A DNA stretch of 64,000 bases, taken from assembly GCF_005877005.1 (NCBI RefSeq), contig NZ_SSNH01000001.1, positions 620,001 through 684,000 of the forward strand, given 5' to 3'. This document shows positions 1 through 64,000 of this stretch, one piece after another. The first letter of the stretch is position 1; each line of letters begins with the position of its first letter. The DNA comes from Sinomonas susongensis. GTDB lineage: Bacteria > Actinomycetota > Actinomycetes > Actinomycetales > Micrococcaceae. Made by a program: the position numbers and the translations under genes. The notes below the pieces were generated by a model, which worked only from the letters and a program-made list of their open reading frames with translations, did not search any database and was not told the origin of the DNA.

Positions 1-197
1 GACCCGTCAGCTCCGGCCGCAGTGACGCGCAGCGTCGCGGGCGGGCTCATCCAGTTGAGCGGCTTGTAGGAGCCACCGTCCGAATGGACGAGCACCGAGC
101 CGTCCGCCTTCACGAGCAGGAGACGGGTCGCGAGCGGTAGGTGGGCCTTCAGGCGGCCTTCGTAGTCCACCGAGCAGCGGGCAATGACGAGTCGCAC
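1..197 (-). CDS. nucS: Endonuclease NucS, 5' part (cut by window edge)
   Basis: NucS is the mismatch-specific endonuclease that replaces MutS/MutL repair in actinobacteria; it cuts both strands at mismatches with help from the sliding clamp. The first 65 residues are present, read from a GTG at 197. They begin [20 protein letters not shown] and include [12 protein letters not shown], both typical of the NucS N-terminal domain. The rest, including the nuclease domain, lies beyond position 1. The start has no Shine-Dalgarno but a TAGAGT box 6 nt upstream, so the transcript is probably leaderless. It is divergent from the hypothetical gene at 234. The family call is confident despite the truncation. 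Confidence 0.9.
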
Positions 198-203
198 CCG
201 AGC

Positions 204-209
204 ACTCTA
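204..209 (-). promoter_or_regulatory. -10 box of leaderless nucS promoter
   Basis: TAGAGT on the minus strand lies exactly 6 nt before the GTG start of nucS. This matches the TANNNT-N6-start pattern seen at many other genes in the window. No clear -35 is visible. Confidence 0.55.
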
Positions 210-233
210 CCGGGGCCGGGAGAGAATGGAGGC

Positions 234-590
234 ATGCCGCGTTCCAACCGTCCCCGCCGCCCCGCGCGCCCAGCCCCCGGCGGCCGCGGCCGTCAGGGCG
301 GGGGCCCGAAGCCGGACGACGACGGCGAGGACTTCGATCTCGAGCGTGTCCTGGCCGGCTTTGCGCGGCTCGAGTCGGCGCCCGACGGCGACTGGCGGGT
401 GCGGCAGGTGACGACCCGCAACGCCGCGAAGGAGTACACGTGCCCGGGCTGCTCGCGCACGATCCCTCCCGGCGTCGCGCACGTCGTCGTGTGGGCGGAC
501 GACCACCTGTTCGGCGAGGAGGCAGGCATCGCCGAGCGCAGGCACTGGCATACGCGCTGCTGGCAGACCCGGACATACAGGTACCGCTGA
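234..590 (+). CDS. Conserved actinobacterial hypothetical with Cys/His zinc-ribbon-like core
   Basis: This is a 118-residue protein. Residues 1-45 are basic, Pro/Arg/Gly rich and probably disordered. The C-terminal part carries TCPGCSRTIPPG and then HWHTRCW, a CxxC plus His/Cys arrangement that could bind zinc. Homologues next to nucS in actinobacteria are often labelled ATP/GTP-binding protein, but I see no Walker motif here. The ATG at 234 is chosen because GAGAAT lies 6 nt upstream, as for other leaderless genes, and because the reading frame upstream would run into the divergent nucS gene. The function is unknown. Confidence 0.8.
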   Translation: MPRSNRPRRPARPAPGGRGRQGGGPKPDDDGEDFDLERVLAGFARLESAPDGDWRVRQVTTRNAAKEYTCPGCSRTIPPGVAHVVVWADDHLFGEEAGIAERRHWHTRCWQTRTYRYR

Positions 591-614
591 GCGGGCCCTC
601 CCGTCGGTCTGCCC

Positions 615-620
615 TAATCT
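615..620 (+). promoter_or_regulatory. -10 box of leaderless hydrolase promoter
   Basis: TAATCT is followed by 6 nt and then the ATG at 627. No Shine-Dalgarno is present. Confidence 0.55.
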
Positions 621-626
621 GGGCTC

Positions 627-1430
627 ATGCCCTTCGATCCCTCCTCCTACGAGTTCGAGCCGACACCAGGCCCCACCGAGATCCGCGCGAACACGGTGCT
701 GCCCGCCCGCAGGGAGAACATCGAGCTTCGCACCGACGACGGGCTCACCCTCGTCGGAGAGCTCGCCCTTCCGCTCGACGGCGAGCCCAAGGCGACGCTT
801 GTGACGTTCCATCCGCTCCCGACCCACGGCGGCTTCATGGACTCGCACGTGTTCCGCAAGGCCTCGTTCCGCCTGCCCGCGCTCGCAGGGCTCGCCGTGC
901 TCCGCTTCAACACCCGGGGGACGTCGAGTCCGCGGGGCACGAGCGAGGGCAGCTTCGAGGAGGGCGTGGGGGAGCGTGCCGACGTCGAGGCGGCTGTGCG
1001 CTTCGCCGTGGAGCGCGGGCTGCCGAGGAGGTGGCTCGTCGGATGGTCGTTCGGCACGGAGCTGGTGCTCAAGTACGGCGCGCTGCCGCCCGTCGAGCCC
1101 CAGATCGACGGCGCGGTCCTGCTCTCGCCGCCGCTGCACCGAGCGGGCGACGCGGATCTCGCGGCGTGGGCGTCGTCGGGCAAGCCCCTCACGGTGCTGG
1201 TGCCCGAGCATGACGACTACCTCCGGCCTGATGAGGCGCGCGAACGGTTCTCTGCGGTTCCGCAGGCGCGGGTCGTCGGCGTCGACGGCGCGAAGCACCT
1301 GTGGGTCGGAGAGAAGTTCGTCCAGCGCGTGCTGGGCGAGATCGTCACGACCGTGGCGGGTGATGCGGCGGGGATGGGACCGACCTTGCCGACCTCGTGG
1401 GAGGGGCCCGTCGCCACCGCCGCCGGCTGA
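627..1430 (+). CDS. Alpha/beta hydrolase
   Basis: A 267-residue cytoplasmic alpha/beta-hydrolase without signal peptide. The nucleophile elbow is GWSFG (Ser near residue 152), the acid is probably in VPEHDDYL, and the catalytic His is in GAKHLW near the C-terminus. HPLPTHGGFMDSHV after strand 3 is typical of the small dienelactone-hydrolase/KANL3-like group. The substrate cannot be told from sequence. It is a single gene that converges on the AI-2E-type permease with a 30-bp gap. Confidence 0.85.
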   Translation: MPFDPSSYEFEPTPGPTEIRANTVLPARRENIELRTDDGLTLVGELALPLDGEPKATLVTFHPLPTHGGFMDSHVFRKASFRLPALAGLAVLRFNTRGTSSPRGTSEGSFEEGVGERADVEAAVRFAVERGLPRRWLVGWSFGTELVLKYGALPPVEPQIDGAVLLSPPLHRAGDADLAAWASSGKPLTVLVPEHDDYLRPDEARERFSAVPQARVVGVDGAKHLWVGEKFVQRVLGEIVTTVAGDAAGMGPTLPTSWEGPVATAAG

Positions 1431-1460
1431 GGGAGGCGGGCCTCTCCTCGGGCCGGCCTC

Positions 1461-2732
1461 TCAGTGCTGGTCTTGGCGGGCGATGAAGACTTCGCGGATG
1501 AGGAGCATGACGGCGGCGGCCGTCGGTATGGCGATGAGGGCACCGAGGACGCCCAGGAGGCTGCCGCCCGCGATGACCGAGATGACCGCGACCGGGCCCG
1601 GGACGGCGACGGCCTTCTGCATGATGCGGGGCGAGACGAAGTACGCCTCGAACTGGAGGTAGCCGAAGTAGGCGATGGCGAGCACGAGGGCCGTCTGCCA
1701 TCCCGCCGTGAGGGCGACGAGGACGATGGTCGCCCCGGCGATGACTCCGCCGACGAGCGGGATGAACGCGAGGAATCCGACGACGAACGCGAGGAGCGCG
1801 GCGAACGGCACGCGGAGGATGCTCATGACGATGAACGCATACGTCGCGTTGAGCAATGCAACGCACACCTGGCCGATCACGTAGTTGCCGACCGACCGGG
1901 TGATCTCCTCCGAGAGCGCCTCGACCCGGGCCCTCCGCGAGCGGGGGGCCAGACGGTACCCCCACGCCTTGATGGCCGGGAGCGCCGCGAGGAAGTACAG
2001 GCTCAGGACGAGGACGACGAGGGCACCGAATGTCGTGTTGGCGATCGTGGTACCGACGCCCAGCACCCCGCCGAAGACGTTGGTGACAGCCTGCGAGTTC
2101 TGGCCGAACTTCTGGAGCTCGTCCGTCACGCGCTGCTTGATCCCGAACTGCTCGTCCAGGTTCCGGTACCAGTCGGACTGGACGATGCTGTTGATCCAGT
2201 TCGGGAAGGCGTTCACCAGTTGGCTGATCTGGTCGACGAGCGTCGGGATGAGCGTCCCGAAGAAGGCCGAGAAGATCCCGAGGAGTGCCAGGAGGGTCAC
2301 GGTGATCCCCGCGGCGCGCGGCACGCGTCGTCCCTCGAGCCAGCGGACCACGGGGTCCAGGCCGAGCGAGATGAAGAGGGCGGTGAGGATCCACACGAGA
2401 AGCTGCGTTGTGTGCTGCGCGATGTAGTAGAGCCCCAGCGCGATGCCGACCCCGACGGTGGCCATGAAGCCGACGTACAGGGGGTGCTGGGGTGACATGC
2501 GCGGTCCCGGCTTGCCGAACTCGCCCTCCGGCTCGGCCTCGACGGGCTCCCGGAGCGGCGGCATCTGGAAGCGCACACGCGGCTGCGCGCCGGGAATCGG
2601 ACGTCGGAGCCTGCTCGCGAACGAACGCATGTCCCACTGCCGCCTGACGGCCCGGGCGCGCGCCTCCTCGGCGGAGGGGCTGCCGAGTCCGGCCGAACGA
2701 TCGTCCGGTGTTCGGGTCGGTTCGTCTGCCAC
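1461..2732 (-). CDS. AI-2E family transporter (PerM/TqsA type permease)
   Basis: A 423-residue integral membrane protein of the AI-2E/PerM family. An acidic and basic cytoplasmic N-terminus of about 80 residues is followed by paired hydrophobic helices, a long amphipathic periplasmic-like stretch (residues about 165-225) and a C-terminal block of four to five helices. Members export quorum signals, siderophore-like or other small molecules, or act in Na+/H+ exchange, so the substrate is open. It starts at a GTG (2732) with GGAAGG about 10 nt upstream. A TAGTGT box about 30 bp upstream may be its -10. Confidence 0.88.
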   Translation of the reverse strand: MADEPTRTPDDRSAGLGSPSAEEARARAVRRQWDMRSFASRLRRPIPGAQPRVRFQMPPLREPVEAEPEGEFGKPGPRMSPQHPLYVGFMATVGVGIALGLYYIAQHTTQLLVWILTALFISLGLDPVVRWLEGRRVPRAAGITVTLLALLGIFSAFFGTLIPTLVDQISQLVNAFPNWINSIVQSDWYRNLDEQFGIKQRVTDELQKFGQNSQAVTNVFGGVLGVGTTIANTTFGALVVLVLSLYFLAALPAIKAWGYRLAPRSRRARVEALSEEITRSVGNYVIGQVCVALLNATYAFIVMSILRVPFAALLAFVVGFLAFIPLVGGVIAGATIVLVALTAGWQTALVLAIAYFGYLQFEAYFVSPRIMQKAVAVPGPVAVISVIAGGSLLGVLGALIAIPTAAAVMLLIREVFIARQDQH

Positions 2733-2890
2733 AGGGTCTGCCTTCCGGTCGGGCCTCTTGTCACACTATCAGCCGCATGATCTCGCGGATGGGACGGCGA
2801 AGCGAGCGCCGTCGAAAGGGTCGACTCTGCCTTCAGGTCACGATTTGGTTACCATTAACTGTCCCCTTCCCCGACGTGAGGTGTTTTTCT

Positions 2891-4699
2891 GTGCGAGTCA
2901 AGACCGCAGCCGCGCTCGTGCTGCTGGGCCTGATAGCTCTCGTGGCCGGCATTGGCCAGCTGACCTTCTGGGCGCCCCCCAGCACCGTGACGGCGACTCT
3001 CCCTGCCGACACCAAGGCCGCCCCGCTGGTCGTGATCGATTCCAAGCTCGAAAGCCTCCGGGGAGGGCAGTCCCAGATCACGGTCAAGGGTGATGGCGCG
3101 TTCATCCTCGCGACAGGACGCCCGGACGACGTCGCGGCCTGGGTCGGCAAGACGGCCCACACGACGATCGACGGCGGCTCCGCCGACGGAAAGCAGCTGA
3201 CCGCGGCCTATACGGCCGGCGACCCCTCGGCTCCCTCTCCGGCCGGCGCAGACACGTTCGCCACGACCCAGAACGCCTCGGGGACGCTCGACTACCACTG
3301 GGACGTCCCCGGCGACGGCAACTGGCAGCTCGTCCTGGCAACGGACGGCACGAAGCCCGCCCCGCACGACATCACGGTCACGTGGCCCAGCAACGCGACG
3401 ACTCCGTGGGCAGTCCCGCTCATCGTCCTCGGCGGCCTGCTCATCGTGGGGGGCGTCGTGCTCTTCGTGCTGCGCCGTCGTCGGCCGGGCTCGGGGCGGA
3501 AGGCATCAGCGCCGGGCGGCCCGAGCGCAGCCCCGCACGCAGCTCAGCCGGAGATGCCCGCCGCGGGACGCTCCGAGCGTCGCGCGCTGCCCCGCGCAGT
3601 GTCGGCGGCGGCCGCCGTCGTCCTCGCACTCACCGGGGGTGCCGCTGCGGCGCACGCCACGACCAGTCCGTCGCCCTCTGGCAGCCCCTCGGGTTCGGCG
3701 AGTCCGTCCCCCTCTGGCAGCCCCTCCGGTTCGGCGAGTCCGTCCCCCTCTGGCAGCCCCTCCGGTTCGGCGAGCCCATCCAGCGCGTCCGGCGGCGCAA
3801 GCCCCGCGGCCTCGCCGAACGCCCAGGACAAGGTCGTCATCGACGAGCAGCTCCAGCGGATCCTCGACCAGGTCGCCACCACCGTCGCCGCCGGCGACCA
3901 GGCGAAGGACGCCACCAAGCTCCAGCCGCGGGTCGACGATTCTGCGCTCCAGGCCCGGACGCAGAACTACAAGATCCGTGCATCGGTCTCGTCGGCGGCC
4001 GCTCCCGCGCCGGTTCGCAGCTCGCGCCTCCTCACCAGCGTCGTGTCGGTCCAGCGCAGCTGGCCTCGCACCGTGGTGGCTGTGACGCAGGGCGACGGCA
4101 ACACGACGCCCCAGGTCCTGACGCTCCGCCAGAACGACGCCCGCTCCAACTACAAGCTCGTCGAGGCCTCGCCGCTCCTTCCGGCCTCGACCTTCCCCAA
4201 TGCGCTCAGGGCCGGAGCGGAGCAGATTCCGCTCGACTCGAAGGGCGGCCTCGCCTTCAGCCCGAACGAGGCGCTGAGCGGGCTCGGCGATCGGCTCACG
4301 AACGCCCAGGGCTCGTGGAAGGACAAGATCCCCGAGAACGCGTACATCAAGGACACGCTCGGGTACGAGTCCGACATCGTGAACGCGAGCCCGAACGGCA
4401 ATCTGACGTTCACCCACACGCCGACGGGCAACGACGCGGTCGCGTACCGCACGGCCGACGGCGGGTCTCTCGTCGTCGCGGCCCTCCAGTTCACCATCGA
4501 GGGCACGCCCAAGTCGCCCGGCGACAAGCTCACGCTCCAGGACGACGCGGCTGCGCTCGCCGGGGGCAAGGAGGCGACCACCAAGATGACCCTCCAGTTC
4601 CTCGAGTCGGTCGCACTGTACATCCCGCCGGTCGGCAGCAAGCAGCCGGTCAGCCTGGTTTCCGCAACCCGGAACCTGGTCGGCGCGAGCGTGAGCTGA
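2891..4699 (+). CDS. Actinobacterial membrane-anchored extracytoplasmic protein with Ser/Pro/Gly linker repeats
   Basis: A 602-residue protein. It has an N-terminal membrane segment (AAALVLLGLIALVAGIG), a first extracytoplasmic domain, a second membrane helix near residues 175-195 followed by an RRRR stretch, and a third hydrophobic segment (AAAVVLALTGGAAAA). Then comes a low-complexity SPSPSGSPSGSA linker made of three 36-bp DNA repeats, and a C-terminal globular domain of about 290 residues ending in a conserved-looking beta-rich region. I do not recognise a catalytic motif. The GTG at 2891 fits because GAGG lies 9 nt upstream and translation goes straight into the membrane segment. Homologues occur in Arthrobacter-like genomes as conserved membrane proteins. 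Function unknown. Confidence 0.78.
   Translation: MRVKTAAALVLLGLIALVAGIGQLTFWAPPSTVTATLPADTKAAPLVVIDSKLESLRGGQSQITVKGDGAFILATGRPDDVAAWVGKTAHTTIDGGSADGKQLTAAYTAGDPSAPSPAGADTFATTQNASGTLDYHWDVPGDGNWQLVLATDGTKPAPHDITVTWPSNATTPWAVPLIVLGGLLIVGGVVLFVLRRRRPGSGRKASAPGGPSAAPHAAQPEMPAAGRSERRALPRAVSAAAAVVLALTGGAAAAHATTSPSPSGSPSGSASPSPSGSPSGSASPSPSGSPSGSASPSSASGGASPAASPNAQDKVVIDEQLQRILDQVATTVAAGDQAKDATKLQPRVDDSALQARTQNYKIRASVSSAAAPAPVRSSRLLTSVVSVQRSWPRTVVAVTQGDGNTTPQVLTLRQNDARSNYKLVEASPLLPASTFPNALRAGAEQIPLDSKGGLAFSPNEALSGLGDRLTNAQGSWKDKIPENAYIKDTLGYESDIVNASPNGNLTFTHTPTGNDAVAYRTADGGSLVVAALQFTIEGTPKSPGDKLTLQDDAAALAGGKEATTKMTLQFLESVALYIPPVGSKQPVSLVSATRNLVGASVS
3668..3775 (+). repeat. Three 36-bp tandem repeats encoding SPSPSGSPSGSA
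   Basis: Three adjacent 36-bp units start at 3668, 3704 and 3740. Copies 2 and 3 differ by one base; copy 1 differs at two. They encode a flexible linker inside the membrane protein at 2891-4699. Confidence 0.92.
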
Positions 4700-4720
4700 C
4701 CGCCGCCCACTGGAGCTTTC

Positions 4721-4759
4721 GCGAGGGGCGAAGCCGCTGTGAGCGGCTCCGCCCCTCGC
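4721..4759 (+). terminator. Strong hairpin, probable intrinsic terminator
   Basis: A stem of 10 plus 7 base pairs with a single mismatch and a 3-nt loop (GTG) lies 21 bp after the stop of the membrane protein and just before the thioredoxin-TPR gene. No T-tract follows, which is common in high-GC actinobacteria. Confidence 0.75.
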
Positions 4760-4761
4760 AC

Positions 4762-4767
4762 TATGGT
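4762..4767 (+). promoter_or_regulatory. -10 box of the thioredoxin-TPR gene
   Basis: TATGGT is placed 6 nt before the ATG at 4774, directly after the terminator hairpin. It is consistent with a leaderless transcript, although GGAGG also lies between box and start. Confidence 0.45.
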
Positions 4768-4773
4768 GGAGGC

Positions 4774-5784
4774 ATGAGCGTTCCCGGTTCCCGCCAGCCA
4801 AGCCCCCTGCCCTCGATGAGCCTCCGCGGCGCCGTCGACCTCTCGGCGCTCAAGGCGCGCGCGACGGCGACGCCGCCGGCGCACCCGAATGCCGGCGCTG
4901 CGAACACTGCGCGAAGCGGTTCGCCGGCGCCCGCCGAGACGGGCGGCGAGCAGGCCGCCCAGGGCGCGGGCCAGCCGATCCAGGTCGACGAGGCCAACTT
5001 CCCGCAGCTCGTCCAGCTCTCGGCCGAGGTGCCCGTCGTCGTCCTCCTCTGGGCGCAGTACTCGCCGGAATCGCAGCGGACACGGGACGAGCTCGCGACC
5101 GAGGTAGCAGGGTACGGAGGCCGCCTCGCGTACGCGACGGCGGACATCGAGGCGTTCCCGCAGCTGGCCCAGGCCTTGGCCATCCAGGCTGTCCCTACCG
5201 CCATCGCCTTCCTCAAGGGGCAGCCGATCCCGCTCTTCCAGGGGGCCGCCGCTCCGGCCCAGTCCCGCCAGCTCGTCGAAGAGCTCCTCCGCGTCGCCGA
5301 GGCCAACGGAGTGACGGGCACGGTCGACGGCGAGCCCGCGGCCGAGCCCGCGGAGCCGCCCCTTCCGCCTCGCCTCCAGGAGGCATACGAGGCGCTCGAT
5401 GCGGGCGACTACGCGGCGGCCGAGGCGGCCCTGACGAAGGAGCTCGCGGAATACCCCGCTGACCACGAGGCGAAGGCAATGCTTGCGCAGGTCCACCTCA
5501 TGTCCCGGGTCGAGAGCCTCGGCCAGGAGGAGGCGGAGCGCGCGCGTGCGACGGCGGCGTCCGCGCCGGACGACGTCGAGGCGCAGCTCGCTGTCGCCGA
5601 TCTGGACCTCGTAGGGGGCCACGTCGAGGACGCGTTCGCCCGGCTGGTCGGCTTCATCTCGCGCAACTTCGGGCCCGAGCGCGAGCAGGCCCGGGTGCGC
5701 CTGCTCGAGCTCTTCGAGGTGGTCGGCGCAACGGATCCGCGCGTCAGCTCGGCGCGCCAGCAGCTCGCCCGCGCGCTCTTCTAG
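4774..5784 (+). CDS. Thioredoxin-fold/TPR co-chaperone (YbbN/CnoX-like)
   Basis: A 336-residue protein. A disordered Ala/Pro-rich region (1-65) is followed by a thioredoxin-fold domain (about 70-180; VPVVVLLWAQYSPESQ) and C-terminal TPR-like helices (about 195-336; EAYEALDAGDYAAAEAALTK). This is the architecture of E. coli YbbN/CnoX, a holdase that protects clients and hands them to GroEL. The redox CXXC is replaced by SPES, so thiol-disulfide exchange is unlikely and a chaperone role is more plausible. It is monocistronic between two hairpins. There is no signal peptide, so it is cytoplasmic. Confidence 0.88.
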   Translation: MSVPGSRQPSPLPSMSLRGAVDLSALKARATATPPAHPNAGAANTARSGSPAPAETGGEQAAQGAGQPIQVDEANFPQLVQLSAEVPVVVLLWAQYSPESQRTRDELATEVAGYGGRLAYATADIEAFPQLAQALAIQAVPTAIAFLKGQPIPLFQGAAAPAQSRQLVEELLRVAEANGVTGTVDGEPAAEPAEPPLPPRLQEAYEALDAGDYAAAEAALTKELAEYPADHEAKAMLAQVHLMSRVESLGQEEAERARATAASAPDDVEAQLAVADLDLVGGHVEDAFARLVGFISRNFGPEREQARVRLLELFEVVGATDPRVSSARQQLARALF

Positions 5785-5798
5785 TCCTTGTCCGTCGG

Positions 5799-5822
5799 GG
5801 AGGACGCCTTCTCGAGTCCTCC
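5799..5822 (+). terminator. Weak hairpin after the thioredoxin-TPR gene
   Basis: GGAGGAC and GTCCTCC form a 7-bp stem with a 10-nt loop, 14 bp downstream of the stop codon. There is no T-tract. Confidence 0.4.
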
Positions 5823-5871
5823 TTCCCAGGGTGTCCTCCGTGGGAGGGATCCCTTTGCCCGATCGGCTTGC

Positions 5872-5877
5872 TAGCGT
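5872..5877 (+). promoter_or_regulatory. -10 box of leaderless ABC exporter promoter
   Basis: TAGCGT is followed by 6 nt and the ATG at 5884. Confidence 0.55.
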
Positions 5878-5883
5878 GAGGTC

Positions 5884-6681
5884 ATGACCCTGCCCAGCTA
5901 CCCGGTGCCCGAGGGCGCGGGGTACCCCGCCGGCTCGGCGCTCTCCATCAGAGGCCTCGCCAAGGCCTTCGCGGGAAAGACCGCAGTCGACGGCATTAGT
6001 CTCGAGGTCCCCACCGGCTCGTTCTACGGGCTCGTCGGCCCCAATGGGGCGGGCAAGACCACAACGCTCTCGATGGCCACGGGCCTCCTCCGACCCGATG
6101 CCGGAACCGCGCTCGTGCTGGGCCGTGACGTGTGGCAGGATCCGCTCGGTGCGAAGCGGCTCATGGGAGTGCTGCCGGACGGGGTGCGGCTCTTCGACCG
6201 CCTCAGCGGCGAGCAGCTCATCACGTACGCGGGCCTCCTGCACGGGCTCGACCGGGCAACCGTGGTGGCGCGGACCCGCGATCTCCTCGAGGCATTCGAC
6301 CTCACGGGCGACGCGCGGAACCTCGTGGTCGACTACTCGGCCGGCATGACCAAGAAGATCGCCCTCGCCGCGTCGCTCGTGCATGCTCCGCGCCTGCTCG
6401 TCCTCGACGAGCCGTTCGAGTCGGTCGATCCCGTCTCCGCGGCCAACATCCGCGCAATCCTGACCGACTACGTGCACTCCGGCGGGACGGTGATCGTCTC
6501 GAGCCACGTCATGGACCTCGTGCAGCGGATGTGCGACCACGTCGCGGTCGTCGCCCAGGGACGGATCCTTGCGGCAGGGACCGTCGACGAGGTGAGGAGC
6601 GGGTCGAGCCTCGAGGACCGCTTCGTCGAACTCGTCGGCGGACACGGCCCCGCAGAGGGGCTCTCGTGGTTGCACACCTGA
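5884..6681 (+). CDS. ABC transporter ATP-binding protein
   Basis: A 265-residue nucleotide-binding subunit. Walker A is GPNGAGKTT (about residue 55), the signature-like segment is YSAGMTKKI (degenerate against LSGGQ but usual for this subfamily), Walker B is LLVLDEPFESVDP, and the switch His is in VSSHV. It is of the drug/Nod-factor/Na+ exporter type (DrrA/CcmA-like). It overlaps the start of the permease gene by 16 bp, so the two form one exporter. The substrate is not predictable. Confidence 0.9.
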   Translation: MTLPSYPVPEGAGYPAGSALSIRGLAKAFAGKTAVDGISLEVPTGSFYGLVGPNGAGKTTTLSMATGLLRPDAGTALVLGRDVWQDPLGAKRLMGVLPDGVRLFDRLSGEQLITYAGLLHGLDRATVVARTRDLLEAFDLTGDARNLVVDYSAGMTKKIALAASLVHAPRLLVLDEPFESVDPVSAANIRAILTDYVHSGGTVIVSSHVMDLVQRMCDHVAVVAQGRILAAGTVDEVRSGSSLEDRFVELVGGHGPAEGLSWLHT

Positions 6682-8243
6682 TCACGCTCAAGCTGGCGCT
6701 CCTGCGCAACGGCCTTCGCCGCAATGTTGCACAGCTCGTCGGCCTCATCGTCGCGTCTCTCTACGGGCTCGGGCTGCTCTTCCTGGCCGTTCTCGGCCTC
6801 ATCCTGCTGCGGCTCGTGAACGCGGGGATCGCGGGCCCCATCGTCGTGCTCGGCGGTTCGGCGCTCCTGGCCGGGTGGACATTCGCGCCGATCCTGGTGT
6901 CCGGCGTCGATCTCACCCTCGACCCGGGACGCTTCGCGCCGTACCCGATCCCGCTCTCGCGCCTCCTCGTCGGCCAGGCGCTGGGCGGACTCATCGGCGT
7001 GCCCGGTGTGTGCACCACCGTCGCCCTCGCCTCGACCACGGTCACGTGGGCGCGAGACCCTCTCACGTTCGTCGCCGGGGTCCTCGGCGCGGCGCTCGCC
7101 CTCGGGCTCTGCGTCGTCGTGAGCCGGCTCGTCGCGAGTGCGGTGACGGACCTGGCTACCTCGCGGCGCTTCCGGGAGGGAAGCCGCATGGTCATGATGG
7201 TTCCGATCGTCCTGCTCGGTCCTATCGTCGGCCTCGCCATCCGCGGAATGGAGACGAACCTCGACGCCATGCGGGCCCTCGCGCAGGTGCTCGCATGGAC
7301 ACCCTTTGGGGCCCCGCTCGGAGTGCCCGCGGCCGTCGCGGAGGGGCACCTGCCCGAGGCGTTCGTGAAGCTCCTGATCGCGGCCGCGTCCCTGGTCCTC
7401 GCGGCGTGGGCGTGGTCGCGCGCGCTCGCCCGGGCGCTCGTGACGCCCGCCAGCCGAGCGTCGTCGGGCAGCAGGGCCGGGCGGAGGGGCCTCGGGCCGT
7501 TCGGCTGGATGCCCGCGAGTCCGGGTGGCGCGATCGCAGCAAGGGCACTGACCTACTGGGTCCGCGACCCGCGGTACGGGACCGCGCTCATCATCGTCCC
7601 GCTCGTCCCGGTGATCCTGTTCTTCTCCTCGGCACAGCAGCACCAGTCCAACCTGTTCCTCCTCTCCGGTCCACTCGCCGCGTTCCTCCTCGCGTGGTCC
7701 CTCGCGACGGACGTCTCCTACGACTCGACCGCCTTCTCCCTCCACCTGACGGCCGGCGTCCGCGGCCGTGCGGACCGTTGGGGACGTGCACTCGCGCTCA
7801 TGACGTTCGCCCTGCCGGGCGCCGTCGTGATCACCCTCGTGCCGTTCGCCGTCTCCGGACGGTGGGACCTCCTGCCCGGATACCTGGGGCTTGCGCTCGG
7901 CGTCCTGCTGAGCGGCAGCGGGCTCGCCTCGGTCGTCTCGGCGAGGTTCACCGTGACCGTTCCGCTCCCGGGCGAGAGCCCGTTCAAACGGCCTCCGGGC
8001 AACACCACGCAGACGTTCCTGGTCCAGATCGGGGGGCTCGTGACGCTCGGGCTGCTCGTCCTGCCCGAGATCGTGCTCGTAGCATTCTCGGCCTCGACGG
8101 GGCAGGCGGGCTACGGCTGGGTCTCGCTACTCGTCGGGATCGTGCTCGGGAGCGCGCTCTTCGTCCTCGGAATAACCCTTGGTGGGATGTGGCTGGACCG
8201 CCGCGGCCCGGAGGTCTACGCATCGCTCGTGCGGTCGGGCTGA
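6666..8243 (+). CDS. ABC transporter permease, membrane subunit
   Basis: A 525-residue integral membrane protein with about 10-12 hydrophobic segments, which begin around residue 20 (LVGLIVASLYGLGLLFLAVL). It starts at a GTG (6666) inside the end of the ATPase gene, so translation is probably coupled. It has no ATPase motif and presumably forms the transmembrane half of an exporter with the preceding protein. Two large cytoplasmic loops separate the hydrophobic blocks. Similar permeases in actinobacteria are simply called ABC-2-like transporter permease. Confidence 0.85.
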   Translation: MVAHLITLKLALLRNGLRRNVAQLVGLIVASLYGLGLLFLAVLGLILLRLVNAGIAGPIVVLGGSALLAGWTFAPILVSGVDLTLDPGRFAPYPIPLSRLLVGQALGGLIGVPGVCTTVALASTTVTWARDPLTFVAGVLGAALALGLCVVVSRLVASAVTDLATSRRFREGSRMVMMVPIVLLGPIVGLAIRGMETNLDAMRALAQVLAWTPFGAPLGVPAAVAEGHLPEAFVKLLIAAASLVLAAWAWSRALARALVTPASRASSGSRAGRRGLGPFGWMPASPGGAIAARALTYWVRDPRYGTALIIVPLVPVILFFSSAQQHQSNLFLLSGPLAAFLLAWSLATDVSYDSTAFSLHLTAGVRGRADRWGRALALMTFALPGAVVITLVPFAVSGRWDLLPGYLGLALGVLLSGSGLASVVSARFTVTVPLPGESPFKRPPGNTTQTFLVQIGGLVTLGLLVLPEIVLVAFSASTGQAGYGWVSLLVGIVLGSALFVLGITLGGMWLDRRGPEVYASLVRSG

Positions 8244-8294
8244 GCGGTCTTCTTCTGGACGCCCTCGGCCCGGTGAACTGTTGGGGCCCGTTGC

Positions 8295-8300
8295 TAGCAT
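8295..8300 (+). promoter_or_regulatory. -10 box of leaderless DUF3039 promoter
   Basis: TAGCAT lies 6 nt before the ATG at 8307. Confidence 0.55.
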
Positions 8301-8306
8301 GGAGCA

Positions 8307-8624
8307 ATGAGCACAGCTGACCCCTTCGACCCGTACGAGAAAGACCCGCGGGACCCCTCGGCCGCCGGTTCGACGGCGACCATCGAGCGTGAGGAGGTCC
8401 GCGAGGAACTCGAGCCGGGCGACCGCGAGCGGTTCTCGCACTACGTCCGCAAAGAGAAGATCATGGAGTCCGCCCTGACCGGTGAGCCCGTGATCGCCCT
8501 GTGCGGCAAGGTCTGGACTCCCGGCCGAGACCCCCAGAAGTTCCCGATCTGCCCCACGTGCAAGGAGATCTACGAGGGACTGCGCCCCGGCAAGGACGGC
8601 GGCAACAGCGGCGACGACGCGTAA
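8307..8624 (+). CDS. DUF3039 domain protein
   Basis: A 105-residue acidic protein conserved in actinobacteria. It contains FSHYVRKEKIMESALTGEPV, then ALCGKVWTP and FPICPTCKEIYE; the CxxC with an upstream Cys suggests a small zinc ribbon. It is first in a three-gene run with an MFS exporter and a helicase: the stop TAA is followed at once by a GTG. This gene order is common in Micrococcaceae. Its biochemical role is unknown. Confidence 0.88.
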   Translation: MSTADPFDPYEKDPRDPSAAGSTATIEREEVREELEPGDRERFSHYVRKEKIMESALTGEPVIALCGKVWTPGRDPQKFPICPTCKEIYEGLRPGKDGGNSGDDA

Positions 8625-10043
8625 GTGGCCGCGGGCGAGGCCCGGGGCCTCATGTCCCGGGCCTACCGTGGCCTCGTCGTAGGGCTCCTCGCGATTGTCA
8701 CGTGCAGTGCCTTCGAGGCCATGGCGGTCACGACGGCGATGCCCGTCGTCGCTGCCGACCTCGGGGGCCAGCGGTCCTACGGCCTGGCGTTCTCGCTGTA
8801 CCTCACGGCGTCTCTGGCTGCCACAGCGGCCGCCGGTCCCTGGTGCGACCGGTGGGGCGCGCGTCCTTCCCTCCTCACGGGCCTGCTCCTCATGTGCGCC
8901 GGCCTCCTCCTGTGCGGCGGCGCGTGGGACTTCACGGCCTTCACGGTCGGGCGCATGGTCTCGGGGGCGGGCGCGGGCTTCATGATCGTGCCCGTGTACG
9001 TCATCATCGGCCAGGCCCTCCCGCCTGCTCTCCAGCCCATCCTGTTCGGCTGGTTCAGTGCCGCATGGGTCGTCCCGTCGCTCGTCGGTCCCTACGTCTC
9101 GGGGCTCCTGGCGGAGCACGCGAGCTGGCGCTGGGCCTTCTTCGGGGTGGCCCCCATCGTCGTCGTCGCGGTGCTGCTCATGTGGCCCCGCATCAGGGCC
9201 CTTGGGGCGCCCGGGGAGAAGTCCCTGGCGGCGGGCGAAGGACGGCGTCGTGCGCTCCTCGGTGCCGCCCTCGCTGCTGGCGTCGCCGTCGCCCAGTGGA
9301 CGGCCCAGTCCTCGGCCGATCCCGGGATCCGGGAGGCCGTCGCGCCGGCAGTGCTCGCCCTCCTCGCGCTCGCGGGGGTCGCCGCCGTCGTCCTGACCGT
9401 TCCCCGACTGCTGCCCCCTGGCTCCTTCCGGCTCGCGCGCGGGCTGCCGGCCGTCATCGTCGTGCGGGGCCTGCTGACGCTCGCGTTCTTTGGAGCCGAG
9501 GCATTCGTGCCGCTCATGCTCGTGGACCGCTACGGGCTCGAACCGTCCCTCGCGGGGCTGGCGCTCACGGGCGGTGCGCTCGGGTGGACGATCGGATCCT
9601 TCGCCCAGGCGAAGGGATGGCTTCCGCGCCCGGCGTTCCTCATCGTCGGGCCTGGGACGGTGGGGGCGTCGATGGGCGGCGTCGCACTCGTCGTCCTCGC
9701 GCAGGGCGCACCCCTCCTGCTCGCGTCGGCCTGGGCCGTCGCCGGGATCGGGATGGGCCTCGCGACGTCGACGACATCGGTGCTCGTGCTCGAGCTGAGC
9801 AGCGCGGCCGAGCGGGGGAGGAATTCGGCCTCGCTCCAGTTGGCCGATATGCTCGGTGGAGTGATTGGAACCGCCGGAGCAGGAACGCTGTACTCCCTGA
9901 TGCTGACCCCGGACAGGGCCCCCGGCCCCGGTGCCTTCGCCCTCCTCGTCGGCGCCCTCGCCGTATCCGCCCTGTTCGGCGCTGCAGCGGGCTTCAGGAC
10001 CAGCACGCCGTCGCCCGCCGTCCGCGAGGCGGATCGGGCGTGA
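8625..10043 (+). CDS. MFS transporter, DHA2-like drug exporter family
   Basis: A 472-residue permease with about 14 predicted membrane helices. The motif near residue 70 (GPWCDRWGARPSLLTG) corresponds to MFS motif A, and GRMVSGAGAGF to the DHA motif after it. The GTG at 8625 directly abuts the DUF3039 stop (coupled start). An alternative is the ATG at 8652, which begins MSRAYRGLVVG and would place the first helix at the usual distance. Substrate unknown. Its stop overlaps the helicase start as GTGA. Confidence 0.86.
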   Translation: MAAGEARGLMSRAYRGLVVGLLAIVTCSAFEAMAVTTAMPVVAADLGGQRSYGLAFSLYLTASLAATAAAGPWCDRWGARPSLLTGLLLMCAGLLLCGGAWDFTAFTVGRMVSGAGAGFMIVPVYVIIGQALPPALQPILFGWFSAAWVVPSLVGPYVSGLLAEHASWRWAFFGVAPIVVVAVLLMWPRIRALGAPGEKSLAAGEGRRRALLGAALAAGVAVAQWTAQSSADPGIREAVAPAVLALLALAGVAAVVLTVPRLLPPGSFRLARGLPAVIVVRGLLTLAFFGAEAFVPLMLVDRYGLEPSLAGLALTGGALGWTIGSFAQAKGWLPRPAFLIVGPGTVGASMGGVALVVLAQGAPLLLASAWAVAGIGMGLATSTTSVLVLELSSAAERGRNSASLQLADMLGGVIGTAGAGTLYSLMLTPDRAPGPGAFALLVGALAVSALFGAAAGFRTSTPSPAVREADRA

Positions 10044-11830
10044 CGGACACGCTCTTCGGTGGCCACGGCCAAGAGTCCTCGCGCGCCCTCTCCCCGGCCT
10101 ACCCCGAGCGCGCCGCATGGGGCACGGCGCCCAAGCTGCGCGCCTGGCAGCAGGAAGCCCTCGACAGGTACCTCGAGCTCGGGCCGCGGGACTACCTCGC
10201 CGTCGCGACTCCCGGCGCCGGCAAGACGACGTTCGCGCTCCGCGTCGCATCGACGCTGATCGACCGCGGCCTCGTCAACCGCATCACGATCGTCGCGCCG
10301 ACGGATCACCTCAAGCGCCAGTGGGCCGACGCCGCTGCGCGGGTCGGAATCGCGATCGACCCCAACTTCAGGAACTCCGACGGGCAGCACGGGCGCGACT
10401 TCATCGGCGTCGCGGTCACCTACGCGCAGGTGGCGAGCAAGCCTCTCCTGCACCGGGCCAAGACCGAGGCCGCCCGGACCCTCGTCATCCTCGACGAGAT
10501 CCACCACGGCGGCGAGTCGCTCTCATGGGGCGACGGCCTCCGCGAGGCGTTCGACCCGGCCGTCCGGCGGCTCGCCCTCACGGGCACCCCGTTCCGTTCC
10601 GACACGTCGCCGATCCCCTTCGTGGACTATGTCGAGGACGCCGACGGCATCCGGCGGTCGAAGGCCGACTACACCTACGGCTACGGCCAAGCTCTTCGCG
10701 ACAACGTGGTGCGGCCGGTCATCTTCATGGCCTACTCCGGGCAGATGCGATGGCGCACGAGTGCCGGCGAGGAGATGGCGGCGTCGCTCGGCGAGGCCGC
10801 AGTCACCAAGGACATCACCGCCCAGGCCTGGCGCACGGCGCTCAACCCCCAGGGCGAGTGGATCCCGGCGGTCCTCGCAGCCGCCGACCGGCGGCTCACC
10901 GAGGTACGCCGCACCGTGCCCGACGCGGGAGGGCTCGTGATCGCGACCGACCACGAGGACGCGCGGGCGTACGCGGGCCAGCTCAAGAAGATCACCGGCG
11001 AGTCTCCCGCCATCATCCTTTCCGACGATGCGAAGGCCTCGAGTCGGATCGAGGAGTTCGCCGCCGACGGCTCTCGGTGGATGGTCGCCGTGCGCATGGT
11101 GTCCGAGGGCGTCGACGTGCCTCGCCTCGCGGTCGGCGTCTATGCGACCTCGACGTCGACGCCGCTGTTCTTCGCCCAGGCCGTGGGGCGCTTCGTGCGC
11201 GCACGACGGCGGGGCGAGACCGCGTCCGTGTTCCTGCCCTCCGTGCCCCAGCTCATGGCGCTGGCGAACTCCATGGAGGCCGAGCGTGACCACGCGCTCG
11301 ACCGGCCGACCTCGGACGAGGACGGGATCATGGATCTCGAGGAGTCGCTCGTCGACGAGGCCAACCGCGAGGAGAAGGCTTCCGACACGCTCACGAAGGG
11401 CAAGTACGAGGCGCTGGAGTCGCAGGCGGCGTTCGACAGGGTGCTGTTCGACGGCGGCGAGTTCGGCACGGGGGGCGAGATCGGGTCGGATGAGGAACTC
11501 GACTTCCTCGGGATCCCCGGCCTGCTCGACGCGGACCAGGTTGCCACGCTCCTGCGGCAGCGTCAGCAGGAGCAGGTGTCGCGGCGGAAGGGCAGGCCTG
11601 CGGCGTCCTCGGCCCCTCCGGGCGTCCCGGACCACAGGCTCCTCATGGACCTCCGCAACGAGCTGGCCAAGAACGTCTCCGCGTGGAGCGCGCGTACGGG
11701 GACCCCGCACGGCGTCGTCCACACCAAGCTGCGCGAGGTGTGCGGGGGCCCGGCCGTCGCGCAGGCGAGCGAGGAGCAGCTGCGCGCGCGCCTCAAGAAG
11801 CTCCAGGAGTGGTTCATCGGGCGGTCCTAG
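10040..11830 (+). CDS. DEAD/DEAH-box superfamily II helicase
   Basis: A 596-residue helicase of the actinobacterial DUF3039-linked family. Motif I is TPGAGKTTFAL, motif II ILDEIHH, motif III LTGTPFRSD, motif V MVSEGVDVPRLAVG and motif VI QAVGRFVRARR, so both RecA-like domains are intact. The C-terminal 130 residues contain a basic helical region of unknown role that resembles a nucleic-acid-binding tail. The GTG start overlaps the MFS stop by 4 nt. It may act in DNA repair or RNA metabolism; substrate polarity cannot be inferred. It ends against a 17-bp repeat array. Confidence 0.9.
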   Translation: MTDTLFGGHGQESSRALSPAYPERAAWGTAPKLRAWQQEALDRYLELGPRDYLAVATPGAGKTTFALRVASTLIDRGLVNRITIVAPTDHLKRQWADAAARVGIAIDPNFRNSDGQHGRDFIGVAVTYAQVASKPLLHRAKTEAARTLVILDEIHHGGESLSWGDGLREAFDPAVRRLALTGTPFRSDTSPIPFVDYVEDADGIRRSKADYTYGYGQALRDNVVRPVIFMAYSGQMRWRTSAGEEMAASLGEAAVTKDITAQAWRTALNPQGEWIPAVLAAADRRLTEVRRTVPDAGGLVIATDHEDARAYAGQLKKITGESPAIILSDDAKASSRIEEFAADGSRWMVAVRMVSEGVDVPRLAVGVYATSTSTPLFFAQAVGRFVRARRRGETASVFLPSVPQLMALANSMEAERDHALDRPTSDEDGIMDLEESLVDEANREEKASDTLTKGKYEALESQAAFDRVLFDGGEFGTGGEIGSDEELDFLGIPGLLDADQVATLLRQRQQEQVSRRKGRPAASSAPPGVPDHRLLMDLRNELAKNVSAWSARTGTPHGVVHTKLREVCGGPAVAQASEEQLRARLKKLQEWFIGRS

Positions 11831-11844
11831 GGCCTGCCGAACGA

Positions 11845-11959
11845 GGGGGCCGTCGGACTACCGGGGCCGTCGGACTACGGGGGCCGTCGGACTACCGGGG
11901 CCGTCGGACTACGGGGGCCGTCGGACTACGGGGGCCGTCGGACTACGGGGGCCGTCAGA
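11845..11959 (+). repeat. 17-bp tandem repeat array at a convergent gene junction
   Basis: Six full copies of GGGGGCCGTCGGACTAC (some starting CGGGG) and one partial copy run from 11845. The last copy covers the stop codon of pncA (TCA at 11955-11957). The array lies between the convergent helicase and pncA genes. There are no spacers, so it is not a CRISPR. Confidence 0.93.
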
Positions 11960-12539
11960 CGACGTCGACGCCTGCTTCCTCGAGCTCACGGAAGGTCGGG
12001 GAGAGGTCGGGAGCAATTCCGGCGCAGAGGTGGGAGAGCACGCGCGTGCGGTAGCCGGCGCGGGCCGCGTCGAGGGCGGTTGCCCGGACGCAGTAGTCGG
12101 TCGCGATGCCCGCGACATCGACCTCGGTCACCTCGTGCCCCGCGAGCCACTCCTCGAGTCCGGGGGAGTCGTCGGAGGAGCCCTCCGCGTCGCCCGCCTG
12201 TGCGAGGCGGCCCTCGAACCCCGAATAGGCGGCAGCGTACTGGCCCTTGCGGAACATCGCATCGACGCTCGAGACGTCGAGGTCCGGATGGAAGGAGGCC
12301 CCCGGCGTCCCGGCGACGCAATGGGGAGGCCACGAGTCCACGAAGTCCGGCGTCTCCGAGAAGTGCGAGCCAGGCTTGATGTGCCAGTCCTGCGTGGTCA
12401 CGATCGCGCCGTACTCGTGTCCATTTCGGGCGACATGCTCGGTGAGCCGCGCGGCGACGCCCGCGCCGCCGTCGACTGCGAGGGATCCGCCCTCGCAGAA
12501 GTCGTTCTGCACGTCGACGATGATGAGTGCTCGCTTCAT
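11955..12539 (-). CDS. pncA: Nicotinamidase
   Basis: A 194-residue isochorismatase-fold enzyme that deamidates nicotinamide to nicotinate for NAD salvage. The catalytic Asp lies in IIVDVQNDFCEGG, the metal-site and Lys region in MFRKGQYAAAYSGF, and the nucleophilic Cys in GIATDYCVRATA. It follows pncB in the same direction with a 17-bp gap, so the two are probably cotranscribed and carry out consecutive steps. Its C-terminus (EEAGVDVV) ends inside the last unit of a 17-bp repeat array. Confidence 0.95.
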   Translation of the reverse strand: MKRALIIVDVQNDFCEGGSLAVDGGAGVAARLTEHVARNGHEYGAIVTTQDWHIKPGSHFSETPDFVDSWPPHCVAGTPGASFHPDLDVSSVDAMFRKGQYAAAYSGFEGRLAQAGDAEGSSDDSPGLEEWLAGHEVTEVDVAGIATDYCVRATALDAARAGYRTRVLSHLCAGIAPDLSPTFRELEEAGVDVV

Positions 12540-12556
12540 GGTCCTATTTTCTTTTC

Positions 12557-13900
12557 TCAGTCTTCGAGATACAGGGTCGGAATGGCGGCTTCGCCGCGGT
12601 GCATCCGCCTAGCCGCGGCGGGCAGCTCCGCCAGAGAGGCCTCGTGACGGGCCCTGGCCCGTTCGACGCCTTCCGCCCCGGTCCACCCCGGCTGGAGCTC
12701 GCCCTTGGCGATGAAGTGCTCGAGCAGGGGGCGGTCGTTGTTGTCCCCCTCGGGGGGCCGGCCGACGCCGACCACCTCCGCGGTTGCCGTGCCGTCCTCG
12801 TCGAGGCGTCGGAGCGCGTACTTCCGCCCGCCCACGGACTGCTTGTTCTTGGCCGCCTTCGCGACGGAGACGAACTCTCCGGCGTCGTCGGTCCTGCTCA
12901 CGAGCTTGTAGACCATCGACGCCGTCGGGGCGCCGGAACCCGTGACGAGGGCGGTCCCCACCCCGTACGAGTCCACCGGTGCGGCCGCGAGGGCCGCGAT
13001 GGCGAATTCGTCGAGATCCGACGTCACGACGATCCTCGTGTTGACGTTGCCGAGCTCGTCGAGGAGCCGTCGCACCGCATGGGCCTGGCCGATGAGGTCC
13101 CCGGAGTCGAGGCGGACGGCGCCGAGCCGCTCGCCCGCGATCTCGACAGCCGTCCGCACGGCGGTCTCGACGTCGTACGTGTCGACGAGCAGCGTGGTAT
13201 CCGCCCCCATCGAGGCGACCTGCGCCTCGAAGGCGGCACGCTCGGTGTCGTGGAGGAGCGTGAACGAGTGCGCCGCGGTGCCGACGGTGCGGATGCCGTA
13301 CCTGAGCCCGGCCTCGAGGTTCGAGGTGCTCGAGAAGCCGGCGACGACGGCGGCGCGCGCCGCCGCGACGGCGGACTCCTCCTGGGTGCGGCGCGAGCCC
13401 ATCTCGATGCAGGGGCGCCCGTTCGCGGCAACCGTCATGCGCGACGCCGCCGAGGCGATGGCGGAATCGTGGTTGAGGACCGAGAGGAGGTACGTCTCGA
13501 GGATGCAGGCCTCGGCGAAGGTGGACTCGACGATGAGGATGGGGGAGTTCGGGAAGTACGCCTCGCCCTCGGCGTAGCCCCACACGTCCCCGGAGAAGCG
13601 ATAGTCGGCGAGGTAGTCGAGCGTCTCGCGGTTCACGACGCGCGTGCGCTCGAGGAACGCGAGTTCCTCGTCCCCGAAGCGGAAGCCGGCGATGCCCTCG
13701 AGGAGCCGCCCGGTCCCGGCGACCACGCCGTACCGCCGCCCGTCGGGAAGCCGACGCGCGAAGACCTCGAACACCGCGCTGCGGTGGGCTGCCCCCGAGT
13801 GCAGCGAGGCCTGGAGCATGGTGAGCTCGTAGTGGTCGGTGAACAGCGACGTGCGGGGCGGTTCCTGCCGGGAGTATTCCTTGGCGCTCGAAGGGGTCAC
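12557..13900 (-). CDS. pncB: Nicotinate phosphoribosyltransferase
   Basis: A 447-residue enzyme making nicotinate mononucleotide from nicotinate, PRPP and ATP. SLFTDHYELTMLQA near the N-terminus, EMGSRRTQEESA, and VDTYD are family hallmarks; the length fits. The start is a GTG at 13900 with TAGAGT 6 nt upstream, so it is leaderless. It is first gene of pncB-pncA and divergent from clpS. pncB/clpS adjacency is common in actinobacteria. Confidence 0.95.
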   Translation of the reverse strand: MTPSSAKEYSRQEPPRTSLFTDHYELTMLQASLHSGAAHRSAVFEVFARRLPDGRRYGVVAGTGRLLEGIAGFRFGDEELAFLERTRVVNRETLDYLADYRFSGDVWGYAEGEAYFPNSPILIVESTFAEACILETYLLSVLNHDSAIASAASRMTVAANGRPCIEMGSRRTQEESAVAAARAAVVAGFSSTSNLEAGLRYGIRTVGTAAHSFTLLHDTERAAFEAQVASMGADTTLLVDTYDVETAVRTAVEIAGERLGAVRLDSGDLIGQAHAVRRLLDELGNVNTRIVVTSDLDEFAIAALAAAPVDSYGVGTALVTGSGAPTASMVYKLVSRTDDAGEFVSVAKAAKNKQSVGGRKYALRRLDEDGTATAEVVGVGRPPEGDNNDRPLLEHFIAKGELQPGWTGAEGVERARARHEASLAELPAAARRMHRGEAAIPTLYLED

Positions 13901-13906
13901 GGCTTC

Positions 13907-13912
13907 ACTCTA
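13907..13912 (-). promoter_or_regulatory. -10 box of leaderless pncB promoter
   Basis: TAGAGT on the minus strand lies 6 nt before the GTG of pncB. Confidence 0.55.
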
Positions 13913-13961
13913 TCCGCGGGGACCGGGAGCGGGCTGCCGCGGAGCGGGCGAGTGGCCTGCC

Positions 13962-13967
13962 TAGAAT
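13962..13967 (+). promoter_or_regulatory. -10 box of leaderless clpS promoter
   Basis: TAGAAT is followed by 7 nt and the ATG at 13975. It drives clpS and probably the following genes. Confidence 0.55.
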
Positions 13968-13974
13968 GGAGGCC

Positions 13975-14292
13975 ATGAGCCTGAGCGTCGCCACGGAACC
14001 GAGTCCTGGCCTCCGAGAACAGACGACGGCGGGAACGGACACCGCGCACCTCGTCCCGTGGAATCTCGTCGTGTGGAACGACCCGGTGAACCTCATGAGC
14101 TACGTGAGCTACGTGTTCCAGACCTATTTCGGCTACACCGAGGCGAAGGCGGACGCCCTCATGATGCAGGTCCACACCGAGGGGCGCTCGATCGTCTCCC
14201 ACGGTTCCAAGGAGACGGTCGAGCGGCAGGCGGTAGCGATGCACAACTACGGTCTGTGGGCCACGGTCGAGAGGGCTGGCGAGGATGGCTGA
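13975..14292 (+). CDS. clpS: ATP-dependent Clp protease adaptor ClpS
   Basis: A 105-residue adaptor that delivers N-degron substrates to ClpA/ClpC-ClpP. VPWNLVVWNDPVNLMSYV contains the binding-pocket WND motif; the KADALMMQVHTEGRSIV segment follows. ATG 13975 is preferred over ATG 13966 because the latter sits inside the -10-like TAGAAT. It overlaps the DUF2017 gene by 8 nt, forming the conserved clpS-DUF2017-murI operon. Confidence 0.95.
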   Translation: MSLSVATEPSPGLREQTTAGTDTAHLVPWNLVVWNDPVNLMSYVSYVFQTYFGYTEAKADALMMQVHTEGRSIVSHGSKETVERQAVAMHNYGLWATVERAGEDG

Positions 14293-14899
14293 GCCGTTCA
14301 CCTACGGGCGGAAGGGCATCAGCGCGCGCTTCGAGGACGCCGAGCGGGAGCTCCTGCGTGGGCTCTTCCGGGATGTCGTCGCCCTCCTCGAGCCGGACGA
14401 GCGGCCCGACGAGGATCCGCTGGCGGCGCTCGTCGGGATCAGCCCGGACGCCTCGGAGCCCGAGGACCCGGCCGTCAGGCGCCTCCTCCCGAACGTCTCC
14501 AGGGACGACGCCGAGGCCTCGCTCGAGTTCCGGCGGTTCACCGAGCGCTCGCTCAGGGAGACGAAGGCGGGTGCGCTCCGGGCCGCCGCGCTCGGGCTCG
14601 AGGCGCGCGACGTCGTCCTCGATGGGGCGGCGGCCGCGCACTGGGCGACGGCGCTCACCGACGTGCGCCTCGTCCTCGCCGAGCGGCTGGGCATCCGCAC
14701 GGAAGAGGACGCCGAGCGCGTCCACGCGGTGGCGGACTGGTCCGACGTGGGGGACGACGACGTCGACGCGTACCTCGCGCTCGTCTACAACTTCGTGACG
14801 TGGCTCCAGACCACGCTCGTCGACGCGATGATGGCGGCCCACAGGGCACAGGCAGGTCGGACGCGCGGTGGCAACGCCCCGGGCGCCGGAAAGGGCTAG
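14285..14899 (+). CDS. DUF2017 family protein
   Basis: A 204-residue protein found between clpS and murI in most actinobacteria. [21 protein letters not shown] at the N-terminus and [16 protein letters not shown] near the C-terminus are the recognisable parts. It is mostly helical and acidic with no catalytic motif. The start overlaps clpS by 8 nt, so translation is coupled; a role in ClpS/Clp protease function is plausible only by context. Confidence 0.9.
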
Positions 14900-14936
14900 G
14901 TGGATGACGAGAACGGCTGACCGCGGAGAGGACCCG

Positions 14937-15908
14937 ATGCTCGAGCGTTCGGAAAGGCCGATCGGGATCTTCGATTCGGGGGTCGGCGGCCTCACGGTCG
15001 CACGCGCGGTCATCGACCAGCTGCCGAATGAGTCCGTCCTGTATGTGGGAGACACAGCGCACGGTCCGTACGGGCCCCTCCCCATCGCCGAGGTCCGCGC
15101 CAACGCCCTCGGAGTCATGGACGAACTCGTCGATTCGGGCGTCAAGCTCCTGACGATCGCGTGCAACTCCGCCTCGGCCGCTGTCCTGCGCGACGCCCGG
15201 GAACGCTACACGGCGCGCTACGGGATCCCCGTCATCGAGGTCATCCAGCCCGCCGTGCGCCGCGCCGTCGTCGCGACCCGCAACGGCCGGGTCGGCGTCA
15301 TCGGCACGAGCGCGACGGTCGGCTCGCGAGCCTACGAGGACACGTTCGCGGCCGCTCCCGACCTCAGCATCTCGTCCGCGGCGTGCCCCGACTTCGTCCC
15401 GTATGTCGAGGCAGGGGTGACCACCGGCCCCGAGCTGCTCAAGGCGGCGGAGCGCTACCTCGCACCGCTCCGGGAAGCGGGCGTCGACACCCTGGTGCTG
15501 GGCTGCACGCACTATCCGCTGCTCACCGGCGTCATCAGCTATGTCATGGGGGACGGCGTGACGCTCGTCTCGAGCGCGGAGGAGACCGCGAAGGACGTCT
15601 ACCGCGCGCTCGTGAGCCACGGCCTGGAACGCCGCTCCTCGGAGGCACCCACCCACACGTTCCTCGCCACGGGCGATGCCGCGCAGTTCGAGGTCCTTGC
15701 CCGGCGCTTCCTCGGGCCCGAGGTGCAGCGCGTCGAGCACGCCGAGCACGTTGCGGCCCACTATCCGACGGGCAGCCTCGCCCGCATCACGCCCGAGATG
15801 ATCGAGGCAGCGCGCGGAGACGCGGGGGCGGCCGGCTTCGGGCGCGTCTCGTATTTCGTGGAGCCCTCGGCGGCGACAGACCCGGCCGCGGATAGGATGC
15901 ACCCGTGA
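14937..15908 (+). CDS. murI: Glutamate racemase
   Basis: A 323-residue enzyme that interconverts L- and D-glutamate for peptidoglycan. The Asp/Ser region [12 protein letters not shown], catalytic Cys in ACNSAS and second Cys in LGCTHYPLL are intact. ATG 14937 has GAGAGGA 7 nt upstream and gives the usual N-terminus; ATG 14904 would add 11 residues. The C-terminus is longer than in typical enzymes of about 270 residues. Its TGA overlaps the GTG of the next gene. Confidence 0.94.
15893..15898 (+). promoter_or_regulatory. -10-like box before the MBL gene
   Basis: TAGGAT inside the end of murI is placed 6 nt before the GTG at 15905. It may give an internal leaderless transcript within the operon. 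Confidence 0.4.
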
Positions 15909-16702
15909 AGCTCACTATCGTCGGTTGCAGCGGTTCCTTCCCGGGTCCGAGTTCGCCGGCGAGCTGCTACCTGCTGACCGCGAACGACGGCGAGCGCGAC
16001 TGGCGCGTCCTCCTCGACCTCGGCTCGGGCGCGCTGGGCACCCTCCAGCGGTACATGGACCTCGAGGACATCGACGGCGTGCTGCTCAGCCACCTCCACC
16101 CTGACCACTGCATGGACCTCACGGGCCTCCAGGTCGCGATCCACTGGGACCCGAAGGGCTGGAAGTCCGGTCGGGTCCCGGTCTGGGGGCCGGAGGCGAC
16201 GGCACGGCGCATCTCCATCGCGCTGGACATGGAGCCTGCCGCAGATCTCCACGAGGACTTCGAGTTCCACACGTGGACAGTCGGCGAGACCGTCGAACTG
16301 GGACCCTTCCGCTTCGGCGTCCACGCTGCGCGCCACCCGATCGCGGAGGCGTATGCCATGCGGATCGAGGCCGTCGAGCCGGGGCGGGACGGCAGGCCCG
16401 AGCGGCGGATCCTCGCGTATTCAGGGGACACGGACTCGTGCCCAGGCCTGCTCGACGCCGCCCGCGACGCCGACATGTTCCTGTGCGAGGCCGCGTACCA
16501 CGAGGGGCGGGACGACGCGATCGACGGCGTGCACCTCACGGGTCTCCGGGCTGGCCAGGCGGCCGCCGACGCCGGGGCGAAGCGTCTGCTCCTCACGCAC
16601 CTTCCGGTGTGGAACGACGCAAACCGTACGGTCGCCGAGGCTCAGCGCGCGTATGCGGGCCCGATCTCAGTCGCTGTCGCGGGCGTCCACTACATCGTCT
16701 GA
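15905..16702 (+). CDS. MBL-fold metal-dependent hydrolase (RNase Z/cyclic-phosphodiesterase-like)
   Basis: A 265-residue metallo-beta-lactamase-fold protein. The metal site [11 protein letters not shown] (HxHxDH) is intact, with further ligands probably in [18 protein letters not shown] and EAAYHEG. This set matches the ribonuclease Z-like family that follows murI and precedes rph in many actinobacteria. It may process RNA or cyclic nucleotides; the substrate is not certain. The GTG start overlaps murI. Its 3' end overlaps the convergent lgt gene by 36 bp. Confidence 0.88.
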
Positions 16703-17569
16703 ACCGTCGGAGCTCGGCGTGTTCTTGCCGTCGGGCTCTGCTCGGCGCCTCGCGCGCAGCATCACGAGGGCGAACGCGACGGCGCCCCCGAGGAAGACCA
16801 GCCCGGCGACCCACGTGTTGACCCGCAGCCCCAGGATCAGGTTGGCGTAGTCCGAGCGCATCAGCTCGATGACGAAGCGACCGGCGGTGTAGATCATCAC
16901 GTAGAGGGAGAACTCGGCCCCGCGGGGGAGCCGGAAGCGGCGGGACGCGACGATGATCGCGAAACCGCCGAGGGTGCACCACAGTGCCTCGTAGAGGAAT
17001 GTGGGCTGGAAGTAGCCGATCACGATGGGGGAGCCGTCCGTGCCCACGGCGGCCCCGCCGCTGGAGGGGTCCATCTGGTGGATCTGCAGGCCCCACGGAA
17101 GCGTCGTCGGGTCCCCGTAGAGCTCGTTGTTGAACCAGTTGCCGAGGCGGCCGAGCGCCTGTGCGAACAGGAGGCCCGGGGCCAACGCGTCCGCGAACGC
17201 GGGCAGGCTCGCCTTCGCACGGCGGCAGCCGATCCATGCTCCCAGGCCCCCGAGGGCGATGGCCCCCCAGATCCCGAGCCCGCCGTCCCAGATCGCGAAC
17301 GCGTTCCAAGGGTCCTTGCCGGGCAGGAAGTAGAGCTCGGGATCGGTGATGACGTGGTAGATGCGGCCGCCGATGATGCCGAACGGGACAGCCCAGAGCG
17401 CGATGTCGAGGACCTCGCCCGGCTTGCCTCCCCGGTTCACCCAACGGCGGCTCGTGAGCCAGAGCGCCACGGCGATGCCCGCGAGGATGCACAGTGCATA
17501 GAAGTGGACCGAGAGCGGGCCGACCTTGATCGCGTTGACCGTGGGAGACGGAATGTAGGCGGGGAGCAC
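16667..17569 (-). CDS. lgt: Prolipoprotein diacylglyceryl transferase
   Basis: A 300-residue integral membrane enzyme that transfers diacylglycerol from phosphatidylglycerol to lipobox cysteines. Motifs are VHFYALCILAGI (first helix) and LGRLGNWFNNELYG (Lgt signature), followed by PTFLYEALWC and GRFVIELMRSDYAN. The start is a GTG at 17569 with TAGACT 7 nt upstream; the open frame continues 50 codons upstream only because of the 19-bp repeats there. The hydrophilic tail ([20 protein letters not shown]) is encoded opposite the MBL gene's end. Confidence 0.94.
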   Translation of the reverse strand: MLPAYIPSPTVNAIKVGPLSVHFYALCILAGIAVALWLTSRRWVNRGGKPGEVLDIALWAVPFGIIGGRIYHVITDPELYFLPGKDPWNAFAIWDGGLGIWGAIALGGLGAWIGCRRAKASLPAFADALAPGLLFAQALGRLGNWFNNELYGDPTTLPWGLQIHQMDPSSGGAAVGTDGSPIVIGYFQPTFLYEALWCTLGGFAIIVASRRFRLPRGAEFSLYVMIYTAGRFVIELMRSDYANLILGLRVNTWVAGLVFLGGAVAFALVMLRARRRAEPDGKNTPSSDGSDDVVDARDSD

Positions 17570-17576
17570 GTTCCCC

Positions 17577-17582
17577 AGTCTA
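17577..17582 (-). promoter_or_regulatory. -10 box of leaderless lgt promoter
   Basis: TAGACT on the minus strand, 7 nt before the GTG of lgt, lies in the first unit of the 19-bp repeat. Confidence 0.5.
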
Positions 17583-17689
17583 GAGGTGGGAGGGGAGTCT
17601 AGAGGTGGGAGGGAGTCTAGAGGTGGGAGGGGAGTCTGGAGGTCGGTGGGGAGCCTAGGGATCGGAGGGGAGCCTGATGGTCGAGGGGG
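17577..17689 (+). repeat. Six 19-bp tandem repeats in the lgt upstream region
   Basis: Units start at 17577, 17596, 17614, 17633, 17652 and 17671, of the form AGTCTAGAGGTGGGAGGGG, progressively diverged away from lgt. On the minus strand the first three each contain TAGACT; the lgt-proximal one is in place as the lgt -10 box, so the array multiplies the promoter element. Confidence 0.9.
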
Positions 17690-17764
17690 AGCCTGAACCT
17701 GCAGCATCCGGGCCCGCACGGGACGCCGTCGTCAGGGCGCCAGCGATCGACGACGGGCGGCCGC

Positions 17765-17770
17765 TAAGCT
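17765..17770 (+). promoter_or_regulatory. -10 box of leaderless rph promoter
   Basis: TAAGCT is followed by 6 nt and the ATG at 17777. Confidence 0.55.
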
Positions 17771-17776
17771 GGTGCC

Positions 17777-18547
17777 ATGACCCCGAGCACCCCGACGAGT
17801 CCCTCTGTGCGCGCCGACGGGCGCACCCCCGACGAGCTGCGTCCCATCAGCATCACGCGAGGCTGGTCGAAGCAGGCCGAGGGCTCCGCGCTCATCGAAT
17901 TCGGGAACACCCGTGTGCTGTGCACGGCGTCCTTCACCGAGGGCGTGCCGCGCTGGCTCAAGGGCGAGGGCCGTGGGTGGGTCACGGCCGAGTATGCGAT
18001 GCTGCCGCGCGCGACCAACACGCGCTCGGACCGTGAGTCGGTCAAGGGCCGGATCGGCGGGCGCACGCACGAGATCTCCCGGCTCATCGGCCGCTCGCTC
18101 CGCTCGATCATCGACACGAAGGCCCTCGGCGAGAACACGATTGTGCTGGACTGCGACGTCCTGCAGGCCGACGGCGGGACCCGTACCGCGGCCATCACCG
18201 GAGCGTTCGTTGCCCTCGCGGAGGCCGTGCGCTGGGCGAAGGACAAGGGCCTCATCGAGCCTGGCGCCGAGCCGCTCACGGATACCGTGTCCGCCGTCTC
18301 GGTCGGCATCATCGACGGCGTGCCGATGCTCGATCTCCCCTACGTCGAGGACGTGCGCGCGGAGACGGACATGAACGTCGTCGTGACGGGTTCGGGCAAG
18401 TTCGTCGAAGTACAGGGCACCGCCGAGGGTGCGCCTTTCGACCGGGACGAGCTCAACCGGCTCCTGGACCTGGCCCTCATCGGCACCGCGCAGCTCGCGG
18501 ACATCCAGCGCGAGACGCTCGCGGAGGCGCTGAGGACGGCTCCGTGA
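17777..18547 (+). CDS. rph: Ribonuclease PH
   Basis: A 256-residue phosphorolytic 3'-5' exoribonuclease that trims tRNA precursors. [30 protein letters not shown] and [16 protein letters not shown] (phosphate-binding Arg) are diagnostic, and the length is as expected. It is cotranscribed with rdgB, whose GTG overlaps the rph stop by 4 nt. Confidence 0.96.
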
Positions 18548-19182
18548 GCAACGCGCAGCCCCGCCTCGTCCTCGCGACGCACAACCAGGGCAAAGTCCGT
18601 GAGCTGCGAGAGCTGCTCCGAGGGCAGGTGCAGGGTCTCGACGTCGACACCCAGGTCGTGGACGCCGCAGCAGTCGGCGGCCCGGACGTCGTCGAGGACG
18701 GAGTCTCGTTCGCCGAGAATTCGCTGCTCAAGGCACGGGCCGTCTCGGCGGCCACGGGCCTCGTCGCGATCGCGGACGATTCGGGCCTCGCCGTCGACGT
18801 GCTCGGCGGCGCACCCGGCATCTTCTCGGCCCGTTGGGCTGGACGCCATGGGGACGACCAGGCCAACCTCGAGCTCCTCCTCGCACAGCTCTCCGACGTC
18901 CGCGACGAGCACCGGGGCGCCGCCTTCGTGTGCGCCGCGGCCCTCGTGGCCCCGGCGGAGGACGGCGGGGACCCGTATGAGCACGTCGAATACGGCGAAC
19001 TCAGGGGAACCCTCCTGCGCGCGCCCCGCGGGGCAGGGGGCTTCGGCTATGACCCGATCCTGCTCCCCGAAGGGCTCGACCGGAGCTGCGCCGAGCTGAG
19101 CCGTGAGGAGAAGAATGCCATCAGCCATCGTGGGCAGGCATTCCGCGCGCTCCTCCCCGCGATCGTGAGCGCCCTGTCCTAG
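18544..19182 (+). CDS. rdgB: Non-canonical purine NTP pyrophosphatase (dITP/XTP)
   Basis: A 212-residue Ham1/RdgB enzyme that hydrolyses dITP, XTP and similar nucleotides to keep them out of DNA and [20 protein letters not shown] at the N-terminus, [17 protein letters not shown] with the catalytic acids, and [12 protein letters not shown] near the C-terminus are intact. The start (GTG 18544) overlaps rph. It converges on the MFS gene with a 16-bp gap. Confidence 0.96.
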
Positions 19183-19198
19183 CCCTGCCCGCCGCAAC

Positions 19199-20410
19199 CT
19201 ACCGCTGTCCGCTGGCTCCTACGCGCTCGTCGGAACCTACGTAGAGGCGTCGCCCGGACAGCGCGCCGAAGACGGCCGCCAAGCAGCCGACGGCGGCGAA
19301 GAGCACCGCGACGGCGGTGAAGGACCCCGTTGCCGCCCGCAGCTGGGCCACGAGGAGCGTTCCGGTCGACCCGAGCCCGTAGCCGAAGCCCTGCATCATC
19401 CCTGACAGCCGGGCTGCGGTCCCGGCGTCGTGCGTCCGCAGCATCGCCATCGTGAGGGCGAGCGCCGTGAGGCTCCCTTGGCCGAGCCCGAGCATCGCGG
19501 CCCATGCCCAGATGCCGCCGAGGGGCCCCACGATGCAGAGCGCGAACCCGCAGCCCGTGAGCAGGGCTGCGACGACGTTGAGCGCGCTCTGCTGCCTGAG
19601 CCGGGTCGCGAGGGCAGGCGCCACGAGGGAGCCGGCCATCTGCAGGACGATCGAGAACGAGGCCAGCAGACCCGCAGTTGCGCCGTCGACGCCGCGGTCG
19701 CGGAGGATCGGGGCCAGCCACGCGAAGACGCTGAAGGACATCATGGCCTGCGCGACCATGAAGAGGGTGACCTGCCACGCGACGGGATCCCGGGCGAGGC
19801 GAGGACCCTGGCCTTCCGCGGTGTGCAGCGGATCCCGGCCGTTCCAGGCGATCGGGGCGAAGACGAGGGCGACGACGGCGGCAGGCACCGCCCAGGCGCC
19901 GAGCGCGAGCTGCCACGAGCCTGTCGCCTCGAGCAGGGGATAGGTGAAGCCTGCCGCGAGCGCTGCCGAGGCGACAATTGCCGTCGTGTAGAGCCCGCTC
20001 ATGGGCCCGAGCAGGTGCGGAAAGTCCCTCTTCACGAGCCCCGGCAGCAGGACGTTCCCGAGTGCAATGGCGAAGCCGCAGGCTGCCGTGCCGAAGAGGA
20101 GGGAAGGCAGGGCACCCCAGCCGGGAATCGTCGTCGGACGCACGAGGAGGCCCAAGGTGAGCACGCCCATTGCGGCGAGGAGCACCCGCTCCGCGCCGAA
20201 GCGCCGGGCCAGCGGGGGAGCGAGCGGCGCGAAGACGCCGAGGCACGCGACGGGGGCAGTGGTGAGGACTGTGACGGCCCAGGCGGGAACTGCTGCCGCC
20301 CGCTGCACCTCGTCAAGGATGGCCGAGAAGCTCGAGAAGACGGTACGGAGGTTGAGGCCTACGAGGATCAGGCACAGTCCGAGGGCTGCGAGCCTCTGCC
20401 TCCGCGACAC
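19199..20410 (-). CDS. MFS transporter, CynX/NimT-like
   Basis: A 403-residue permease with about 12 helices. NLRTVFSSFSAILDEVQ after the first helix is the hallmark of the cyanate/nitroimidazole (CynX/NimT) group. Its GTG follows the dedA stop directly (TGAGTG), so translation is coupled. The substrate is unknown; nothing nearby suggests cyanate use. Confidence 0.85.
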   Translation of the reverse strand: MSRRQRLAALGLCLILVGLNLRTVFSSFSAILDEVQRAAAVPAWAVTVLTTAPVACLGVFAPLAPPLARRFGAERVLLAAMGVLTLGLLVRPTTIPGWGALPSLLFGTAACGFAIALGNVLLPGLVKRDFPHLLGPMSGLYTTAIVASAALAAGFTYPLLEATGSWQLALGAWAVPAAVVALVFAPIAWNGRDPLHTAEGQGPRLARDPVAWQVTLFMVAQAMMSFSVFAWLAPILRDRGVDGATAGLLASFSIVLQMAGSLVAPALATRLRQQSALNVVAALLTGCGFALCIVGPLGGIWAWAAMLGLGQGSLTALALTMAMLRTHDAGTAARLSGMMQGFGYGLGSTGTLLVAQLRAATGSFTAVAVLFAAVGCLAAVFGALSGRRLYVGSDERVGASGQR

Positions 20411-21163
20411 TCAGCGCCCCTCGGGACGCTCCGTCTCGGTGTCCTCGCTGACGGGCGTCCCGGAGACGGCGCCGCGCCGCCTCGCCGCCCGCGCCTTCGC
20501 AAACTCCACGAAGATCGGGATGAGGGAGACGAGCACGATGACGAGGAAGATGAGGTCGATGTTCTGGCCGACCCACGTGTAATGCCCGAGCCACGCACCG
20601 AGCAGCGTGACGCCCGCTGCCCACGGGATCGCCCCGAGCACGTTGTAGAGGAAGAACTTGCGCCGCTCCATGCGGGCAACGCCGGCGATGACGGGGACGA
20701 ACGTGCGGATGATCGGCACGAAGCGCGCGAGGATGAGCGACTGGCCGCCGTGGCGCTCGAAGAATTCGTGGGCCTTGCGCACGTTCTCCTGCTTGAAAAG
20801 CCGAGAGTCGGGGCGGCTGAAGAGGGCAGGACCGATCTTCGCGCCGATGAGGAAGCCCACCTGGTTGCCGATGATCGCCGCGATCACCACGAACAGCGCG
20901 AGGAGCCAGATGTTGAACTGGATTGCGCCGGTCGCGACGAGGAGGCCCGCCGTGAACAGCATCGAGTCACCGGGCAGGAAGAACCCGATGAGGAGCCCCG
21001 TCTCGGCGAAGATGATGACGCACACCACGAGAACGATCCACGGACCGAGAGGCGAGTCGCGGAGGAAGACGTCCGGGTTGAGCCAGTCCGGGAGGATGGA
21101 GGCCCTCGGCTGGACGGCCGCGGGCACGGCGGCGGCGAGATGGGTCAGCGCGGCACGGATCAC
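20411..21163 (-). CDS. DedA family membrane protein
   Basis: A 250-residue membrane protein of the DedA/VTT family, now linked to undecaprenyl-phosphate or phospholipid flipping. FAETGLLIGFFLPGDSMLFTAG and the Arg/Gly/Pro-containing ARFVPIIRTFVPVIAGVARM segment are signature regions, followed by GAIPWAAGVTLLG. It starts at a GTG (21163) with TACGCT 6 nt upstream. The open frame extends 210 codons further upstream through the divergent exonuclease gene, which I regard as chance. Confidence 0.9.
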   Translation of the reverse strand: MIRAALTHLAAAVPAAVQPRASILPDWLNPDVFLRDSPLGPWIVLVVCVIIFAETGLLIGFFLPGDSMLFTAGLLVATGAIQFNIWLLALFVVIAAIIGNQVGFLIGAKIGPALFSRPDSRLFKQENVRKAHEFFERHGGQSLILARFVPIIRTFVPVIAGVARMERRKFFLYNVLGAIPWAAGVTLLGAWLGHYTWVGQNIDLIFLVIVLVSLIPIFVEFAKARAARRRGAVSGTPVSEDTETERPEGR

Positions 21164-21169
21164 TCGTCC

Positions 21170-21175
21170 AGCGTA
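21170..21175 (-). promoter_or_regulatory. -10 box of leaderless dedA promoter
   Basis: TACGCT on the minus strand lies 6 nt before the GTG at 21163. Confidence 0.55.
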
Positions 21176-21219
21176 CCGGAGGGGCCGTGGCGGTCCCGGG
21201 AGAGGGCGGTTCGCGTGGC

Positions 21220-21225
21220 TAGACT
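21220..21225 (+). promoter_or_regulatory. -10 box of leaderless exonuclease promoter
   Basis: TAGACT lies 7 nt before the GTG at 21233, divergent from the dedA promoter. Confidence 0.5.
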
Positions 21226-21232
21226 CGCCACC

Positions 21233-22237
21233 GTGGCCCTGGACTTCACCGCGATCGACTTCGAGACCGCCAATGGATTTCGGAGCTCTCCCTGTGCGGT
21301 CGGGCTCGTCAGGGTGAGGGACGGCCGCCCGGTCGAGACCAAGACGTGGCTCATGCGGCCGCCGCACGGACACGACGTCTTCGACCCGCGGAATGTCGCC
21401 ATCCACGGCATCAGGCCCGACGACGTCGTCGGGCAGCCGCGCTTCGGCGAGCTCTTCGCGGAGATCGGCGGGTTCATCGGCGACGACGTGCTCGTCGCGC
21501 ACAACGCAGCCTTCGATCTCGGCGTCATCCGCTCCGCGCTCGAGGTGTCCGGGCTCCCGGCCCCCGCCTATGACTATGCGTGCACCGTCGTCCTGTCGCG
21601 GCGGACCTACGACCTGCCGTCCCATTCGCTTCCCTTTGTAGCGGAGGCTGCTGGCGTCCCGCTCGTCAACCACCACGACGCGAGCGAGGACGCCGCGGCC
21701 TGCGCGGGAATCCTGGTCGACATCGCGCAGCGGCACGGAGCGTCCGACGTCGCGCAGCTCTACGATGCGCTGCACCTCTCCCTTCCGCGGCATCCCGAGT
21801 TCGTGCCGGGGCGGGACGCCCTCTCAGCGGCGACAACGAAGGCCCTTCGGTCCACCGCCTCGCCGCGCCAATGGGCGGGCTGGCCGGAGGAAGGGGCGAA
21901 TCCCGCAGCGAACGAGGGCGCTGATCCGGGGCATCCCCTCTTCGGCCACCGCATTGTTTTCACTGGCACTCTCGGCATCCCTCGCGCCGAAGCGAAGTCG
22001 CGGGCGGCCGCCTATGGAGCCCAGCCTGCGAGCTCGGTCACGCGCGCGACGACCCTCCTCGTGGTGGGCGACGGGTTCGTGGCATCGGATCTGCGCGCGG
22101 GCCGCGGGACTGGGCGGGTGACGTCGAAGGCGCGGAGGGCCCTCGAGCTGCGCTCCGCCGGGTACCGCGTGGAGGTCCTGTCCGAGGGCGAGTTCCTGCA
22201 GATGCTGGGCGGCGCGTGGCCCGCTCGCAGCGCCTGA
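21233..22237 (+). CDS. DnaQ-like 3'-5' exonuclease with C-terminal BRCT domain
   Basis: A 334-residue protein. Residues about 1-170 form a DEDDh exonuclease: FTAIDFETAN (D, E), LVAHNAAFDLGV (D) and NHHDASEDA (H, D). Residues about 240-334 look like a BRCT domain (LFGHRIVFTGTLGIPRAEAK, then ATTLLVVG), as in NAD-dependent DNA ligase. Such fusions occur in actinobacteria and resemble DNA polymerase III epsilon-like repair nucleases. The start GTG is chosen by the upstream -10 box and lack of homology further upstream. Confidence 0.88.
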   Translation: MALDFTAIDFETANGFRSSPCAVGLVRVRDGRPVETKTWLMRPPHGHDVFDPRNVAIHGIRPDDVVGQPRFGELFAEIGGFIGDDVLVAHNAAFDLGVIRSALEVSGLPAPAYDYACTVVLSRRTYDLPSHSLPFVAEAAGVPLVNHHDASEDAAACAGILVDIAQRHGASDVAQLYDALHLSLPRHPEFVPGRDALSAATTKALRSTASPRQWAGWPEEGANPAANEGADPGHPLFGHRIVFTGTLGIPRAEAKSRAAAYGAQPASSVTRATTLLVVGDGFVASDLRAGRGTGRVTSKARRALELRSAGYRVEVLSEGEFLQMLGGAWPARSA

Positions 22238-22290
22238 GCGACGCGACGACGCACTGCGCAACATTCCTTTTCGATGACGCGTCAGCTTCC

Positions 22291-22296
22291 TACGCT
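22291..22296 (+). promoter_or_regulatory. -10 box of leaderless DUF4395 promoter
   Basis: TACGCT is followed by 6 nt and the GTG at 22303. Confidence 0.55.
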
Positions 22297-22302
22297 GGAA
22301 GG

Positions 22303-22830
22303 GTGACGACTTCCACCGGCAAAGCCCCCCGCAGCGCGCTCCGCAGGGCGTTCGAGTTCCCGAACCCCGTGAACGAGTACGCCGCGCGCAGCACGGCGGG
22401 GATCATCGTCGTCCTGAGCGCTGTGGTGCTCGTCGTCGGACTCGCGACCGGCTGGGGCTGGCCGCTGTGGCTCATCGCGCTCGGGTTCTGGCTCCGCGTC
22501 GCCGGCGGACCGCGGTATTCGCCCGCCGGCCGCCTCGCGGTCCATGTCATCGTCCCGCGGCTGGGGAAGCGCCGGCTCGTCGCCGGGCCGCCCAAGCGCT
22601 TCGCCCAGACGATCGGCGCCGTCCTCTCAACCCCCGCGGCCGTGCTGTGGACCGTTGGGCTCGCACCCGCGGCCTGGGTCCTCCTCGGCCTCCTCATTGT
22701 CGCGGCCTCGCTCGAATCATTTGCCGGCTTCTGCCTCGGCTGCTGGATCTTCGGCCGCCTCCAGAACGCCGGAATCATTCCCGAGAGCGTGTGCGAGGCC
22801 TGCAGCAACATCGCCCTCAGCCGCGGCTGA
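22303..22830 (+). CDS. DUF4395 membrane protein
   Basis: A 175-residue protein with four predicted helices. FPNPVNEYAARSTAG at the N-terminus, GPRYSPAGRLAVHVIVP in the loop and FAGFCLGCWIFGRLQ with a CxxC pair near the end match DUF4395. Members are often next to thioredoxin-like or sulfurtransferase genes and may take part in thiol redox in the membrane. None is adjacent here, so function is unassigned. Confidence 0.87.
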   Translation: MTTSTGKAPRSALRRAFEFPNPVNEYAARSTAGIIVVLSAVVLVVGLATGWGWPLWLIALGFWLRVAGGPRYSPAGRLAVHVIVPRLGKRRLVAGPPKRFAQTIGAVLSTPAAVLWTVGLAPAAWVLLGLLIVAASLESFAGFCLGCWIFGRLQNAGIIPESVCEACSNIALSRG

Positions 22831-22863
22831 ACCGACCGTCGACCTCCCGATAGCAGGACGCGG

Positions 22864-22879
22864 GCCCGGCCCGCCGGGC
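22864..22879. terminator. Short GC-rich hairpin between convergent genes
   Basis: GCCCGG and CCGGGC form a 6-bp stem with a 4-nt loop in the 56-bp gap between the DUF4395 gene and the ADP-ribosylglycohydrolase-like gene. It could end either transcript. Weak. Confidence 0.3.
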
Positions 22880-22886
22880 AGACGAC

Positions 22887-23858
22887 TCACTCGAGCGCGC
22901 CGGCAGCGTCCGCGAGCATTGTGGCCATCCGGCCGATGACGGCGGACGCGTCGAGGCGCTCCGCCCAGTCCGAGGGAACGATCTCGTTTCCCCATGCCGT
23001 CCCGAGCAGTGCCCCTGTGATCGCCGCGGCCTCCGCACCGGCGTCGGAGGTCTTCAGGACGGCCCGGCGGAAGGCCTCCGGGCCCCCGACCTCGCCCGCG
23101 CCCAACGCTGCCCGGACCGCAGCCGCGAGCGACTGCGAGGCCCGCGCAGCGGCGGGCGGGGCGGTGTCCGACGTCGATGCGCCGGCGAGGGCATCGACAA
23201 TGTCCTGCTCGGGAGAGCGAAGACCGGCAACGGCTGCTTTGGCGGCGTCGACGGCCTCGGAGACATCAGAGCCGCCGAGCGCCGCGTGCACGGCGCTCGC
23301 CACCGCGACCGAGGCTTGGACGGCATCGGGGTGCCCGTGGGTGAGGGAAGCCCCCTCTGCGGCCATTGTCAGGACGGCCGACGACGGGGTCCCGGGGATG
23401 AGGCCGAGCGGCGCCGTCCGCGCGGCGGCGGCAGCGTCGTCGAACGCGGGCCCGAGCGGGCGGCCCGCGGTTCCCATCTCTCCGGACGCCAGGGAGGCCA
23501 CCCACGAGGGGCGTACGGGAAGGGGGCGGACCGCCGCGGGCTCGGAGTCGATCCAGCGGGGCTGCGCGGGCGGCGCGGACGGCGGAAGGGGCACGCCTTG
23601 GCCCGCCGCCCACCGCAGCGCGGCGAGCCACAAGGTCGCTGCCTGGTCGGCGTAGACGCCCCTGTTGGCCCACTCGAGCACTTCGACGAGGGCGTCGGCC
23701 GTGTACAGCGCAAGCTGGCCTGACACGCCGAGCGCGAGCCTGCCGTCATCAGTGCGACCGTGGGCCGATCCTGCCTCCTCGAGAACCACGGCCTCCGCCG
23801 TTGCAAGGCCCAACAGACAGCCGTGGATGCGGGCTCGGATGCTTGGGGTGCTCGTCAC
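22887..23858 (-). CDS. ADP-ribosylglycohydrolase-fold protein, probably catalytically degenerate
   Basis: A 323-residue, all-helical, Ala-rich protein resembling ADP-ribosylglycohydrolases: RARIHGCLLGLATAEAV at the N-terminus, LTHGHPDAVQASVAVASAV in the middle and DAGAEAAAITGALLGTAWGN near the end. In active enzymes the first motif contains GD and the last is DADT-like; here they read AT and SDAGAE, and the usual TDDT stretch is also not recognisable. The dinuclear metal site is therefore probably lost. It starts at a GTG (23858) with TAGATT 6 nt upstream, single gene. A role in reversing ADP-ribosylation is doubtful. Confidence 0.75.
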   Translation of the reverse strand: MTSTPSIRARIHGCLLGLATAEAVVLEEAGSAHGRTDDGRLALGVSGQLALYTADALVEVLEWANRGVYADQAATLWLAALRWAAGQGVPLPPSAPPAQPRWIDSEPAAVRPLPVRPSWVASLASGEMGTAGRPLGPAFDDAAAAARTAPLGLIPGTPSSAVLTMAAEGASLTHGHPDAVQASVAVASAVHAALGGSDVSEAVDAAKAAVAGLRSPEQDIVDALAGASTSDTAPPAAARASQSLAAAVRAALGAGEVGGPEAFRRAVLKTSDAGAEAAAITGALLGTAWGNEIVPSDWAERLDASAVIGRMATMLADAAGALE

Positions 23859-23864
23859 CCCAGC

Positions 23865-23870
23865 AATCTA
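23865..23870 (-). promoter_or_regulatory. -10 box of leaderless ADP-ribosylglycohydrolase-like gene
   Basis: TAGATT on the minus strand lies 6 nt before the GTG at 23858. Confidence 0.5.
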
Positions 23871-24081
23871 CCTCTGACCGCTTCCCCATCCCGTTCCGCT
23901 GCGCGCCCTCAGGTGGTTCCCTGTCGCGGGGCTATGTCTCGGCCCACACCGCGCACATTGCCAAGGCAGGTAGCATGAGGGGCGGTCAGGCGCCCGGCCA
24001 CGCCGTGGCGGGTGCTGCGAGACGACCTTGGCCATCTGGCGGCACGCCGCCGTCCCACCGACGACTCGAAAGAGGAATCCC

Positions 24082-25098
24082 ATGACCACCCCTGCGGTCA
24101 CCACCGCTGAGGCCGTTCCTTCGGATACGAAGGAGTTCGGCATCGTCGCGAAGCTCGCGGCCGAGGCATTCGGCACGTTCCTTCTGGTCTTCGGCGGCCT
24201 CGGCGTTGCGCTCTTCAGCAACCCCTCCTCGGCTCCGCTGCCCGCTCCGCTCGCCATCGGCCTGAGCATCGGCGTCGGCATCGCCGCGTTCGGCCACATC
24301 TCGGGCGGCCACTTCAACCCCGCCGTGACGCTCGGCACTGCCGTGGCCGGGCGCACCCCCTGGAGGCGGGTCCCCGGCTACGTCCTCGCCCAGCTCGTCG
24401 GCGGCGCCGCGGGCGCACTGATCCTGTGGATCGCGGTGCGCACCCTCCCGAACCTCTCGAACGTCCAGACGATCTTCACGCAGCTTTCGAACGGCGTCGA
24501 CGACCTCTCGCCGAACAAGTTCCCGATGGCGGCGGGCCTTCTCGCCGAGGTCGTCGCGACGGCGGCGTTCCTCGCGATCATCCTGGGCGCGACGTCGAAG
24601 CGTGCCGCGAGGGGCGTGGCCCCTTGGGCGATCGGCCTCGGCCTCGCAATCCTCGTCCAGGCAATCGCCCCCATCACGAACGCATCGCTCAACCCAGCCC
24701 GGTCCACCGCGACCGTGATCTTCGCCGAGCCCTCGGCGATCGGACAGCTGTGGATCTTCTGGGTCGCGCCGCTCCTCGGCGCTGCCATCACGGGCCTCAT
24801 CTTCCGCGGCTTCGGCTCGCCCGAGGACGTCATCGTGACGGGTGCCCCGGGTGCTCCGTCCTTCACGACGGTTGAGGGCGCATCCACCTCCGGTGCGTCC
24901 GTCGAGCAGGTCGAAGAGGCCGAGCACCGCAAGCACAGCGCGACCACGGAAGACGACGCTTCCTTCGACGCGCGAGACGAGGCCGAGGGTTCGATCGGCG
25001 CGGGAGCGCTGGGCGAGGGGGCGGAAGTTCCCCCCACCGCCGAGGCTCCGCGTTCCGACGAGAATGACGCGAAGAACTTCTTCGACCAGAACAAGTAA
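24082..25098 (+). CDS. MIP family aquaporin/glycerol channel with acidic C-terminal tail
   Basis: A 338-residue channel with six helices and both NPA boxes, GGHFNPAVTLG and ASLNPARSTA; the latter has Arg after NPA, the selectivity-filter position. It is AqpZ-like for water. After the last helix (about residue 250) a hydrophilic acidic tail of some 85 residues follows (EQVEEAEHRKHSATTEDD), which is unusual for AqpZ and seems disordered. ATG 24082 has AGAGGAA 7 nt upstream. A TAGCAT at 23971 could be a -10, giving a leader of about 100 nt. Confidence 0.9.
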   Translation: MTTPAVTTAEAVPSDTKEFGIVAKLAAEAFGTFLLVFGGLGVALFSNPSSAPLPAPLAIGLSIGVGIAAFGHISGGHFNPAVTLGTAVAGRTPWRRVPGYVLAQLVGGAAGALILWIAVRTLPNLSNVQTIFTQLSNGVDDLSPNKFPMAAGLLAEVVATAAFLAIILGATSKRAARGVAPWAIGLGLAILVQAIAPITNASLNPARSTATVIFAEPSAIGQLWIFWVAPLLGAAITGLIFRGFGSPEDVIVTGAPGAPSFTTVEGASTSGASVEQVEEAEHRKHSATTEDDASFDARDEAEGSIGAGALGEGAEVPPTAEAPRSDENDAKNFFDQNK

Positions 25099-25117
25099 GC
25101 CGTTTGATGCATCTGCG

Positions 25118-25149
25118 CGGGTGGCACCGGGAATTGTCGGTGCCACCCG
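25118..25149 (+). terminator. Strong intrinsic terminator hairpin after aquaporin gene
   Basis: A perfect 12-bp stem (CGGGTGGCACCG / CGGTGCCACCCG) with an 8-nt loop is followed by TTAG, 19 bp after the aquaporin stop and directly before the sbcD promoter. Confidence 0.85.
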
Positions 25150-25150
25150 T

Positions 25151-25156
25151 TAGCCT
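25151..25156 (+). promoter_or_regulatory. -10 box of leaderless sbcD promoter
   Basis: TAGCCT lies 6 nt before the ATG at 25163, immediately after the terminator hairpin. Confidence 0.5.
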
Positions 25157-25162
25157 CCCAGC

Positions 25163-26326
25163 ATGAAGATCCTGCACACCTCCGACTGGCACCTGGGGCG
25201 TTCGTTCCATGGGCTCGGACTGCTCGCCGCGCAGGGCGAATGGCTCGACGGCCTCGTGGACTTCGTCGCGGCCGAGAGGATCGACGCCGTGCTCGTCTCC
25301 GGCGACGTGTACGACAGGGCGCTCCCGGCCGTGGACGTCGTCGCTGTGCTCGATCAGGTGCTCGTGCGGCTCACGCAGGCCGGCGCGCAGGTGGTGCTCA
25401 CAAGCGGGAACCATGACTCGGCGGTCCGACTGGGCTTCGGCTCCCGGCTCCTGGAGCGCGCCGGCGTGCACGTGCGCACGCGCATCCCGGAAATCGACGT
25501 CCCTGTGCTGCTCAAGGGAGCGGACGGGACTGAGGTGGCCGTCTACGGACTGCCGTATCTCGAGCCCAGGCTTGTCGCGGCGGAGCTCGAGGCTGAGGGC
25601 TCGGGGCATGTCCCCGTGACGCGGGCGGCCCTCGACCGAGTCCGCGCGGACCTCGAGAAGCGTCGGGCCGGTGGCACCATCCATTCGGTCGTCATGGCCC
25701 ATACCTTCGCCTCGGGCGGCGTGCCCGCCGAGAGCGAACGTGCTCTCGCAGTGGGCGGCCTTGACGTCGTCCCGGCCGAGCTCTTCGAAGGCTTCGACTA
25801 TGCGGCGCTCGGCCATCTGCACGGTCGTCAGCGCCTCACCGATACCGTCCGCTACTCGGGCTCCCCGCTCGCCTACTCCTTCGGCGAGGCCAAGCAGTCC
25901 AAGGGCGCGTGGCTGCTCGACTTCTCGCCCTCCGGCCTGGAGTCGGTGACGGAGGTGGGCTGGCCGACGACCCATCGGCTCGCCGTCCTGCGGGGGAAGC
26001 TGGAGGAACTCCTTGCCGACGCGGGGCTCGGCGACGCGGAGGAAGCCTGCTGCCACATCACCCTCACCGACGCCGAGCGGCCGCAGCGGGCGATGGAAAG
26101 GCTGCGGGCCCGCTTCCCGCTCGCACTCTCGCTCCAGTTCGACCCGGAAGGCGCGGCTTCCCGCGCCTCGTCCACCTACAGCGGCCGCCTCGCCGCCGCT
26201 CGCGACGAGCTCGACGTGTGCTGCGGGTTCTTCGAGCACGTGCGTGGCCGAGGCCTGGACGGGCCCGAAAGCTCTGCCGTCACCGAGGCCCTCGAGAGGG
26301 TGCGGCTCACGGAGGCCGCCCAATGA
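25163..26326 (+). CDS. sbcD: Exonuclease SbcCD subunit D
   Basis: A 387-residue Mre11-type nuclease subunit. The phosphoesterase motifs are present in order: LHTSDWHLGR, VSGDVYDRA, TSGNHDSAVR, MAHTFASGG and LGHLHGRQ. With SbcC it forms an ATP-dependent complex that opens hairpins and processes double-strand ends. Its stop overlaps the SbcC start as ATGA. Confidence 0.95.
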   Translation: MKILHTSDWHLGRSFHGLGLLAAQGEWLDGLVDFVAAERIDAVLVSGDVYDRALPAVDVVAVLDQVLVRLTQAGAQVVLTSGNHDSAVRLGFGSRLLERAGVHVRTRIPEIDVPVLLKGADGTEVAVYGLPYLEPRLVAAELEAEGSGHVPVTRAALDRVRADLEKRRAGGTIHSVVMAHTFASGGVPAESERALAVGGLDVVPAELFEGFDYAALGHLHGRQRLTDTVRYSGSPLAYSFGEAKQSKGAWLLDFSPSGLESVTEVGWPTTHRLAVLRGKLEELLADAGLGDAEEACCHITLTDAERPQRAMERLRARFPLALSLQFDPEGAASRASSTYSGRLAAARDELDVCCGFFEHVRGRGLDGPESSAVTEALERVRLTEAAQ

Positions 26327-29300
26327 GGCTCCACCGTCTCGAGCTGGCCGCCTTCGGTCCGTTCGCCACACGGCAGTGCGTCGACTTCGACGCACTCGCC
26401 GAGCACGGACTCTTCCTCCTCAACGGGGCCACCGGGGCAGGCAAGACGAGCGTCCTCGACGCCGTGTGCTTCGCCCTGTACGGCGGGCTGCCGGGCGCCC
26501 GGCAGGGGAGCAAATCCCTCAAGAGCCATCACGCAGACGCCTCGGCCGAGCCGTTCGTGGAGCTCGAGTTCAGCGCACAGGGCCGGCGGTTCGAAGTCCG
26601 CCGCAGTCCCGCCTGGGACAGGCCGAGTGCGCGCTCCAAGAACGGCTTCACGTCCCAGCAGGCAAGCACCCAGCTGCGCGAGCTGGTCGATGGCGAGTGG
26701 TACGCGGTCTCGACTCGGAATGACGAGGCAGCCGCCCTGCTCCGCGAGGTGCTCGGAATGGACCGCGAGCAGTTCACCCGTGTCGCGATGCTCCCACAGG
26801 GCGAGTTCGCTGCGTTCCTGCGGGCAGACCCCAAAGACCGCGAGAAGCTCCTCGAAAGCCTCTTTGCGACCGGGCGCTACGCGGACGTCGAGGCTCAGCT
26901 TGCGGCGATGGCGCAGGAAGCGGAGGCGCGCGCCGCCGAAGCCGAGAACTCCATGCGGATACCCCTCCGACAGCTCGCGGCCGAGCTCGCCGCCCACCAC
27001 GAGTCCGCCGGCCACTACGAGTCCGCCGGCCACGGCGAGCCGGCCGGCCACGGCGAGCCCGGTGAGAGCGTCGTCGAGCTCGCCGGGGGAGACGAGGCGA
27101 AGCGACTCAGCGGGTCCTTGGCCTTGGGGGATACCGTGCCCGACGGGCTGGTCCTCGCCGAGGCCGAGGAGTGGTTCCGGCTTGCGGACGCCCGCTTCGA
27201 AAGGCTCGCTGAGCAGGCGGGGACTGCGATCGAGCGCGCCCGCCGCGAGGTCGCAGTCGCTCGCCTCGCCGAGGAGGAGTGCCGGCGTGCGGCGGACGAC
27301 GCCGCGGAGCTCGCCGCCGCACGGGAGCGCAGGGCCCGCTGGGAGGCCAAGGCCGCGGAGCACGAGGCGCGGCTCGAAAGGCTGCAGCGAGCACGGGCGG
27401 CAGCCGCGCTGCGACCCGAGCTCGAGGAGGATCGTCGGGCCGCGGCAGCTTGGGCTGGCGCCGAGGAGGAACTCCGAGCTGCACTGAGCGCCGCGACAGC
27501 CGCAGGGTGGACCGGCGCCGACGAGGCCGTGCTCTCGCCGAACGAGCTCCGTGCCGAGGCAGGGGATACGCGTGCCCAGACGGCGGTGCTCGCCGAACGC
27601 ATTCCGCTCGAGGACGAGCTCGACAGGCTCATCGTGCAGCAGCGGGAATCGCAGTCCGCGGCCCAGCGCGGGCGCGAGGCTCTCTCCCACCTCGATTCCG
27701 AGCGCTCCGAGGCCGAGCGGCTCGAGGCCGAACTCGAGGCGGAGCGGGAGCGGATCCAGCCCCTCGCGGCGGCCCGAGCAGCGGATGAACGAGACGAGCA
27801 GGCGGCCCGCGCCGTACTCGACGCGGTCCAGGAGTATGGGGTCGCAGCCGCGCAGCTCGAGGCCGCGGAACAGCTTCTGCTCAAGTGCCGGAAGCAGGCG
27901 CTCGAGCTCCGGGAGCGCTGGCTCGACCTGCGCCAGGAACGCCTCGACCACACGGCCTTCGAGCTGGCGGCCCGGCTCGAGGACGGCGTCGCCTGCCCCG
28001 TCTGCGGTTCCCCGGACCACCCGAGGCCCGCGATCGGCGCGGACGACCCATTGCGGCTCGTGGATCGCGAGAAGGATGCCGCAGCCGAGGCGGACGCAGC
28101 TGTCGAGCGCGAGCGTGCCGCCGCCGCGGCCGTCGCGGACGCCAAGTCGGCGGTGTCCGCGCTCGTGGCGCGTGGCGGGGACGCCGATCCCGACAAGGCG
28201 GCCCGAGCCCTCGACGAGGCTGCTGCCCGGCTGAAGGATGCGCGTCGAGCCGAGGAACGGCTGCGAAGCGTCGCGCAGCGGCTTGCAGCGATCGAAGCGC
28301 GGCGGCGGGACGCGGCGACCGAGCGGGAGGCCGCGGCGAGCGCGCTCGCGGTTGCCGAGGCGGCGCTCGCGCGACTCGCCAGCGAGATCGAGCAGTGCCA
28401 GAACGATCTGGTCGAATGGCGGGCCGGCTGGCCGAGCCTCGGCGCGAGACACCGCGCCCTGAGCGCCCTCGTCCGCGCCCTCGAGCCGCTCGCGGATGCA
28501 GCCGCTGCTGCCGCCGCCGAGCGGGCCCACGCCAAAGTCGCGGCGGAGGCCCTCGCGGCAGCCCTTCGAAACAGCCCCTTCCCGGATGCGCGGGCTGCCC
28601 GGGACGCTCTCCTGACGAAGGTTGAAGCCGAGGTCCTGCAGTCGGCCGTCGACTCCCACGTCGCGGAGGAACAGGCCATCGCGGGGCTGCTTTCGTCCGC
28701 CGCCGCCACCCGCGCCCTCGGTGCCGAGAGGGCAGCCGGCTCCGACCCGGGTCAAAGTGCCGCCCAGCGGCTCGAAGACTGCCGGCACGGGCTGGCCGAG
28801 GCGGAGGCAGGCCTCGCCTCGGCCCACGCGGCCGAGCACGCGGCGTCGGCCGCGCGGGCACGCTGCGAGCGACTGCACGAGGAGTTCGCCCGCATCCTCC
28901 CCGTCGTGCAGACGACCCGCTCCAGGGCCGATCTGCTCGGCGAACTCCAGCGGACGGCCCGGGGGTCCGGCGAGAACCGCCTCAGGATGTCGCTTCACCG
29001 GTATGTCCTCGCTGCCCGGCTCGAGCAGGTGGCTCTCGCCGCGACCGAGCGGCTCGCCGTCATGAGCGACGCGCGGTTCAGCCTCGAGCACAGTGACGCC
29101 CTGGCCGCTCGGGGGGCGGCGTCCGGCCTCGGGCTCGAGGTCTTCGATGCGTGGACGGGCCAGCGGCGGGACCCCTCGACCCTGTCGGGGGGAGAGTCCT
29201 TCATGGCGTCGCTCGCGCTCGCGCTCGGACTCGCGGACGTCGTGCAGCATGAGGCGGGGGGCATCGATATCGAGACGCTGTTCGTCGACGAGGGGTTCGG

Positions 29301-29541
29301 CAGCCTGGACGAGCAGACGCTCGAACAGGTCATGGAGGCCATCGAGGGGCTGCGGGACGGCGGGCGAACCGTGGGTCTCGTGAGCCACGTCGCCGAACTC
29401 AAGCAGAGGATTCCCGCTCAGATTAGGGTCACGAAGGGACGCTCGGGCTCGAAACTCGAGGTCGTGGCGGGCGGGGACGCGTTGGTCGCTGTCGACTCGC
29501 CTGTCGCGACCGACTCGCCTGTCCGCGCGGGCGCCATCTGA
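26323..29541 (+). CDS. sbcC: Exonuclease SbcCD subunit C (SMC-like ATPase)
   Basis: A 1072-residue Rad50-type ATPase. Walker A is LNGATGAGKTSVLD near residue 35, the zinc hook is CPVCGSPDHP (Cys 558 and 561), the ABC signature LSGGESF is near residue 955 and Walker B is TLFVDEGFGSLD near 985. Long Ala/Glu/Arg-rich coiled coils flank the hook. Near residues 226-250 there is an insertion built of six-residue repeats (HESAGH, YESAGH, GEPAGH). The start overlaps sbcD by 4 nt. Confidence 0.94.
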   Translation: MRLHRLELAAFGPFATRQCVDFDALAEHGLFLLNGATGAGKTSVLDAVCFALYGGLPGARQGSKSLKSHHADASAEPFVELEFSAQGRRFEVRRSPAWDRPSARSKNGFTSQQASTQLRELVDGEWYAVSTRNDEAAALLREVLGMDREQFTRVAMLPQGEFAAFLRADPKDREKLLESLFATGRYADVEAQLAAMAQEAEARAAEAENSMRIPLRQLAAELAAHHESAGHYESAGHGEPAGHGEPGESVVELAGGDEAKRLSGSLALGDTVPDGLVLAEAEEWFRLADARFERLAEQAGTAIERARREVAVARLAEEECRRAADDAAELAAARERRARWEAKAAEHEARLERLQRARAAAALRPELEEDRRAAAAWAGAEEELRAALSAATAAGWTGADEAVLSPNELRAEAGDTRAQTAVLAERIPLEDELDRLIVQQRESQSAAQRGREALSHLDSERSEAERLEAELEAERERIQPLAAARAADERDEQAARAVLDAVQEYGVAAAQLEAAEQLLLKCRKQALELRERWLDLRQERLDHTAFELAARLEDGVACPVCGSPDHPRPAIGADDPLRLVDREKDAAAEADAAVERERAAAAAVADAKSAVSALVARGGDADPDKAARALDEAAARLKDARRAEERLRSVAQRLAAIEARRRDAATEREAAASALAVAEAALARLASEIEQCQNDLVEWRAGWPSLGARHRALSALVRALEPLADAAAAAAAERAHAKVAAEALAAALRNSPFPDARAARDALLTKVEAEVLQSAVDSHVAEEQAIAGLLSSAAATRALGAERAAGSDPGQSAAQRLEDCRHGLAEAEAGLASAHAAEHAASAARARCERLHEEFARILPVVQTTRSRADLLGELQRTARGSGENRLRMSLHRYVLAARLEQVALAATERLAVMSDARFSLEHSDALAARGAASGLGLEVFDAWTGQRRDPSTLSGGESFMASLALALGLADVVQHEAGGIDIETLFVDEGFGSLDEQTLEQVMEAIEGLRDGGRTVGLVSHVAELKQRIPAQIRVTKGRSGSKLEVVAGGDALVAVDSPVATDSPVRAGAI
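26998..27069 (+). repeat. 18-bp in-frame repeats in sbcC
   Basis: About four units of the type CACGAGTCCGCCGGC plus one codon encode repeated [HYG]E[SP]AGH. They lie in the first coiled-coil arm and probably vary between strains. Confidence 0.85.
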
Positions 29542-29552
29542 CCAGAGCAGCC

Positions 29553-29642
29553 CCCGCAACGACCAGCCCGCAACGACGACCAGCCCGCAACGACCACCCC
29601 GCAACGACCAGCCCGCAACGACGACCAGCCCGCAACGACCAG
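29553..29642 (+). repeat. 14/17-bp tandem repeats downstream of sbcC
   Basis: Six units alternate between CCCGCAACGACCAG (14 bp) and CCCGCAACGACGACCAG (17 bp) in the order 14-17-14-14-17-14, starting 11 bp after the sbcC stop. They lie in the 180-bp gap to the MFS gene; a TACGAT box at about 29650 and the leader fill the rest. Confidence 0.92.
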
Positions 29643-29721
29643 CCAGCCGCTACGATGGGGAGCGCATCCGGGTACCGCACGACGGGAGGCAGGGACGTCG
29701 TGCACGAGCTGAGGCGTGCCC

Positions 29722-30945
29722 GTGCCAATCCGAGTCTCCGTCCTGTCGCGTTACAAGGTCCTCCCTGACCTCGCCGGCGCGGCCTTCCTACCCCTGGGCC
29801 TCTTCGCCCGCCTCCCCCTCGCGATGCTCACCGTCGGGACGCTCACGCTCATCGCCGTCGAGTCCAAGTCGTACGCCCTCGCGGGCATGGCCGCGGGTGC
29901 CGTCGGAATCGGCTCGGCGATCGGGGCGCCGATCCTCGGTGCTCTCGCGGACCGGGCCGGGCAGACCCGGGTGCTCCTCGCGGCCGCGGCCCTCAACACG
30001 GTCGCCGTGACAGCTCTGGTCCTCACCGCCCTCACCTTGGGGGATGCGGACGGCGGTGCCCGCGCCCCCGTCGTCGTTTCGGCGCTGCTCTCCGGGCTGA
30101 CGACGCCGCAGGTCGGGCCGTTCGCCCGCGCCCGGTGGATGGGACTCACCGAGGGGCGGACCCTGCGGGCCCTGGAGCTCGACGCTGCCCTCTCGTACGA
30201 GGGCACCGCAGACGAGCTGACGTTCGTGCTCGGGCCCGCCCTCGTTGGCCTCCTGGGGGCGGGAGTCGCGCCGTGGCTGCCCCTCTCGGCCGCCGCCCTC
30301 CTCACAGCCATTTCCGTGACGGCGTTCGCCCTCCACCCGACGGCCAGGGCGGTCCGCCCGATCGCGCGCCACGAACTCCCGCCCGTGAGCCTCCGCGAGT
30401 GGGCCATCGTGCTCGTTCCTGTCGCGGCCATGATCGCAATGGGGACGTTCTTCGGAAGCACTCAGGCGGCACTGACGGCGTTCGCCGCCGAGCACGGCTC
30501 CCCAGACCTGGGCGGCCTGCTGTACGCCGCCGTCGGCCTCACGTCCGCCATCGCGGCCCTCAGTGTCGCGGTCTGGCCGCCGGCCTTCAGCCTCGCATCC
30601 CGTTGGATCGTGTGCGCGGGGTGCATGCTCGTCTTCAGCCTCGTCCTGTTCATCCCGGACGGGCTGCCGTCGATGACGGCTGCGCTGCTGCTCGTGGGGA
30701 TCCCGGTTGGCCCGATCATGGTGACCGTCTTCGGCATCGGCGGACGCGTGGCCCCCCACGGTCGGACGGGCACTGTCATGACGATGCTTGCGAGCGGGAT
30801 CGTCGCGGGCACCGCGCTCGGCTCGGCCCTCGGCGGACAGCTCGCCGCGGGAGGCGGATCTGCCGCTGCGTTCGTGGCGCCGAGCGCAGCGGCGGGCGCG
30901 CTGCTTGCGCTCGGGGCTGCAGTCGCCGTCGTCCGCCGCCGCTGA
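29722..30945 (+). CDS. MFS transporter
   Basis: A 407-residue permease with about 12 helices. GAPILGALADRAGQTRVLL after helix 2 is MFS motif A. The family is a general efflux type seen in actinobacteria; substrate unknown. GTG 29722 has GAGG 7 nt upstream; GTG 29716 is an alternative two codons longer. It converges on the IclR gene with a 14-bp gap. Confidence 0.83.
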   Translation: MPIRVSVLSRYKVLPDLAGAAFLPLGLFARLPLAMLTVGTLTLIAVESKSYALAGMAAGAVGIGSAIGAPILGALADRAGQTRVLLAAAALNTVAVTALVLTALTLGDADGGARAPVVVSALLSGLTTPQVGPFARARWMGLTEGRTLRALELDAALSYEGTADELTFVLGPALVGLLGAGVAPWLPLSAAALLTAISVTAFALHPTARAVRPIARHELPPVSLREWAIVLVPVAAMIAMGTFFGSTQAALTAFAAEHGSPDLGGLLYAAVGLTSAIAALSVAVWPPAFSLASRWIVCAGCMLVFSLVLFIPDGLPSMTAALLLVGIPVGPIMVTVFGIGGRVAPHGRTGTVMTMLASGIVAGTALGSALGGQLAAGGGSAAAFVAPSAAAGALLALGAAVAVVRRR

Positions 30946-30959
30946 CCTGAAAGCCCGTC

Positions 30960-31670
30960 TCAGCCGACCGCAGCGGCAATCCGGCGGGCGGACTCCTTGA
31001 GTGCCCCGCCGACCGGTTCGATCTCGATGTTCCCGCCCAAGTGCACGACGGCGAGTGCGGACGGCCGCTGGCGCGGGGTCAGTATGGGGGCTGCGATGGC
31101 GAAGACACCCGGGATCACCTCGTCGTGGCTCACCGCGTACCCGCGTTCGCGGGCTTCGTCTGCCTCCGCGCGATACGGCACCTCGGGCATCCGCCGCTCC
31201 CACTCGGCGCGCCCGAGTGCGGACTGGATCGCGATTCCGGGGGCTCCCGACGCGACGCTGTGCCGGGTGCCCGGGCGTTGCGCGATGGTCGTGCCGTTGT
31301 GCCGGGGCTCGACGGTGGCGAGTGTGACGCAGTCGGCGTGGTCCCACACGACGACGAAGGCGGTCATCCCGAGCTCCTCCGCGAGGCGTCCCAGCTCCGG
31401 AGCGGCGGCGGACTGCAGGTCGCGGGCGACGCCGCGCGCGAGGACGGCCAGGCCGGCGCCGGGCTGGAGGCGTCCCGAGTCGTCGCGTTCGACGAGCGAG
31501 TGGTCCTCGAGCGTGCGGATGATGCGATAGGCGATCGAGCGGTGCACTCCGAGGGACTCTGCGAGCTCCGCGATGGTCAGGGGTGAACGCGCGTCTGCTA
31601 GAACCTCGAGCGCGCGGATCCCCCGCGAGAGGGTCTGGGAGTGGGCAGCTGTCTCGGTTGACTGCGGCAT
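30960..31670 (-). CDS. IclR family transcriptional regulator
   Basis: A 236-residue regulator. The N-terminal winged helix (SRGIRALEVLADARSPLTIA, LGVHRSIAYRIIRTLE) is followed by the IclR effector domain (about 90-236). It is divergent from hpaC-hpaB and most likely controls them in response to 4-hydroxyphenylacetate or a related aromatic acid; this is from position only. ATG 31670 has AAGGA 4-5 nt upstream. Confidence 0.9.
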   Translation of the reverse strand: MPQSTETAAHSQTLSRGIRALEVLADARSPLTIAELAESLGVHRSIAYRIIRTLEDHSLVERDDSGRLQPGAGLAVLARGVARDLQSAAAPELGRLAEELGMTAFVVVWDHADCVTLATVEPRHNGTTIAQRPGTRHSVASGAPGIAIQSALGRAEWERRMPEVPYRAEADEARERGYAVSHDEVIPGVFAIAAPILTPRQRPSALAVVHLGGNIEIEPVGGALKESARRIAAAVG

Positions 31671-31796
31671 GCTGTTCCTTCCGAGGGCGCGTCTGGTTCG
31701 AGAGGATCGATCCGACGGAGGCGTTGTAGCGGGGGGCCAGCGAGGGCTTCGGCGTCGTAGAGTCTTATGCAGGCCCCACAGCGGATCCTTCAGTGG

Positions 31797-31831
31797 GTGT
31801 TCGATGAGTGTTCGATAAAAGGACGTCTTTT
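31797..31831. promoter_or_regulatory. Candidate operator between iclR and hpaC
   Basis: Two tandem 11-bp copies, GTGTTCGATGA and GTGTTCGATAA (31797, 31808), run into the near-palindrome AAAAGGACGTCTTTT (31817-31831), followed by a TATAGA that could be a -10. The 293-bp intergenic region holds no other gene. Binding by the IclR protein is inferred. Confidence 0.35.
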
Positions 31832-31963
31832 CCGATTATAGAACCGGCTGGGGTGCCGTGACAGAGGCTGCGCTCAGTGTGACGTCCTGCCCGATCGCAG
31901 AGGAAGCGACCTGAAGCGTCCTACGGCACAGGACGCGCAGAGGAAGGCCCAGGAGGTGTGACG

Positions 31964-32494
31964 ATGATCCGTGAGCCCGGTGCTGGGCCGGAGAAGAGGG
32001 GACGGACCGTGAGCGGCCGCGCCCACCATTTCCGCGGCAGCCTCGGCCGCTTCGCAACCGGAGTGGCGATCGTGACCTTCGACGGGTCGACAACACGCCA
32101 CGGCATCACCGTCAACTCCTTCACCTCCGTCTCCCTCGATCCTCCGCTCGTCCTCGTGAGCATCGCCCGCAGCACGAGGGCGCACGACGAGCTTGCCGGG
32201 CGTCCCTTCACGGTGAACATCCTCGGGGCGGAACAGAAGGCCCTGGCCATGCACTTCGCCGGCACTCCCGGGGCCGAGCCCCAATGGGTCGAGGGGACCG
32301 TGGCTCCCCGCCTCAGCCGCGTCCTCGCCTATTTCGAATGCAAGCCCTGGGCGGCCTACGACGGCGGAGACCACACGCTGTATCTGGGCGAGGTCGTCGA
32401 TTTCAACTACCGGTCCGGGGACGCGCTCGCGTTTGCGAGCGGACGCTTCACCACGATCCCCGAGAGCCAGCTCGGGGTGGAGGACTTGCTCTAG
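31964..32494 (+). CDS. hpaC: Flavin reductase, component of 4-hydroxyphenylacetate hydroxylase
   Basis: A 176-residue NAD(P)H:flavin oxidoreductase of the HpaC/split-barrel family. FRGSLGRFATGVAIVTF and GITVNSFTSVSLDPPLVLVSI are typical FMN/FAD-binding segments; LGEVVDFNY and a C-terminal His-poor end follow. It supplies reduced FAD to HpaB, 48 bp downstream. ATG 31964 is preferred because AGGAGG lies 8 nt upstream; the GTG at 31958 is too close to it. Confidence 0.9.
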   Translation: MIREPGAGPEKRGRTVSGRAHHFRGSLGRFATGVAIVTFDGSTTRHGITVNSFTSVSLDPPLVLVSIARSTRAHDELAGRPFTVNILGAEQKALAMHFAGTPGAEPQWVEGTVAPRLSRVLAYFECKPWAAYDGGDHTLYLGEVVDFNYRSGDALAFASGRFTTIPESQLGVEDLL

Positions 32495-32542
32495 CCCCCG
32501 ACGATCCTCCAGGTCCAACCATCCGACGACGGGAGAAGCACC

Positions 32543-33994
32543 ATGGGCATCCGTACCGGCCAGCAGTTCCTGGACAAGCTCGACTCGATGCGGCCGCACC
32601 TCGTGATCGACGGCGAGGTGGTCTCGGAGAACCTCACCGAACACCCCGCGTTCAGGGGCCTCGCGCACACCTACGCGAAGCTCTTCGACATGCAGCACGA
32701 TCCGCAGTTCCGGGACCGCCTGACCTACCCGTCGCCCACCACCGGCGAGCCGGTCAACGCCTCGTTCCTCGTCCCGCGCTCGAAGGAGGACCTCGCGAGA
32801 CGGCGGGACGCGATGTCCGTGTGGGCCGAGTACTCCAACGGCTTCCTCGGCCGCACCGGCGACTACATGAACTCGGCACTCACCGCGCTCAGCGCGGCGA
32901 AGAAGTTCTTCGCGCGGGCCGACCCTGCCTTCGGGGAGCGCATCGAGGCCTACTACGAGATGGCGAGGGAGAACGACCTCCTCGCGACCCACACCCTCAT
33001 CCCTCCCCAGGCCAACCGCTCGGTGTCGGGCTCCGAACAGCTCGGCGGCCAGCTTGCGGCCCGCGTCGTCGAGGAGCGCGACGACGGCGTTGTCATCCGG
33101 GGCGCGCGGATGCTCGCGACAATCGCGCCCATCGCGGACGAGCTGCTGGTCTTCCCGTCGACCGTGCTCCGCGGCGCGCCCGAAGACGCGCCCTACTCCT
33201 TCGCCTTCGCGATCCAGAACGACGCGCCCGGCCTGCGGTACCTGTGCCGTACGGGACTGCATCACGGGGGGAGCCACCACGACGAGCCGCTAGCGAGCCG
33301 CTTCGAGGAGGTGGACGCCGTCGTGGTGTTCGACGACGTCTTCGTCCCCGATGAGCGGCTGTTCATGCTCGGCCACCCCCAGCTGTGCAACCAGTGGTAC
33401 TCGGAGACCGGCGCTGCGGCGCTCATGACGCATCAGGTCGTGACCCGCACGGTCGCGAAGAGCGAGTTCTTCCTCGGGCTTGCCTCCGAGATCGCGGCGG
33501 CGATCGGGATCGACGGCTTCCAGCACATCCAGGAGGACCTCGCAGAGCTCGTCCGCAACGTCGAGATAGGGAAGGCGCTCGCCGTCGCCTCTGAGGCCCA
33601 GGCCCAGCTGAGCGACGACGACGTCATGCTCCCGCACTGGCCGACGCTCAACGCGGCCCGGAACTGGTACCCGAAGGCGTCGCAGCGCTACCCGGAGATC
33701 ATCCGCAAATTCTGCGCCTCGGGTCTCATGGCCCTCCCCGGCGAGGCGGACCTCGACGTGGCCCGCGAGGATATTGAGCAGTACCTCCAAGGCAAATCGC
33801 TGACCGGCCCCGAACGGATCCGCCTCTTCAAGCTCGCCTACGACGCGTCGATCTCGGGCTTTGCCGGGCGGCAGGCACTCTACGAGTACTTCTTCTTCGG
33901 CGACCCGGTGCGCATGGCAAGCGCGCTCGTGAACAGCTACGACCGCGAACCACTGCGCGCCCGCGTCCGGGAACTGCTTCACCGCGAGGACTGA
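32543..33994 (+). CDS. hpaB: 4-hydroxyphenylacetate 3-monooxygenase, oxygenase component
   Basis: A 483-residue FADH2-dependent hydroxylase. MGIRTGQQFLDKLD, HPAFRGLAHTYAKLFDMQHDP, the GARMLATIAPIADELLVFPS segment and RQALYEYFFFGDPVRM near the C-terminus align well with thermophile and actinobacterial HpaB. It ortho-hydroxylates 4-hydroxyphenylacetate to homoprotocatechuate, the substrate of HpaD at 59.4-60.5 kb. A related phenol could also be the substrate. The ATG has GGGAGAA upstream. A strong hairpin follows. Confidence 0.9.
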   Translation: MGIRTGQQFLDKLDSMRPHLVIDGEVVSENLTEHPAFRGLAHTYAKLFDMQHDPQFRDRLTYPSPTTGEPVNASFLVPRSKEDLARRRDAMSVWAEYSNGFLGRTGDYMNSALTALSAAKKFFARADPAFGERIEAYYEMARENDLLATHTLIPPQANRSVSGSEQLGGQLAARVVEERDDGVVIRGARMLATIAPIADELLVFPSTVLRGAPEDAPYSFAFAIQNDAPGLRYLCRTGLHHGGSHHDEPLASRFEEVDAVVVFDDVFVPDERLFMLGHPQLCNQWYSETGAAALMTHQVVTRTVAKSEFFLGLASEIAAAIGIDGFQHIQEDLAELVRNVEIGKALAVASEAQAQLSDDDVMLPHWPTLNAARNWYPKASQRYPEIIRKFCASGLMALPGEADLDVAREDIEQYLQGKSLTGPERIRLFKLAYDASISGFAGRQALYEYFFFGDPVRMASALVNSYDREPLRARVRELLHRED

Positions 33995-34006
33995 GGAGCC
34001 TCCACA

Positions 34007-34052
34007 GGCTGAAGGGCAGCCCTCCCCAAGGTGGAAGGGCTGCCCTTCAGCC
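34007..34052. terminator. Bidirectional terminator between hpaB and gntR
   Basis: A perfect 17-bp stem (left arm 34007-34023, right arm 34036-34052) with a 12-nt loop lies between the convergent hpaB and GntR genes. Confidence 0.85.
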
Positions 34053-34081
34053 GCGCGTCGAGCCTTCAGCCGCGCGTCGAG
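34044..34081. repeat. Two 19-bp direct repeats over the gntR stop
   Basis: CCTTCAGCCGCGCGTCGAG occurs twice in tandem. The second copy contains the last codons and stop of the GntR gene (TCA at 34066-34068), and the first overlaps the terminator arm. Confidence 0.88.
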
Positions 34082-34758
34082 ACGGCGTCCCTGACGGCGC
34101 GGTCCCGCACGAGCGAGATGTGCTCGAGCATCGCGTCGTGCGCGCGCCGGGGGTCGCCCGACTCGAACGCCTCAAGGATCTTCGTGTGCTCGTCGATCGC
34201 GTTCTCCGCGTCCGTCACGCCCAGGTTCCCGAAGAAGCGGAAGCGCTGAACCTGGCCGCCGAGGGCGTTGTAGGCATTGAGCATGAAGCGATTCTGCCCA
34301 TTCTCGGCGATCAGGCGGTGGAAGCGCTCGTCCGCCTCCCAGTACGCTCCGTACTCGGCGAAGGTCGGCCCGGTGGGGGCGCCCCGGAGGTCGTCGACGG
34401 CCTGCTCGAGCTGCGCCCGGAGCTCCGGGGTGACGTGCGCGCACGCACGCTCGGCGATCGCCGGTTCGATGACGGCGCGCGCTGCCATGAGCTCGTCGAG
34501 CTCCTCAGCGGTGAACAGGGGTGCGACCCGGTAGCCTTTGAGCGCCTCCCGCCGGACCAGCCCGGTCGCCTCGAGCCGGGCGAGCGCTTCCCGGATCGGG
34601 GTCTGGGAGACTTCGAGTTCCAGGGCCGTCCGGTCGATGCCGATGGCCTGGCCCGGCTCGAGCCGGCCGTCCATGAGGGACGCGAGGAGTTCCTGGTACA
34701 CGTAGTCGGCCAGGAGCTGCCGGTTGGCGGGCCGGCGGCTACTCGAAACGGCGGGCAT
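34066..34758 (-). CDS. GntR/FadR (FCD) family regulator of the sugar-acid regulon
   Basis: A 230-residue regulator with an N-terminal winged helix (YVYQELLASLMDGRLEPGQ, VSQTPIREALARLEATGLV) and a C-terminal FCD ligand domain with candidate metal-binding residues (EADERFHRLIAENGQN, IDEHTKILEAF). It is at the end of the MFS-SDR-dehydrogenase gene row. A TAGGAT box that is half of the palindrome ATATCCGATAGGAT sits 6 nt before its ATG, so it is probably autoregulated and leaderless. The same palindrome precedes three other operons nearby, which are the likely targets. Confidence 0.9.
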   Translation of the reverse strand: MPAVSSSRRPANRQLLADYVYQELLASLMDGRLEPGQAIGIDRTALELEVSQTPIREALARLEATGLVRREALKGYRVAPLFTAEELDELMAARAVIEPAIAERACAHVTPELRAQLEQAVDDLRGAPTGPTFAEYGAYWEADERFHRLIAENGQNRFMLNAYNALGGQVQRFRFFGNLGVTDAENAIDEHTKILEAFESGDPRRAHDAMLEHISLVRDRAVRDAVSTRG

Positions 34759-34764
34759 GGTCGA

Positions 34765-34778
34765 ATCCTATCGGATAT
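34765..34778 (-). promoter_or_regulatory. GntR operator copy 1 (autoregulatory) overlapping -10
   Basis: ATCCTATCGGATAT on the plus strand. On the minus strand its TAGGAT half lies exactly 6 nt before the GntR ATG. It differs by one base from the three other copies. Confidence 0.75.
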
Positions 34779-34809
34779 GGGCTCGAAGACTCGGGCGGAA
34801 GAGCTCTGG

Positions 34810-36183
34810 CTAGTGGTGCATCACGGGTTCCTCCAGCAGCTCGTCGGACTTCGGAGCGCGGAAGAACTTGGTGAGGAAGACCATCGCCGCGGCGACGAAT
34901 GCGAAGACGCCGAGCGAGACCACGCCCCACTCGCCGCTGGCGGTGGGAACGGCTGCGTTGATGGCCGTGCGCATGAGCGGAGCGACGAAGCCGCCGAGGT
35001 TGCCGAGCGAATTGATGAGCCCGATGCCTGCGGCCGCCGCAGCGCCCGTGAGGAACGACGTCGGGTACGCCCACGTGATGGGGCCAACCGAGAGGAAGCT
35101 CGCGACGGCGAGGGTGATGAACACGATGCCGAGCAGCGGCTGCCCGCTTACGCCGGCCCACGCCGACGCCACGATGAAGAGCCCTGTTCCGATGTAGAGG
35201 AGCGTTCCCCAGTTGCGGCGGCGGGCGATGGTGTTGGCCGCGCGGCCGAGGTAGTAGCAGGCGAACAGGCCGACGAGCCACGGGATGGCAGAGACGAGGC
35301 CGACCTCCCAGCCGACCTTCTTGCCGAGAAGGCCCGCGACCTCTTGGGGGAGGTAGAACGTCGTCCCGTACACCGCGATCTGGAGGGCGAAGTAGATGAC
35401 GGTGAAGTACCAGACCTTCCAGTTCGCCATGGCCGCCCAGATGCCCTTCGGGCCGTCCTGGCTGCGGGCGCGGTCCTCGAGGGCCATCGCATCGGAGAGC
35501 GCGAGCTTCTCGCCGTCGTCGAGGAACTTCGCCTTCGACGGGCTGTTGGTGAGGAGGAACAGGGCGGCGATTCCGGCGACGACGGCGAGGAGGCCCTCGC
35601 CGAGGAACATGACCTGCCACCCGCGGGCGAAGCCCAGGGAGTCGCCGAAGCTGATGAGGCCGCCGCTGAGCGGGGCGCCGATCATCTGCGAGAACGGCTG
35701 GGCGAGGTAGAAGATCGCGAACATCTGCACGCGCACCTTGTTCGGGAACCACTCCGAGAGGTACATGATGACCCCGGGGAACAGGCCGGCCTCGGTCACG
35801 CCGAGCAGGAAGCGCAGGACGTTGAACATGACGTCGTTGGTCGTGAACGCGAAGCACGCCGCCACGATGCCCCAGGTGATCGAGATGCGGGCGAGCCAGA
35901 ACCGTGCCCCGAACCGCTTGAGCAGGAGGTTGCTCGGCACCTCGAAGATGGCGTAGCCGATGAAGAAGATGCCGGCCCCGAGGGCGAAGGCAGCGTCGCC
36001 GACGCCGCGGTCGGCCTTCAGTGCAGCCTGCGCGAAGCCGACGTTGGTGCGGTCGAGGAACGCGACGAAATAGAGGATGACGAGCATCGGCATGAGATGC
36101 CGGGCGGCCTTGGAGATGGCGGACTTGAGCTTCGCGTCGTGGGTCGACGGCGCGGTCAAGGACACATCAGCGGGCATGGACAC
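34810..36183 (-). CDS. MFS transporter, ACS family (anion:cation symporter), sugar-acid importer
   Basis: A 457-residue permease with 12 helices. LYFVAFLDRTNVGFAQAAL in helix 1 and its loop, and the EAGLFPGVIMYLSEWFPNKVR segment, mark the ACS (tartrate/hexuronate/phthalate) family. Context suggests a tetronate- or pentonate-like acid. GTG 36183 has AAGGAG 7 nt upstream; ATG 36177 is an alternative. The open frame further upstream crosses repeats and is not believed. Confidence 0.88.
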   Translation of the reverse strand: MSMPADVSLTAPSTHDAKLKSAISKAARHLMPMLVILYFVAFLDRTNVGFAQAALKADRGVGDAAFALGAGIFFIGYAIFEVPSNLLLKRFGARFWLARISITWGIVAACFAFTTNDVMFNVLRFLLGVTEAGLFPGVIMYLSEWFPNKVRVQMFAIFYLAQPFSQMIGAPLSGGLISFGDSLGFARGWQVMFLGEGLLAVVAGIAALFLLTNSPSKAKFLDDGEKLALSDAMALEDRARSQDGPKGIWAAMANWKVWYFTVIYFALQIAVYGTTFYLPQEVAGLLGKKVGWEVGLVSAIPWLVGLFACYYLGRAANTIARRRNWGTLLYIGTGLFIVASAWAGVSGQPLLGIVFITLAVASFLSVGPITWAYPTSFLTGAAAAAGIGLINSLGNLGGFVAPLMRTAINAAVPTASGEWGVVSLGVFAFVAAAMVFLTKFFRAPKSDELLEEPVMHH

Positions 36184-36246
36184 TTCAGCTCTCCTTCGAG
36201 TTGAACTTCTGGGCCGTGCTTCTTGGGTTGGTTTCGTTGATTTGGA

Positions 36247-36276
36247 CTTCGTCGGGACGTGCTTCGTCGGGACGTG
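36247..36276. repeat. Two 15-bp direct repeats before the MFS gene
   Basis: CTTCGTCGGGACGTG is present twice in tandem in the 171-bp gap between the SDR and MFS genes, upstream of the MFS ribosome binding site. Confidence 0.8.
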
Positions 36277-36283
36277 CTTCTTC

Positions 36284-36309
36284 AAGCCGGGCTCCTTCGA
36301 GCCCGGCTT
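36284..36309 (-). terminator. Hairpin between SDR and MFS genes
   Basis: A perfect 11-bp stem (AAGCCGGGCTC / GAGCCCGGCTT) with a 4-nt loop lies 46 bp after the SDR stop. It may end or attenuate the SDR transcript, separating expression of the importer. Confidence 0.75.
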
Positions 36310-36354
36310 CTCGCCAGGGACCTGGCTATGAGGGAAGCCAGTGCATGACGAAGG

Positions 36355-37122
36355 TCAGTGCATGTAGAGGCCGCCGTCGACGTTGAGCGTCTGACCGGTC
36401 ACGAATCCGGCGTCCTCGCTGATGAGGTACGCGATGGCCGCCGCGATGTCGCGCGGGGTCCCGATCCGCGGCAGGACGCCGTCGGCCGCCATCTTCGCCT
36501 TGCGCTCCTCGGTGAGGGTGCCGCCCATGATGTCGGTGTCGATAGGGCCGGGCGAGATCACGTTGACCGTGATGCCGTCCTGGCCGAGCTCGCGGGCCAC
36601 GCTCCGCGAGAAGCCGATGATGCCGGCCTTCGCAGCCGAATAGACCGTCTTGCTGTAGGTGCCGCCGCCGCGCTGCGCCGAGACGGACGAGAGGCTCACA
36701 ACCCGGCCGACGCCGTGCTTGACCATGGACTCGACCGCTCGGTGGGTCGCATAGTGCACGCCGTTGAGGTTGATGTTGATCACCCGGTTCCACTCCTCGG
36801 GGGTGACCTCGAGGTACGGGACCGGCGAGGAGACGCCCGCGAGGTTCACGAGCGCGACCACCTGGGGGAGGGTGCCCTCGAGCTCGTCGAACGCCGCCCG
36901 AACCTGCTCTTCGTTCGAGACGTCCGCGCCCGCGCCGGCGGCCTGGACGCCGTGTTCGAGGGCGATTTCCTCGGCGACGCGCTTCGCGGCCTCGGCGTCG
37001 ATGTCGATGATGCCGATGTTCCACCCGCGCTCGGCGAGGTAGTGGGCAGTCGCGCGGCCGATGCCCCGCGGGGAGGCTGCACCCGTGAGGATCGCAGTGC
37101 GGGCTTCGGGGAATGCTGTCAT
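36355..37122 (-). CDS. SDR family oxidoreductase
   Basis: A 255-residue classical short-chain dehydrogenase. The cofactor motif is TGAASPRGIGRA with IIDID after strand 2 (NAD preference), the catalytic Ser lies in SLSSVSAQ and the Tyr/Lys in YSAAKAG. In this operon it probably oxidises a sugar alcohol, aldose or sugar acid. 17 bp separate it from the upstream dehydrogenase gene; AAGGAG precedes the ATG. Confidence 0.88.
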   Translation of the reverse strand: MTAFPEARTAILTGAASPRGIGRATAHYLAERGWNIGIIDIDAEAAKRVAEEIALEHGVQAAGAGADVSNEEQVRAAFDELEGTLPQVVALVNLAGVSSPVPYLEVTPEEWNRVININLNGVHYATHRAVESMVKHGVGRVVSLSSVSAQRGGGTYSKTVYSAAKAGIIGFSRSVARELGQDGITVNVISPGPIDTDIMGGTLTEERKAKMAADGVLPRIGTPRDIAAAIAYLISEDAGFVTGQTLNVDGGLYMH

Positions 37123-37138
37123 AGCGGACTCTCCTTGG

Positions 37139-38161
37139 TCAGTTTCCGGATTCTGCGGAATCGGCGTGGATGGGCGCCGGCCCCAGCTCGTCCATGAGCT
37201 TCTTGATGGCGACGTAGGCCTTGTTGCGGTAGGCGACCAGCTCGGGGATCCGCTCGGCGGGGACGTCGAGGTAGCCGGCTCCGGACTTCGTCCCGAACTT
37301 GCCGGCGTCGACGAGCTTGCGCAGCGACTCGGGAGTCGCGAAGCGCTCGGGCCAGCGGGTCTGGAGCGAGGCGTAGCAGAAGGCATAGACGTCGAGGCCG
37401 GCCATGTCCGCGATCGCGAACGGACCGAAGGCGGGGAGGCGGAAGCCGAACGTGGTGCGGACGATCGTGTCGATGTCCTCGGGCGTCGCGATGCCCTCCT
37501 CGACGATCTGGGTCGCCTCGTGGAACAGCGCGTACTGGAGCCGGTTGAGCACGAAGCCCGTCGCATCCTTGACGCGCGCGCTCTCCTTGCCCGTAGAGGC
37601 AACGAGCGCTTCTACGAGCGGGATGACGGCCTCATCGGTCGTGGCGTGCGGGATGAGCTCGACGCCCGGGATGAACGGGGCCGGGTTGGAGAAATGGACG
37701 CCCAGGAAGCGCTCGGGCCGCTCGACGGCAGTCGCGAGCTCGGCGATGCGGATGGTGGACGTGTTGGAGCCGATCACGGCGTCGGGACGGGCGGCGGCGC
37801 TGATCCGCCGGAGCGTCTCGTGCTTGATCTCGATCTTCTCGGGGACGGCCTCCTCGATGAAGTCAGCGTCCGCGACAGCGTCCTCGATGGACGGCGCGGG
37901 GGAGACGTTCGCACGGATGCGCTCGACGGCGTCTGCCGGGAAGAGGCCCTGCTCGGCGAACTCGGCTGCCTCGGCGAGGAGGCGGTCGTAGTTCTTCCGG
38001 GCGATCTCCTCGGAGATGTCCGCGATCTTGACGGTCGAGCCGGCAAGGGCGAGGGACTGCGCGATGCCCCCTCCCATGTAGCCGGAGCCGACGACGGCGA
38101 TCCGGTGCTGCGCCGACTGTGTCTGGACCGCTTGGGGCTGGGCCTCAGGGTTCGTTGTCAT
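37139..38161 (-). CDS. 3-hydroxyacyl-CoA-dehydrogenase-like NAD enzyme (possible sugar-acid 3-dehydrogenase)
   Basis: A 340-residue two-domain dehydrogenase: Rossmann fold (IAVVGSGYMGGGIAQSLA), SNTSTIRIAEL and HFSNPAPFIPGVELIP, then the helical C-terminal domain (FVLNRLQYALFHEA). Monofunctional members include 3-hydroxybutyryl-CoA, carnitine and L-gulonate 3-dehydrogenases. With sugar-acid genes on both sides, oxidation of a C3 hydroxyl of an aldonate is more likely than acyl-CoA metabolism, but this is inference. Start ATG 38161. Confidence 0.8.
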   Translation of the reverse strand: MTTNPEAQPQAVQTQSAQHRIAVVGSGYMGGGIAQSLALAGSTVKIADISEEIARKNYDRLLAEAAEFAEQGLFPADAVERIRANVSPAPSIEDAVADADFIEEAVPEKIEIKHETLRRISAAARPDAVIGSNTSTIRIAELATAVERPERFLGVHFSNPAPFIPGVELIPHATTDEAVIPLVEALVASTGKESARVKDATGFVLNRLQYALFHEATQIVEEGIATPEDIDTIVRTTFGFRLPAFGPFAIADMAGLDVYAFCYASLQTRWPERFATPESLRKLVDAGKFGTKSGAGYLDVPAERIPELVAYRNKAYVAIKKLMDELGPAPIHADSAESGN

Positions 38162-38175
38162 GCTGGGGTTCCTTC

Positions 38176-39111
38176 CTAGGCCTTGGGCAGCAGCGAGCGG
38201 ATGTACTTCTGATTCGTGGCGCACACGCCCAGGCTGTCCCCGCCGTACTGCTCGGTGAGGATGATCCCGTTGAAGCCGAGCTTCACGGCGTCGCGGAACA
38301 CCTGGCGGTAGTTGATGAGGCCGGCCTCCATGGTCGAGGGCACGGAGGTCGCCCAGCTGCCGTCGGCCGCCTCGTCGCGGGTGTAGTTCTTGACGTGCCA
38401 GTAGTTGGCGTAGGGGAGCGTCTTCGCGTACAGCTCGCGCCAGTCCTCCACGGGGCGGTGGAGGCGGATGAGGTTCGCGACGTCAGGGTTCAGGCCGACA
38501 TTGTCCAGGCCGACCTCTTCGACGAACCGCACAGCGCTGTCTGCCGTGCCGAGGTAGGTGTCCTCGTAGAGCTCGAGGGAGACGGGCAGCCCGACTTCGG
38601 CCGCGTGCTTGCCGAGTTCGCGGATGCGGCGGACGGCGAGTTCCCACGTCTCGCGGTCGTCTGGATCCTTGGGCCCCTCGGCAGTCCAGAACCACAGGGC
38701 TCTGCGCTGGGCTTCGCTGAAAGGCTGGTGCAGGCCGGTCGAGAAGACCTTCATGCCCCACTCGGCGGCCGCGTCGATGGTCCGGTGGGCGTACTCGAGG
38801 TTCCGCTCCTCGTGGCCGGGCATGATGACGCTCTGCCGCTGCAGGTGGACGGAGGGGATGCCGACGCCGTGGGACGCGGCGATCTGGAGGAACTCGTCGC
38901 GGCGTGATGGCGAGAGGTCCGCCGGTCGGACGTGGCTGTCGGCGAGTTCGGCGAGGTTGAAGCCGACCTCCTCGATCTGGGCGAACATGTCGTCCCAGAC
39001 CTCGGGCTCGGCGTCGTGCATTCTGACGCCGTTGGCATCGGCTGCGGGGAAGCCGTGGAGGCAGGTCGCAATCGGCCAGGTTTCGGCGGTGTAGTGAGGA
39101 TTCTCCGGCAT
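38176..39111 (-). CDS. Sugar phosphate isomerase/epimerase-type TIM barrel protein (OiaC- or OtnI-like)
   Basis: A 311-residue xylose-isomerase-like TIM barrel. Candidate metal ligands are in LPVSLELYEDT (Glu), GLNPDVANL (Asp), YWHVKNY (His) and ILTEQYGG (Glu), spaced as in this superfamily. Family members with sugar-acid kinases and L-erythrulose kinases include 3-oxo-isoapionate decarboxylase (OiaC) and 2-oxo-tetronate isomerase (OtnI); it is longer than typical OtnI. The exact reaction is not settled. First gene after operator copy 2; GGAG precedes its ATG. Confidence 0.78.
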   Translation of the reverse strand: MPENPHYTAETWPIATCLHGFPAADANGVRMHDAEPEVWDDMFAQIEEVGFNLAELADSHVRPADLSPSRRDEFLQIAASHGVGIPSVHLQRQSVIMPGHEERNLEYAHRTIDAAAEWGMKVFSTGLHQPFSEAQRRALWFWTAEGPKDPDDRETWELAVRRIRELGKHAAEVGLPVSLELYEDTYLGTADSAVRFVEEVGLDNVGLNPDVANLIRLHRPVEDWRELYAKTLPYANYWHVKNYTRDEAADGSWATSVPSTMEAGLINYRQVFRDAVKLGFNGIILTEQYGGDSLGVCATNQKYIRSLLPKA

Positions 39112-39154
39112 GATGCTCCGTTGCGTAGGGGAAGTCGATCTTCCCTGATCGTAG

Positions 39155-39168
39155 ATCCTATAGGATAT
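39155..39168 (-). promoter_or_regulatory. GntR operator copy 2
   Basis: ATCCTATAGGATAT, 44 bp upstream of the ATG of the TIM-barrel gene. Minus-strand TAGGAT within it may be the -10; alternatively TACGAT (39148-39153) with TTCACT 17 bp upstream brackets the operator. Confidence 0.78.
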
Positions 39169-39206
39169 AGAGTGAACTAAGTCACCCGGGAAGTCAAGGT
39201 GACGTT

Positions 39207-40124
39207 TCAGACTATAAGGTCGGTTCCCCGCAGCTCCGGTGCGAGGACCCGGATGACGGCGGAATCGTCCTCCGCCTCGAGCCCCATCGACCGGCCTACG
39301 AGGAACAGCTGCTCTGCCGCCGCGGCGACGGGTGTCGGGAGCCCGGCAGCCCGCGCGGCGTCGCCCACGATGCCCAGGTCCTTCACGAAGATGTCGAGGC
39401 GGCTCAGCACGGCCGCGCCCCCGTCGTCGTACGCATCGAGCATCCGGCGGCCGCGATCTTCCAGCATGAACGAGTTCGCGGCACCCGCCGTGAGGGCGTC
39501 GAGGGTGCGTGCCCGGTCGAGCCCGAGCGCGTCCGCGAGGGCGAGCGCCTCGGCCGCCGCCGCGATGTGCACGCCGCACAGGAGCTGGTTGACCGTCTTG
39601 AGCGCCTGGCCGTCCCCTGCGCGGTCGCCGACGACCGAGAGCGTCGAGGCCAGCAGGTCGAGCACGGGGCGGGCACGGGCGAGAGCAGACGGGGGCGCCC
39701 CCACGACGACGAGGAGGTCTCCGTTCCCTGCGCGGACCGGACCGCCCGAGAGCGGAGCATCCACGAGCTCGACTCCGGATTCGGCCAGGCGCTCGGAGGC
39801 GCCGGCCACGGCTTCGGTTCCGACCGTGCTCGTGAGGATCACGACGGCGCCGCGTGCGAGCCCGGGGGCTATGCCCGCCTCGCCGAACAGGGCATCCTCG
39901 AGCTGCGCGCCGTTGCGGACCGCGAGCAGGACGCCGTCCGCCCCCTTGGCTGCTTCCCCCGCCGAACCGAACGTCTCGATGCCGGCCTCGCGCGCAAGGG
40001 CGAGGCGTTCCTCGGAGATGTCGAAGCCCCGGACGTCGAGGCGGGTCGCGAGCCGGGTGGCCATGGGAAGGCCCATGGCGCCGAGCCCGAGGACCGCGAC
40101 CGTGAAGTTGCTGGAGTCAGTCAT
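39207..40124 (-). CDS. 3-hydroxyisobutyrate-dehydrogenase family enzyme, L-threonate dehydrogenase-like
   Basis: A 305-residue beta-hydroxyacid dehydrogenase. GLGAMGLPMATRL (NAD), VDAPLSGGPVRAGNGDLLV (substrate loop) and the catalytic Lys in LKTVNQLL are intact. This is the pattern of LtnD-type enzymes that oxidise C2 of four-carbon aldonates, and it overlaps a DUF1537 kinase gene by 8 nt, the association used to define LtnD/DenD. A small hairpin (39181-39203) follows its stop. Confidence 0.85.
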   Translation of the reverse strand: MTDSSNFTVAVLGLGAMGLPMATRLATRLDVRGFDISEERLALAREAGIETFGSAGEAAKGADGVLLAVRNGAQLEDALFGEAGIAPGLARGAVVILTSTVGTEAVAGASERLAESGVELVDAPLSGGPVRAGNGDLLVVVGAPPSALARARPVLDLLASTLSVVGDRAGDGQALKTVNQLLCGVHIAAAAEALALADALGLDRARTLDALTAGAANSFMLEDRGRRMLDAYDDGGAAVLSRLDIFVKDLGIVGDAARAAGLPTPVAAAAEQLFLVGRSMGLEAEDDSAVIRVLAPELRGTDLIV

Positions 40125-41691
40125 CGATGAGTTCCTTCTGGCTGCTGGGTGTGCCGTCTGCGTCTGTGCCGTCTGCGCCGGATATGCCGTGTGCACCGGA
40201 TATGCGCCCGCTGAGCTTGCCGACCACGTCGGCGAGGGACGCGTCGTCGCCGACGTTTCCCGCGAAGACGACGTAGGGGATGCCGAGGGCGGGGCCGTCC
40301 ATGGGCTCCCAGAGCGAGACGATTCCGGGGAGCATGGGGCCGCGGACCATTGCGCGGCGGATCCCGAGCCCATGGGCGGCGACGTCCGACGACGTGATGC
40401 CTCCCTTGGCCACGACGAACCGGGGCCGCACGGCCGCGATCGTCTGGCGTACGACCTCGACGAGGCTCGCCGAGACGCGGCGGGCAATCGCGAGGCTCCC
40501 CGCGGCGTCGGCGGCCGTGACCAGGGTGCGGCTCGTGTGCACGACGACGTCGCCCGTCGCGAGCGCCGCGGCAACGCGGCCTGCGGTCTCTGCGACGTGG
40601 GCGCCGTCGTCCGAGAGGACGCGTTCGACGTCGAGCTCGACGACCTGCACGGACGGGAGCCGCTGCAGGAGGGCCTCGAGCTGGCGGGTCGTCTGACCCA
40701 CGTGGGAGCCGACGACGACGAGGCCGCCGTGCTCCGGGGCGTCACCGCCGAGGGCCTCATCCGAGCTGAGCGGCGCCCGGACCTCTTGGCCGATCCGGCC
40801 CCGCACGAACGGTGGGCCGACACGGTAGACGAGCTTCTTGCCGCGCCGCTCGGCCTCTGCGAGGCCGAGGGCGAGGCGTCGGAAGTCGTTCTCGGTCACG
40901 ATGTCGACGGCGATCGGGGTGCGCTCCGCGGCAGGCTCCAGCGCATCGGCTATCGCGATCGCGCTCTGCTCCGGGGTCCCGGTGCGCAGGATCGCGAGAT
41001 CGAGGACGATGACCGTGCCTGCGGGATAGCGTCCTCCCGACTTCTCCTGGACGTACTCGGCGAGGCTCGAGCTGGAGTAGCCGAAGGTCGCATCGCGGGC
41101 GAACTCGGTCTCGGCGACGGGCGTGAGCGCCCCGGAGCCGCTGCGGGTGTAGTGCGTGCCGCCGATGGTCACCCGGCCTGCGTCGGGAAAGGCCGGGACG
41201 ATGACCACCCCGTCGGTCGCGCGCCCGTCCTGCGCTTCGAGGGTCTCGGCGATCGTGTCCGTCTCGAGCGGAAAGTGGCCGCGCAGGGTCGAGTCGCTGC
41301 GGCTCGTGAAGGCGAGTTCGAGATCCAGATCCTCGGCGGCGGCGAGGGCGTTCGTGACAACCGCGCGGTTCCGCTCGGCCGCCTCCGCCGGATCGAGGCT
41401 GCGCGTGTTCGTGAGCACGTAGACCGCCGCCGGGCGGCGTACGCCGTCGTGCCTGCCGTTGCCGGCGGGCGCGGGCTCGGACACTCCTAGCGCGAAGGCC
41501 CAGCGGAAGTCCTCAGGCTCCCATGCTGTGAGGACGGGCAGGTCGGCGACGGACTGCGTTCCCGTCGGGTCGTCGTCGAGCACGACGAGGACCCGCTTCG
41601 AGGCGGAGACTGAATCCGCGACCAGGCCGGCTGGCACGGGGACGTCGTCGGGGAAGTTCGCGAGCAGCGCTTCTTCGAGGATCACAGGCAC
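40117..41691 (-). CDS. Four-carbon acid sugar kinase family protein (DUF1537)
   Basis: A 524-residue kinase. VLVVLDDDPTGTQSVADLPVLT is the N-terminal sugar-acid-binding motif, YVLTNTRSLDP and LAFTSRSDSTLRGHFPLE follow, and FVVAKGGITSSDVAAHGLGI is the C-terminal nucleotide-binding motif. Relatives phosphorylate 3-oxo-tetronate (OtnK), D-threonate (DtnK) or 3-oxo-isoapionate (OiaK). It is longer than OtnK. Start GTG 41691 or 41685, no ATG fits. The C-terminal tail (GAHGISGADGTDADGTPSS) comes from short DNA repeats at 40151-40203. Confidence 0.85.
   Translation of the reverse strand: MPVILEEALLANFPDDVPVPAGLVADSVSASKRVLVVLDDDPTGTQSVADLPVLTAWEPEDFRWAFALGVSEPAPAGNGRHDGVRRPAAVYVLTNTRSLDPAEAAERNRAVVTNALAAAEDLDLELAFTSRSDSTLRGHFPLETDTIAETLEAQDGRATDGVVIVPAFPDAGRVTIGGTHYTRSGSGALTPVAETEFARDATFGYSSSSLAEYVQEKSGGRYPAGTVIVLDLAILRTGTPEQSAIAIADALEPAAERTPIAVDIVTENDFRRLALGLAEAERRGKKLVYRVGPPFVRGRIGQEVRAPLSSDEALGGDAPEHGGLVVVGSHVGQTTRQLEALLQRLPSVQVVELDVERVLSDDGAHVAETAGRVAAALATGDVVVHTSRTLVTAADAAGSLAIARRVSASLVEVVRQTIAAVRPRFVVAKGGITSSDVAAHGLGIRRAMVRGPMLPGIVSLWEPMDGPALGIPYVVFAGNVGDDASLADVVGKLSGRISGAHGISGADGTDADGTPSSQKELIDD
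40151..40203. repeat. 15- and 18-bp repeats in the 3' end of the DUF1537 kinase gene
   Basis: GTGCCGTCTGCG starts two 15-bp units (40151, 40166), and GCCGTCTGCGCCGGATAT / GCCGTGTGCACCGGATAT form an 18-bp tandem pair (40168, 40186). They encode the repetitive C-terminal tail. Confidence 0.8.
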
Positions 41692-41726
41692 CTCATCGTG
41701 AAGGGGAAGGTTGACAGGAAGCAGTT

Positions 41727-42503
41727 CTAGGCCGTCCTCGCGGCCTCGACAGCAAGGACCTCGTCGAGGATCTCGCCCAGGGCCTCGACGCGGTGGGCGA
41801 AGCGGCCGAGGAACAGCCCGTCGACGTCGTCCGCGATCTCGCTGAGCATCCCGGGCCGGGCGCTCCCGCCGTAGATGACACGCGAGCCGGCGGAATGCGG
41901 GGACGACTTCAGATGGAGGCGAAGGCCCTCGCAGACGGATCGGATGTGCTCGGGCTCGGCTGGGGCTTCCGCGCCGATCGCCCAATGGGGCTCGTAGGCG
42001 ACAGTGACGGTGGCCTCGCGGCCAGCCTCACGGGCCGACGCGAGGGCATCGTCCACCTGGCGCACGCACTCGCGCACCGCGGCGGCTGGCTCCCCGCGCT
42101 GCGCCTCGCCGACGCAGAGGATCGGCGTGAGCCCGTTGCGGAGCGCGGCGTCCGTCTTGGCGCGGACGACGGCGTCCGTCTCCCCGAAGAGTCGCCGGCG
42201 CTCGGCATGGCCGACCTCGACCAGGCGGCACCCGACCTCCGCTATTTCGGCGCCGCTGACCTCGCCGGTGAACGCACCCTCGTCCGCTGCCGCGAGGTCC
42301 TGGGCGCCGACCGCGGCGAGGCCGCGGAGGATGCCCACCGCGGCCGGCACGGAGAGGTAGCTGGGGACGACGAACAGTTCGACCGTGCCCTCACGCACGG
42401 CTCGGTGCGACCGGGCGAGCTCCGCGACTTCACTGCACCACTCGACGGTCCTCGCGTGGCTGAAGTACATCTTGAGGCTCACCCCGACGAGGTACGGCGC
42501 CAA
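41727..42503 (-). CDS. Triosephosphate-isomerase-family protein (LerI/EryH-like tetrulose-phosphate isomerase)
   Basis: A 258-residue TIM barrel. Lys in GVSLKMYFS, His in VEVGHAERRRLFGE, Glu in VAYEPHWAIG and the phosphate loop VIYGGSARP are all present, so it is catalytically competent. Differences from glycolytic TPI (SLKMYF for NWKMN, EPHWAIG for EPVWAIG) and the neighbours point to isomerisation of L-erythrulose-1-phosphate to D-erythrulose-4-phosphate. Start is probably TTG 42503, one nucleotide after the RpiB stop; other starts would cut strand 1. Confidence 0.85.
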   Translation of the reverse strand: MAPYLVGVSLKMYFSHARTVEWCSEVAELARSHRAVREGTVELFVVPSYLSVPAAVGILRGLAAVGAQDLAAADEGAFTGEVSGAEIAEVGCRLVEVGHAERRRLFGETDAVVRAKTDAALRNGLTPILCVGEAQRGEPAAAVRECVRQVDDALASAREAGREATVTVAYEPHWAIGAEAPAEPEHIRSVCEGLRLHLKSSPHSAGSRVIYGGSARPGMLSEIADDVDGLFLGRFAHRVEALGEILDEVLAVEAARTA

Positions 42504-42504
42504 G

Positions 42505-42963
42505 TCAGACGCCCTCGTAGGCGCAGAGCTCCTGGACCTTCTCGTTCGAGGGGCTTGACTCGTCGAATTCGTACGTGAGCCATTCGCGCACGTTCCGCCG
42601 CGCGAGTTCGAGCCCCACCACACGCTGGCCCATGCACAGCACCTGCGCGTTGTTGGAGAGCACCGAGCGCTCGACCGAGAAGGAATCGTGGGCGGTGACC
42701 GCGCGGATTCCCGGAACCTTGTTCGCGGCGATCGCGACGCCGAGGCCCGTTCCGCAGATGAGGACCGCGCGGTCCGCCTCGCCCCGGGCCACGATCTCCG
42801 CCGCCGTCGTTGCGATGGTCGGATAGTTCGTGTGGCCCTCGGCGGTCACGCCCACGTCCGTGACCGAGACGACGAGGTCGCTTCCCTCGAGGTCCTTCTT
42901 GATGGCTTCCTTGTATTCGAAGCCGGCATCATCGGAGCCGACGACGATTCGCCACTGTGGCAT
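42505..42963 (-). CDS. RpiB/LacAB-family isomerase (DerI/EryI-like)
   Basis: A 152-residue isomerase. [15 protein letters not shown] is the N-terminal phosphate/sugar motif (SDHAG in ordinary RpiB, here with Asp for His), [14 protein letters not shown] carries the catalytic Cys, and [18 protein letters not shown] follows. In tetritol pathways such proteins convert D-erythrulose-4-phosphate to D-erythrose-4-phosphate. Adjacent TPI-like and DhaKL genes support that role over ribose-5-phosphate isomerisation. Confidence 0.87.
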
Positions 42964-42987
42964 GGTGTCACCTTTTCTGTTGGTTTC

Positions 42988-43038
42988 TTCCCTATTGGCG
43001 CCGGTTCCCTGTTGGCGCCGGTTCCCTGTTGGCGCCGG
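42988..43038. repeat. Three 17-bp tandem repeats between dhaKL and rpiB-like genes
   Basis: TTCCCTATTGGCGCCGG (42988) and two copies of TTCCCTGTTGGCGCCGG (43005, 43022), plus a partial fourth copy up to the DhaKL stop at 43047. Confidence 0.92.
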
Positions 43039-43046
43039 CCGGTTCC

Positions 43047-44789
43047 CTACTGGGCTACGTCTGCAGTGCCGAGGCGCGAGCCGACCGTCGTCACGATGAG
43101 TGCGAGCGAGACGGCCCCGGGGTCTGGGACGCCGAGGGCCTTCTCGCCGTGCGACCGCGCCCGGCCGAGCCCGGGCATGAGGTCCGACGTGCGCTCGGCT
43201 GCTGTGTTCGCCGCCTGCGCGGCGGCCTCCCACGCCGCGGAGAGCCCGCATCCGCCCTTCACCCGGGCGGCCAGAGTGTCGGCGAAGGGCACGAGGGCGT
43301 CGACGAGCGTCTTGTCGCCCACGCGGGCCTTGCCATAGGACCGGACGGCGTCGGAGGCGGCGAGCACCCCCGCGCTGACGACCTCGGCGGAGACGGGCTC
43401 GGTGTCGCCCAGATGCGCTCCGAGGGTCCGGAGGATGACGCCCCAGAGGGCGCCGGAGGTCCCTCCAGCGTGGTCGGCCCATGCATCGCCTGCACGGGAG
43501 AGAAGCGTGCCCGCTCCGGCTCCCAGGTCGACGAGGGCCGCAGCCTCGGCCGCTGCAGACCGGGCTCCCCGCTGCATCCCGATGCCGTGGTCGCCGTCGC
43601 CGGCGATGGCGTCGATGCGGCCCAGCTCGTCGGCGTGGGCGTCGATCACCTCGCGGGTCGCGTTGAGCAGTTCGGCGATGAGCCGCGATGCCTCCTTGGA
43701 GGCGGCCGATGCGGAAGGCACGGTCGCCCGCTCGTCCGCATCGGCGTCGTCGGCCGTCGGTGAAAGCGCTGCGTGGTCCACCGCGCCGCACCGGTACGCG
43801 GGAGTGTCGGCGGGAGCGAGCCAGAGCCGTTCGAGCTCGTCGTCGAGCCACAGGAGCGTGAGCGAGACGCCCGCCATGTCGAAGCTCGTGCAGAACTCGC
43901 CGACCTGGGGGTCGACGATCGTGAGGCCGGCGGACTCGAGGAGCTCGGCCACCCGGGCGTACACGATGAAGAGCTCCTCGGACTTGACCGATCCGAGTCC
44001 ATTGAGGATGGGCACGACCCGCCCGCCTGCCTTGGCGGCTTCCGTGGGAACCTCGGCGTCGGCAAGGAGCTGGCCGACGAACAGCTCGGCGAGGCCGTCC
44101 GCCGTCGGGATGTCGGTCTCGTCGAGCCCCGGCTCACCGTGGATGCCGAGGCCAACCGCCATGCGGCCCTCGGGAACGGTGAAGAGCGGCTCGGCGGCGC
44201 CCGGCATCGTGCAGCCGGAGAAGGCGACCCCGAGCGAACGGGTCCGGTCGTTGGCGAGCCGTGCGACGCGCTCGACCCCGTCGAGGTCGTAGCCGAGCGA
44301 CGCCGCAGCACCCGCGACCTTGAAGACGGTCAGGTCCCCGGCGATGCCGCGGCGCTTCTCGGCCTCCTCGGGAGGGGCCGAGAAGATGTCGTCGGTCACG
44401 GTGACTGTGCGGCAGTCGATGCCGTCTGCGCGCAGTGCGTCCTGCGCCTCCGTGAAGTGCAGGACGTCTCCCGCGTAGTTCCCGTAGCTGAGCAGGACGC
44501 CGCGACCGCGGTGGCTCGCCCGGGCAACGGACTCGACCTGATGTGCGGACGGTGAGGCGAACAGGTTCCCCATCGCGGCACCGTGGGCGAGGCCCGGGCC
44601 CACGAGCCCGGCGAAGGCCGGGTAGTGGCCGCTCCCGCCGCCGATGACGAGCGCAACCTCGGGCTCCGCCGCCTGCGTGCTGCGGGTCACGCCGCCGTAG
44701 ACCTTGCGCACCCAGCGGCTGTTTGCGCGGACGAAGCCCTCCACCATGTCATCTGCGAAATCGGCTGGGTCGTTCCAGAGCCGTGTCAT
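43047..44789 (-). CDS. Dihydroxyacetone-kinase-type DhaK-DhaL fusion, candidate L-/D-erythrulose kinase
   Basis: A 580-residue ATP-dependent kinase. DhaK part: [31 protein letters not shown] and [12 protein letters not shown], with the His that binds the ketose. DhaL part: [16 protein letters not shown] (Mg-ATP site) and [14 protein letters not shown]. Homologues next to TPI- and RpiB-type genes phosphorylate erythrulose in mycobacteria. First gene after operator copy 3, GGAGG about 9 nt before the ATG. It ends at an array of 17-bp repeats. Confidence 0.88.
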
Positions 44790-44824
44790 GAGCTGCTGCC
44801 TCCACTCTGAGTCACTTTCCCTCG

Positions 44825-44838
44825 ATCCTATAGGATAT
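44825..44838 (-). promoter_or_regulatory. GntR operator copy 3
   Basis: ATCCTATAGGATAT, 35 bp upstream of the DhaKL ATG. Minus-strand TAGGAT in it has TTTCCA 17 bp upstream as a possible -35. Confidence 0.78.
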
Positions 44839-44948
44839 AGGAACACTTGGAAAGGCTCGCCCGAGAAGATCCGCCACCATTCTCTCCTCGTCAAGCGCCG
44901 TGCGCTCCTGTGAAGGCGCCATCGATCCGGAGAGGCCAGTCTGGACCT

Positions 44949-45647
44949 ATGGCTGACACCGCCTTCAGGGCCGCACCTCCCACCCTCCGCCTCCGGGCAC
45001 GCGGCACAGCAGATCGGTCCCGTTCCGCGGGCCACCACGCCAGATGGGCCGCAGCGGCCGCCGGGGGCGGCGTTGCCGCCCACCTGGCGATGGTGGCCTC
45101 GGGCGGCCTCATGGCTTGGGCCGCGGTCGTCATGGCAGCGGCCTGCGCCCCCTGCGCCTGGAGCATGTGGCGCGCGCCGTCGCTGCGCTCGGCCCGCATC
45201 CTCGTGGGCATGTCGCTCGGAATGGCCCTTCTGCACGGAGCGCTGCTGCTCGGCGTCACGCCGGGGATGGCCCAGGCGGGGATGGCTCACGCGGGGATGG
45301 CTCACGCGGGGATGGGGCAAGCCGGGATGGCCCACTCCGGGTCCGGCCACGCCGGAACAGCCCCAGCGCAGACGGCGGTTCCGTCCGCCAGCCCCGGACC
45401 GTCGTCGTCCGCCGTCGGACCCGGATCCTCGGATCCTGCCGACGGCGAGCTCTCGATGCTTGCCGTCGTCGGCGCGGACTTCGCGGCCGCCATGCTGGCT
45501 GCGAGCTGGATCCGGCGGTCGTCGTCCCTCGCGACGACCCGAGTTCAGGGCCAGGGCCGAGGGGCCAGCCTCAGGCCTCGACGCCGCGGCCGGCGGGAGC
45601 CGTGCTCGACCAGCTCATGCCGTTCCCGCGCAGTGCCGTCCTTGTGA
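44949..45647 (+). CDS. Small membrane protein with Met/His-rich repeat
   Basis: A 232-residue protein, not assigned to a family I can name with confidence. Four hydrophobic segments are visible (about residues 40-60, 60-80, 90-105 and 175-190). Between the third and fourth lies GMAQAGMAHAGMAHAG and continuing GMGQAGMAHSGSGHAG, built by 15-bp DNA repeats; Met/His spacing resembles copper-binding segments of DUF5134-like proteins. The start ATG has CAGTCT 6 nt upstream. The last 77 bp overlap the convergent FAH gene. The basic C-terminus after residue 195 may be an artefact of this overlap. Confidence 0.6.
   Translation: MADTAFRAAPPTLRLRARGTADRSRSAGHHARWAAAAAGGGVAAHLAMVASGGLMAWAAVVMAAACAPCAWSMWRAPSLRSARILVGMSLGMALLHGALLLGVTPGMAQAGMAHAGMAHAGMGQAGMAHSGSGHAGTAPAQTAVPSASPGPSSSAVGPGSSDPADGELSMLAVVGADFAAAMLAASWIRRSSSLATTRVQGQGRGASLRPRRRGRREPCSTSSCRSRAVPSL
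45261..45335 (+). repeat. Five 15-bp in-frame repeats encoding GMAHA-like units
   Basis: Units of GCGGGGATGGCTCAC type start at 45261, 45276, 45291, 45306 and 45321 within the membrane protein gene. Confidence 0.9.
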
Positions 45648-46794
45648 GATAGGCGAAGAACTCGCCCAGGCCGTACTCCCACGGCGGAAGGTCCTCGCAC
45701 CGCCCCACGACGTTGGCGAGCGTCCCGAGCCTCGGGCTCGAGATCGCCACGCGGTCCCCGACCTGATGGGTGAAGCCCTTCCCCGGTTCACCGCGGTCCT
45801 GTACGGGTGCGAAGAGGGTCCCGGTGAAGAGCGCGAAGCCGTCGGGGTACTGGTGGTGGCGGCCGACCGTGGCCGAGATGAGCTCCTCGAACGGCCTGCT
45901 GATGTGGGCGAGGCTGTTCCGCCCTTCGAGGCGGAAGCCATCCGCGCCGAGCACATCGAGCAGGATTTCCTCGTTCCGCAGTGAGTCGAGCGTGAAGCTG
46001 CCGTCGAAGAGGCGGATGAAGGGGCCCAGGGCGCAGGACGCGTTGTTGTCCTTGGCCTTTCCGAGCAGGAGGGCGCTTCGCCCCTCGATGTCGCGAAGGT
46101 TGACGTCGTTGCCCAAGGCGGCGCCCACCGCGCGGCCGTCAGGAGCGACGACGAGGACGAGCTCGGGCTCCGGGTTGTTCCACTCCGACGCGTCCAGGAT
46201 CCCGATCTTCGCCCCGTGGCCCACGGACGCGAGCACCGGGGCCTTGCTGAACACCTCGGGATCCTTCCCGATGCCGACTTCGAGGTACTGGGACCACAGG
46301 CCTTCCTCCTTGAGGACGGCCTTCGCCTTCTCAGCCTCGGCGCTGCCCGGGCGCACCCCGTCGAGGCTGCCGCCCAGTGCCGCGCCCACCCGCTCGCGGA
46401 GCTGGGCCGCCCTAGCGGGGTCGCCCGCGGCGCGCTCCTCGATGACGCGCTCGATCATGCTCTCCACGAACGTCACGCCACACGCCTTGACCACTTGGAG
46501 GTCGATCGGTGCGAGCACATGCGGGCGCGAGCGGTCGCCCGCCTCGGCTGCCTCGACCACTTCGGCCGTGGACCAGCGCGGTGCGTCGTGGCGGGCGACG
46601 GCGCGGCGGACGACGTCGGCCGGGTCGGGTGTGGCGAGGAGGCCAGCCACCGTGGGTGCCCCCTCCTGGAGGTCGTAGACGTCCCGTCCCCGGACCGCGA
46701 CGACGCGCGGCCCGCCGGCCTCGGGATCCCAGACTCGGCCGACGAGGACCGCGGCGTCCGCGTCCTCGGGCAGGATGTTCTCGAGCTCCGTCAT
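45571..46794 (-). CDS. Fumarylacetoacetate-hydrolase family 2-keto-3-deoxy sugar acid dehydratase
   Basis: A 407-residue member of the long FAH type. KACGVTFVESMIERVIEERA, EVFSKAPVLASVGHGAKIGI, EWNNPEPELVLVVAP (metal ligand Glu pair) and ALGNDVNLRDIEGRSALLLGKAKDNN are typical of 2-keto-3-deoxy-pentonate dehydratases that make 2,5-dioxopentanoate. The adjacent NADP-type aldehyde dehydrogenase acts on that product. Hydrolysis of a 2,4-diketo-3-deoxy acid is the alternative. Overlaps the dehydrogenase gene as ATGA. Confidence 0.85.
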   Translation of the reverse strand: MTELENILPEDADAAVLVGRVWDPEAGGPRVVAVRGRDVYDLQEGAPTVAGLLATPDPADVVRRAVARHDAPRWSTAEVVEAAEAGDRSRPHVLAPIDLQVVKACGVTFVESMIERVIEERAAGDPARAAQLRERVGAALGGSLDGVRPGSAEAEKAKAVLKEEGLWSQYLEVGIGKDPEVFSKAPVLASVGHGAKIGILDASEWNNPEPELVLVVAPDGRAVGAALGNDVNLRDIEGRSALLLGKAKDNNASCALGPFIRLFDGSFTLDSLRNEEILLDVLGADGFRLEGRNSLAHISRPFEELISATVGRHHQYPDGFALFTGTLFAPVQDRGEPGKGFTHQVGDRVAISSPRLGTLANVVGRCEDLPPWEYGLGEFFAYLTRTALRGNGMSWSSTAPAGRGVEA

Positions 46795-48305
46795 TCTGCC
46801 TCTCCCTGTCCTATCTCCGGCCGCTTCCATACGCCGTCGACCCTTTGCGGGACGCGCCACGGGTTGGCGTCCCGCAGCGGCTCGGGCAGCCGATCCTCGG
46901 GCCACCCCTGGAAGGCAACGGCGCGCAGGAAGCGGCGGATGGCCGCAGTCCCGACCGAGGTCGTGTTGCTCGACGTCGCGGGGTAGGGGCCGCCGTGATG
47001 CTGGGCGTAGCTGACGGTCACGCCCGTGGGCCATTCGTTCCAGAGGACGCGCCCGCTGCGCTCGACGAGCCTCTCGGCCAGCTGCCCCGTGAGCTCGCCG
47101 GGCGTGGGGGAGACGTCGTCGGCCGTTCCCTGGATCGCCGTCGTGAGCTGCCCTTCAAGCAGGCCGACGAGCCGGAGGAGCTCGTCGTCGTCGGAATAGC
47201 GCACCACGAGGCTGGCCGGCCCGAACATCTCGCGGCGGAGCAGTTCGGGGTCGGCGAAGGCGGCGCCTGCCTCGGCCTCGAGGACGGTCGGCTCCGGTGC
47301 CGGGCCGAAGCTGCCCGGGATCAGGGTGCGAACGCCCTCGAGCGACGACATGGCGTCGACAGCCTTCTCGTAGCCGGCGGCCAGGTGCTCGCTGAGGAGC
47401 GGGTGGCGGGTGACCCCGCGAAGCGCCTCGCGGAGGGGCTGTTCGAGCTCCTCGTCCTCGCCGGCGGGGACGAACAGCAGGCCGGGCTTCGTGCAGAACT
47501 GCCCCATGCCCAACGTGAAGGAGCCCACGTACTGGGAGAGCACCTCGCTGCGGCGCTTCTGCCACGCGCTGGGCGTGACGACCACGGCGTTGATCCCGCC
47601 GAGCTCGCCGTAGAACGGGATGGGCTCGGGGCGCTTGGCCGCAAGGTCCATGAGGGCGCGTCCGCCTGCGGTCGAGCCCGTGAAGCCGATCGCCTTGACG
47701 AGGGGATGCTGGACGAGCTGAATGCCGGCTTCGCGTCCCGTGACGAGGCCGAAGAGGCCCGTCGGCGCACCCGCCGCCTCGAGGCCGCGGACGACGGCGG
47801 CGGCCGTCAGGACGGCGAGTTCGGGGTGGGCTTCGTGGCCCTTGTGCACGACGGCGCAGCCGGCCGCGAGCGCCGAGGCGGTGTCGCCGCCGGCGACGCT
47901 GAACGCGAACGGGAAGTTGGAGGCCCCGAACACGCCGACGACTCCGAGCGGGACATTCATCCGGCGGATGTCGGGGCGGGGGCCCATGCCCCACTGGGGA
48001 TCGGCGTGGTCGATGGTCGCGTCCAGGTGTTCCCCGGCCCGGATCTCGGCTGCGAAGAGCCGCAGCTGGAAGACGCTGCGGCGCAGTTCACCCGTGAGCC
48101 TCTGCTCGGCGAGGTGCGTTTCCCGTGACGCGACCTCGACGAGCGCTTCCGCGTCGGCCTCGAGTGCGGACGCCACCGAATCGAGCCACTCGGACCTCGT
48201 CCTCGGATCCGCGCTCCTGCCCTCGAGGAAGGCCCGGTGGGCCGCCTCGACGGTCTCGGCGAGATCTGCCGCCGTCGTCTGCTCTCTGATCGCGCCCTGG
48301 CTCAT
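46791..48305 (-). CDS. Aldehyde dehydrogenase, 2,5-dioxovalerate (alpha-ketoglutarate semialdehyde) type
   Basis: A 504-residue NADP-preferring aldehyde dehydrogenase. [24 protein letters not shown] is characteristic of the KGSADH group, [13 protein letters not shown] is the cofactor loop, [10 protein letters not shown] holds the catalytic Glu and [12 protein letters not shown] the catalytic Cys. It yields 2-oxoglutarate. It overlaps fucD and the FAH gene by 4 nt each, so the three are one operon. Confidence 0.9.
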
Positions 48306-49642
48306 CGCGCGTCTCCCGCCAGGCTCGGGGAGGAGACGGCAGCGCGTGACCCGACCTCGAGCCAGCCTGGCCCGGACGGGAACTCCCAGCGCTCGCGGGA
48401 GGCTGCGAGGATCTCGGCCCCCGTGCCTGGGCGCTGGGGCGCGAGGTATCTGCCGCGGTCGATCCGGACGGGGTCGGCAAAGTGCTCGTGGAGGTGGTCG
48501 ACGTACTCGATCATGCGGTCCTCCTGGGTTCCGGAGACGGCCGCGTAGTCGAAGAACGAGAAGTGCTGGACGAGCTCGCAGAGCCCGACGCCGCCGGCGT
48601 GCGGGCAGACGGCCACGCCGAACTGGGCCGCGAGGAGGACGTTGGCGATGTTCTCGTTCACGCCGGCGACCCTCGTGGAGTCGATCTGGAGGACGTCGAT
48701 CGCGCCGGCCTGCAGGAGCTGCTTCACGACGATCCTGTTGGCCACTGCCTCGCCGGTCGCGACCCGGATCGGGGAGACGCCCTTCCGGATGGCGGCATGG
48801 CCGAGGATGTCGTCCGTGCTCGTCGGCTCTTCGATCCAGTACGGCTCGAACTCCGCGAGCGCCTTGACCCATTCGATGGCTTCGGGGACGTCCCAGCGCT
48901 GGTTGGCGTCGATGGCGATGGGCAGCGTGCCCACGGCCCCTCTCGCGAGGCCGAGGCGGCGGCGGTCGTCCTCGACGCTTCCGCCGACCTTGAGCTTGAT
49001 CATGGAGAAGCCGTCGGCGACGGCTTCCCGGCTGAGCCGCACGAGCTTCTCGTCGCTGTAGCCGAGCCAGCCCGGCGAGGTCGTGTAGGCAGGGTAGCCG
49101 TCCGACTGGAGCGCTGCGATCCGCTCTTCCTTGCCGGACTGCCCGGCCCGCAGGAGGTCGAGTGCCTGGGCGGGGGAGAGGGCGTCCGAGATGTGGGTGA
49201 AGTCGATGACGTCGACGATCTCCTCCGGGCTCAGCTCGCTCAGGAGAAGCCAGAGCGGCTTGCCCTCGCGGCGGGCCCTGAGGTCCCACAGCGCGTTGAC
49301 GAGTGCGCCGCATGCCATGTGGCTCACCCCCTTCTCCGGGCCGAGCCAGCGGAGCTGGGAATCGTGGACGAGGCGTCGGGACGCCTCGCCGAGGTCGGCC
49401 ACGAGGGCGTCGGCGTCGAGGCCGGTCAGCAGCTCGCCGTAGGACTGGATGGCTCTGACCACGATTTCGTTGCCGCGACCGCCCGTGAAGACGAAGCCAT
49501 GGCCCTCTTCGCCTGCATCCGTGCGGATGACGACGTAGGCGGCCGAGTAGTCCGGGTCGACGTTGACGGCGTCGGAGCCGTCGAGCTCGAGCGAGGTGGG
49601 GAAGCGGATGTCCTGAGTCGTGATGGAGGAGATGCGGGCCAT
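48302..49642 (-). CDS. fucD: L-fuconate dehydratase-type enolase superfamily enzyme
   Basis: A 446-residue enzyme strongly resembling L-fuconate dehydratase: [60 protein letters not shown]. Catalytic parts are KLKVG (Lys), IDANQRWD (Asp), IEEPTS (Glu), ATGEAV (Glu) and [15 protein letters not shown] (His). It removes water from L-fuconate or the related D-arabinonate/L-galactonate. With downstream KGSADH and FAH genes a C5 acid such as D-arabinonate is favoured. First gene after operator copy 4. Confidence 0.9.
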
Positions 49643-49685
49643 GGGACTCCCTCGTCGTTGGGGTGCTGATCCTTGTCAGCTACTG

Positions 49686-49699
49686 ATCCTATAGGATAT
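49686..49699 (-). promoter_or_regulatory. GntR operator copy 4
   Basis: ATCCTATAGGATAT, 44 bp upstream of the fucD ATG, identical to copies 2 and 3. TAGGAT inside it may serve as -10. Confidence 0.78.
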
Positions 49700-49755
49700 C
49701 GAATAGCCTCTCCGAGGGCTAGGGCGGGACCGTTTACGAGCGGACCAGCACTGAC

Positions 49756-49761
49756 TAGCCT
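49756..49761 (+). promoter_or_regulatory. -10 box of leaderless cyclase-fold gene
   Basis: TAGCCT lies 6 nt before the ATG at 49768. Confidence 0.5.
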
Positions 49762-49767
49762 GTGGCC

Positions 49768-50775
49768 ATGGCGGTTCCCGACCCAGTCCTCGCATGGCTC
49801 GTGGAATCAGACCCGGCTCTCCGCTGGCAGGTCGAGCGGGACCTCCTCGGCTCTCCTCGTCGTACGTGGGCCGCGACGCGCGCCCGGGTTGCCGACGAGG
49901 GGTTCGGCGGCCGCCTGCTCGCCCTCCAGGAGCCGGACGGCCAGTGGGCAGGGGGATCTTACTTTCCCGGCGACTTCGACTTCCACGGCCCGGAAGCCGC
50001 CGAGGGTGCGGGGCAGCCGTGGACGGCAACGACGTGGAGCCTCAACGCGCTCCGCGACTGGGGCCTCGACGCGGCAGCGCTCAGCGGAACCGCGGAGCGC
50101 CTCGCCGCCAACAGCCGCTGGGACTACGGCGGCCTCCCGTATTGGGGCGGCGAGGTCGACTGCTGCATCAACGCCTACACCCTGGCCAACGGCGCGTGGC
50201 TCGGCGCGGATGTCGGTGGGATCGCCGACTGGTTCCTCGGGCACAGGATGGACGACGGCGGGTGGAACTGCGAGTGGGTCAACGGATCGAGGCGGTCCTC
50301 ATTCCACTCGACCCTCAACGCCCTCCGGGGTCTCCTCTACTACGAAGCCGCGACGGGCGGCACCCGAACGCTCCGGAGCGCGCGCAAGGCGGGGGAGGAG
50401 TACCTCCTCGAGCGCCACCTGCTCCGGAGGCTCACGACGGGCGAGACCGTCGGTCCCTGGGCCACGCGCTTCGCCTACCCGTTCCGCTGGCAGTACAGCG
50501 CGCTGCGTGCCCTCGACTACTTCAGGTGCGCCGCCCGTCACGACGGCATCGCGCCCGATGAGCGCCTCGCGGAGGCGATCGCCGTCGTCCGTGCCGAACG
50601 GCGGAACGACGGGACGTGGCTCCAGGGGAGCGTGACCCCGGGCCGCGTGTGGTTCGAAGTCGACGTGCCGGAGGGCGAGCCGTCGAAGTGGCTGACGTTC
50701 TTCGGCTCTCGGGTCCTCGAGTGGTGGGACGGGGCGGCTGGGGCCCGGAGGCCTGGCCCTGTTGACGCGGTCTAG
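49768..50775 (+). CDS. Terpenoid-cyclase/prenyltransferase-fold (alpha-alpha toroid) protein
   Basis: A 335-residue cytoplasmic protein made of repeated helical units with QW-like motifs: LLALQEPDGQWAGG, SRWDYGGLPYWGG, HRMDDGGWNCEWVNGS, ERRNDGTWLQGS. This is the squalene-cyclase/protein-prenyltransferase toroid fold, but the DxDD catalytic motif of class II cyclases is not visible, so catalysis is unproven. ATG 49768 is preferred over GTG 49762 because of the -10 box. It is divergent from fucD. Function unknown. Confidence 0.78.
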   Translation: MAVPDPVLAWLVESDPALRWQVERDLLGSPRRTWAATRARVADEGFGGRLLALQEPDGQWAGGSYFPGDFDFHGPEAAEGAGQPWTATTWSLNALRDWGLDAAALSGTAERLAANSRWDYGGLPYWGGEVDCCINAYTLANGAWLGADVGGIADWFLGHRMDDGGWNCEWVNGSRRSSFHSTLNALRGLLYYEAATGGTRTLRSARKAGEEYLLERHLLRRLTTGETVGPWATRFAYPFRWQYSALRALDYFRCAARHDGIAPDERLAEAIAVVRAERRNDGTWLQGSVTPGRVWFEVDVPEGEPSKWLTFFGSRVLEWWDGAAGARRPGPVDAV

Positions 50776-50792
50776 CTGTTGACGCTGTCTAC
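50759..50792. repeat. 17-bp direct repeat spanning both stops of convergent genes
   Basis: CTGTTGACGCGGTCTAG (50759) and CTGTTGACGCTGTCTAC (50776). The first holds the TAG stop of the cyclase-fold gene and the second the stop of the AraC gene (CTA at 50789). Confidence 0.85.
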
Positions 50793-51754
50793 GCGTTGGC
50801 CCTGTAGCCCGTGGGCGATTCGCCGAACGCGGCCCGGAAGATGCGGCTGAAGTGCGCGGAGTCGAGGAAGCCCCACCTCGCAGCGATCGCCGTCACTGGC
50901 CGGTCGGCGAGCACGGGGTCCCGGAGGTCGCGGCGGCAGCGCTCGAGCCGGCGCTCGCGGATCGACGACGCGACGGTCGTGCCGAGCTCTCGGAAGAGGT
51001 CGTGCAGGTGGCGGGTCGAGATGTAGTGCGCCGCGGCGATCGACCCGGGGGAGAGCTCGGGATCGCCGAGCCGGGCCTCGATGAAGTCGTGGATGCGCGC
51101 GAGGAGGATCTGGTGCGGGTCGCGCGAGGCAGCGGCCCGCATGTCGAGTTCGCCGTTGAACAGTGTGGTCACAAGGTCGAGGGCGTTGCGGACGAGGCGG
51201 GTGCCGTTGGGCCCTGCGATCGCCTCGAGGTTCTCCGCGAGGCGGATCAGGAACGGGCTCACGAGCAGCCCGAGTCCACTGGAGCCGCTGATGGCCGTCG
51301 CGGTCACCTGTGCCATGGCCTCCGCGGGAAGGTCGAGCGCGGCGTGCGGGAACATGAGCACGAGCGAGCGGAAGTCGCCGTCGAACGCGAGCGTGTACGG
51401 CCGGTCAGTCGAATACACCGCGAGGTCTCCCGGCTGCAGCACGGCTTCCCTGCCGTCCTGGAGGAGGAGCCCCGTGCCCGCGAGCTGGATGCCGAGCTTG
51501 AAGTACTTCAATTCGGACGCGGCGATGAGCTCCTCGGTCCGGTGGACGGCGTGACCGCTCGCGTCGACCTCGATCATGGCGAGGTCGTCGGGCAGGAGCC
51601 GCTTGCCCCGCATGGTTCCTCGGAAGCCCGCGGGACGGTCGACGGTGACCTTGAGCGGCACAAAGGACTCCGAGGTCGCCCAGCGCCACGTGTCGGCGTC
51701 GTGCGCGACGGAGAGGTCGAGGGCGGCCGCCGGGGACGTGGTGGGTGGTGTCAT
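50789..51754 (-). CDS. AraC family regulator (FeaR-like)
   Basis: A 321-residue regulator with an AraC-binding-like N-terminal domain (about 20-190) and a C-terminal double helix-turn-helix (SIAAAHYISTRHLHDLFREL; VTAIAARWGFLDSAHFSRIF; FGESPTGYRA). Proteins of this arrangement include FeaR, which activates tyramine/phenylethylamine oxidase genes; the amine oxidase gene lies 0.7 kb away. This link is by context. Confidence 0.88.
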   Translation of the reverse strand: MTPPTTSPAAALDLSVAHDADTWRWATSESFVPLKVTVDRPAGFRGTMRGKRLLPDDLAMIEVDASGHAVHRTEELIAASELKYFKLGIQLAGTGLLLQDGREAVLQPGDLAVYSTDRPYTLAFDGDFRSLVLMFPHAALDLPAEAMAQVTATAISGSSGLGLLVSPFLIRLAENLEAIAGPNGTRLVRNALDLVTTLFNGELDMRAAASRDPHQILLARIHDFIEARLGDPELSPGSIAAAHYISTRHLHDLFRELGTTVASSIRERRLERCRRDLRDPVLADRPVTAIAARWGFLDSAHFSRIFRAAFGESPTGYRANA

Positions 51755-51797
51755 CCTGATCCTCCCTTGGGTGAGGGCGTCGAGCTTGGATGGGTCT

Positions 51798-52370
51798 TTA
51801 GACGAGGGCGTCGAGAAGGGTGTCGAGCTGGGCGACGAGCTTTTGGGGCGAGTGGTGGGCGGGGGAGAGGGTGGCCGTGATCTGCGCCCCGAGCAGGAGG
51901 TCCATCACGGCTCCGACTGAGTTCTCGGGGTCGTCGCCCCGGTAGCCCGCGTCGGCGAGCAGCAGCTTGAGGGACTCGCGCCACTGCTCCATGGCGCGGT
52001 CGTGCACGGCGGCTTTCGCGGGGTCCTGGAGGGCCTTCTGCCAGAACGCGATGGCGACCCGGGCCTCGTTGAGCCGCTCGTCGTCGAGCGGCAGGATCTC
52101 GTGGCAGTACGCGCGGAGGGCCGCCCGGCCCGAGAGGCCTTGGGTGGCCTCCCTCATGCGCCGGTTCGTCTGGGCGAAGATGTGCTCGAACGCGAAGTCG
52201 AGCAGGTGGTCCTTCGTGGGGAAATAGGGTTTGAGGGCACCGTTCGCGAACCCGGCTGCGGCCGCGATGTCCCGCATCGTCGCGCCGTCGAGGCCCTTCT
52301 CGGCGATGATCCGCCAGGTCGCGTCCACGAGCTCCACTCGGCGCTGGTGGTGGTCCACGATCTTCGGCAT
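51798..52370 (-). CDS. TetR family regulator (BetI-like)
   Basis: A 190-residue repressor. The N-terminal helix-turn-helix is [40 protein letters not shown], in pieces typical of TetR/BetI, followed by a BetI-type C-terminal domain. It is divergent from the amine oxidase gene with a 107-bp gap that contains A/T-rich inverted half-sites, so it likely represses tynA and itself. GGAGG precedes the ATG. Confidence 0.88.
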
Positions 52371-52392
52371 CGCCCTCCGCTTTCTCCCGATC

Positions 52393-52454
52393 TTTTTTCT
52401 ACGGCTGTTGTGATTCAGCTTACAGGCGGTTATTGTCTACGTCTATAGAAAAAA
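52393..52454. promoter_or_regulatory. Inverted TTTTTTCTA/TAGAAAAAA sites between tetR and tynA
   Basis: TTTTTTCTA (52393-52401) and TAGAAAAAA (52446-52454) are 9-bp inverted copies 44 bp apart; the right one overlaps TATAGA, a possible tynA -10. They are A/T-rich islands in a 70% G+C region and are candidate TetR binding sites. Confidence 0.5.
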
Positions 52455-52477
52455 CCGACTTCCAGCCCGGAGGCACC

Positions 52478-54520
52478 ATGAGCACCGAGACGCCGACGTC
52501 CCAGACCCACGAGACCAGCCAGGGAGTCGGCCACGCATGCCACAGCGCGGCAGCGGAAGCGACAGAAGGCAGCGCCTACGCCCTGGCGAGCGCCGAGGAG
52601 ATCAACGCGGTCCGCGAGGTCCTCGCCGAGGTGGGCCGATGGAGCGAGACGACCCGCATCGCGTACCTCGGGCTCGTCGACCCACCGCGCCGTTCGGCTG
52701 CCGACGCCGAGCACGACGGTGCTTCTGCCGAGGCTCCCGTCGACCGGCGCTTCCGGGCGTTCGTGCACGACATCTCCGGGGGTCGGCCGCACGACGTCGT
52801 CGTCTCCGTGACCCACCGGAGCCTGGTCTCCGACGTCGAACTCGACACGGCCGTCATGGGCGAGCTTCCGGTCATGGCGGAGGAGTTCGAGGCCGTCGAG
52901 GAGATCCTCAACGCGGATGGGCGTTGGCTCGAGGCACTCGCGGCCCGCGAGCTGGACGTCGCCAAGGTCCGGGTCGCGCCCCTCTCCGCGGGCGTGTTCG
53001 AGTACCCGGAGGAGAAGGGGCGCAGGATCCTTCGGGGGCTTGCGTTCGTCCAGGAGTCCCCCGAGGACCTTCCCTGGGCCCACCCGGTCGACGGGCTCGT
53101 CGCGTACGTCGACATCGTCAACCGCTCGGTCGACCAGATCCTGGACTTCGGGCCCGTCCCCGTGCCTTCCGAGCACGGCAACTTCACCGACCCGGAGCTC
53201 ACCGGTCCGCTGCGCACAAGCCAGCGGCCGATCGAGATCACACAGCCCGAGGGGCCCAGCTTCACGGTCACCGGGGGAAACCACGTCGAGTGGGAGCGGT
53301 GGAGCCTCGATGTCGGCTTCGACGTGCGCGAGGGCCTCGTGCTGCACAACATCGCATTCGACGACGTCGCCTCGGACTCCCCGCGGAAGGCCAGCGCCCC
53401 GCGTCGGCGGCGGATCCTGGACCGGGCCTCGATCGCCGAGATGGTCGTCCCGTACGGGGACCCGTCGCCCGTGCGCTCGTGGCAGAACTACTTCGACACG
53501 GGCGAGTACCTCGTCGGCCAGTACGCGAACTCGCTCGAGCTGGGCTGCGACTGCCTCGGCGAGATCACGTACCTGAGCCCGGTGGTGAGCGACTCGTTCG
53601 GCAACCCGAGGACCATCCGCAACGGCATCTGCATGCACGAGGAGGACTGGTCGATCCTGGCCAAGCACTCGGACCTGTGGGCGGGCGTGGACTACGTTCG
53701 GCGCAACCGTCGCCTCGTCATCAGCTTCTTCACCACGATCGGAAACTACGACTACGGCTTCTACTGGTACCTCTACCTCGACGGCACGATCGAGTTCGAG
53801 GCGAAGGCGACCGGCGTGGTGTTCACGAGCGCGTACCCCGGCAAGGGCTACGAGTACGCGTCGGAGCTCGCCCCCGGCCTGGGTGCGCCCTTCCACCAGC
53901 ACCTGTTCAGCGCACGCCTCGACTTCGCCCTCGACGGCGGCCCGAACCGGGTCGAGGAGGAGGACGCCGTGCGCGTCCCCCTTGGTCCCGGCAACGAGCG
54001 CGGCAACGCGTTCACGCGCCGCCGCACCGTGATCCGCCGCGAGTCCGAAGGGGCCCGCAGCGCCGACATGGCGGCTGGCCGCACGTGGATCGTGTCCAAC
54101 CCCGAGTCCCTCAACAGGCTCGGGGAGCCGATCGGCTACAAGCTGCACCCGCAGGGGCAGCCCATGCTGCTCGCGGACCCGTCCTCCTCAGTCGCTCGGC
54201 GCGCCGCGTTCGCGATCAGGGACCTGTGGGTCACCGCCTATGACGAGGCGGAGCGGTATCCGACAGGGGACTTCGTCAACCAGCACTCCGGCGGCGCAGG
54301 CCTCCCGGCCTTCCAGGCCCGGGACCGCGACCTCGACGGCACCCAGCTGGTCGTCTGGCACACCTTCGGCCTCACCCATTTCCCCCGCACTGAGGACTGG
54401 CCCATCATGCCTGTGGACCACGTGGGGTTCCGCCTCCGGCCAGAGGGATTCTTCGACCGCAGCCCCGTCCTCGACGTCCCCCCGTCGGCCCCGCGCGAGG
54501 GCGGCCACTGCCACCCCTAG
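52478..54520 (+). CDS. tynA: Copper-containing primary amine oxidase (tyramine/phenylethylamine type)
   Basis: A 680-residue topaquinone oxidase. The TPQ precursor is Tyr424 in [14 protein letters not shown]; copper ligands are probably His in [12 protein letters not shown] and in the C-terminal [15 protein letters not shown]-terminal N2/N3 domains precede. There is no signal peptide, as in the Arthrobacter phenylethylamine oxidase. It converts arylethylamines to aldehydes, NH3 and H2O2. ATG 52478 has GGAGG upstream. Next gene is a permease; the hpa operon nearby degrades the acid product. Confidence 0.92.
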
Positions 54521-54596
54521 TCGCGGCTTGGCCCCACGCGCTGAGCCTCGCTCCCGAGGACAAGAAGCGTTCGCTGTGGGACAAGTCACACGGCAC

Positions 54597-54626
54597 GCGG
54601 CCGCAGCACGATGGTGCTGCGGCCGC
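54597..54626 (+). terminator. Perfect hairpin between tynA and permease genes
   Basis: GCGGCCGCAGCAC and GTGCTGCGGCCGC form a 13-bp stem with a 4-nt loop, 77 bp after the tynA stop and 39 bp before the permease ATG. It may attenuate read-through. Confidence 0.75.
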
Positions 54627-54664
54627 AGCCGCATCCAACGATCCTTATTGAGACTGGAGAACCC

Positions 54665-56176
54665 ATGAGCATCGAGACGAGCTCGCACCGCGCGAAGGGG
54701 GGCACGCCAGCCGTGGCACACGCAAGGGAGCGTAGGCTCGGCGTGGCGTCGGTGACCATGATGATCATCGCCGCTTCCGCGCCGCTGACTGTCCTCGCCG
54801 GCGGCGTGACGACGACCTTCGCCGTGACAGGGCTCCTCGGTGTGCCCCTGTCGTATCTGATCCTGGGGGCCGTGCTGGCCGTCTTCGCGGTGGGCTACGC
54901 CGCGATGAGCCGTCACGTCACCAACGCCGGCGCGTTCTACGCGTACGTCTCCCAAGGCATCTCCCGCCCCGCCGGAGTCGGGGCCTCGCTCGTGGCGCTC
55001 ATGGCCTACAACCTCATGCAGGTCGGCATCTACGGGCTCTTCGGCTTCACGGTCTCCTCGCTCCTGTCCGCGAGGTTCGGCCTCAGCGTCCCGTGGTGGA
55101 TTCCGGTGATCATCTGCATCGCGGTCGTCGCAGTGCTCGGCGTCAACCGCGTCGACCTCTCGGCCAAGGTCCTGGGTGGGCTTGTCGCCCTCGAGTTCCT
55201 CGTCGTCATCGTGTACGACGTCGTCTCATTCGCCGTTGCCCCCGAGGGTGTCACAGCGGCCCCGCTCTCGCCCGCCAGCCTGTTCGTCCCGGGCGTGGGA
55301 GCGGTCCTCTCGTTCGGGGTCGCCGCGTTCATGGGCTTCGAGTCCGCGGCGATCTATGGCGAGGAAGCCAAGGACCCGCAGCGGACCATCCCGCGCGCGA
55401 CCTACACCGCGGTCGGCGTCATCGCGGTCTTCTACGCCGTCTCCTCGTGGGCCATGGCCGTGGGCACGGGACCGTCGCAGCTCTTCGACGCGGCAGGGAA
55501 GCAGGGGCCGGACCTCGTCTTCGGCTTCCTCTCCGGCCACGTCGGCCAGCTGGTCGCGGACATCGCACAGGTGCTGTTCTGCACGAGCCTCTTCGCGGCC
55601 CTCGTGAGCTTCCACAACGCGGTGGCGCGCTACTTCTTCTCCCTCGGCCGCGAGCGCGTCATCCCCGCATGGCTCGAGGCGACGAGCCGCCACGGTGCGC
55701 CCAAGGCGGGCTCCCTCGTCCAGACCGGGATCGCCGTCATCGTGACCGTTGCCTTCGCGATCGCCGGGAACGGAGCCGACCCGCTCTATCCCGTGCTCAC
55801 GATGTTCACCTGGCTCACGAACGCCGGCGCGATGGGCCTTGTACTGCTCATGGCGGTCGTCTCGGTGGCCGTCATCGGCTTCTTCCGGCGGCGCCGTCGG
55901 CTCGCCCAGGGCGCGTGGTCGGCCGTCGTGGCCCCCGCCATCGGCGCGGTCGCCCTCGCGGTCATCTTCGGCTTCATCGTCGCGAACTTCGACGTGCTGC
56001 TCGGCCAGACGGAGTCCAGCCCCGTGAGCTTCATCCTTCCGGCCCTGATCATCGTCCCGGGGGTGGCAGGGATCTTCTGGGCGCTCCGGATCCGCCGCGT
56101 GGATCCGGCCGTGTACCAGCGGATCGGGCATGGCGAGGAAGAGACGAGGGCGCACCACCTGGGCGAGGACGACTAG
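54665..56176 (+). CDS. APC family amine/amino acid permease
   Basis: A 503-residue permease with about 12 helices. The N-terminal cytoplasmic stretch (about 30 residues) is followed by SVTMMIIAASAPLTVLAGG in helix 1; GFESAAIYGEEAKDPQRTIPRA in the middle is a strong APC signature. By position it imports the amine oxidised by TynA. GGAGAACCC lies before ATG 54665. Ends with a hydrophilic tail (GEEETRAHHLGEDD). Confidence 0.88.
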   Translation: MSIETSSHRAKGGTPAVAHARERRLGVASVTMMIIAASAPLTVLAGGVTTTFAVTGLLGVPLSYLILGAVLAVFAVGYAAMSRHVTNAGAFYAYVSQGISRPAGVGASLVALMAYNLMQVGIYGLFGFTVSSLLSARFGLSVPWWIPVIICIAVVAVLGVNRVDLSAKVLGGLVALEFLVVIVYDVVSFAVAPEGVTAAPLSPASLFVPGVGAVLSFGVAAFMGFESAAIYGEEAKDPQRTIPRATYTAVGVIAVFYAVSSWAMAVGTGPSQLFDAAGKQGPDLVFGFLSGHVGQLVADIAQVLFCTSLFAALVSFHNAVARYFFSLGRERVIPAWLEATSRHGAPKAGSLVQTGIAVIVTVAFAIAGNGADPLYPVLTMFTWLTNAGAMGLVLLMAVVSVAVIGFFRRRRRLAQGAWSAVVAPAIGAVALAVIFGFIVANFDVLLGQTESSPVSFILPALIIVPGVAGIFWALRIRRVDPAVYQRIGHGEEETRAHHLGEDD

Positions 56177-56303
56177 GGTCTGAACGCCCTAGCCGATGCA
56201 TCCCTGAAGGAGACAGTTTGGAAGTGGCGTGGGCTCGCCTCGGTGCAGGGTAGGTAGCGGTACCCAGCCGGGCGAGTCCACGCTGGCCTGTGCCCATGCT
56301 GGC

Positions 56304-57059
56304 CTACCCGGGCGCTGGCCTGTCCAGGGGCGCGTCCCGGTGCTCGAGCAATCCGCGGACCTCGTCGTCGCTGCACTGCGGGAAGCCCTTGTAGGCCCCG
56401 CCGACCGAGAGGAAGGCCGGAGGCTGGTGCGGGCACACGACCCGATCCGCCACTTCGGCAAGATCCTCGACGACTCCCGGCGGAGCGACCGGCAGGGCGA
56501 GGACGACGGCGCGCGCACCCGCCGCCCGGACTGCGGCGATCGCCGCCCTCGCGGTGTCCCCGGTCGCGGCGCCGTCGTCGCACACGATGACCGTGCGACC
56601 GGCCGCCCCCTGGCGGCGACCAGCGAGGAAGAGGGCCTCCTGACGCTCGAGCTCGGAGATCTCACGTTGGCGCCCCCTCTCGAGCGACGCATTCGCGAAT
56701 CCCGCAGCGAGGAGGCGGCGGACCAGGGGCATGTCCACATCGGCGCAGCGCTCGCCGTCGCACGAGGCGATTGCCCCGAAGGCGACCTCCTCGTGGCCCG
56801 GGATGCCCAGCTTCCTGGCGGGCACGACGTCGAACGGCAGGCCAAGGGCACGCGCCACCTCGGCAGCCACCGCGACCCCGCCGCGGCTCAGGCCGACGAC
56901 GAGGGGGAGGTGCCCCGATCCCGGCAGGCTGTCTCCGGTCGGGCTCTCTCGGAACACGGTGCCCCTGAGCGCCGACGCAAGGACGCGCCCCGCGTGGGCG
57001 CGGTCCAGGTAGAGGCCCGTGCCCTCATCCGCTGGTCCAGCCCCCGGGGATGAGGCCAT
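56304..57059 (-). CDS. Phosphoribosyltransferase domain protein
   Basis: A 251-residue type I PRTase-fold protein. VIVCDDGAATGDTARAAI is the PRPP motif; VVGLSRGGVAVAAEVARALG and VVPARKLGIPGHEEVAFGAI match the predicted phosphoribosyltransferase/erythromycin-esterase-associated family. No specific base-binding motif shows. Single gene. Downstream, 56177-56303 contains only imperfect GGCCTG-type repeats and a short possible hairpin. Confidence 0.85.
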   Translation of the reverse strand: MASSPGAGPADEGTGLYLDRAHAGRVLASALRGTVFRESPTGDSLPGSGHLPLVVGLSRGGVAVAAEVARALGLPFDVVPARKLGIPGHEEVAFGAIASCDGERCADVDMPLVRRLLAAGFANASLERGRQREISELERQEALFLAGRRQGAAGRTVIVCDDGAATGDTARAAIAAVRAAGARAVVLALPVAPPGVVEDLAEVADRVVCPHQPPAFLSVGGAYKGFPQCSDDEVRGLLEHRDAPLDRPAPG

Positions 57060-57139
57060 GATGTCAGTATGCGCGCTCAGGCCGCCGGCGTCCGGGTAAG
57101 GATGCTCCAGTCGATTCTGGTGGTGCGAGGTGATGAGCT

Positions 57140-57751
57140 GTGAGTCCTGGGGGAGCTGACGAGCTGAGGCGGCGCCTTGAACGCGCCGCCGAGCTCAGGG
57201 CGGCCGGGGACGCGGAGAGCGATCCTGAGCAGGCCGCCGAGGAGGAGCTGCGCAAGAAGCGCCTGAAGTTCGACCCTGCGGTCCGAGCGGAGTACCTCGT
57301 GCGGGACGCGATGGCGCGCGGCGAGTTCGACAACCTCAAATACGCCGGGAAGCCGATCCCGGGACTGGGCGGGACGTACGATCCCGACTGGTGGATCAAA
57401 GGCCTCATCCAGCGCGAGCAGCTGACCGGCCTGGGGCCGAAGGCCTTGCTCCTGCGCGTCGAGGACGCGCAGATGGACGAGCGCCTCGACACGTTCTCGA
57501 GCGAGCGCGAGGTGCGCGCGGCCGTGGAGGACTTCAACGCGAGGGTGATCGATGCGCGGCGGCAGCTCGAGGGCGGGCCGCCCGTGATCACGAAGACCCG
57601 GGACGTCGACGGCGAGGTGCAGCGGTGGCGCGAGCGGCGGGAAGAACGGTCGGCCGCGGCTCGGAGCGATGAGGAGGAGGCTGCGGCCGAGGAGGAGGTG
57701 CGGAGGAAGCAGCGCACATGGTGGCGGCGGCTCTGGCGGGGGCAGCACTAG
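57140..57751 (+). CDS. DUF1992 (DNAJC28-type) protein
   Basis: A 203-residue soluble protein. VRDAMARGEFDNLKYAGKPIPG is the DUF1992 core, preceded and followed by charged helices, ending in a basic Trp/Arg stretch (RTWWRRLWRGQ). In eukaryotes this domain is in DnaJ subfamily C member 28; the bacterial function is unknown. It starts at GTG 57140 with GAGGTGATGAGC upstream. It converges on hpaI with a 34-bp gap. Confidence 0.87.
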   Translation: MSPGGADELRRRLERAAELRAAGDAESDPEQAAEEELRKKRLKFDPAVRAEYLVRDAMARGEFDNLKYAGKPIPGLGGTYDPDWWIKGLIQREQLTGLGPKALLLRVEDAQMDERLDTFSSEREVRAAVEDFNARVIDARRQLEGGPPVITKTRDVDGEVQRWRERREERSAAARSDEEEAAAEEEVRRKQRTWWRRLWRGQH

Positions 57752-57785
57752 GCCATGTGCCTGGCCGCCCCCGCCAGGCGAGGTG

Positions 57786-58634
57786 TCAGTAGCCCGCCGG
57801 CCGCTCGGCGTCGTCCGTGCCCGGGTCTGAGAAGCGGACGGCGAGCTCCTCGCTCGAGCGCGCGAGGATGGCGACGTCCGCGCCCACGAGGACGAAGCGG
57901 GCGCCCGCCTCGATGTACCGGCGTGCCGTCGCCTCGACGAACGCGTTGACGCCTGCGGGCTTCCCCGCCGTCTGCGCGGCGGCGAGGCAGCGTTCGACGG
58001 CGGAGACCACCTCGGGATGCTCCTGCTGGCCCAGGTAGCCCATCGACGCAGCGAGGTCGGACGGGCCGATGAAGATCGCGTCGACGCCGTCGACGGCGAG
58101 GATCTCGTCGACGTTGCCCACCGCCTCGGCCGTCTCGATCTGCACCGCGAGCGAGATGGTCTCGTCGGCCCGGGCGAGGTAGTCCGGGATCCGGTTCCAG
58201 CGGGCCGCACGCGCCAGCGCGGACCCGACCCCGCGCACGCCGTGCGGCGGGTACCGCACGGCGGCGACGGCGGCCCGCGCCTGCTCGGCGTCGTTGACCA
58301 TCGGGATGAGGAGGTTCTGCGCGCCGAGGTCGAGGTATTGCTTGATCAGCACGACGTCGTTCCACGGCAGGCGCACCATGGGCAGGACGGGGTAGCCGTG
58401 CACGGCCTGAAGCTGCGCGAGGACAGACTCGAGCGAGTTGGGGCTGTGCTCGGTGTCGATGAGGATCCAGTCCGCACCGGAACCCGCCATGATCTCGGCG
58501 ACGAGAGCGCTGCCGGAGCAGACCCAGAGGCCGATCTTCGCTCGCGCTTCGCCGCCTCCCTGGGCCTTGTCCTGTCCCTCCGGCTGGGCGAGCGCGTGCC
58601 GGAACGTCCGCTCGGGCTCTAGGCGAAACGGCAT
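57786..58634 (-). CDS. hpaI: 4-hydroxy-2-oxoheptane-1,7-dioate aldolase
   Basis: A 282-residue HpcH/HpaI aldolase. IGLWVCSGSALVAEI, DWILIDTEHSPNSLE, VQIETAEAVGNVDEIL (metal Glu) and AIFIGPSDLAASMG (metal Asp) are intact. It cleaves 4-hydroxy-2-oxoheptanedioate to pyruvate and succinic semialdehyde, the last step of the homoprotocatechuate path. It overlaps the hydratase gene by 16 nt and is last in the operon. An N-terminal Gln-rich stretch of about 30 residues is unusual. Confidence 0.92.
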   Translation of the reverse strand: MPFRLEPERTFRHALAQPEGQDKAQGGGEARAKIGLWVCSGSALVAEIMAGSGADWILIDTEHSPNSLESVLAQLQAVHGYPVLPMVRLPWNDVVLIKQYLDLGAQNLLIPMVNDAEQARAAVAAVRYPPHGVRGVGSALARAARWNRIPDYLARADETISLAVQIETAEAVGNVDEILAVDGVDAIFIGPSDLAASMGYLGQQEHPEVVSAVERCLAAAQTAGKPAGVNAFVEATARRYIEAGARFVLVGADVAILARSSEELAVRFSDPGTDDAERPAGY

Positions 58635-59404
58635 GTCACTGTCCCCAGGGGTCCGTAGTCGGCGAACACGGTGTCTCCCTCGTACACCCACATGGGCCGA
58701 GTGAAGGATCCGGCGAGGACGAGGTCGCCGGCCCTCAGGGACTGCCCGTGCTGGGCGAGCTTGTCGGCGAGCCACGCGACCCCGCTCGCAGGGTGGTTGA
58801 GGACGCCGGCAGCAACCCCGGTCTCGACGATCTCCTGATTCTGGTAGAGGAGAGCGGAGACCCAGCGGAGGTCGACGTCGTGCGGCCGCACCGGGCGCCC
58901 GCCGACCACCATGGCGCCCATCGCCGCGTTGTCCGAGATCGTGTCGACAATGGTGCGGCCCTGCATCTCGATGCGGGAGTCGAGGATCTCGAGGGCCGGG
59001 ACCACGTAGTCCGTGGCGTCGAGGACGTCGAAGAGCGTGACGCCCGGGCCCTTGAGGTCCTGGCTGAGCCGGAACGCGAGCTCGACCTCGATCCTGGGAT
59101 GCGTGTAACGCTTCCACTCGACCACTGCCGCGTTCCCGAGGACCATGTCGTCGAAGATGACTCCGTAGTCCGGCTCCGTGATCCCGGTCGCGGCCTGCAT
59201 CGCCTTGGACGTCAGCCCGATCTTGCGGCCGACGACACGCTTGCCCTGAGCCTCGAGCCGAGAGGCCCAGAGCTTCTGCACCGCGTACGAGTCCTCGATG
59301 TCCATGCCCTCGTACCGGGTGTGGAGGAGTGCGACGGGAGTGCGGGTCCGCCCGGCCTCGACGAGTTCGTCGGCGATCTTCTCGATGGTCTGGGGATCCA
59401 GCAC
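58619..59404 (-). CDS. hpaH: 2-oxo-hepta-3-ene-1,7-dioate hydratase
   Basis: A 261-residue hydratase of the FAH/MhpD family. GRKIGLTSKAMQAATGI, EPDYGVIFDDMVLG, HPRIEVELAFRLSQDL (metal Glu) and VLAGSFTRPM are characteristic. It hydrates 2-oxohept-3-enedioate to the HpaI substrate. Start is a GTG 3 nt after the hpaD stop, so translation is coupled. Confidence 0.93.
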   Translation of the reverse strand: MLDPQTIEKIADELVEAGRTRTPVALLHTRYEGMDIEDSYAVQKLWASRLEAQGKRVVGRKIGLTSKAMQAATGITEPDYGVIFDDMVLGNAAVVEWKRYTHPRIEVELAFRLSQDLKGPGVTLFDVLDATDYVVPALEILDSRIEMQGRTIVDTISDNAAMGAMVVGGRPVRPHDVDLRWVSALLYQNQEIVETGVAAGVLNHPASGVAWLADKLAQHGQSLRAGDLVLAGSFTRPMWVYEGDTVFADYGPLGTVTCRFA

Positions 59405-59407
59405 GTC

Positions 59408-60541
59408 TCAGACCTGGCTTCCCAGCTTGAAGCCCTTCGAGGCCTCGCCGCGGTAGGAGCCCGCGTCGTCGCCCGCGCGTGTGTAGGAGAAGCCGTCGGC
59501 GCCGATCGTCACGGCCATCTCGGACTTGTCCTCGCGCTTGATGACCTCCTGCGGGTTCCCGTCCAGGTCGAGCACGAGCGAGGCCTCCGTGTACCAGCTG
59601 GGGACCACGGGGTTGCCCCACCAGTCACGGCGCTGGTTGTCGTGGACATCCCACGTGATGGTGGGGTTGTCCGGGTCGCCCGTGTAGTAGTCCTGCGTGT
59701 AGATCTCCACACGGTGCCCGTCCGGGTCGAGGATGTAGAGGTAGAACGCGTTGGACACCCCGTGGCGGCCGGGCCCGCGCTCGATCCGGTCCGACATGCG
59801 CAGCGCGCCCATCTTGTCGCAGATCTGGATGATGTTGTGCTTCTCGTGGGTCGAGAACGCGATGTGGTGCAGGCGCGGACCGTCGCCGCCGGTGAGGGCG
59901 GTGTCGTGGACGGTCTCCTTGCGGTGCAGCCAGGCCGCGTACGTGGTGCCCTCGGAGTCCTTGATGTCCTCCGAGACGCGGAAGCCGAGGCCCTCGAGGT
60001 AGGTGCGGCCCCGCGGCACGTCGGGAGTGACCTGGTTGAAGTGGTCGAGGCGCACGAGCTCGCCCGCCGAGTACAGGTCATAGCGCATGTGGAGGCGCTC
60101 CACGTGCTCGACCTCGTAGAAGAACTCGTACGGGAAGCCCAGGGGATCCTCGACGCGCACGGCGTCGCCGATGCCCCGGACGAAGCCCTCCTTGCGGCGT
60201 TCGGTGCGGCAGCCGAGTTCTCGGAAGTAGGCCTCGGCGCGGTCCACGTCCTCCGGTGTGCGCACGCGGAACGCGAACGCCGCGGCGGCAGCGATCGGTC
60301 CCTTGCGCAGCACGAGGTTGTGGTGGATGAACTCCTCGAAGGAACGCAGGTAGATCGCCTCGTCGTCCTCGTACGTCACGTGGAGGCCGAGGAGGTCCAC
60401 GTAGAAGTCGCGGGACCGCTTGAGGTCGGTGACGACGAGGTCGAGGTAGGCGCAGCGGACAATATCGGGCGCGGGGACGGAGGGCACAAGGCCGGATGGG
60501 TCGCTGGTGGGACGGTGGGCGGATTCGGTGTTGTCGGTCAC
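59408..60541 (-). CDS. hpaD: 3,4-dihydroxyphenylacetate 2,3-dioxygenase (Mn-type, MndD-like)
   Basis: A 377-residue extradiol dioxygenase of the VOC family. VPAPDIVRCAYLDLVVTDL, FIHHNLVLRKGPIAA, and the metal ligands His (LVRLDHFNQV), His (PRLHHIAFST) and Glu (HRVEIYTQDYY) are as in the manganese enzyme described from Arthrobacter globiformis. It opens homoprotocatechuate to 5-carboxymethyl-2-hydroxymuconate semialdehyde. GTG 60541 has AGGAG 7 nt upstream; ATG 60556 overlaps that site. Confidence 0.94.
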   Translation of the reverse strand: MTDNTESAHRPTSDPSGLVPSVPAPDIVRCAYLDLVVTDLKRSRDFYVDLLGLHVTYEDDEAIYLRSFEEFIHHNLVLRKGPIAAAAAFAFRVRTPEDVDRAEAYFRELGCRTERRKEGFVRGIGDAVRVEDPLGFPYEFFYEVEHVERLHMRYDLYSAGELVRLDHFNQVTPDVPRGRTYLEGLGFRVSEDIKDSEGTTYAAWLHRKETVHDTALTGGDGPRLHHIAFSTHEKHNIIQICDKMGALRMSDRIERGPGRHGVSNAFYLYILDPDGHRVEIYTQDYYTGDPDNPTITWDVHDNQRRDWWGNPVVPSWYTEASLVLDLDGNPQEVIKREDKSEMAVTIGADGFSYTRAGDDAGSYRGEASKGFKLGSQV

Positions 60542-60579
60542 GGTGTCTCTCCTCATTGAGCGTTCTCGGGATGTGGGCG

Positions 60580-62085
60580 TCAGGCGCCGAACTTCGGGGT
60601 GTGGACCTCGCCGAGCGTGATGTGGACGGCCTGCTGGTCCGTGTAGAAGTCGATCGAGCGGTAGCCGCCCTCGTGGCCGAGCCCGGAGGCCTTGACGCCA
60701 CCGAACGGCGTGCGGAGGTCGCGGACGTTGTGCGAGTTGAGCCAGACCATGCCGGCGTTGATCGACTGGGCGAAGTTGTGGGCCCGCTTGAGGTCGTTCG
60801 TCCACACGTAGGCGGCGAGGCCGTACTTCGTGTTGTTCGCGAGCGAAAGGGCCTCGTCGTCGTCGTCGAACGGTGTGATCGCCACGACCGGGCCGAAGAT
60901 CTCCTCCTGGAAGATCCGCGCGTCGGGCTTCACGTCTGCGAACACTGTCGGGGCGACGTAGGAGCCGTCCTCCTGCCCCTCGGGAAGGTGCTCGGGGCGG
61001 CCGCCGCCGGCCAGGAGGCGCCCCTCGGACTTGCCGATCTCGACGTAGCTCATGACCTTCTCGTAGTGCTCGGGGTGCACGAGCGCGCCGACCTGGGTCT
61101 TAGGATCGTGCGGGTCGCCGACGACGATCTTCTTGGCCCGCTCCGCGTACCGCTCGGTGAATTCGTCGTAGACGCTGCGCTCGACGAGGATGCGCGAGCC
61201 GGCCGTGCAGCGCTCGCCGTTGAGGGAGAAGACGCCGAAGAGCGTGGAGTCGATCGCGGCGTCGAGGTCCGCATCGGCGAAGACGACGGCGGGGGACTTC
61301 CCGCCGAGCTCCATCGACATTCCCTTGAGGTTCTCCGCGCAGTTGCGGAAGATCAGCTGTCCGGTCGACGATTCGCCCGTGAACGAGATGAGCGGGACGC
61401 CCGGGTGCTTGACGAGCGAGTCGCCGGCGGTCTCACCGAAGCCGTTGACGAGGTTGAACACGCCCTCGGGCAGGCCCGCCTCCTCGAAGATGCCTGCCCA
61501 CAGCGACGCCGAGAGCGGCGTGAACTCGGCCGGCTTGAGCACGACGGTGCACCCGGAGGCGATCGACGGCGCGAGCTTCCAGGACTCGAGCATGAACGGC
61601 GTGTTCCACGGCGTGATGAGGCCGGCCACTCCGATGGGCTTGCGGTTGACGTAGTTGAGCTGGCTGCCGGGCACCTTGAGGGCGTTGTCCTGCTGCGCGA
61701 CGATGAGGTCCGCGAAGAAGCGGAAGTTCTCGGCCGCGCGCTGCGCCTGGCCTCGCGCCTGCGTGATCGGAAGCCCGGTGTCGAAGGTCTCCATCTCGGC
61801 GAGCCGGCTTTCCTGCGCCTCGACGGCGTCGGCGACCGCGTTGAGGATCCGTGCCCGGGCCCGCGGCTTCATGCGGGGCCACGGACCGTGCTCGAATGCG
61901 TCGGTCGCGGCGGCGACGGCAGCGTCGATGTCCGCCTTCTGGCCGGACGCTGCGGTCGCATACGTGGTGTTGGTGACGGGGTCGAGGACCTCGAATGTCT
62001 CAGCGCCGATCGAGTCGACGCGCTTGCCGCCGATGTAGTGCTGCAGGTGGGTGGGCAGGTTCTCCGGCACGAAGTGCTTGCTCAT
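60580..62085 (-). CDS. hpaE: 5-carboxymethyl-2-hydroxymuconate semialdehyde dehydrogenase
   Basis: A 501-residue NAD aldehyde dehydrogenase. LITPWNTPFMLESWKLAPS, ISFTGESSTGQLIF, MELGGKSPAVVF (Glu) and NGERCTAGSRILV (Cys) are present, and length and neighbourhood match HpaE. AAGGAG precedes the ATG. It lies 38 bp before hpaD and 48 bp after the GntR gene. Confidence 0.94.
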   Translation of the reverse strand: MSKHFVPENLPTHLQHYIGGKRVDSIGAETFEVLDPVTNTTYATAASGQKADIDAAVAAATDAFEHGPWPRMKPRARARILNAVADAVEAQESRLAEMETFDTGLPITQARGQAQRAAENFRFFADLIVAQQDNALKVPGSQLNYVNRKPIGVAGLITPWNTPFMLESWKLAPSIASGCTVVLKPAEFTPLSASLWAGIFEEAGLPEGVFNLVNGFGETAGDSLVKHPGVPLISFTGESSTGQLIFRNCAENLKGMSMELGGKSPAVVFADADLDAAIDSTLFGVFSLNGERCTAGSRILVERSVYDEFTERYAERAKKIVVGDPHDPKTQVGALVHPEHYEKVMSYVEIGKSEGRLLAGGGRPEHLPEGQEDGSYVAPTVFADVKPDARIFQEEIFGPVVAITPFDDDDEALSLANNTKYGLAAYVWTNDLKRAHNFAQSINAGMVWLNSHNVRDLRTPFGGVKASGLGHEGGYRSIDFYTDQQAVHITLGEVHTPKFGA

Positions 62086-62133
62086 GGTGCTCCTTAGGCG
62101 TTTAGAGCGGGGTCTCGAGGGTGATCGGGTTGG

Positions 62134-62844
62134 TCAGAGGACGGGGAAGGCTGGGTGAGCGTCGGTCCGCGCGAGGTAGGCGTCGAGGGTGGCCGAGCGG
62201 TGGCGCCTGGCGGCAAGTTCGACCTCGGCCGTCGGGGCCCCTCGCTCGATGAGCTGCAGGAGCACCTCGTGCTCCTCGACCGACTCGGGTGCGCGCTCGG
62301 GGACGAAGCTGAACGTCGAGCCGCGGAGGGCCGTGAGCCGGTTCCAGCCGCGGTGGACGAGGTCCAGGATGTGCGGGTTCGGGCAGTGTTCGAACAGCAC
62401 GCTGTGGAAGTCATGGTTGAGCTGCGTGAACCTGACCGGGTCGAAGTTCTCCGGGAAGTCCGCCAGCATCGCGTGCATGCGGCCGTTCACCTCCCGTGCG
62501 GCGTCGAGGTCGGCCCGTCGCACGGAGGGTGCGGAGAGGGCCGTCGCCGCGCCTTCGACGAGGCTCAGGGTCTGCATCGTGTAGAGGTACTCGACCGGGT
62601 CGATGCCGGCGACAGTCGCCCCGACGTTCTTCTCGAACGTGATGAGGCCTTCGGCCTCGAGTCGCCGGACTGCTTCGCGGACCGGCACGACCGAGATGTC
62701 GAGCTCGGCCGCGACCTGCGAGAGCACGAGGCGGGACCCCGGCCCGAGCGCTCCCGAGACGATCCGGCCGTGGATCCATTCGTAGGCGAGCTGGGACTTG
62801 CTTGCAGCGGGCGAGGCTGCCATCGCTCCGGCCTGCCCGCTCAT
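62134..62844 (-). CDS. GntR (FCD) regulator embedded in the hpa operon
   Basis: A 236-residue GntR/FadR-family regulator. The helix-turn-helix is SQVAAELDISVVPVREAVRR followed by LEAEGLITFEKNVGATVA, and the FCD domain fills the rest (LNHDFHSVLFEHCPNPHIL). Its ATG overlaps the hpaG stop as ATGA, so it is cotranscribed with the genes it most likely controls. It does not share the palindrome of the 34-kb GntR. Confidence 0.9.
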   Translation of the reverse strand: MSGQAGAMAASPAASKSQLAYEWIHGRIVSGALGPGSRLVLSQVAAELDISVVPVREAVRRLEAEGLITFEKNVGATVAGIDPVEYLYTMQTLSLVEGAATALSAPSVRRADLDAAREVNGRMHAMLADFPENFDPVRFTQLNHDFHSVLFEHCPNPHILDLVHRGWNRLTALRGSTFSFVPERAPESVEEHEVLLQLIERGAPTAEVELAARRHRSATLDAYLARTDAHPAFPVL

Positions 62845-64000
62845 GGCCGCCGCCCCGCTTCAGCCTCGTAGCGCTCGCGCCACCCGGCGTTCATGGGGAA
62901 CAGGCCGTCCACCGGATAGCCTTCGGCGACCCGCTCCGCGACCCACGCCTCCTCGCGTTCCTGGGCGGCGGCGTCGTTCGCGACCTCTTCGACGAGCTGC
63001 GGCGGGATGACGACGATGCCGTCCTCGTCGCCCACGATCACGTCGCCCGGCTGCACGGCGGCGCCGCCGCATGCGACCGTCTCGTCGACGGCCCACGGGA
63101 CGTGCTTCCTGCCGAGGACTGCTGGGTGGGGGTTCGCGCCCCAGGCGGGGATGTCCATTCCGGAGACGGGGCCGAAGTCGCGGATGCCGCCGTCCGTGAT
63201 GATCGCCTCGGCCCCGAGGACCTGGGCGCGGAGGGCGAGGACGTCGCCGAGCGTGCCCGATCCCTTCTCGCCGCGGGCCTCCATGACGAGGACGTCGCCG
63301 GGGCGGAGGGAGTCGACCGCGCGCTTCTGCGCGTTGTAGCCGCCGCCGTGCGCCACGAAGAGGTCCTCCCGGGCGGGAATATAGCGGAGTGTGCGGGCGG
63401 TGCCCACGATCTTCGCGCCGGGCTTGGTCGGGGTGAGGCCCTCGATGTGGCAGTTCTGCATGCCGCGCTTCCGGAGCTGGACGCTCAGCGTCGCGGTCCC
63501 GACGGAACGGAGGCTCGCCTCGAGTTCTGGGGTGAGGACGCTCGCCGGGCGGCTGTCGTGCGGGGCGACGCCCGCGGCCTCGGCGGAGCCCCACGCGTCG
63601 ATGCGCTCGGCGTCGTTCACCTTCGGCATCGCGCCGATGGGGGAGAGGACCAGATCGGACTGGACCACCTTGTTCGAGAGGCGTCCGGTGCTCACCGGCG
63701 TTCCGTCCAAGGCTGCGCCGTCCACCTCGACCTCGAGGACGTCGCCGGGCTGGGCCACTGTCGCGCCGGCGGGGGTGCCGGTGAGGATGATGTCCCCTGG
63801 GTGGAGGGTCATGAGCCTCGAGAGGTCCGCGATGAGGTGGGCGAACGGGAAGAGCAGGGTCGAGGTCGAGTCCTCCTGCACGAGCTCCCCGTTCCGCCAG
63901 GTGCGGACGCGGAGGTTCGTCGGATCGAGCTCCTGTGCCGGCAGGAGGGTCGGGCCGATCGGCGCGATGCCGTCGACGCCCTTCGAGCGCAGGTTCGAGC
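62841..64000 (-). CDS. hpaG: HpaG-like FAH domain fused to RraA-like domain, 5' end outside window
   Basis: At least 386 residues; the N-terminus is cut by the window edge. The first part is a fumarylacetoacetate-hydrolase domain (LNPT-like LDPTNLRVRTWRNGEL, LHPGDIILTGTPAGATVAQPGDVLEVEV). From about residue 170 of the visible part it continues as an RraA/HMG-aldolase-like domain (GDVLVMEARGEKGSGTLGD, AIITDGGIRDFGPVSG, GDVIVGDEDGIVVIP). FAH is expected for isomerisation/decarboxylation of the ring-cleavage acid; the RraA part, with oxaloacetate-decarboxylase-like relatives, may take the second function. Confidence 0.85.
   Translation of the reverse strand, partial: SNLRSKGVDGIAPIGPTLLPAQELDPTNLRVRTWRNGELVQEDSTSTLLFPFAHLIADLSRLMTLHPGDIILTGTPAGATVAQPGDVLEVEVDGAALDGTPVSTGRLSNKVVQSDLVLSPIGAMPKVNDAERIDAWGSAEAAGVAPHDSRPASVLTPELEASLRSVGTATLSVQLRKRGMQNCHIEGLTPTKPGAKIVGTARTLRYIPAREDLFVAHGGGYNAQKRAVDSLRPGDVLVMEARGEKGSGTLGDVLALRAQVLGAEAIITDGGIRDFGPVSGMDIPAWGANPHPAVLGRKHVPWAVDETVACGGAAVQPGDVIVGDEDGIVVIPPQLVEEVANDAAAQEREEAWVAERVAEGYPVDGLFPMNAGWRERYEAEAGRRP

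Follow-up and report, generated by a model that had tools for sequence, protein, structure and literature searches.

The window analysed here is a stretch of 64,000 nucleotides from Sinomonas susongensis. Part of it is occupied by a sugar-acid cluster in which a GntR gene, a group of genes that we refer to as the tetrulose cluster, and a fucD module lie on the minus strand, together with four copies of a short palindrome:

34066..34758, minus: tGntR, an FCD-type GntR of 230 aa, candidate repressor of four promoters (Pfam GntR and FCD; orthologues accompany the operator)
34765..34770, minus: TAGGAT, gntR-proximal half-site, placed like a leaderless -10 box (TANNNT)
34765..34776, unstranded: predicted operator O1, ATCCTATCGGAT, 6 nt upstream of the gntR ATG (palindrome scan)
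34810..36177, minus: MFS transporter (Pfam MFS_1; best NCBIfam match the D-galactonate transporter model, below cut-off)
36355..37122, minus: SDR dehydrogenase (Pfam adh_short_C2)
37139..38161, minus: HCDH, of 3-hydroxyacyl-CoA-dehydrogenase fold, candidate sugar-acid 3-dehydrogenase (Pfam 3HCDH_N and 3HCDH; putative role)
38176..39111, minus: TIMx, xylose-isomerase-like TIM-barrel protein, first gene of its operon (Pfam AP_endonuc_2; PDB 5tnv)
39155..39166, unstranded: predicted operator O2, ATCCTATAGGAT, before TIMx-HCDH-SDR-MFS (palindrome scan; site in relatives)
39207..40124, minus: LtnD-like dehydrogenase (NCBIfam L-threonate dehydrogenase model, below cut-off)
40117..41685, minus: DUF1537/OtnK-type acid-sugar kinase (Pfam SBD_N and NBD_C)
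41727..42503, minus: TPI homologue, candidate tetrulose-phosphate isomerase (Pfam TIM; putative role)
42505..42963, minus: RpiB-type isomerase (TIGR02133, above cut-off)
43047..44789, minus: fused DhaK-DhaL kinase (DhaKL), candidate tetrulose kinase (NF011049, above cut-off)
44825..44836, unstranded: predicted operator O3, ATCCTATAGGAT, before DhaKL-RpiB-TPI-OtnK-LtnD (palindrome scan; site in relatives)
45571..46794, minus: FAH-family protein, candidate 2-keto-3-deoxy-acid dehydratase (Pfam FAA_hydrolase; PDB matches)
46791..48305, minus: aldehyde dehydrogenase (ALDH), candidate alpha-ketoglutarate semialdehyde dehydrogenase (Pfam Aldedh; PDB 1eyy and 3v4c, E about 1e-107)
48302..49642, minus: FucD-like enolase-superfamily sugar-acid dehydratase (PDB 1yey; Pfam MR_MLE)
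49686..49697, unstranded: predicted operator O4, ATCCTATAGGAT, before fucD-ALDH-FAH (palindrome scan; copies before fucD in genomes G186 and G216)

In the tetrulose cluster, a DhaKL-type kinase is grouped with TPI-like and RpiB-type isomerases, as in the systems for tetritol/erythrulose and D-apionate catabolism that are said to employ enzymes of the LerK-LerI-DerI type; unlike those systems, it also includes a dehydrogenase of HCDH fold and a TIM-barrel protein, both with putative roles. The RpiB-type protein misses the DerI (D-erythrulose-4-phosphate isomerase) model NF051858 (144.4 bits vs 240) and meets the actinobacterial RpiB model TIGR02133 (206.5 vs 168.2). No regulator or operator for a pathway of the LerK-LerI-DerI type was found in open-licence literature. 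The kinase with SBD_N and NBD_C domains, which we take to be the family named DUF1537, is encoded by a gene overlapping that of the LtnD-like dehydrogenase, a likeness to the pathway by which L-threonate and D-threonate are reportedly degraded through LtnD and a DUF1537 kinase. In contrast to that pathway, both proteins here fall below the curated equivalog cut-offs (259.1 bits vs 350 for L-threonate dehydrogenase, NF043037; 60.8 vs 450 for D-threonate kinase, NF047819, with SBD_N and NBD_C both met), and an aldolase-type decarboxylase partner was not found among the 13 cluster proteins scanned.

The first-pass annotation of this DNA had described a 14-bp palindromic operator, identical at 39155, 44825 and 49686, changed at one base at 34765 and absent from the rest of the window. 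The window scan bears out this distribution: ATCCTATAGGATAT is exact at the first three places on the plus strand, the copy at 34765 is ATCCTATCGGATAT, with one mismatch to ATCCTATAGGATAT, and all eight matches with up to three mismatches, on both strands, fall at these four places, compared with a mean of 0.14 and a maximum of 2 in shuffled windows. The length had to be corrected, as the final AT of the 14-bp string has no mirror partner; the palindrome is the 12-bp ATCCTATAGGAT, with a 10-bp core, TCCTATAGGA. It ends 6 nt before the start codon of gntR, 43 before TIMx, 35 before DhaKL and 43 before fucD, where the TIMx (39111) and DhaKL (44789) starts are inner ATGs picked by us and not the longest frames.

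A random frequency of the motif across the genome had been named as the result that would speak against a regulon. We found that, in a genome of 3,766,448 bases on 36 contigs, ATCCTATNGGAT occurs at four places only, all in the sugar-acid cluster, and its reversed-pattern control at none; the proposal withstands this check. Allowing two mismatches yields 20 places, 16 of them outside the four sites, vs 4 for the reversed control; thus, weak look-alikes are somewhat more frequent than the control, and the core TCCTATAGGA is present in none of these 16.

We then compared the distribution of WTCCTATAGGAW with that of the regulator (a match at E<=1e-50) over 295 genomes of the family. Both were found in 50 genomes, the GntR only in 5, the motif only in 24 and neither in 216, so that the motif accompanies 50 of 55 genomes with a GntR match vs 24 of 240 others (P = 3e-32 by Fisher's exact test, with kinship ignored). 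By our reading of the listing, the reversed pattern is present in 8 of the 295. The five GntR-bearing genomes without the motif are the five lowest-scoring ones (44-50% identity). An operator restricted to this species was rejected, given the motif's presence in other genomes of the family. Among 50 orthologues (matches above 200 bits among 58 loci, read from -150 to +12), the palindrome lies, with at most one mismatch, in the 150 bp upstream of the gene in 31; the best of 89 control palindromes with equal base composition does so in one. Because 19 orthologues have no such site upstream of their own gene, autoregulation is not universal; some keep only the half-site that doubles as a -10 box, the distal half having been lost.

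The motif-only genomes bear on the possibility that the sites are operators of another regulator, or of several, with tGntR as a bystander. Among the 19 of these 24 genomes that were inspected, 16 have in the stretch a related FCD GntR whose position 28 is Asp or Glu, and three show none; since related GntRs go with this operator too, the regulator cannot be named from the motif by itself. We nevertheless regard a bystander role as very unlikely, because the tGntR gene sits in the cluster, its orthologues accompany the motif, and tGntR is the sole one of the genome's 16 FCD GntRs with a VS[QP]TP recognition helix. The earlier choice of regulator stands as a candidate.

The positions of the sites in relatives were counted in 52 of the 58 loci (leaving out L112, L113 and L116-L119), for genes whose match begins no more than 25 residues from the start of the query and scores at least 80 bits, with 260 bases upstream. 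A site, counted from -250 to +20, has at most one mismatch, or two with CCTATAGG intact. Sites precede TIMx in 46 of 51 cases and GntR in 40 of 53; they precede DhaKL in 9 of 52 and HCDH in 7 of 47, which are the loci where DhaKL or HCDH opens the operon. Inner genes are nearly siteless (MFS 1/44, SDR 0/48, TPI 0/46, RpiB 0/51), and no site lies directly before OtnK (0/8) or LtnD (0/12) where these are present. The conservation check proposed at first pass therefore shows a motif that tracks the GntR gene and marks operon starts.

At gntR the site adjoins a presumed promoter. In 37 of 50 orthologues, 6-8 nt separate the end of TAGGAT from the start codon, and in L065, L066 and L067 ATCCGATAGGAT reads towards gntR at the same place, 7 nt before the ATG. 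A leaderless -10 box has this spacing, so a repressor bound here would mask the promoter. This layout, and the survival of the TAGGAT half in several orthologues after loss of the distal half, could also be explained if the repeat were a mere promoter element whose copies are alike through RNA polymerase. We consider this highly improbable: a -10 box is expected throughout the genome, but only four places in it have the 12-mer; the distal ATCCTA, needless for a -10 box, recurs, whereas control palindromes of equal composition do not; and the copy at 36 of 46 TIMx sites reads ATCCTATAGGAA towards TIMx, so that no TAGGAT faces the gene. A -10 box as the sole explanation was rejected on these three points. 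Given the orientation of the TIMx copies, overlap with a -10 box is shown for gntR alone; no -10 box could be assigned at the promoters of TIMx, DhaKL or fucD.

Of 46 TIMx operators, 42 have a TTGACN hexamer in the 45 nt upstream, at 18-19 nt in 32 and at 25-26 nt in 9, where the base rate is 326 in 9346 windows; in the stretch studied here it precedes O2 only, 25 nt away, with none before O1, O3 or O4. The hexamer also bears on whether tGntR might bind the sites and activate transcription when an acid is present. This appears quite unlikely, since most TIMx sites lie downstream of the hexamer and the gntR site covers the presumed -10 box beside the start codon, both of which are positions of a repressor.

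tGntR consists of an N-terminal GntR winged helix (PF00392, 49 bits, cut-off 27) followed by an FCD domain (PF07729, 105 bits, cut-off 24.3). D143, H147, H191 and H213 are kept in 51 of 51 homologues and presumably form the Asp/His/His/His metal-carboxylate site that is common, although not universal, in FCD domains. Its recognition helix has Gln52 in place of the usual Arg, which 13 of the genome's 16 FCD GntRs have. In an alignment of 58 homologues (above 60 bits, with a readable start, the window's protein among them and L113 absent), position 38 has Pro in 51 rows, Gln in 6, Ser in 1 and Arg in none. According to Suvorova et al. 2015 (PMC4494728), operators of FadR-type GntRs usually carry TKGT/ACMA boxes, with exceptions listed, an Arg at position 38 (FadR Arg45) is usual and contacts G, and an Asp at FadR position 28 is suggested to pair with C. 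tGntR resembles members of the FadR (FCD) subfamily such as DgoR and LldR in its winged helix and FCD domain, short palindromic operator, adjacent catabolic genes and own-gene site, and differs in having no recognition Arg and in the boxes TCCT/AGGA, with TCCTATAGGA standing in place of TKGT-N2-ACMA; the Arg and the GT/AC boxes are usual in the subfamily and not defining. FCD-GntRs are known, as stated at first pass, to bind short palindromes; the palindrome here is real but lacks the GT/AC boxes usual in such operators.

Over 94 loci (one unread), 39 of the 61 homologues whose position 28 is acidic have a site with at most one mismatch close to the gene, vs 0 of 32 with another residue. This is only consistent with a clean residue-to-base rule pairing Asp at position 28 with C, as the split follows kinship. 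The placement of Asp42 is itself ambiguous: a gapless alignment from the recognition helix sets it at Arg35, and MAFFT, with a gap, in the preceding Glu column. We sought an operator for Arg-28 homologues in Streptomyces and palindromes beside the genome's other FCD GntRs, and found nothing clear in either.

The fucD module has a different background. In the non-phosphorylative (Weimberg-type) scheme, sugar acids are degraded by a dehydratase, a 2-keto-3-deoxy-acid dehydratase and an aldehyde dehydrogenase, and candidates for the three stand in one row here. FucD is close to the solved L-fuconate dehydratase 1yey (E 1.8e-178); its neighbours fit other aldonates as well, and L-fuconate is a candidate substrate. 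The FAH protein matches PDB 9kkt (E 1.5e-113) and 2q18, a 2-keto-3-deoxy-D-arabinonate dehydratase (E 3.9e-19), and the aldehyde dehydrogenase reaches no NCBIfam cut-off among 25 families listed. In a comparison covering some 1.5 kb to either side of fucD, 10 of the best 30 fucD loci have the module's own GntR (fGntR) directly upstream. Unlike such modules, those of three Sinomonas, including this one, adjoin the tetrulose cluster and carry the tGntR operator (exact in G000 and G186, one mismatch in G216), and fGntR was not found in these three, with no match at E<=1e-30 in the G000 or G186 genomes.

The copy at 49686 might be a leftover of the lost fGntR that tGntR does not read, and the fGntR-linked modules of G175 and G028 do have TTCCTATAGGAT itself. 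We find this unlikely, as 8 of the 10 fGntR-linked modules carry a different, imperfect double site of the TTCCTATATGA...TCATATAGGAA type (read by eye), and the modules of G000 and G186 have the exact tGntR palindrome. A fucD module beside the tetrulose cluster is probably a regulon merger; the fucD unit, placed at first pass among the four promoters, shares the operator but is probably no old part of the regulon.

The palindrome is very probably the operator of tGntR, whose dimer would repress its own gene and three catabolic operons until released by an acid, the fucD unit having been recruited later. The four-promoter GntR regulon proposed at first pass is supported by the genome's four sites, the co-occurrence within the family and the placement at operon starts, all read from sequence. 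The dimer would cover the core promoters of gntR and the three operons and come off when the FCD Asp/His/His/His metal site binds a carboxylate intermediate, which is probably a C4 or C5 sugar acid in acyclic form. The old core of the regulon would be the tetrulose pathway, in which HCDH and the TIM-barrel protein may convert a sugar acid to a four-carbon ketose, and DhaKL, the TPI homologue and RpiB may phosphorylate and isomerise this ketose towards erythrose 4-phosphate, and LtnD-OtnK would extend the pathway to a tetronate as an addition. The fucD-ALDH-FAH unit, its former regulator missing here, would be the later recruit. We infer that the two sugar-acid pathways joined in this way differ in chain length.

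On a wider reading, to which we lean with some reserve, a branch of FCD-GntRs dropped the recognition Arg and reads CC-TATA-GG instead of GT/AC. As several paralogues would share this code, pathways could swap their regulator without a change of operator: the tetrulose cluster of Sinomonas species would be governed by either of two GntRs that share about 42% identity, and a pentonate-type module would, in three species, have lost its own GntR and come under the tetrulose repressor. With one cluster under two regulators, and one module that either has or lacks a regulator of its own, the genus would offer a natural series for how a repressor family shifts its DNA code and how operons change hands between repressors. 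The operator is testable, and attached to soil-actinobacterial sugar-acid genes with candidate substrates; the candidate repressor could serve to find those substrates, by the acids that release it from DNA. We found no report of the motif as a GntR operator in open-licence literature (searched as TCCTATAGGA and CCTATAGG). In PMC3187754, a paper containing CCTATAGG, an oligonucleotide matches the flanks of devA, a GntR-type gene, either by chance or as a real site.

The first-pass annotation had proposed a 14-bp operator shared by four GntR-controlled promoters. Direct matching confirms four copies of the palindrome in the window, as ATCCTATAGGAT occurs exactly at 39155, 44825 and 49686 and with one change at 34765. 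A scan of the whole assembly likewise bore out the claim: ATCCTATNGGAT is found at these four cluster places only, and its reversed pattern at none. At two or fewer mismatches a further 16 places were found in the genome (4 for the reversed control), none of which has the core TCCTATAGGA intact. One site lies before the first gene of each of four rows, and we infer from gene order that each row forms a single transcript.

Rows of the candidate regulon in right-to-left order, with genes assigned by family scans
49686 (site O4), minus strand, fucD row: FucD-like dehydratase, aldehyde dehydrogenase, FAH-family protein
44825 (site O3), minus strand, DhaKL row: fused DhaKL kinase, RpiB, TPI homologue, DUF1537-type kinase (OtnK), LtnD-like dehydrogenase
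39155 (site O2), minus strand, TIMx row: TIMx (xylose-isomerase-like TIM-barrel protein), HCDH-fold dehydrogenase, SDR, MFS transporter
34765 (site O1), minus strand, regulator: FCD-type GntR (tGntR, 34066..34758)

Adjoining these rows, at 30960-33994 in the window, lies a separate unit for aromatic catabolism, in which an IclR-type regulator gene diverges from those of a flavin reductase and an HpaB-type 4-hydroxyphenylacetate 3-monooxygenase. Opposite the DhaKL promoter lies an ORF (44949-45647, plus strand) that contains short GGGATGGCTCACGC-like repeats around 45270-45340; a Pfam scan of this ORF gave no match.

We searched for tGntR in 295 genomes of the family and found a match at E<=1e-50 in 55; the motif WTCCTATAGGAW is present in 74 of the 295, and its reversed control in eight. 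Motif and match occur together in 50 genomes, the match without the motif in five, the motif without the match in 24 and neither in 216 (P = 3e-32 by Fisher's exact test, a value that kinship among the genomes makes too small). In the five match-only genomes the GntRs score lowest of all 55 (44-50% identity) and are probably not orthologues. All four sites are also present in Sinomonas humi MUSC 117. Among 58 stretches fetched around GntR matches and motif places, the motif in most adjoins gntR and precedes TIMx or another operon-opening gene, an arrangement seen down to regulators with 55% identity. Counted per gene over 52 of these stretches, a site lies upstream of TIMx in 46/51 and of GntR in 40/53, which bears out the expected conservation upstream of orthologues; the counts are 9/52 for DhaKL and 7/47 for HCDH, exactly those loci in which these genes open an operon. 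Over the same 52 stretches a site precedes MFS in only 1/44, and none precedes SDR (0/48), TPI (0/46), RpiB (0/51), LtnD (0/12) or OtnK (0/8). Sites found at opening genes and not at inner genes indicate that they mark operon starts. As a control, the 150-bp upstream regions of 50 gntR orthologues were searched for the 90 palindromes that share this base composition: the real palindrome was found at no more than one mismatch in 31/50, and none of the 89 others in more than 1/50. The co-occurrence of motif and GntR, and the placement at operon starts, support the reading of the four promoters as a single predicted regulon. Regulons built on a GntR operator are in themselves commonplace; an unusual code, regulator swaps and a probable merger lift this one above routine.

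Operators of the FadR subfamily carry TKGT/ACMA boxes, and a contact between Arg in the recognition helix and G (position 38, Arg45 of FadR) has been named as a possibly conserved family feature (Suvorova et al. 2015, PMC4494728). In contrast, the operator here has TCCT/AGGA boxes, and among 58 aligned homologues position 38 is occupied by Pro in 51, by Gln in six and by Ser in one. Arg occupies that place in 13 of the genome's 16 FCD GntRs, and Val in one; another has Pro there, in a different helix (VSPMTARR), and the VS[QP]TP helix is confined to the window's protein. Thus, a protein without the usual arginine stands with an operator without the usual G. Asp42 may be the residue that pairs with the outer C, although its alignment to FadR Arg35 is ambiguous; the co-occurrence of a site near the gene with an acidic residue there (39/61 homologues, versus 0/32 with another residue) follows kinship.

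Further motifs were seen near other regulators. Distant GntR homologues in Xanthobacteraceae, Ancylobacter and Tistlia (L181, L184, L190) carry Asp and Gln as the two specificity residues and have, upstream, ATCGTATAGGAT, a hybrid of GTATAC-type and CTATAG-type half-sites. In L222, which belongs to family f26 of the class, a GntR homologue whose two specificity residues are Asp and Pro is flanked on both sides by ATCCTATAGCAT. Just past the window end (L123:8397-8421; contig C1 684396-684420), two ATCGTATACGAT palindromes stand head to tail, 1 nt apart, and resemble an operator for a further GntR-type regulator; an FCD GntR lies nearby (domain at 62200-62574 in the window), but its two specificity residues are Ser and Val. 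The upstream flank of devA, a GntR-type gene of Streptomyces coelicolor, contains CCTATAGG within a deletion oligonucleotide given in PMC3187754.

Within Sinomonas, nine of 15 genomes have the motif and lack the orthologue. Five of the nine were inspected, and all five carry a different GntR inside the same TIMx/DhaKL cluster; these GntRs are 41-44% identical, and their two specificity residues are Asp and Pro. A site lies before DhaKL in all five and before TIMx in four, TIMx of the remaining genome (G104) being at the stretch edge. Since cluster and operator are shared while the GntR differs, the operator seems to have persisted while one regulator gave way to another. An Arthrobacter-like GntR/HCDH/DhaKL cluster was also found in a record titled Vibrio cholerae (L168, WNZI01000005.1), which is probably mislabelled.

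Relatives of FucD occur at E<=1e-140 in 73/295 genomes. Among the best 30 fucD loci, ten (L271-L280) carry, immediately upstream of fucD, a GntR with 65-100% identity to that of locus L265; the L265 protein shares 33% identity with tGntR. Read by eye, eight of these ten modules (L272-L275 and L277-L280) have a double imperfect site of the TTCCTATATGA...TCATATAGGAA type before fucD, and those of G175 and G028 have TTCCTATAGGAT. The module adjoins the tetrulose cluster (the TIMx/DhaKL genes) in the window's genome, G186 and G216; its own GntR was found at E<=1e-30 in none of these three, and the site before fucD is the exact palindrome in the first two and has one change in G216. In the Sinomonas genome G175 the module lies apart from the cluster, with its own GntR. 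On the simplest history, the module already had a compatible operator when it moved beside the cluster; it then lost its own regulator and passed to the control of tGntR. A merger of regulons is thus probable, although events may also have run in the opposite direction.

In 37/50 orthologues the gntR-proximal half-site, TAGGAT, ends a short distance upstream of the start codon: 6 nt in 25, 7 nt in eight and 8 nt in four. In actinobacterial promoters, TANNNT so close to the start codon is expected of a leaderless promoter. Several relatives have kept TAGGAT while the distal half has decayed, a pattern to be expected of a half-site used by RNA polymerase and repressor alike. A TTGACN hexamer lies within 45 nt upstream of the TIMx operator in 42/46 (base rate 326/9346 windows in the same loci), at a distance of 18-19 nt in 32 and 25-26 nt in nine. 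In the window it stands 25 nt before O2, and none was found before O1, O3 or O4. These placements fit tGntR acting as a repressor that would cover the core promoter. Asp143, His147, His191 and His213 are conserved in 51/51, and such residues in FCD proteins hold a carboxylate-binding metal, which fits release of tGntR by a sugar acid.

Across genera the conserved core consists of TIMx, DhaKL, RpiB, HCDH and TPI, and SDR and MFS are often present as well. A TIMx homologue also adjoins a DhaKL homologue on a Sinorhizobium plasmid, where the annotation shows a PdxA-type dehydrogenase but no HCDH in the vicinity. A sugar acid would be oxidised and decarboxylated to a tetrulose, which kinase and isomerases could convert to erythrose 4-phosphate; such a route is known from the erythritol and apionate pathways. 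Candidate cluster proteins scored below the curated cut-offs of the LtnD, OtnK and DerI models. For the FAH protein, the match to 2-keto-3-deoxy-D-arabinonate dehydratase is weak (E 3.9e-19) and that to another FAH-family protein strong, a result that suits a candidate Weimberg-type route to alpha-ketoglutarate for the fucD unit. In another genus (L256, L258, L259), OtnK-LtnD homologues adjoin the MFS end of the TIMx row, so the tetronate pair has entered the cluster in more than one arrangement.
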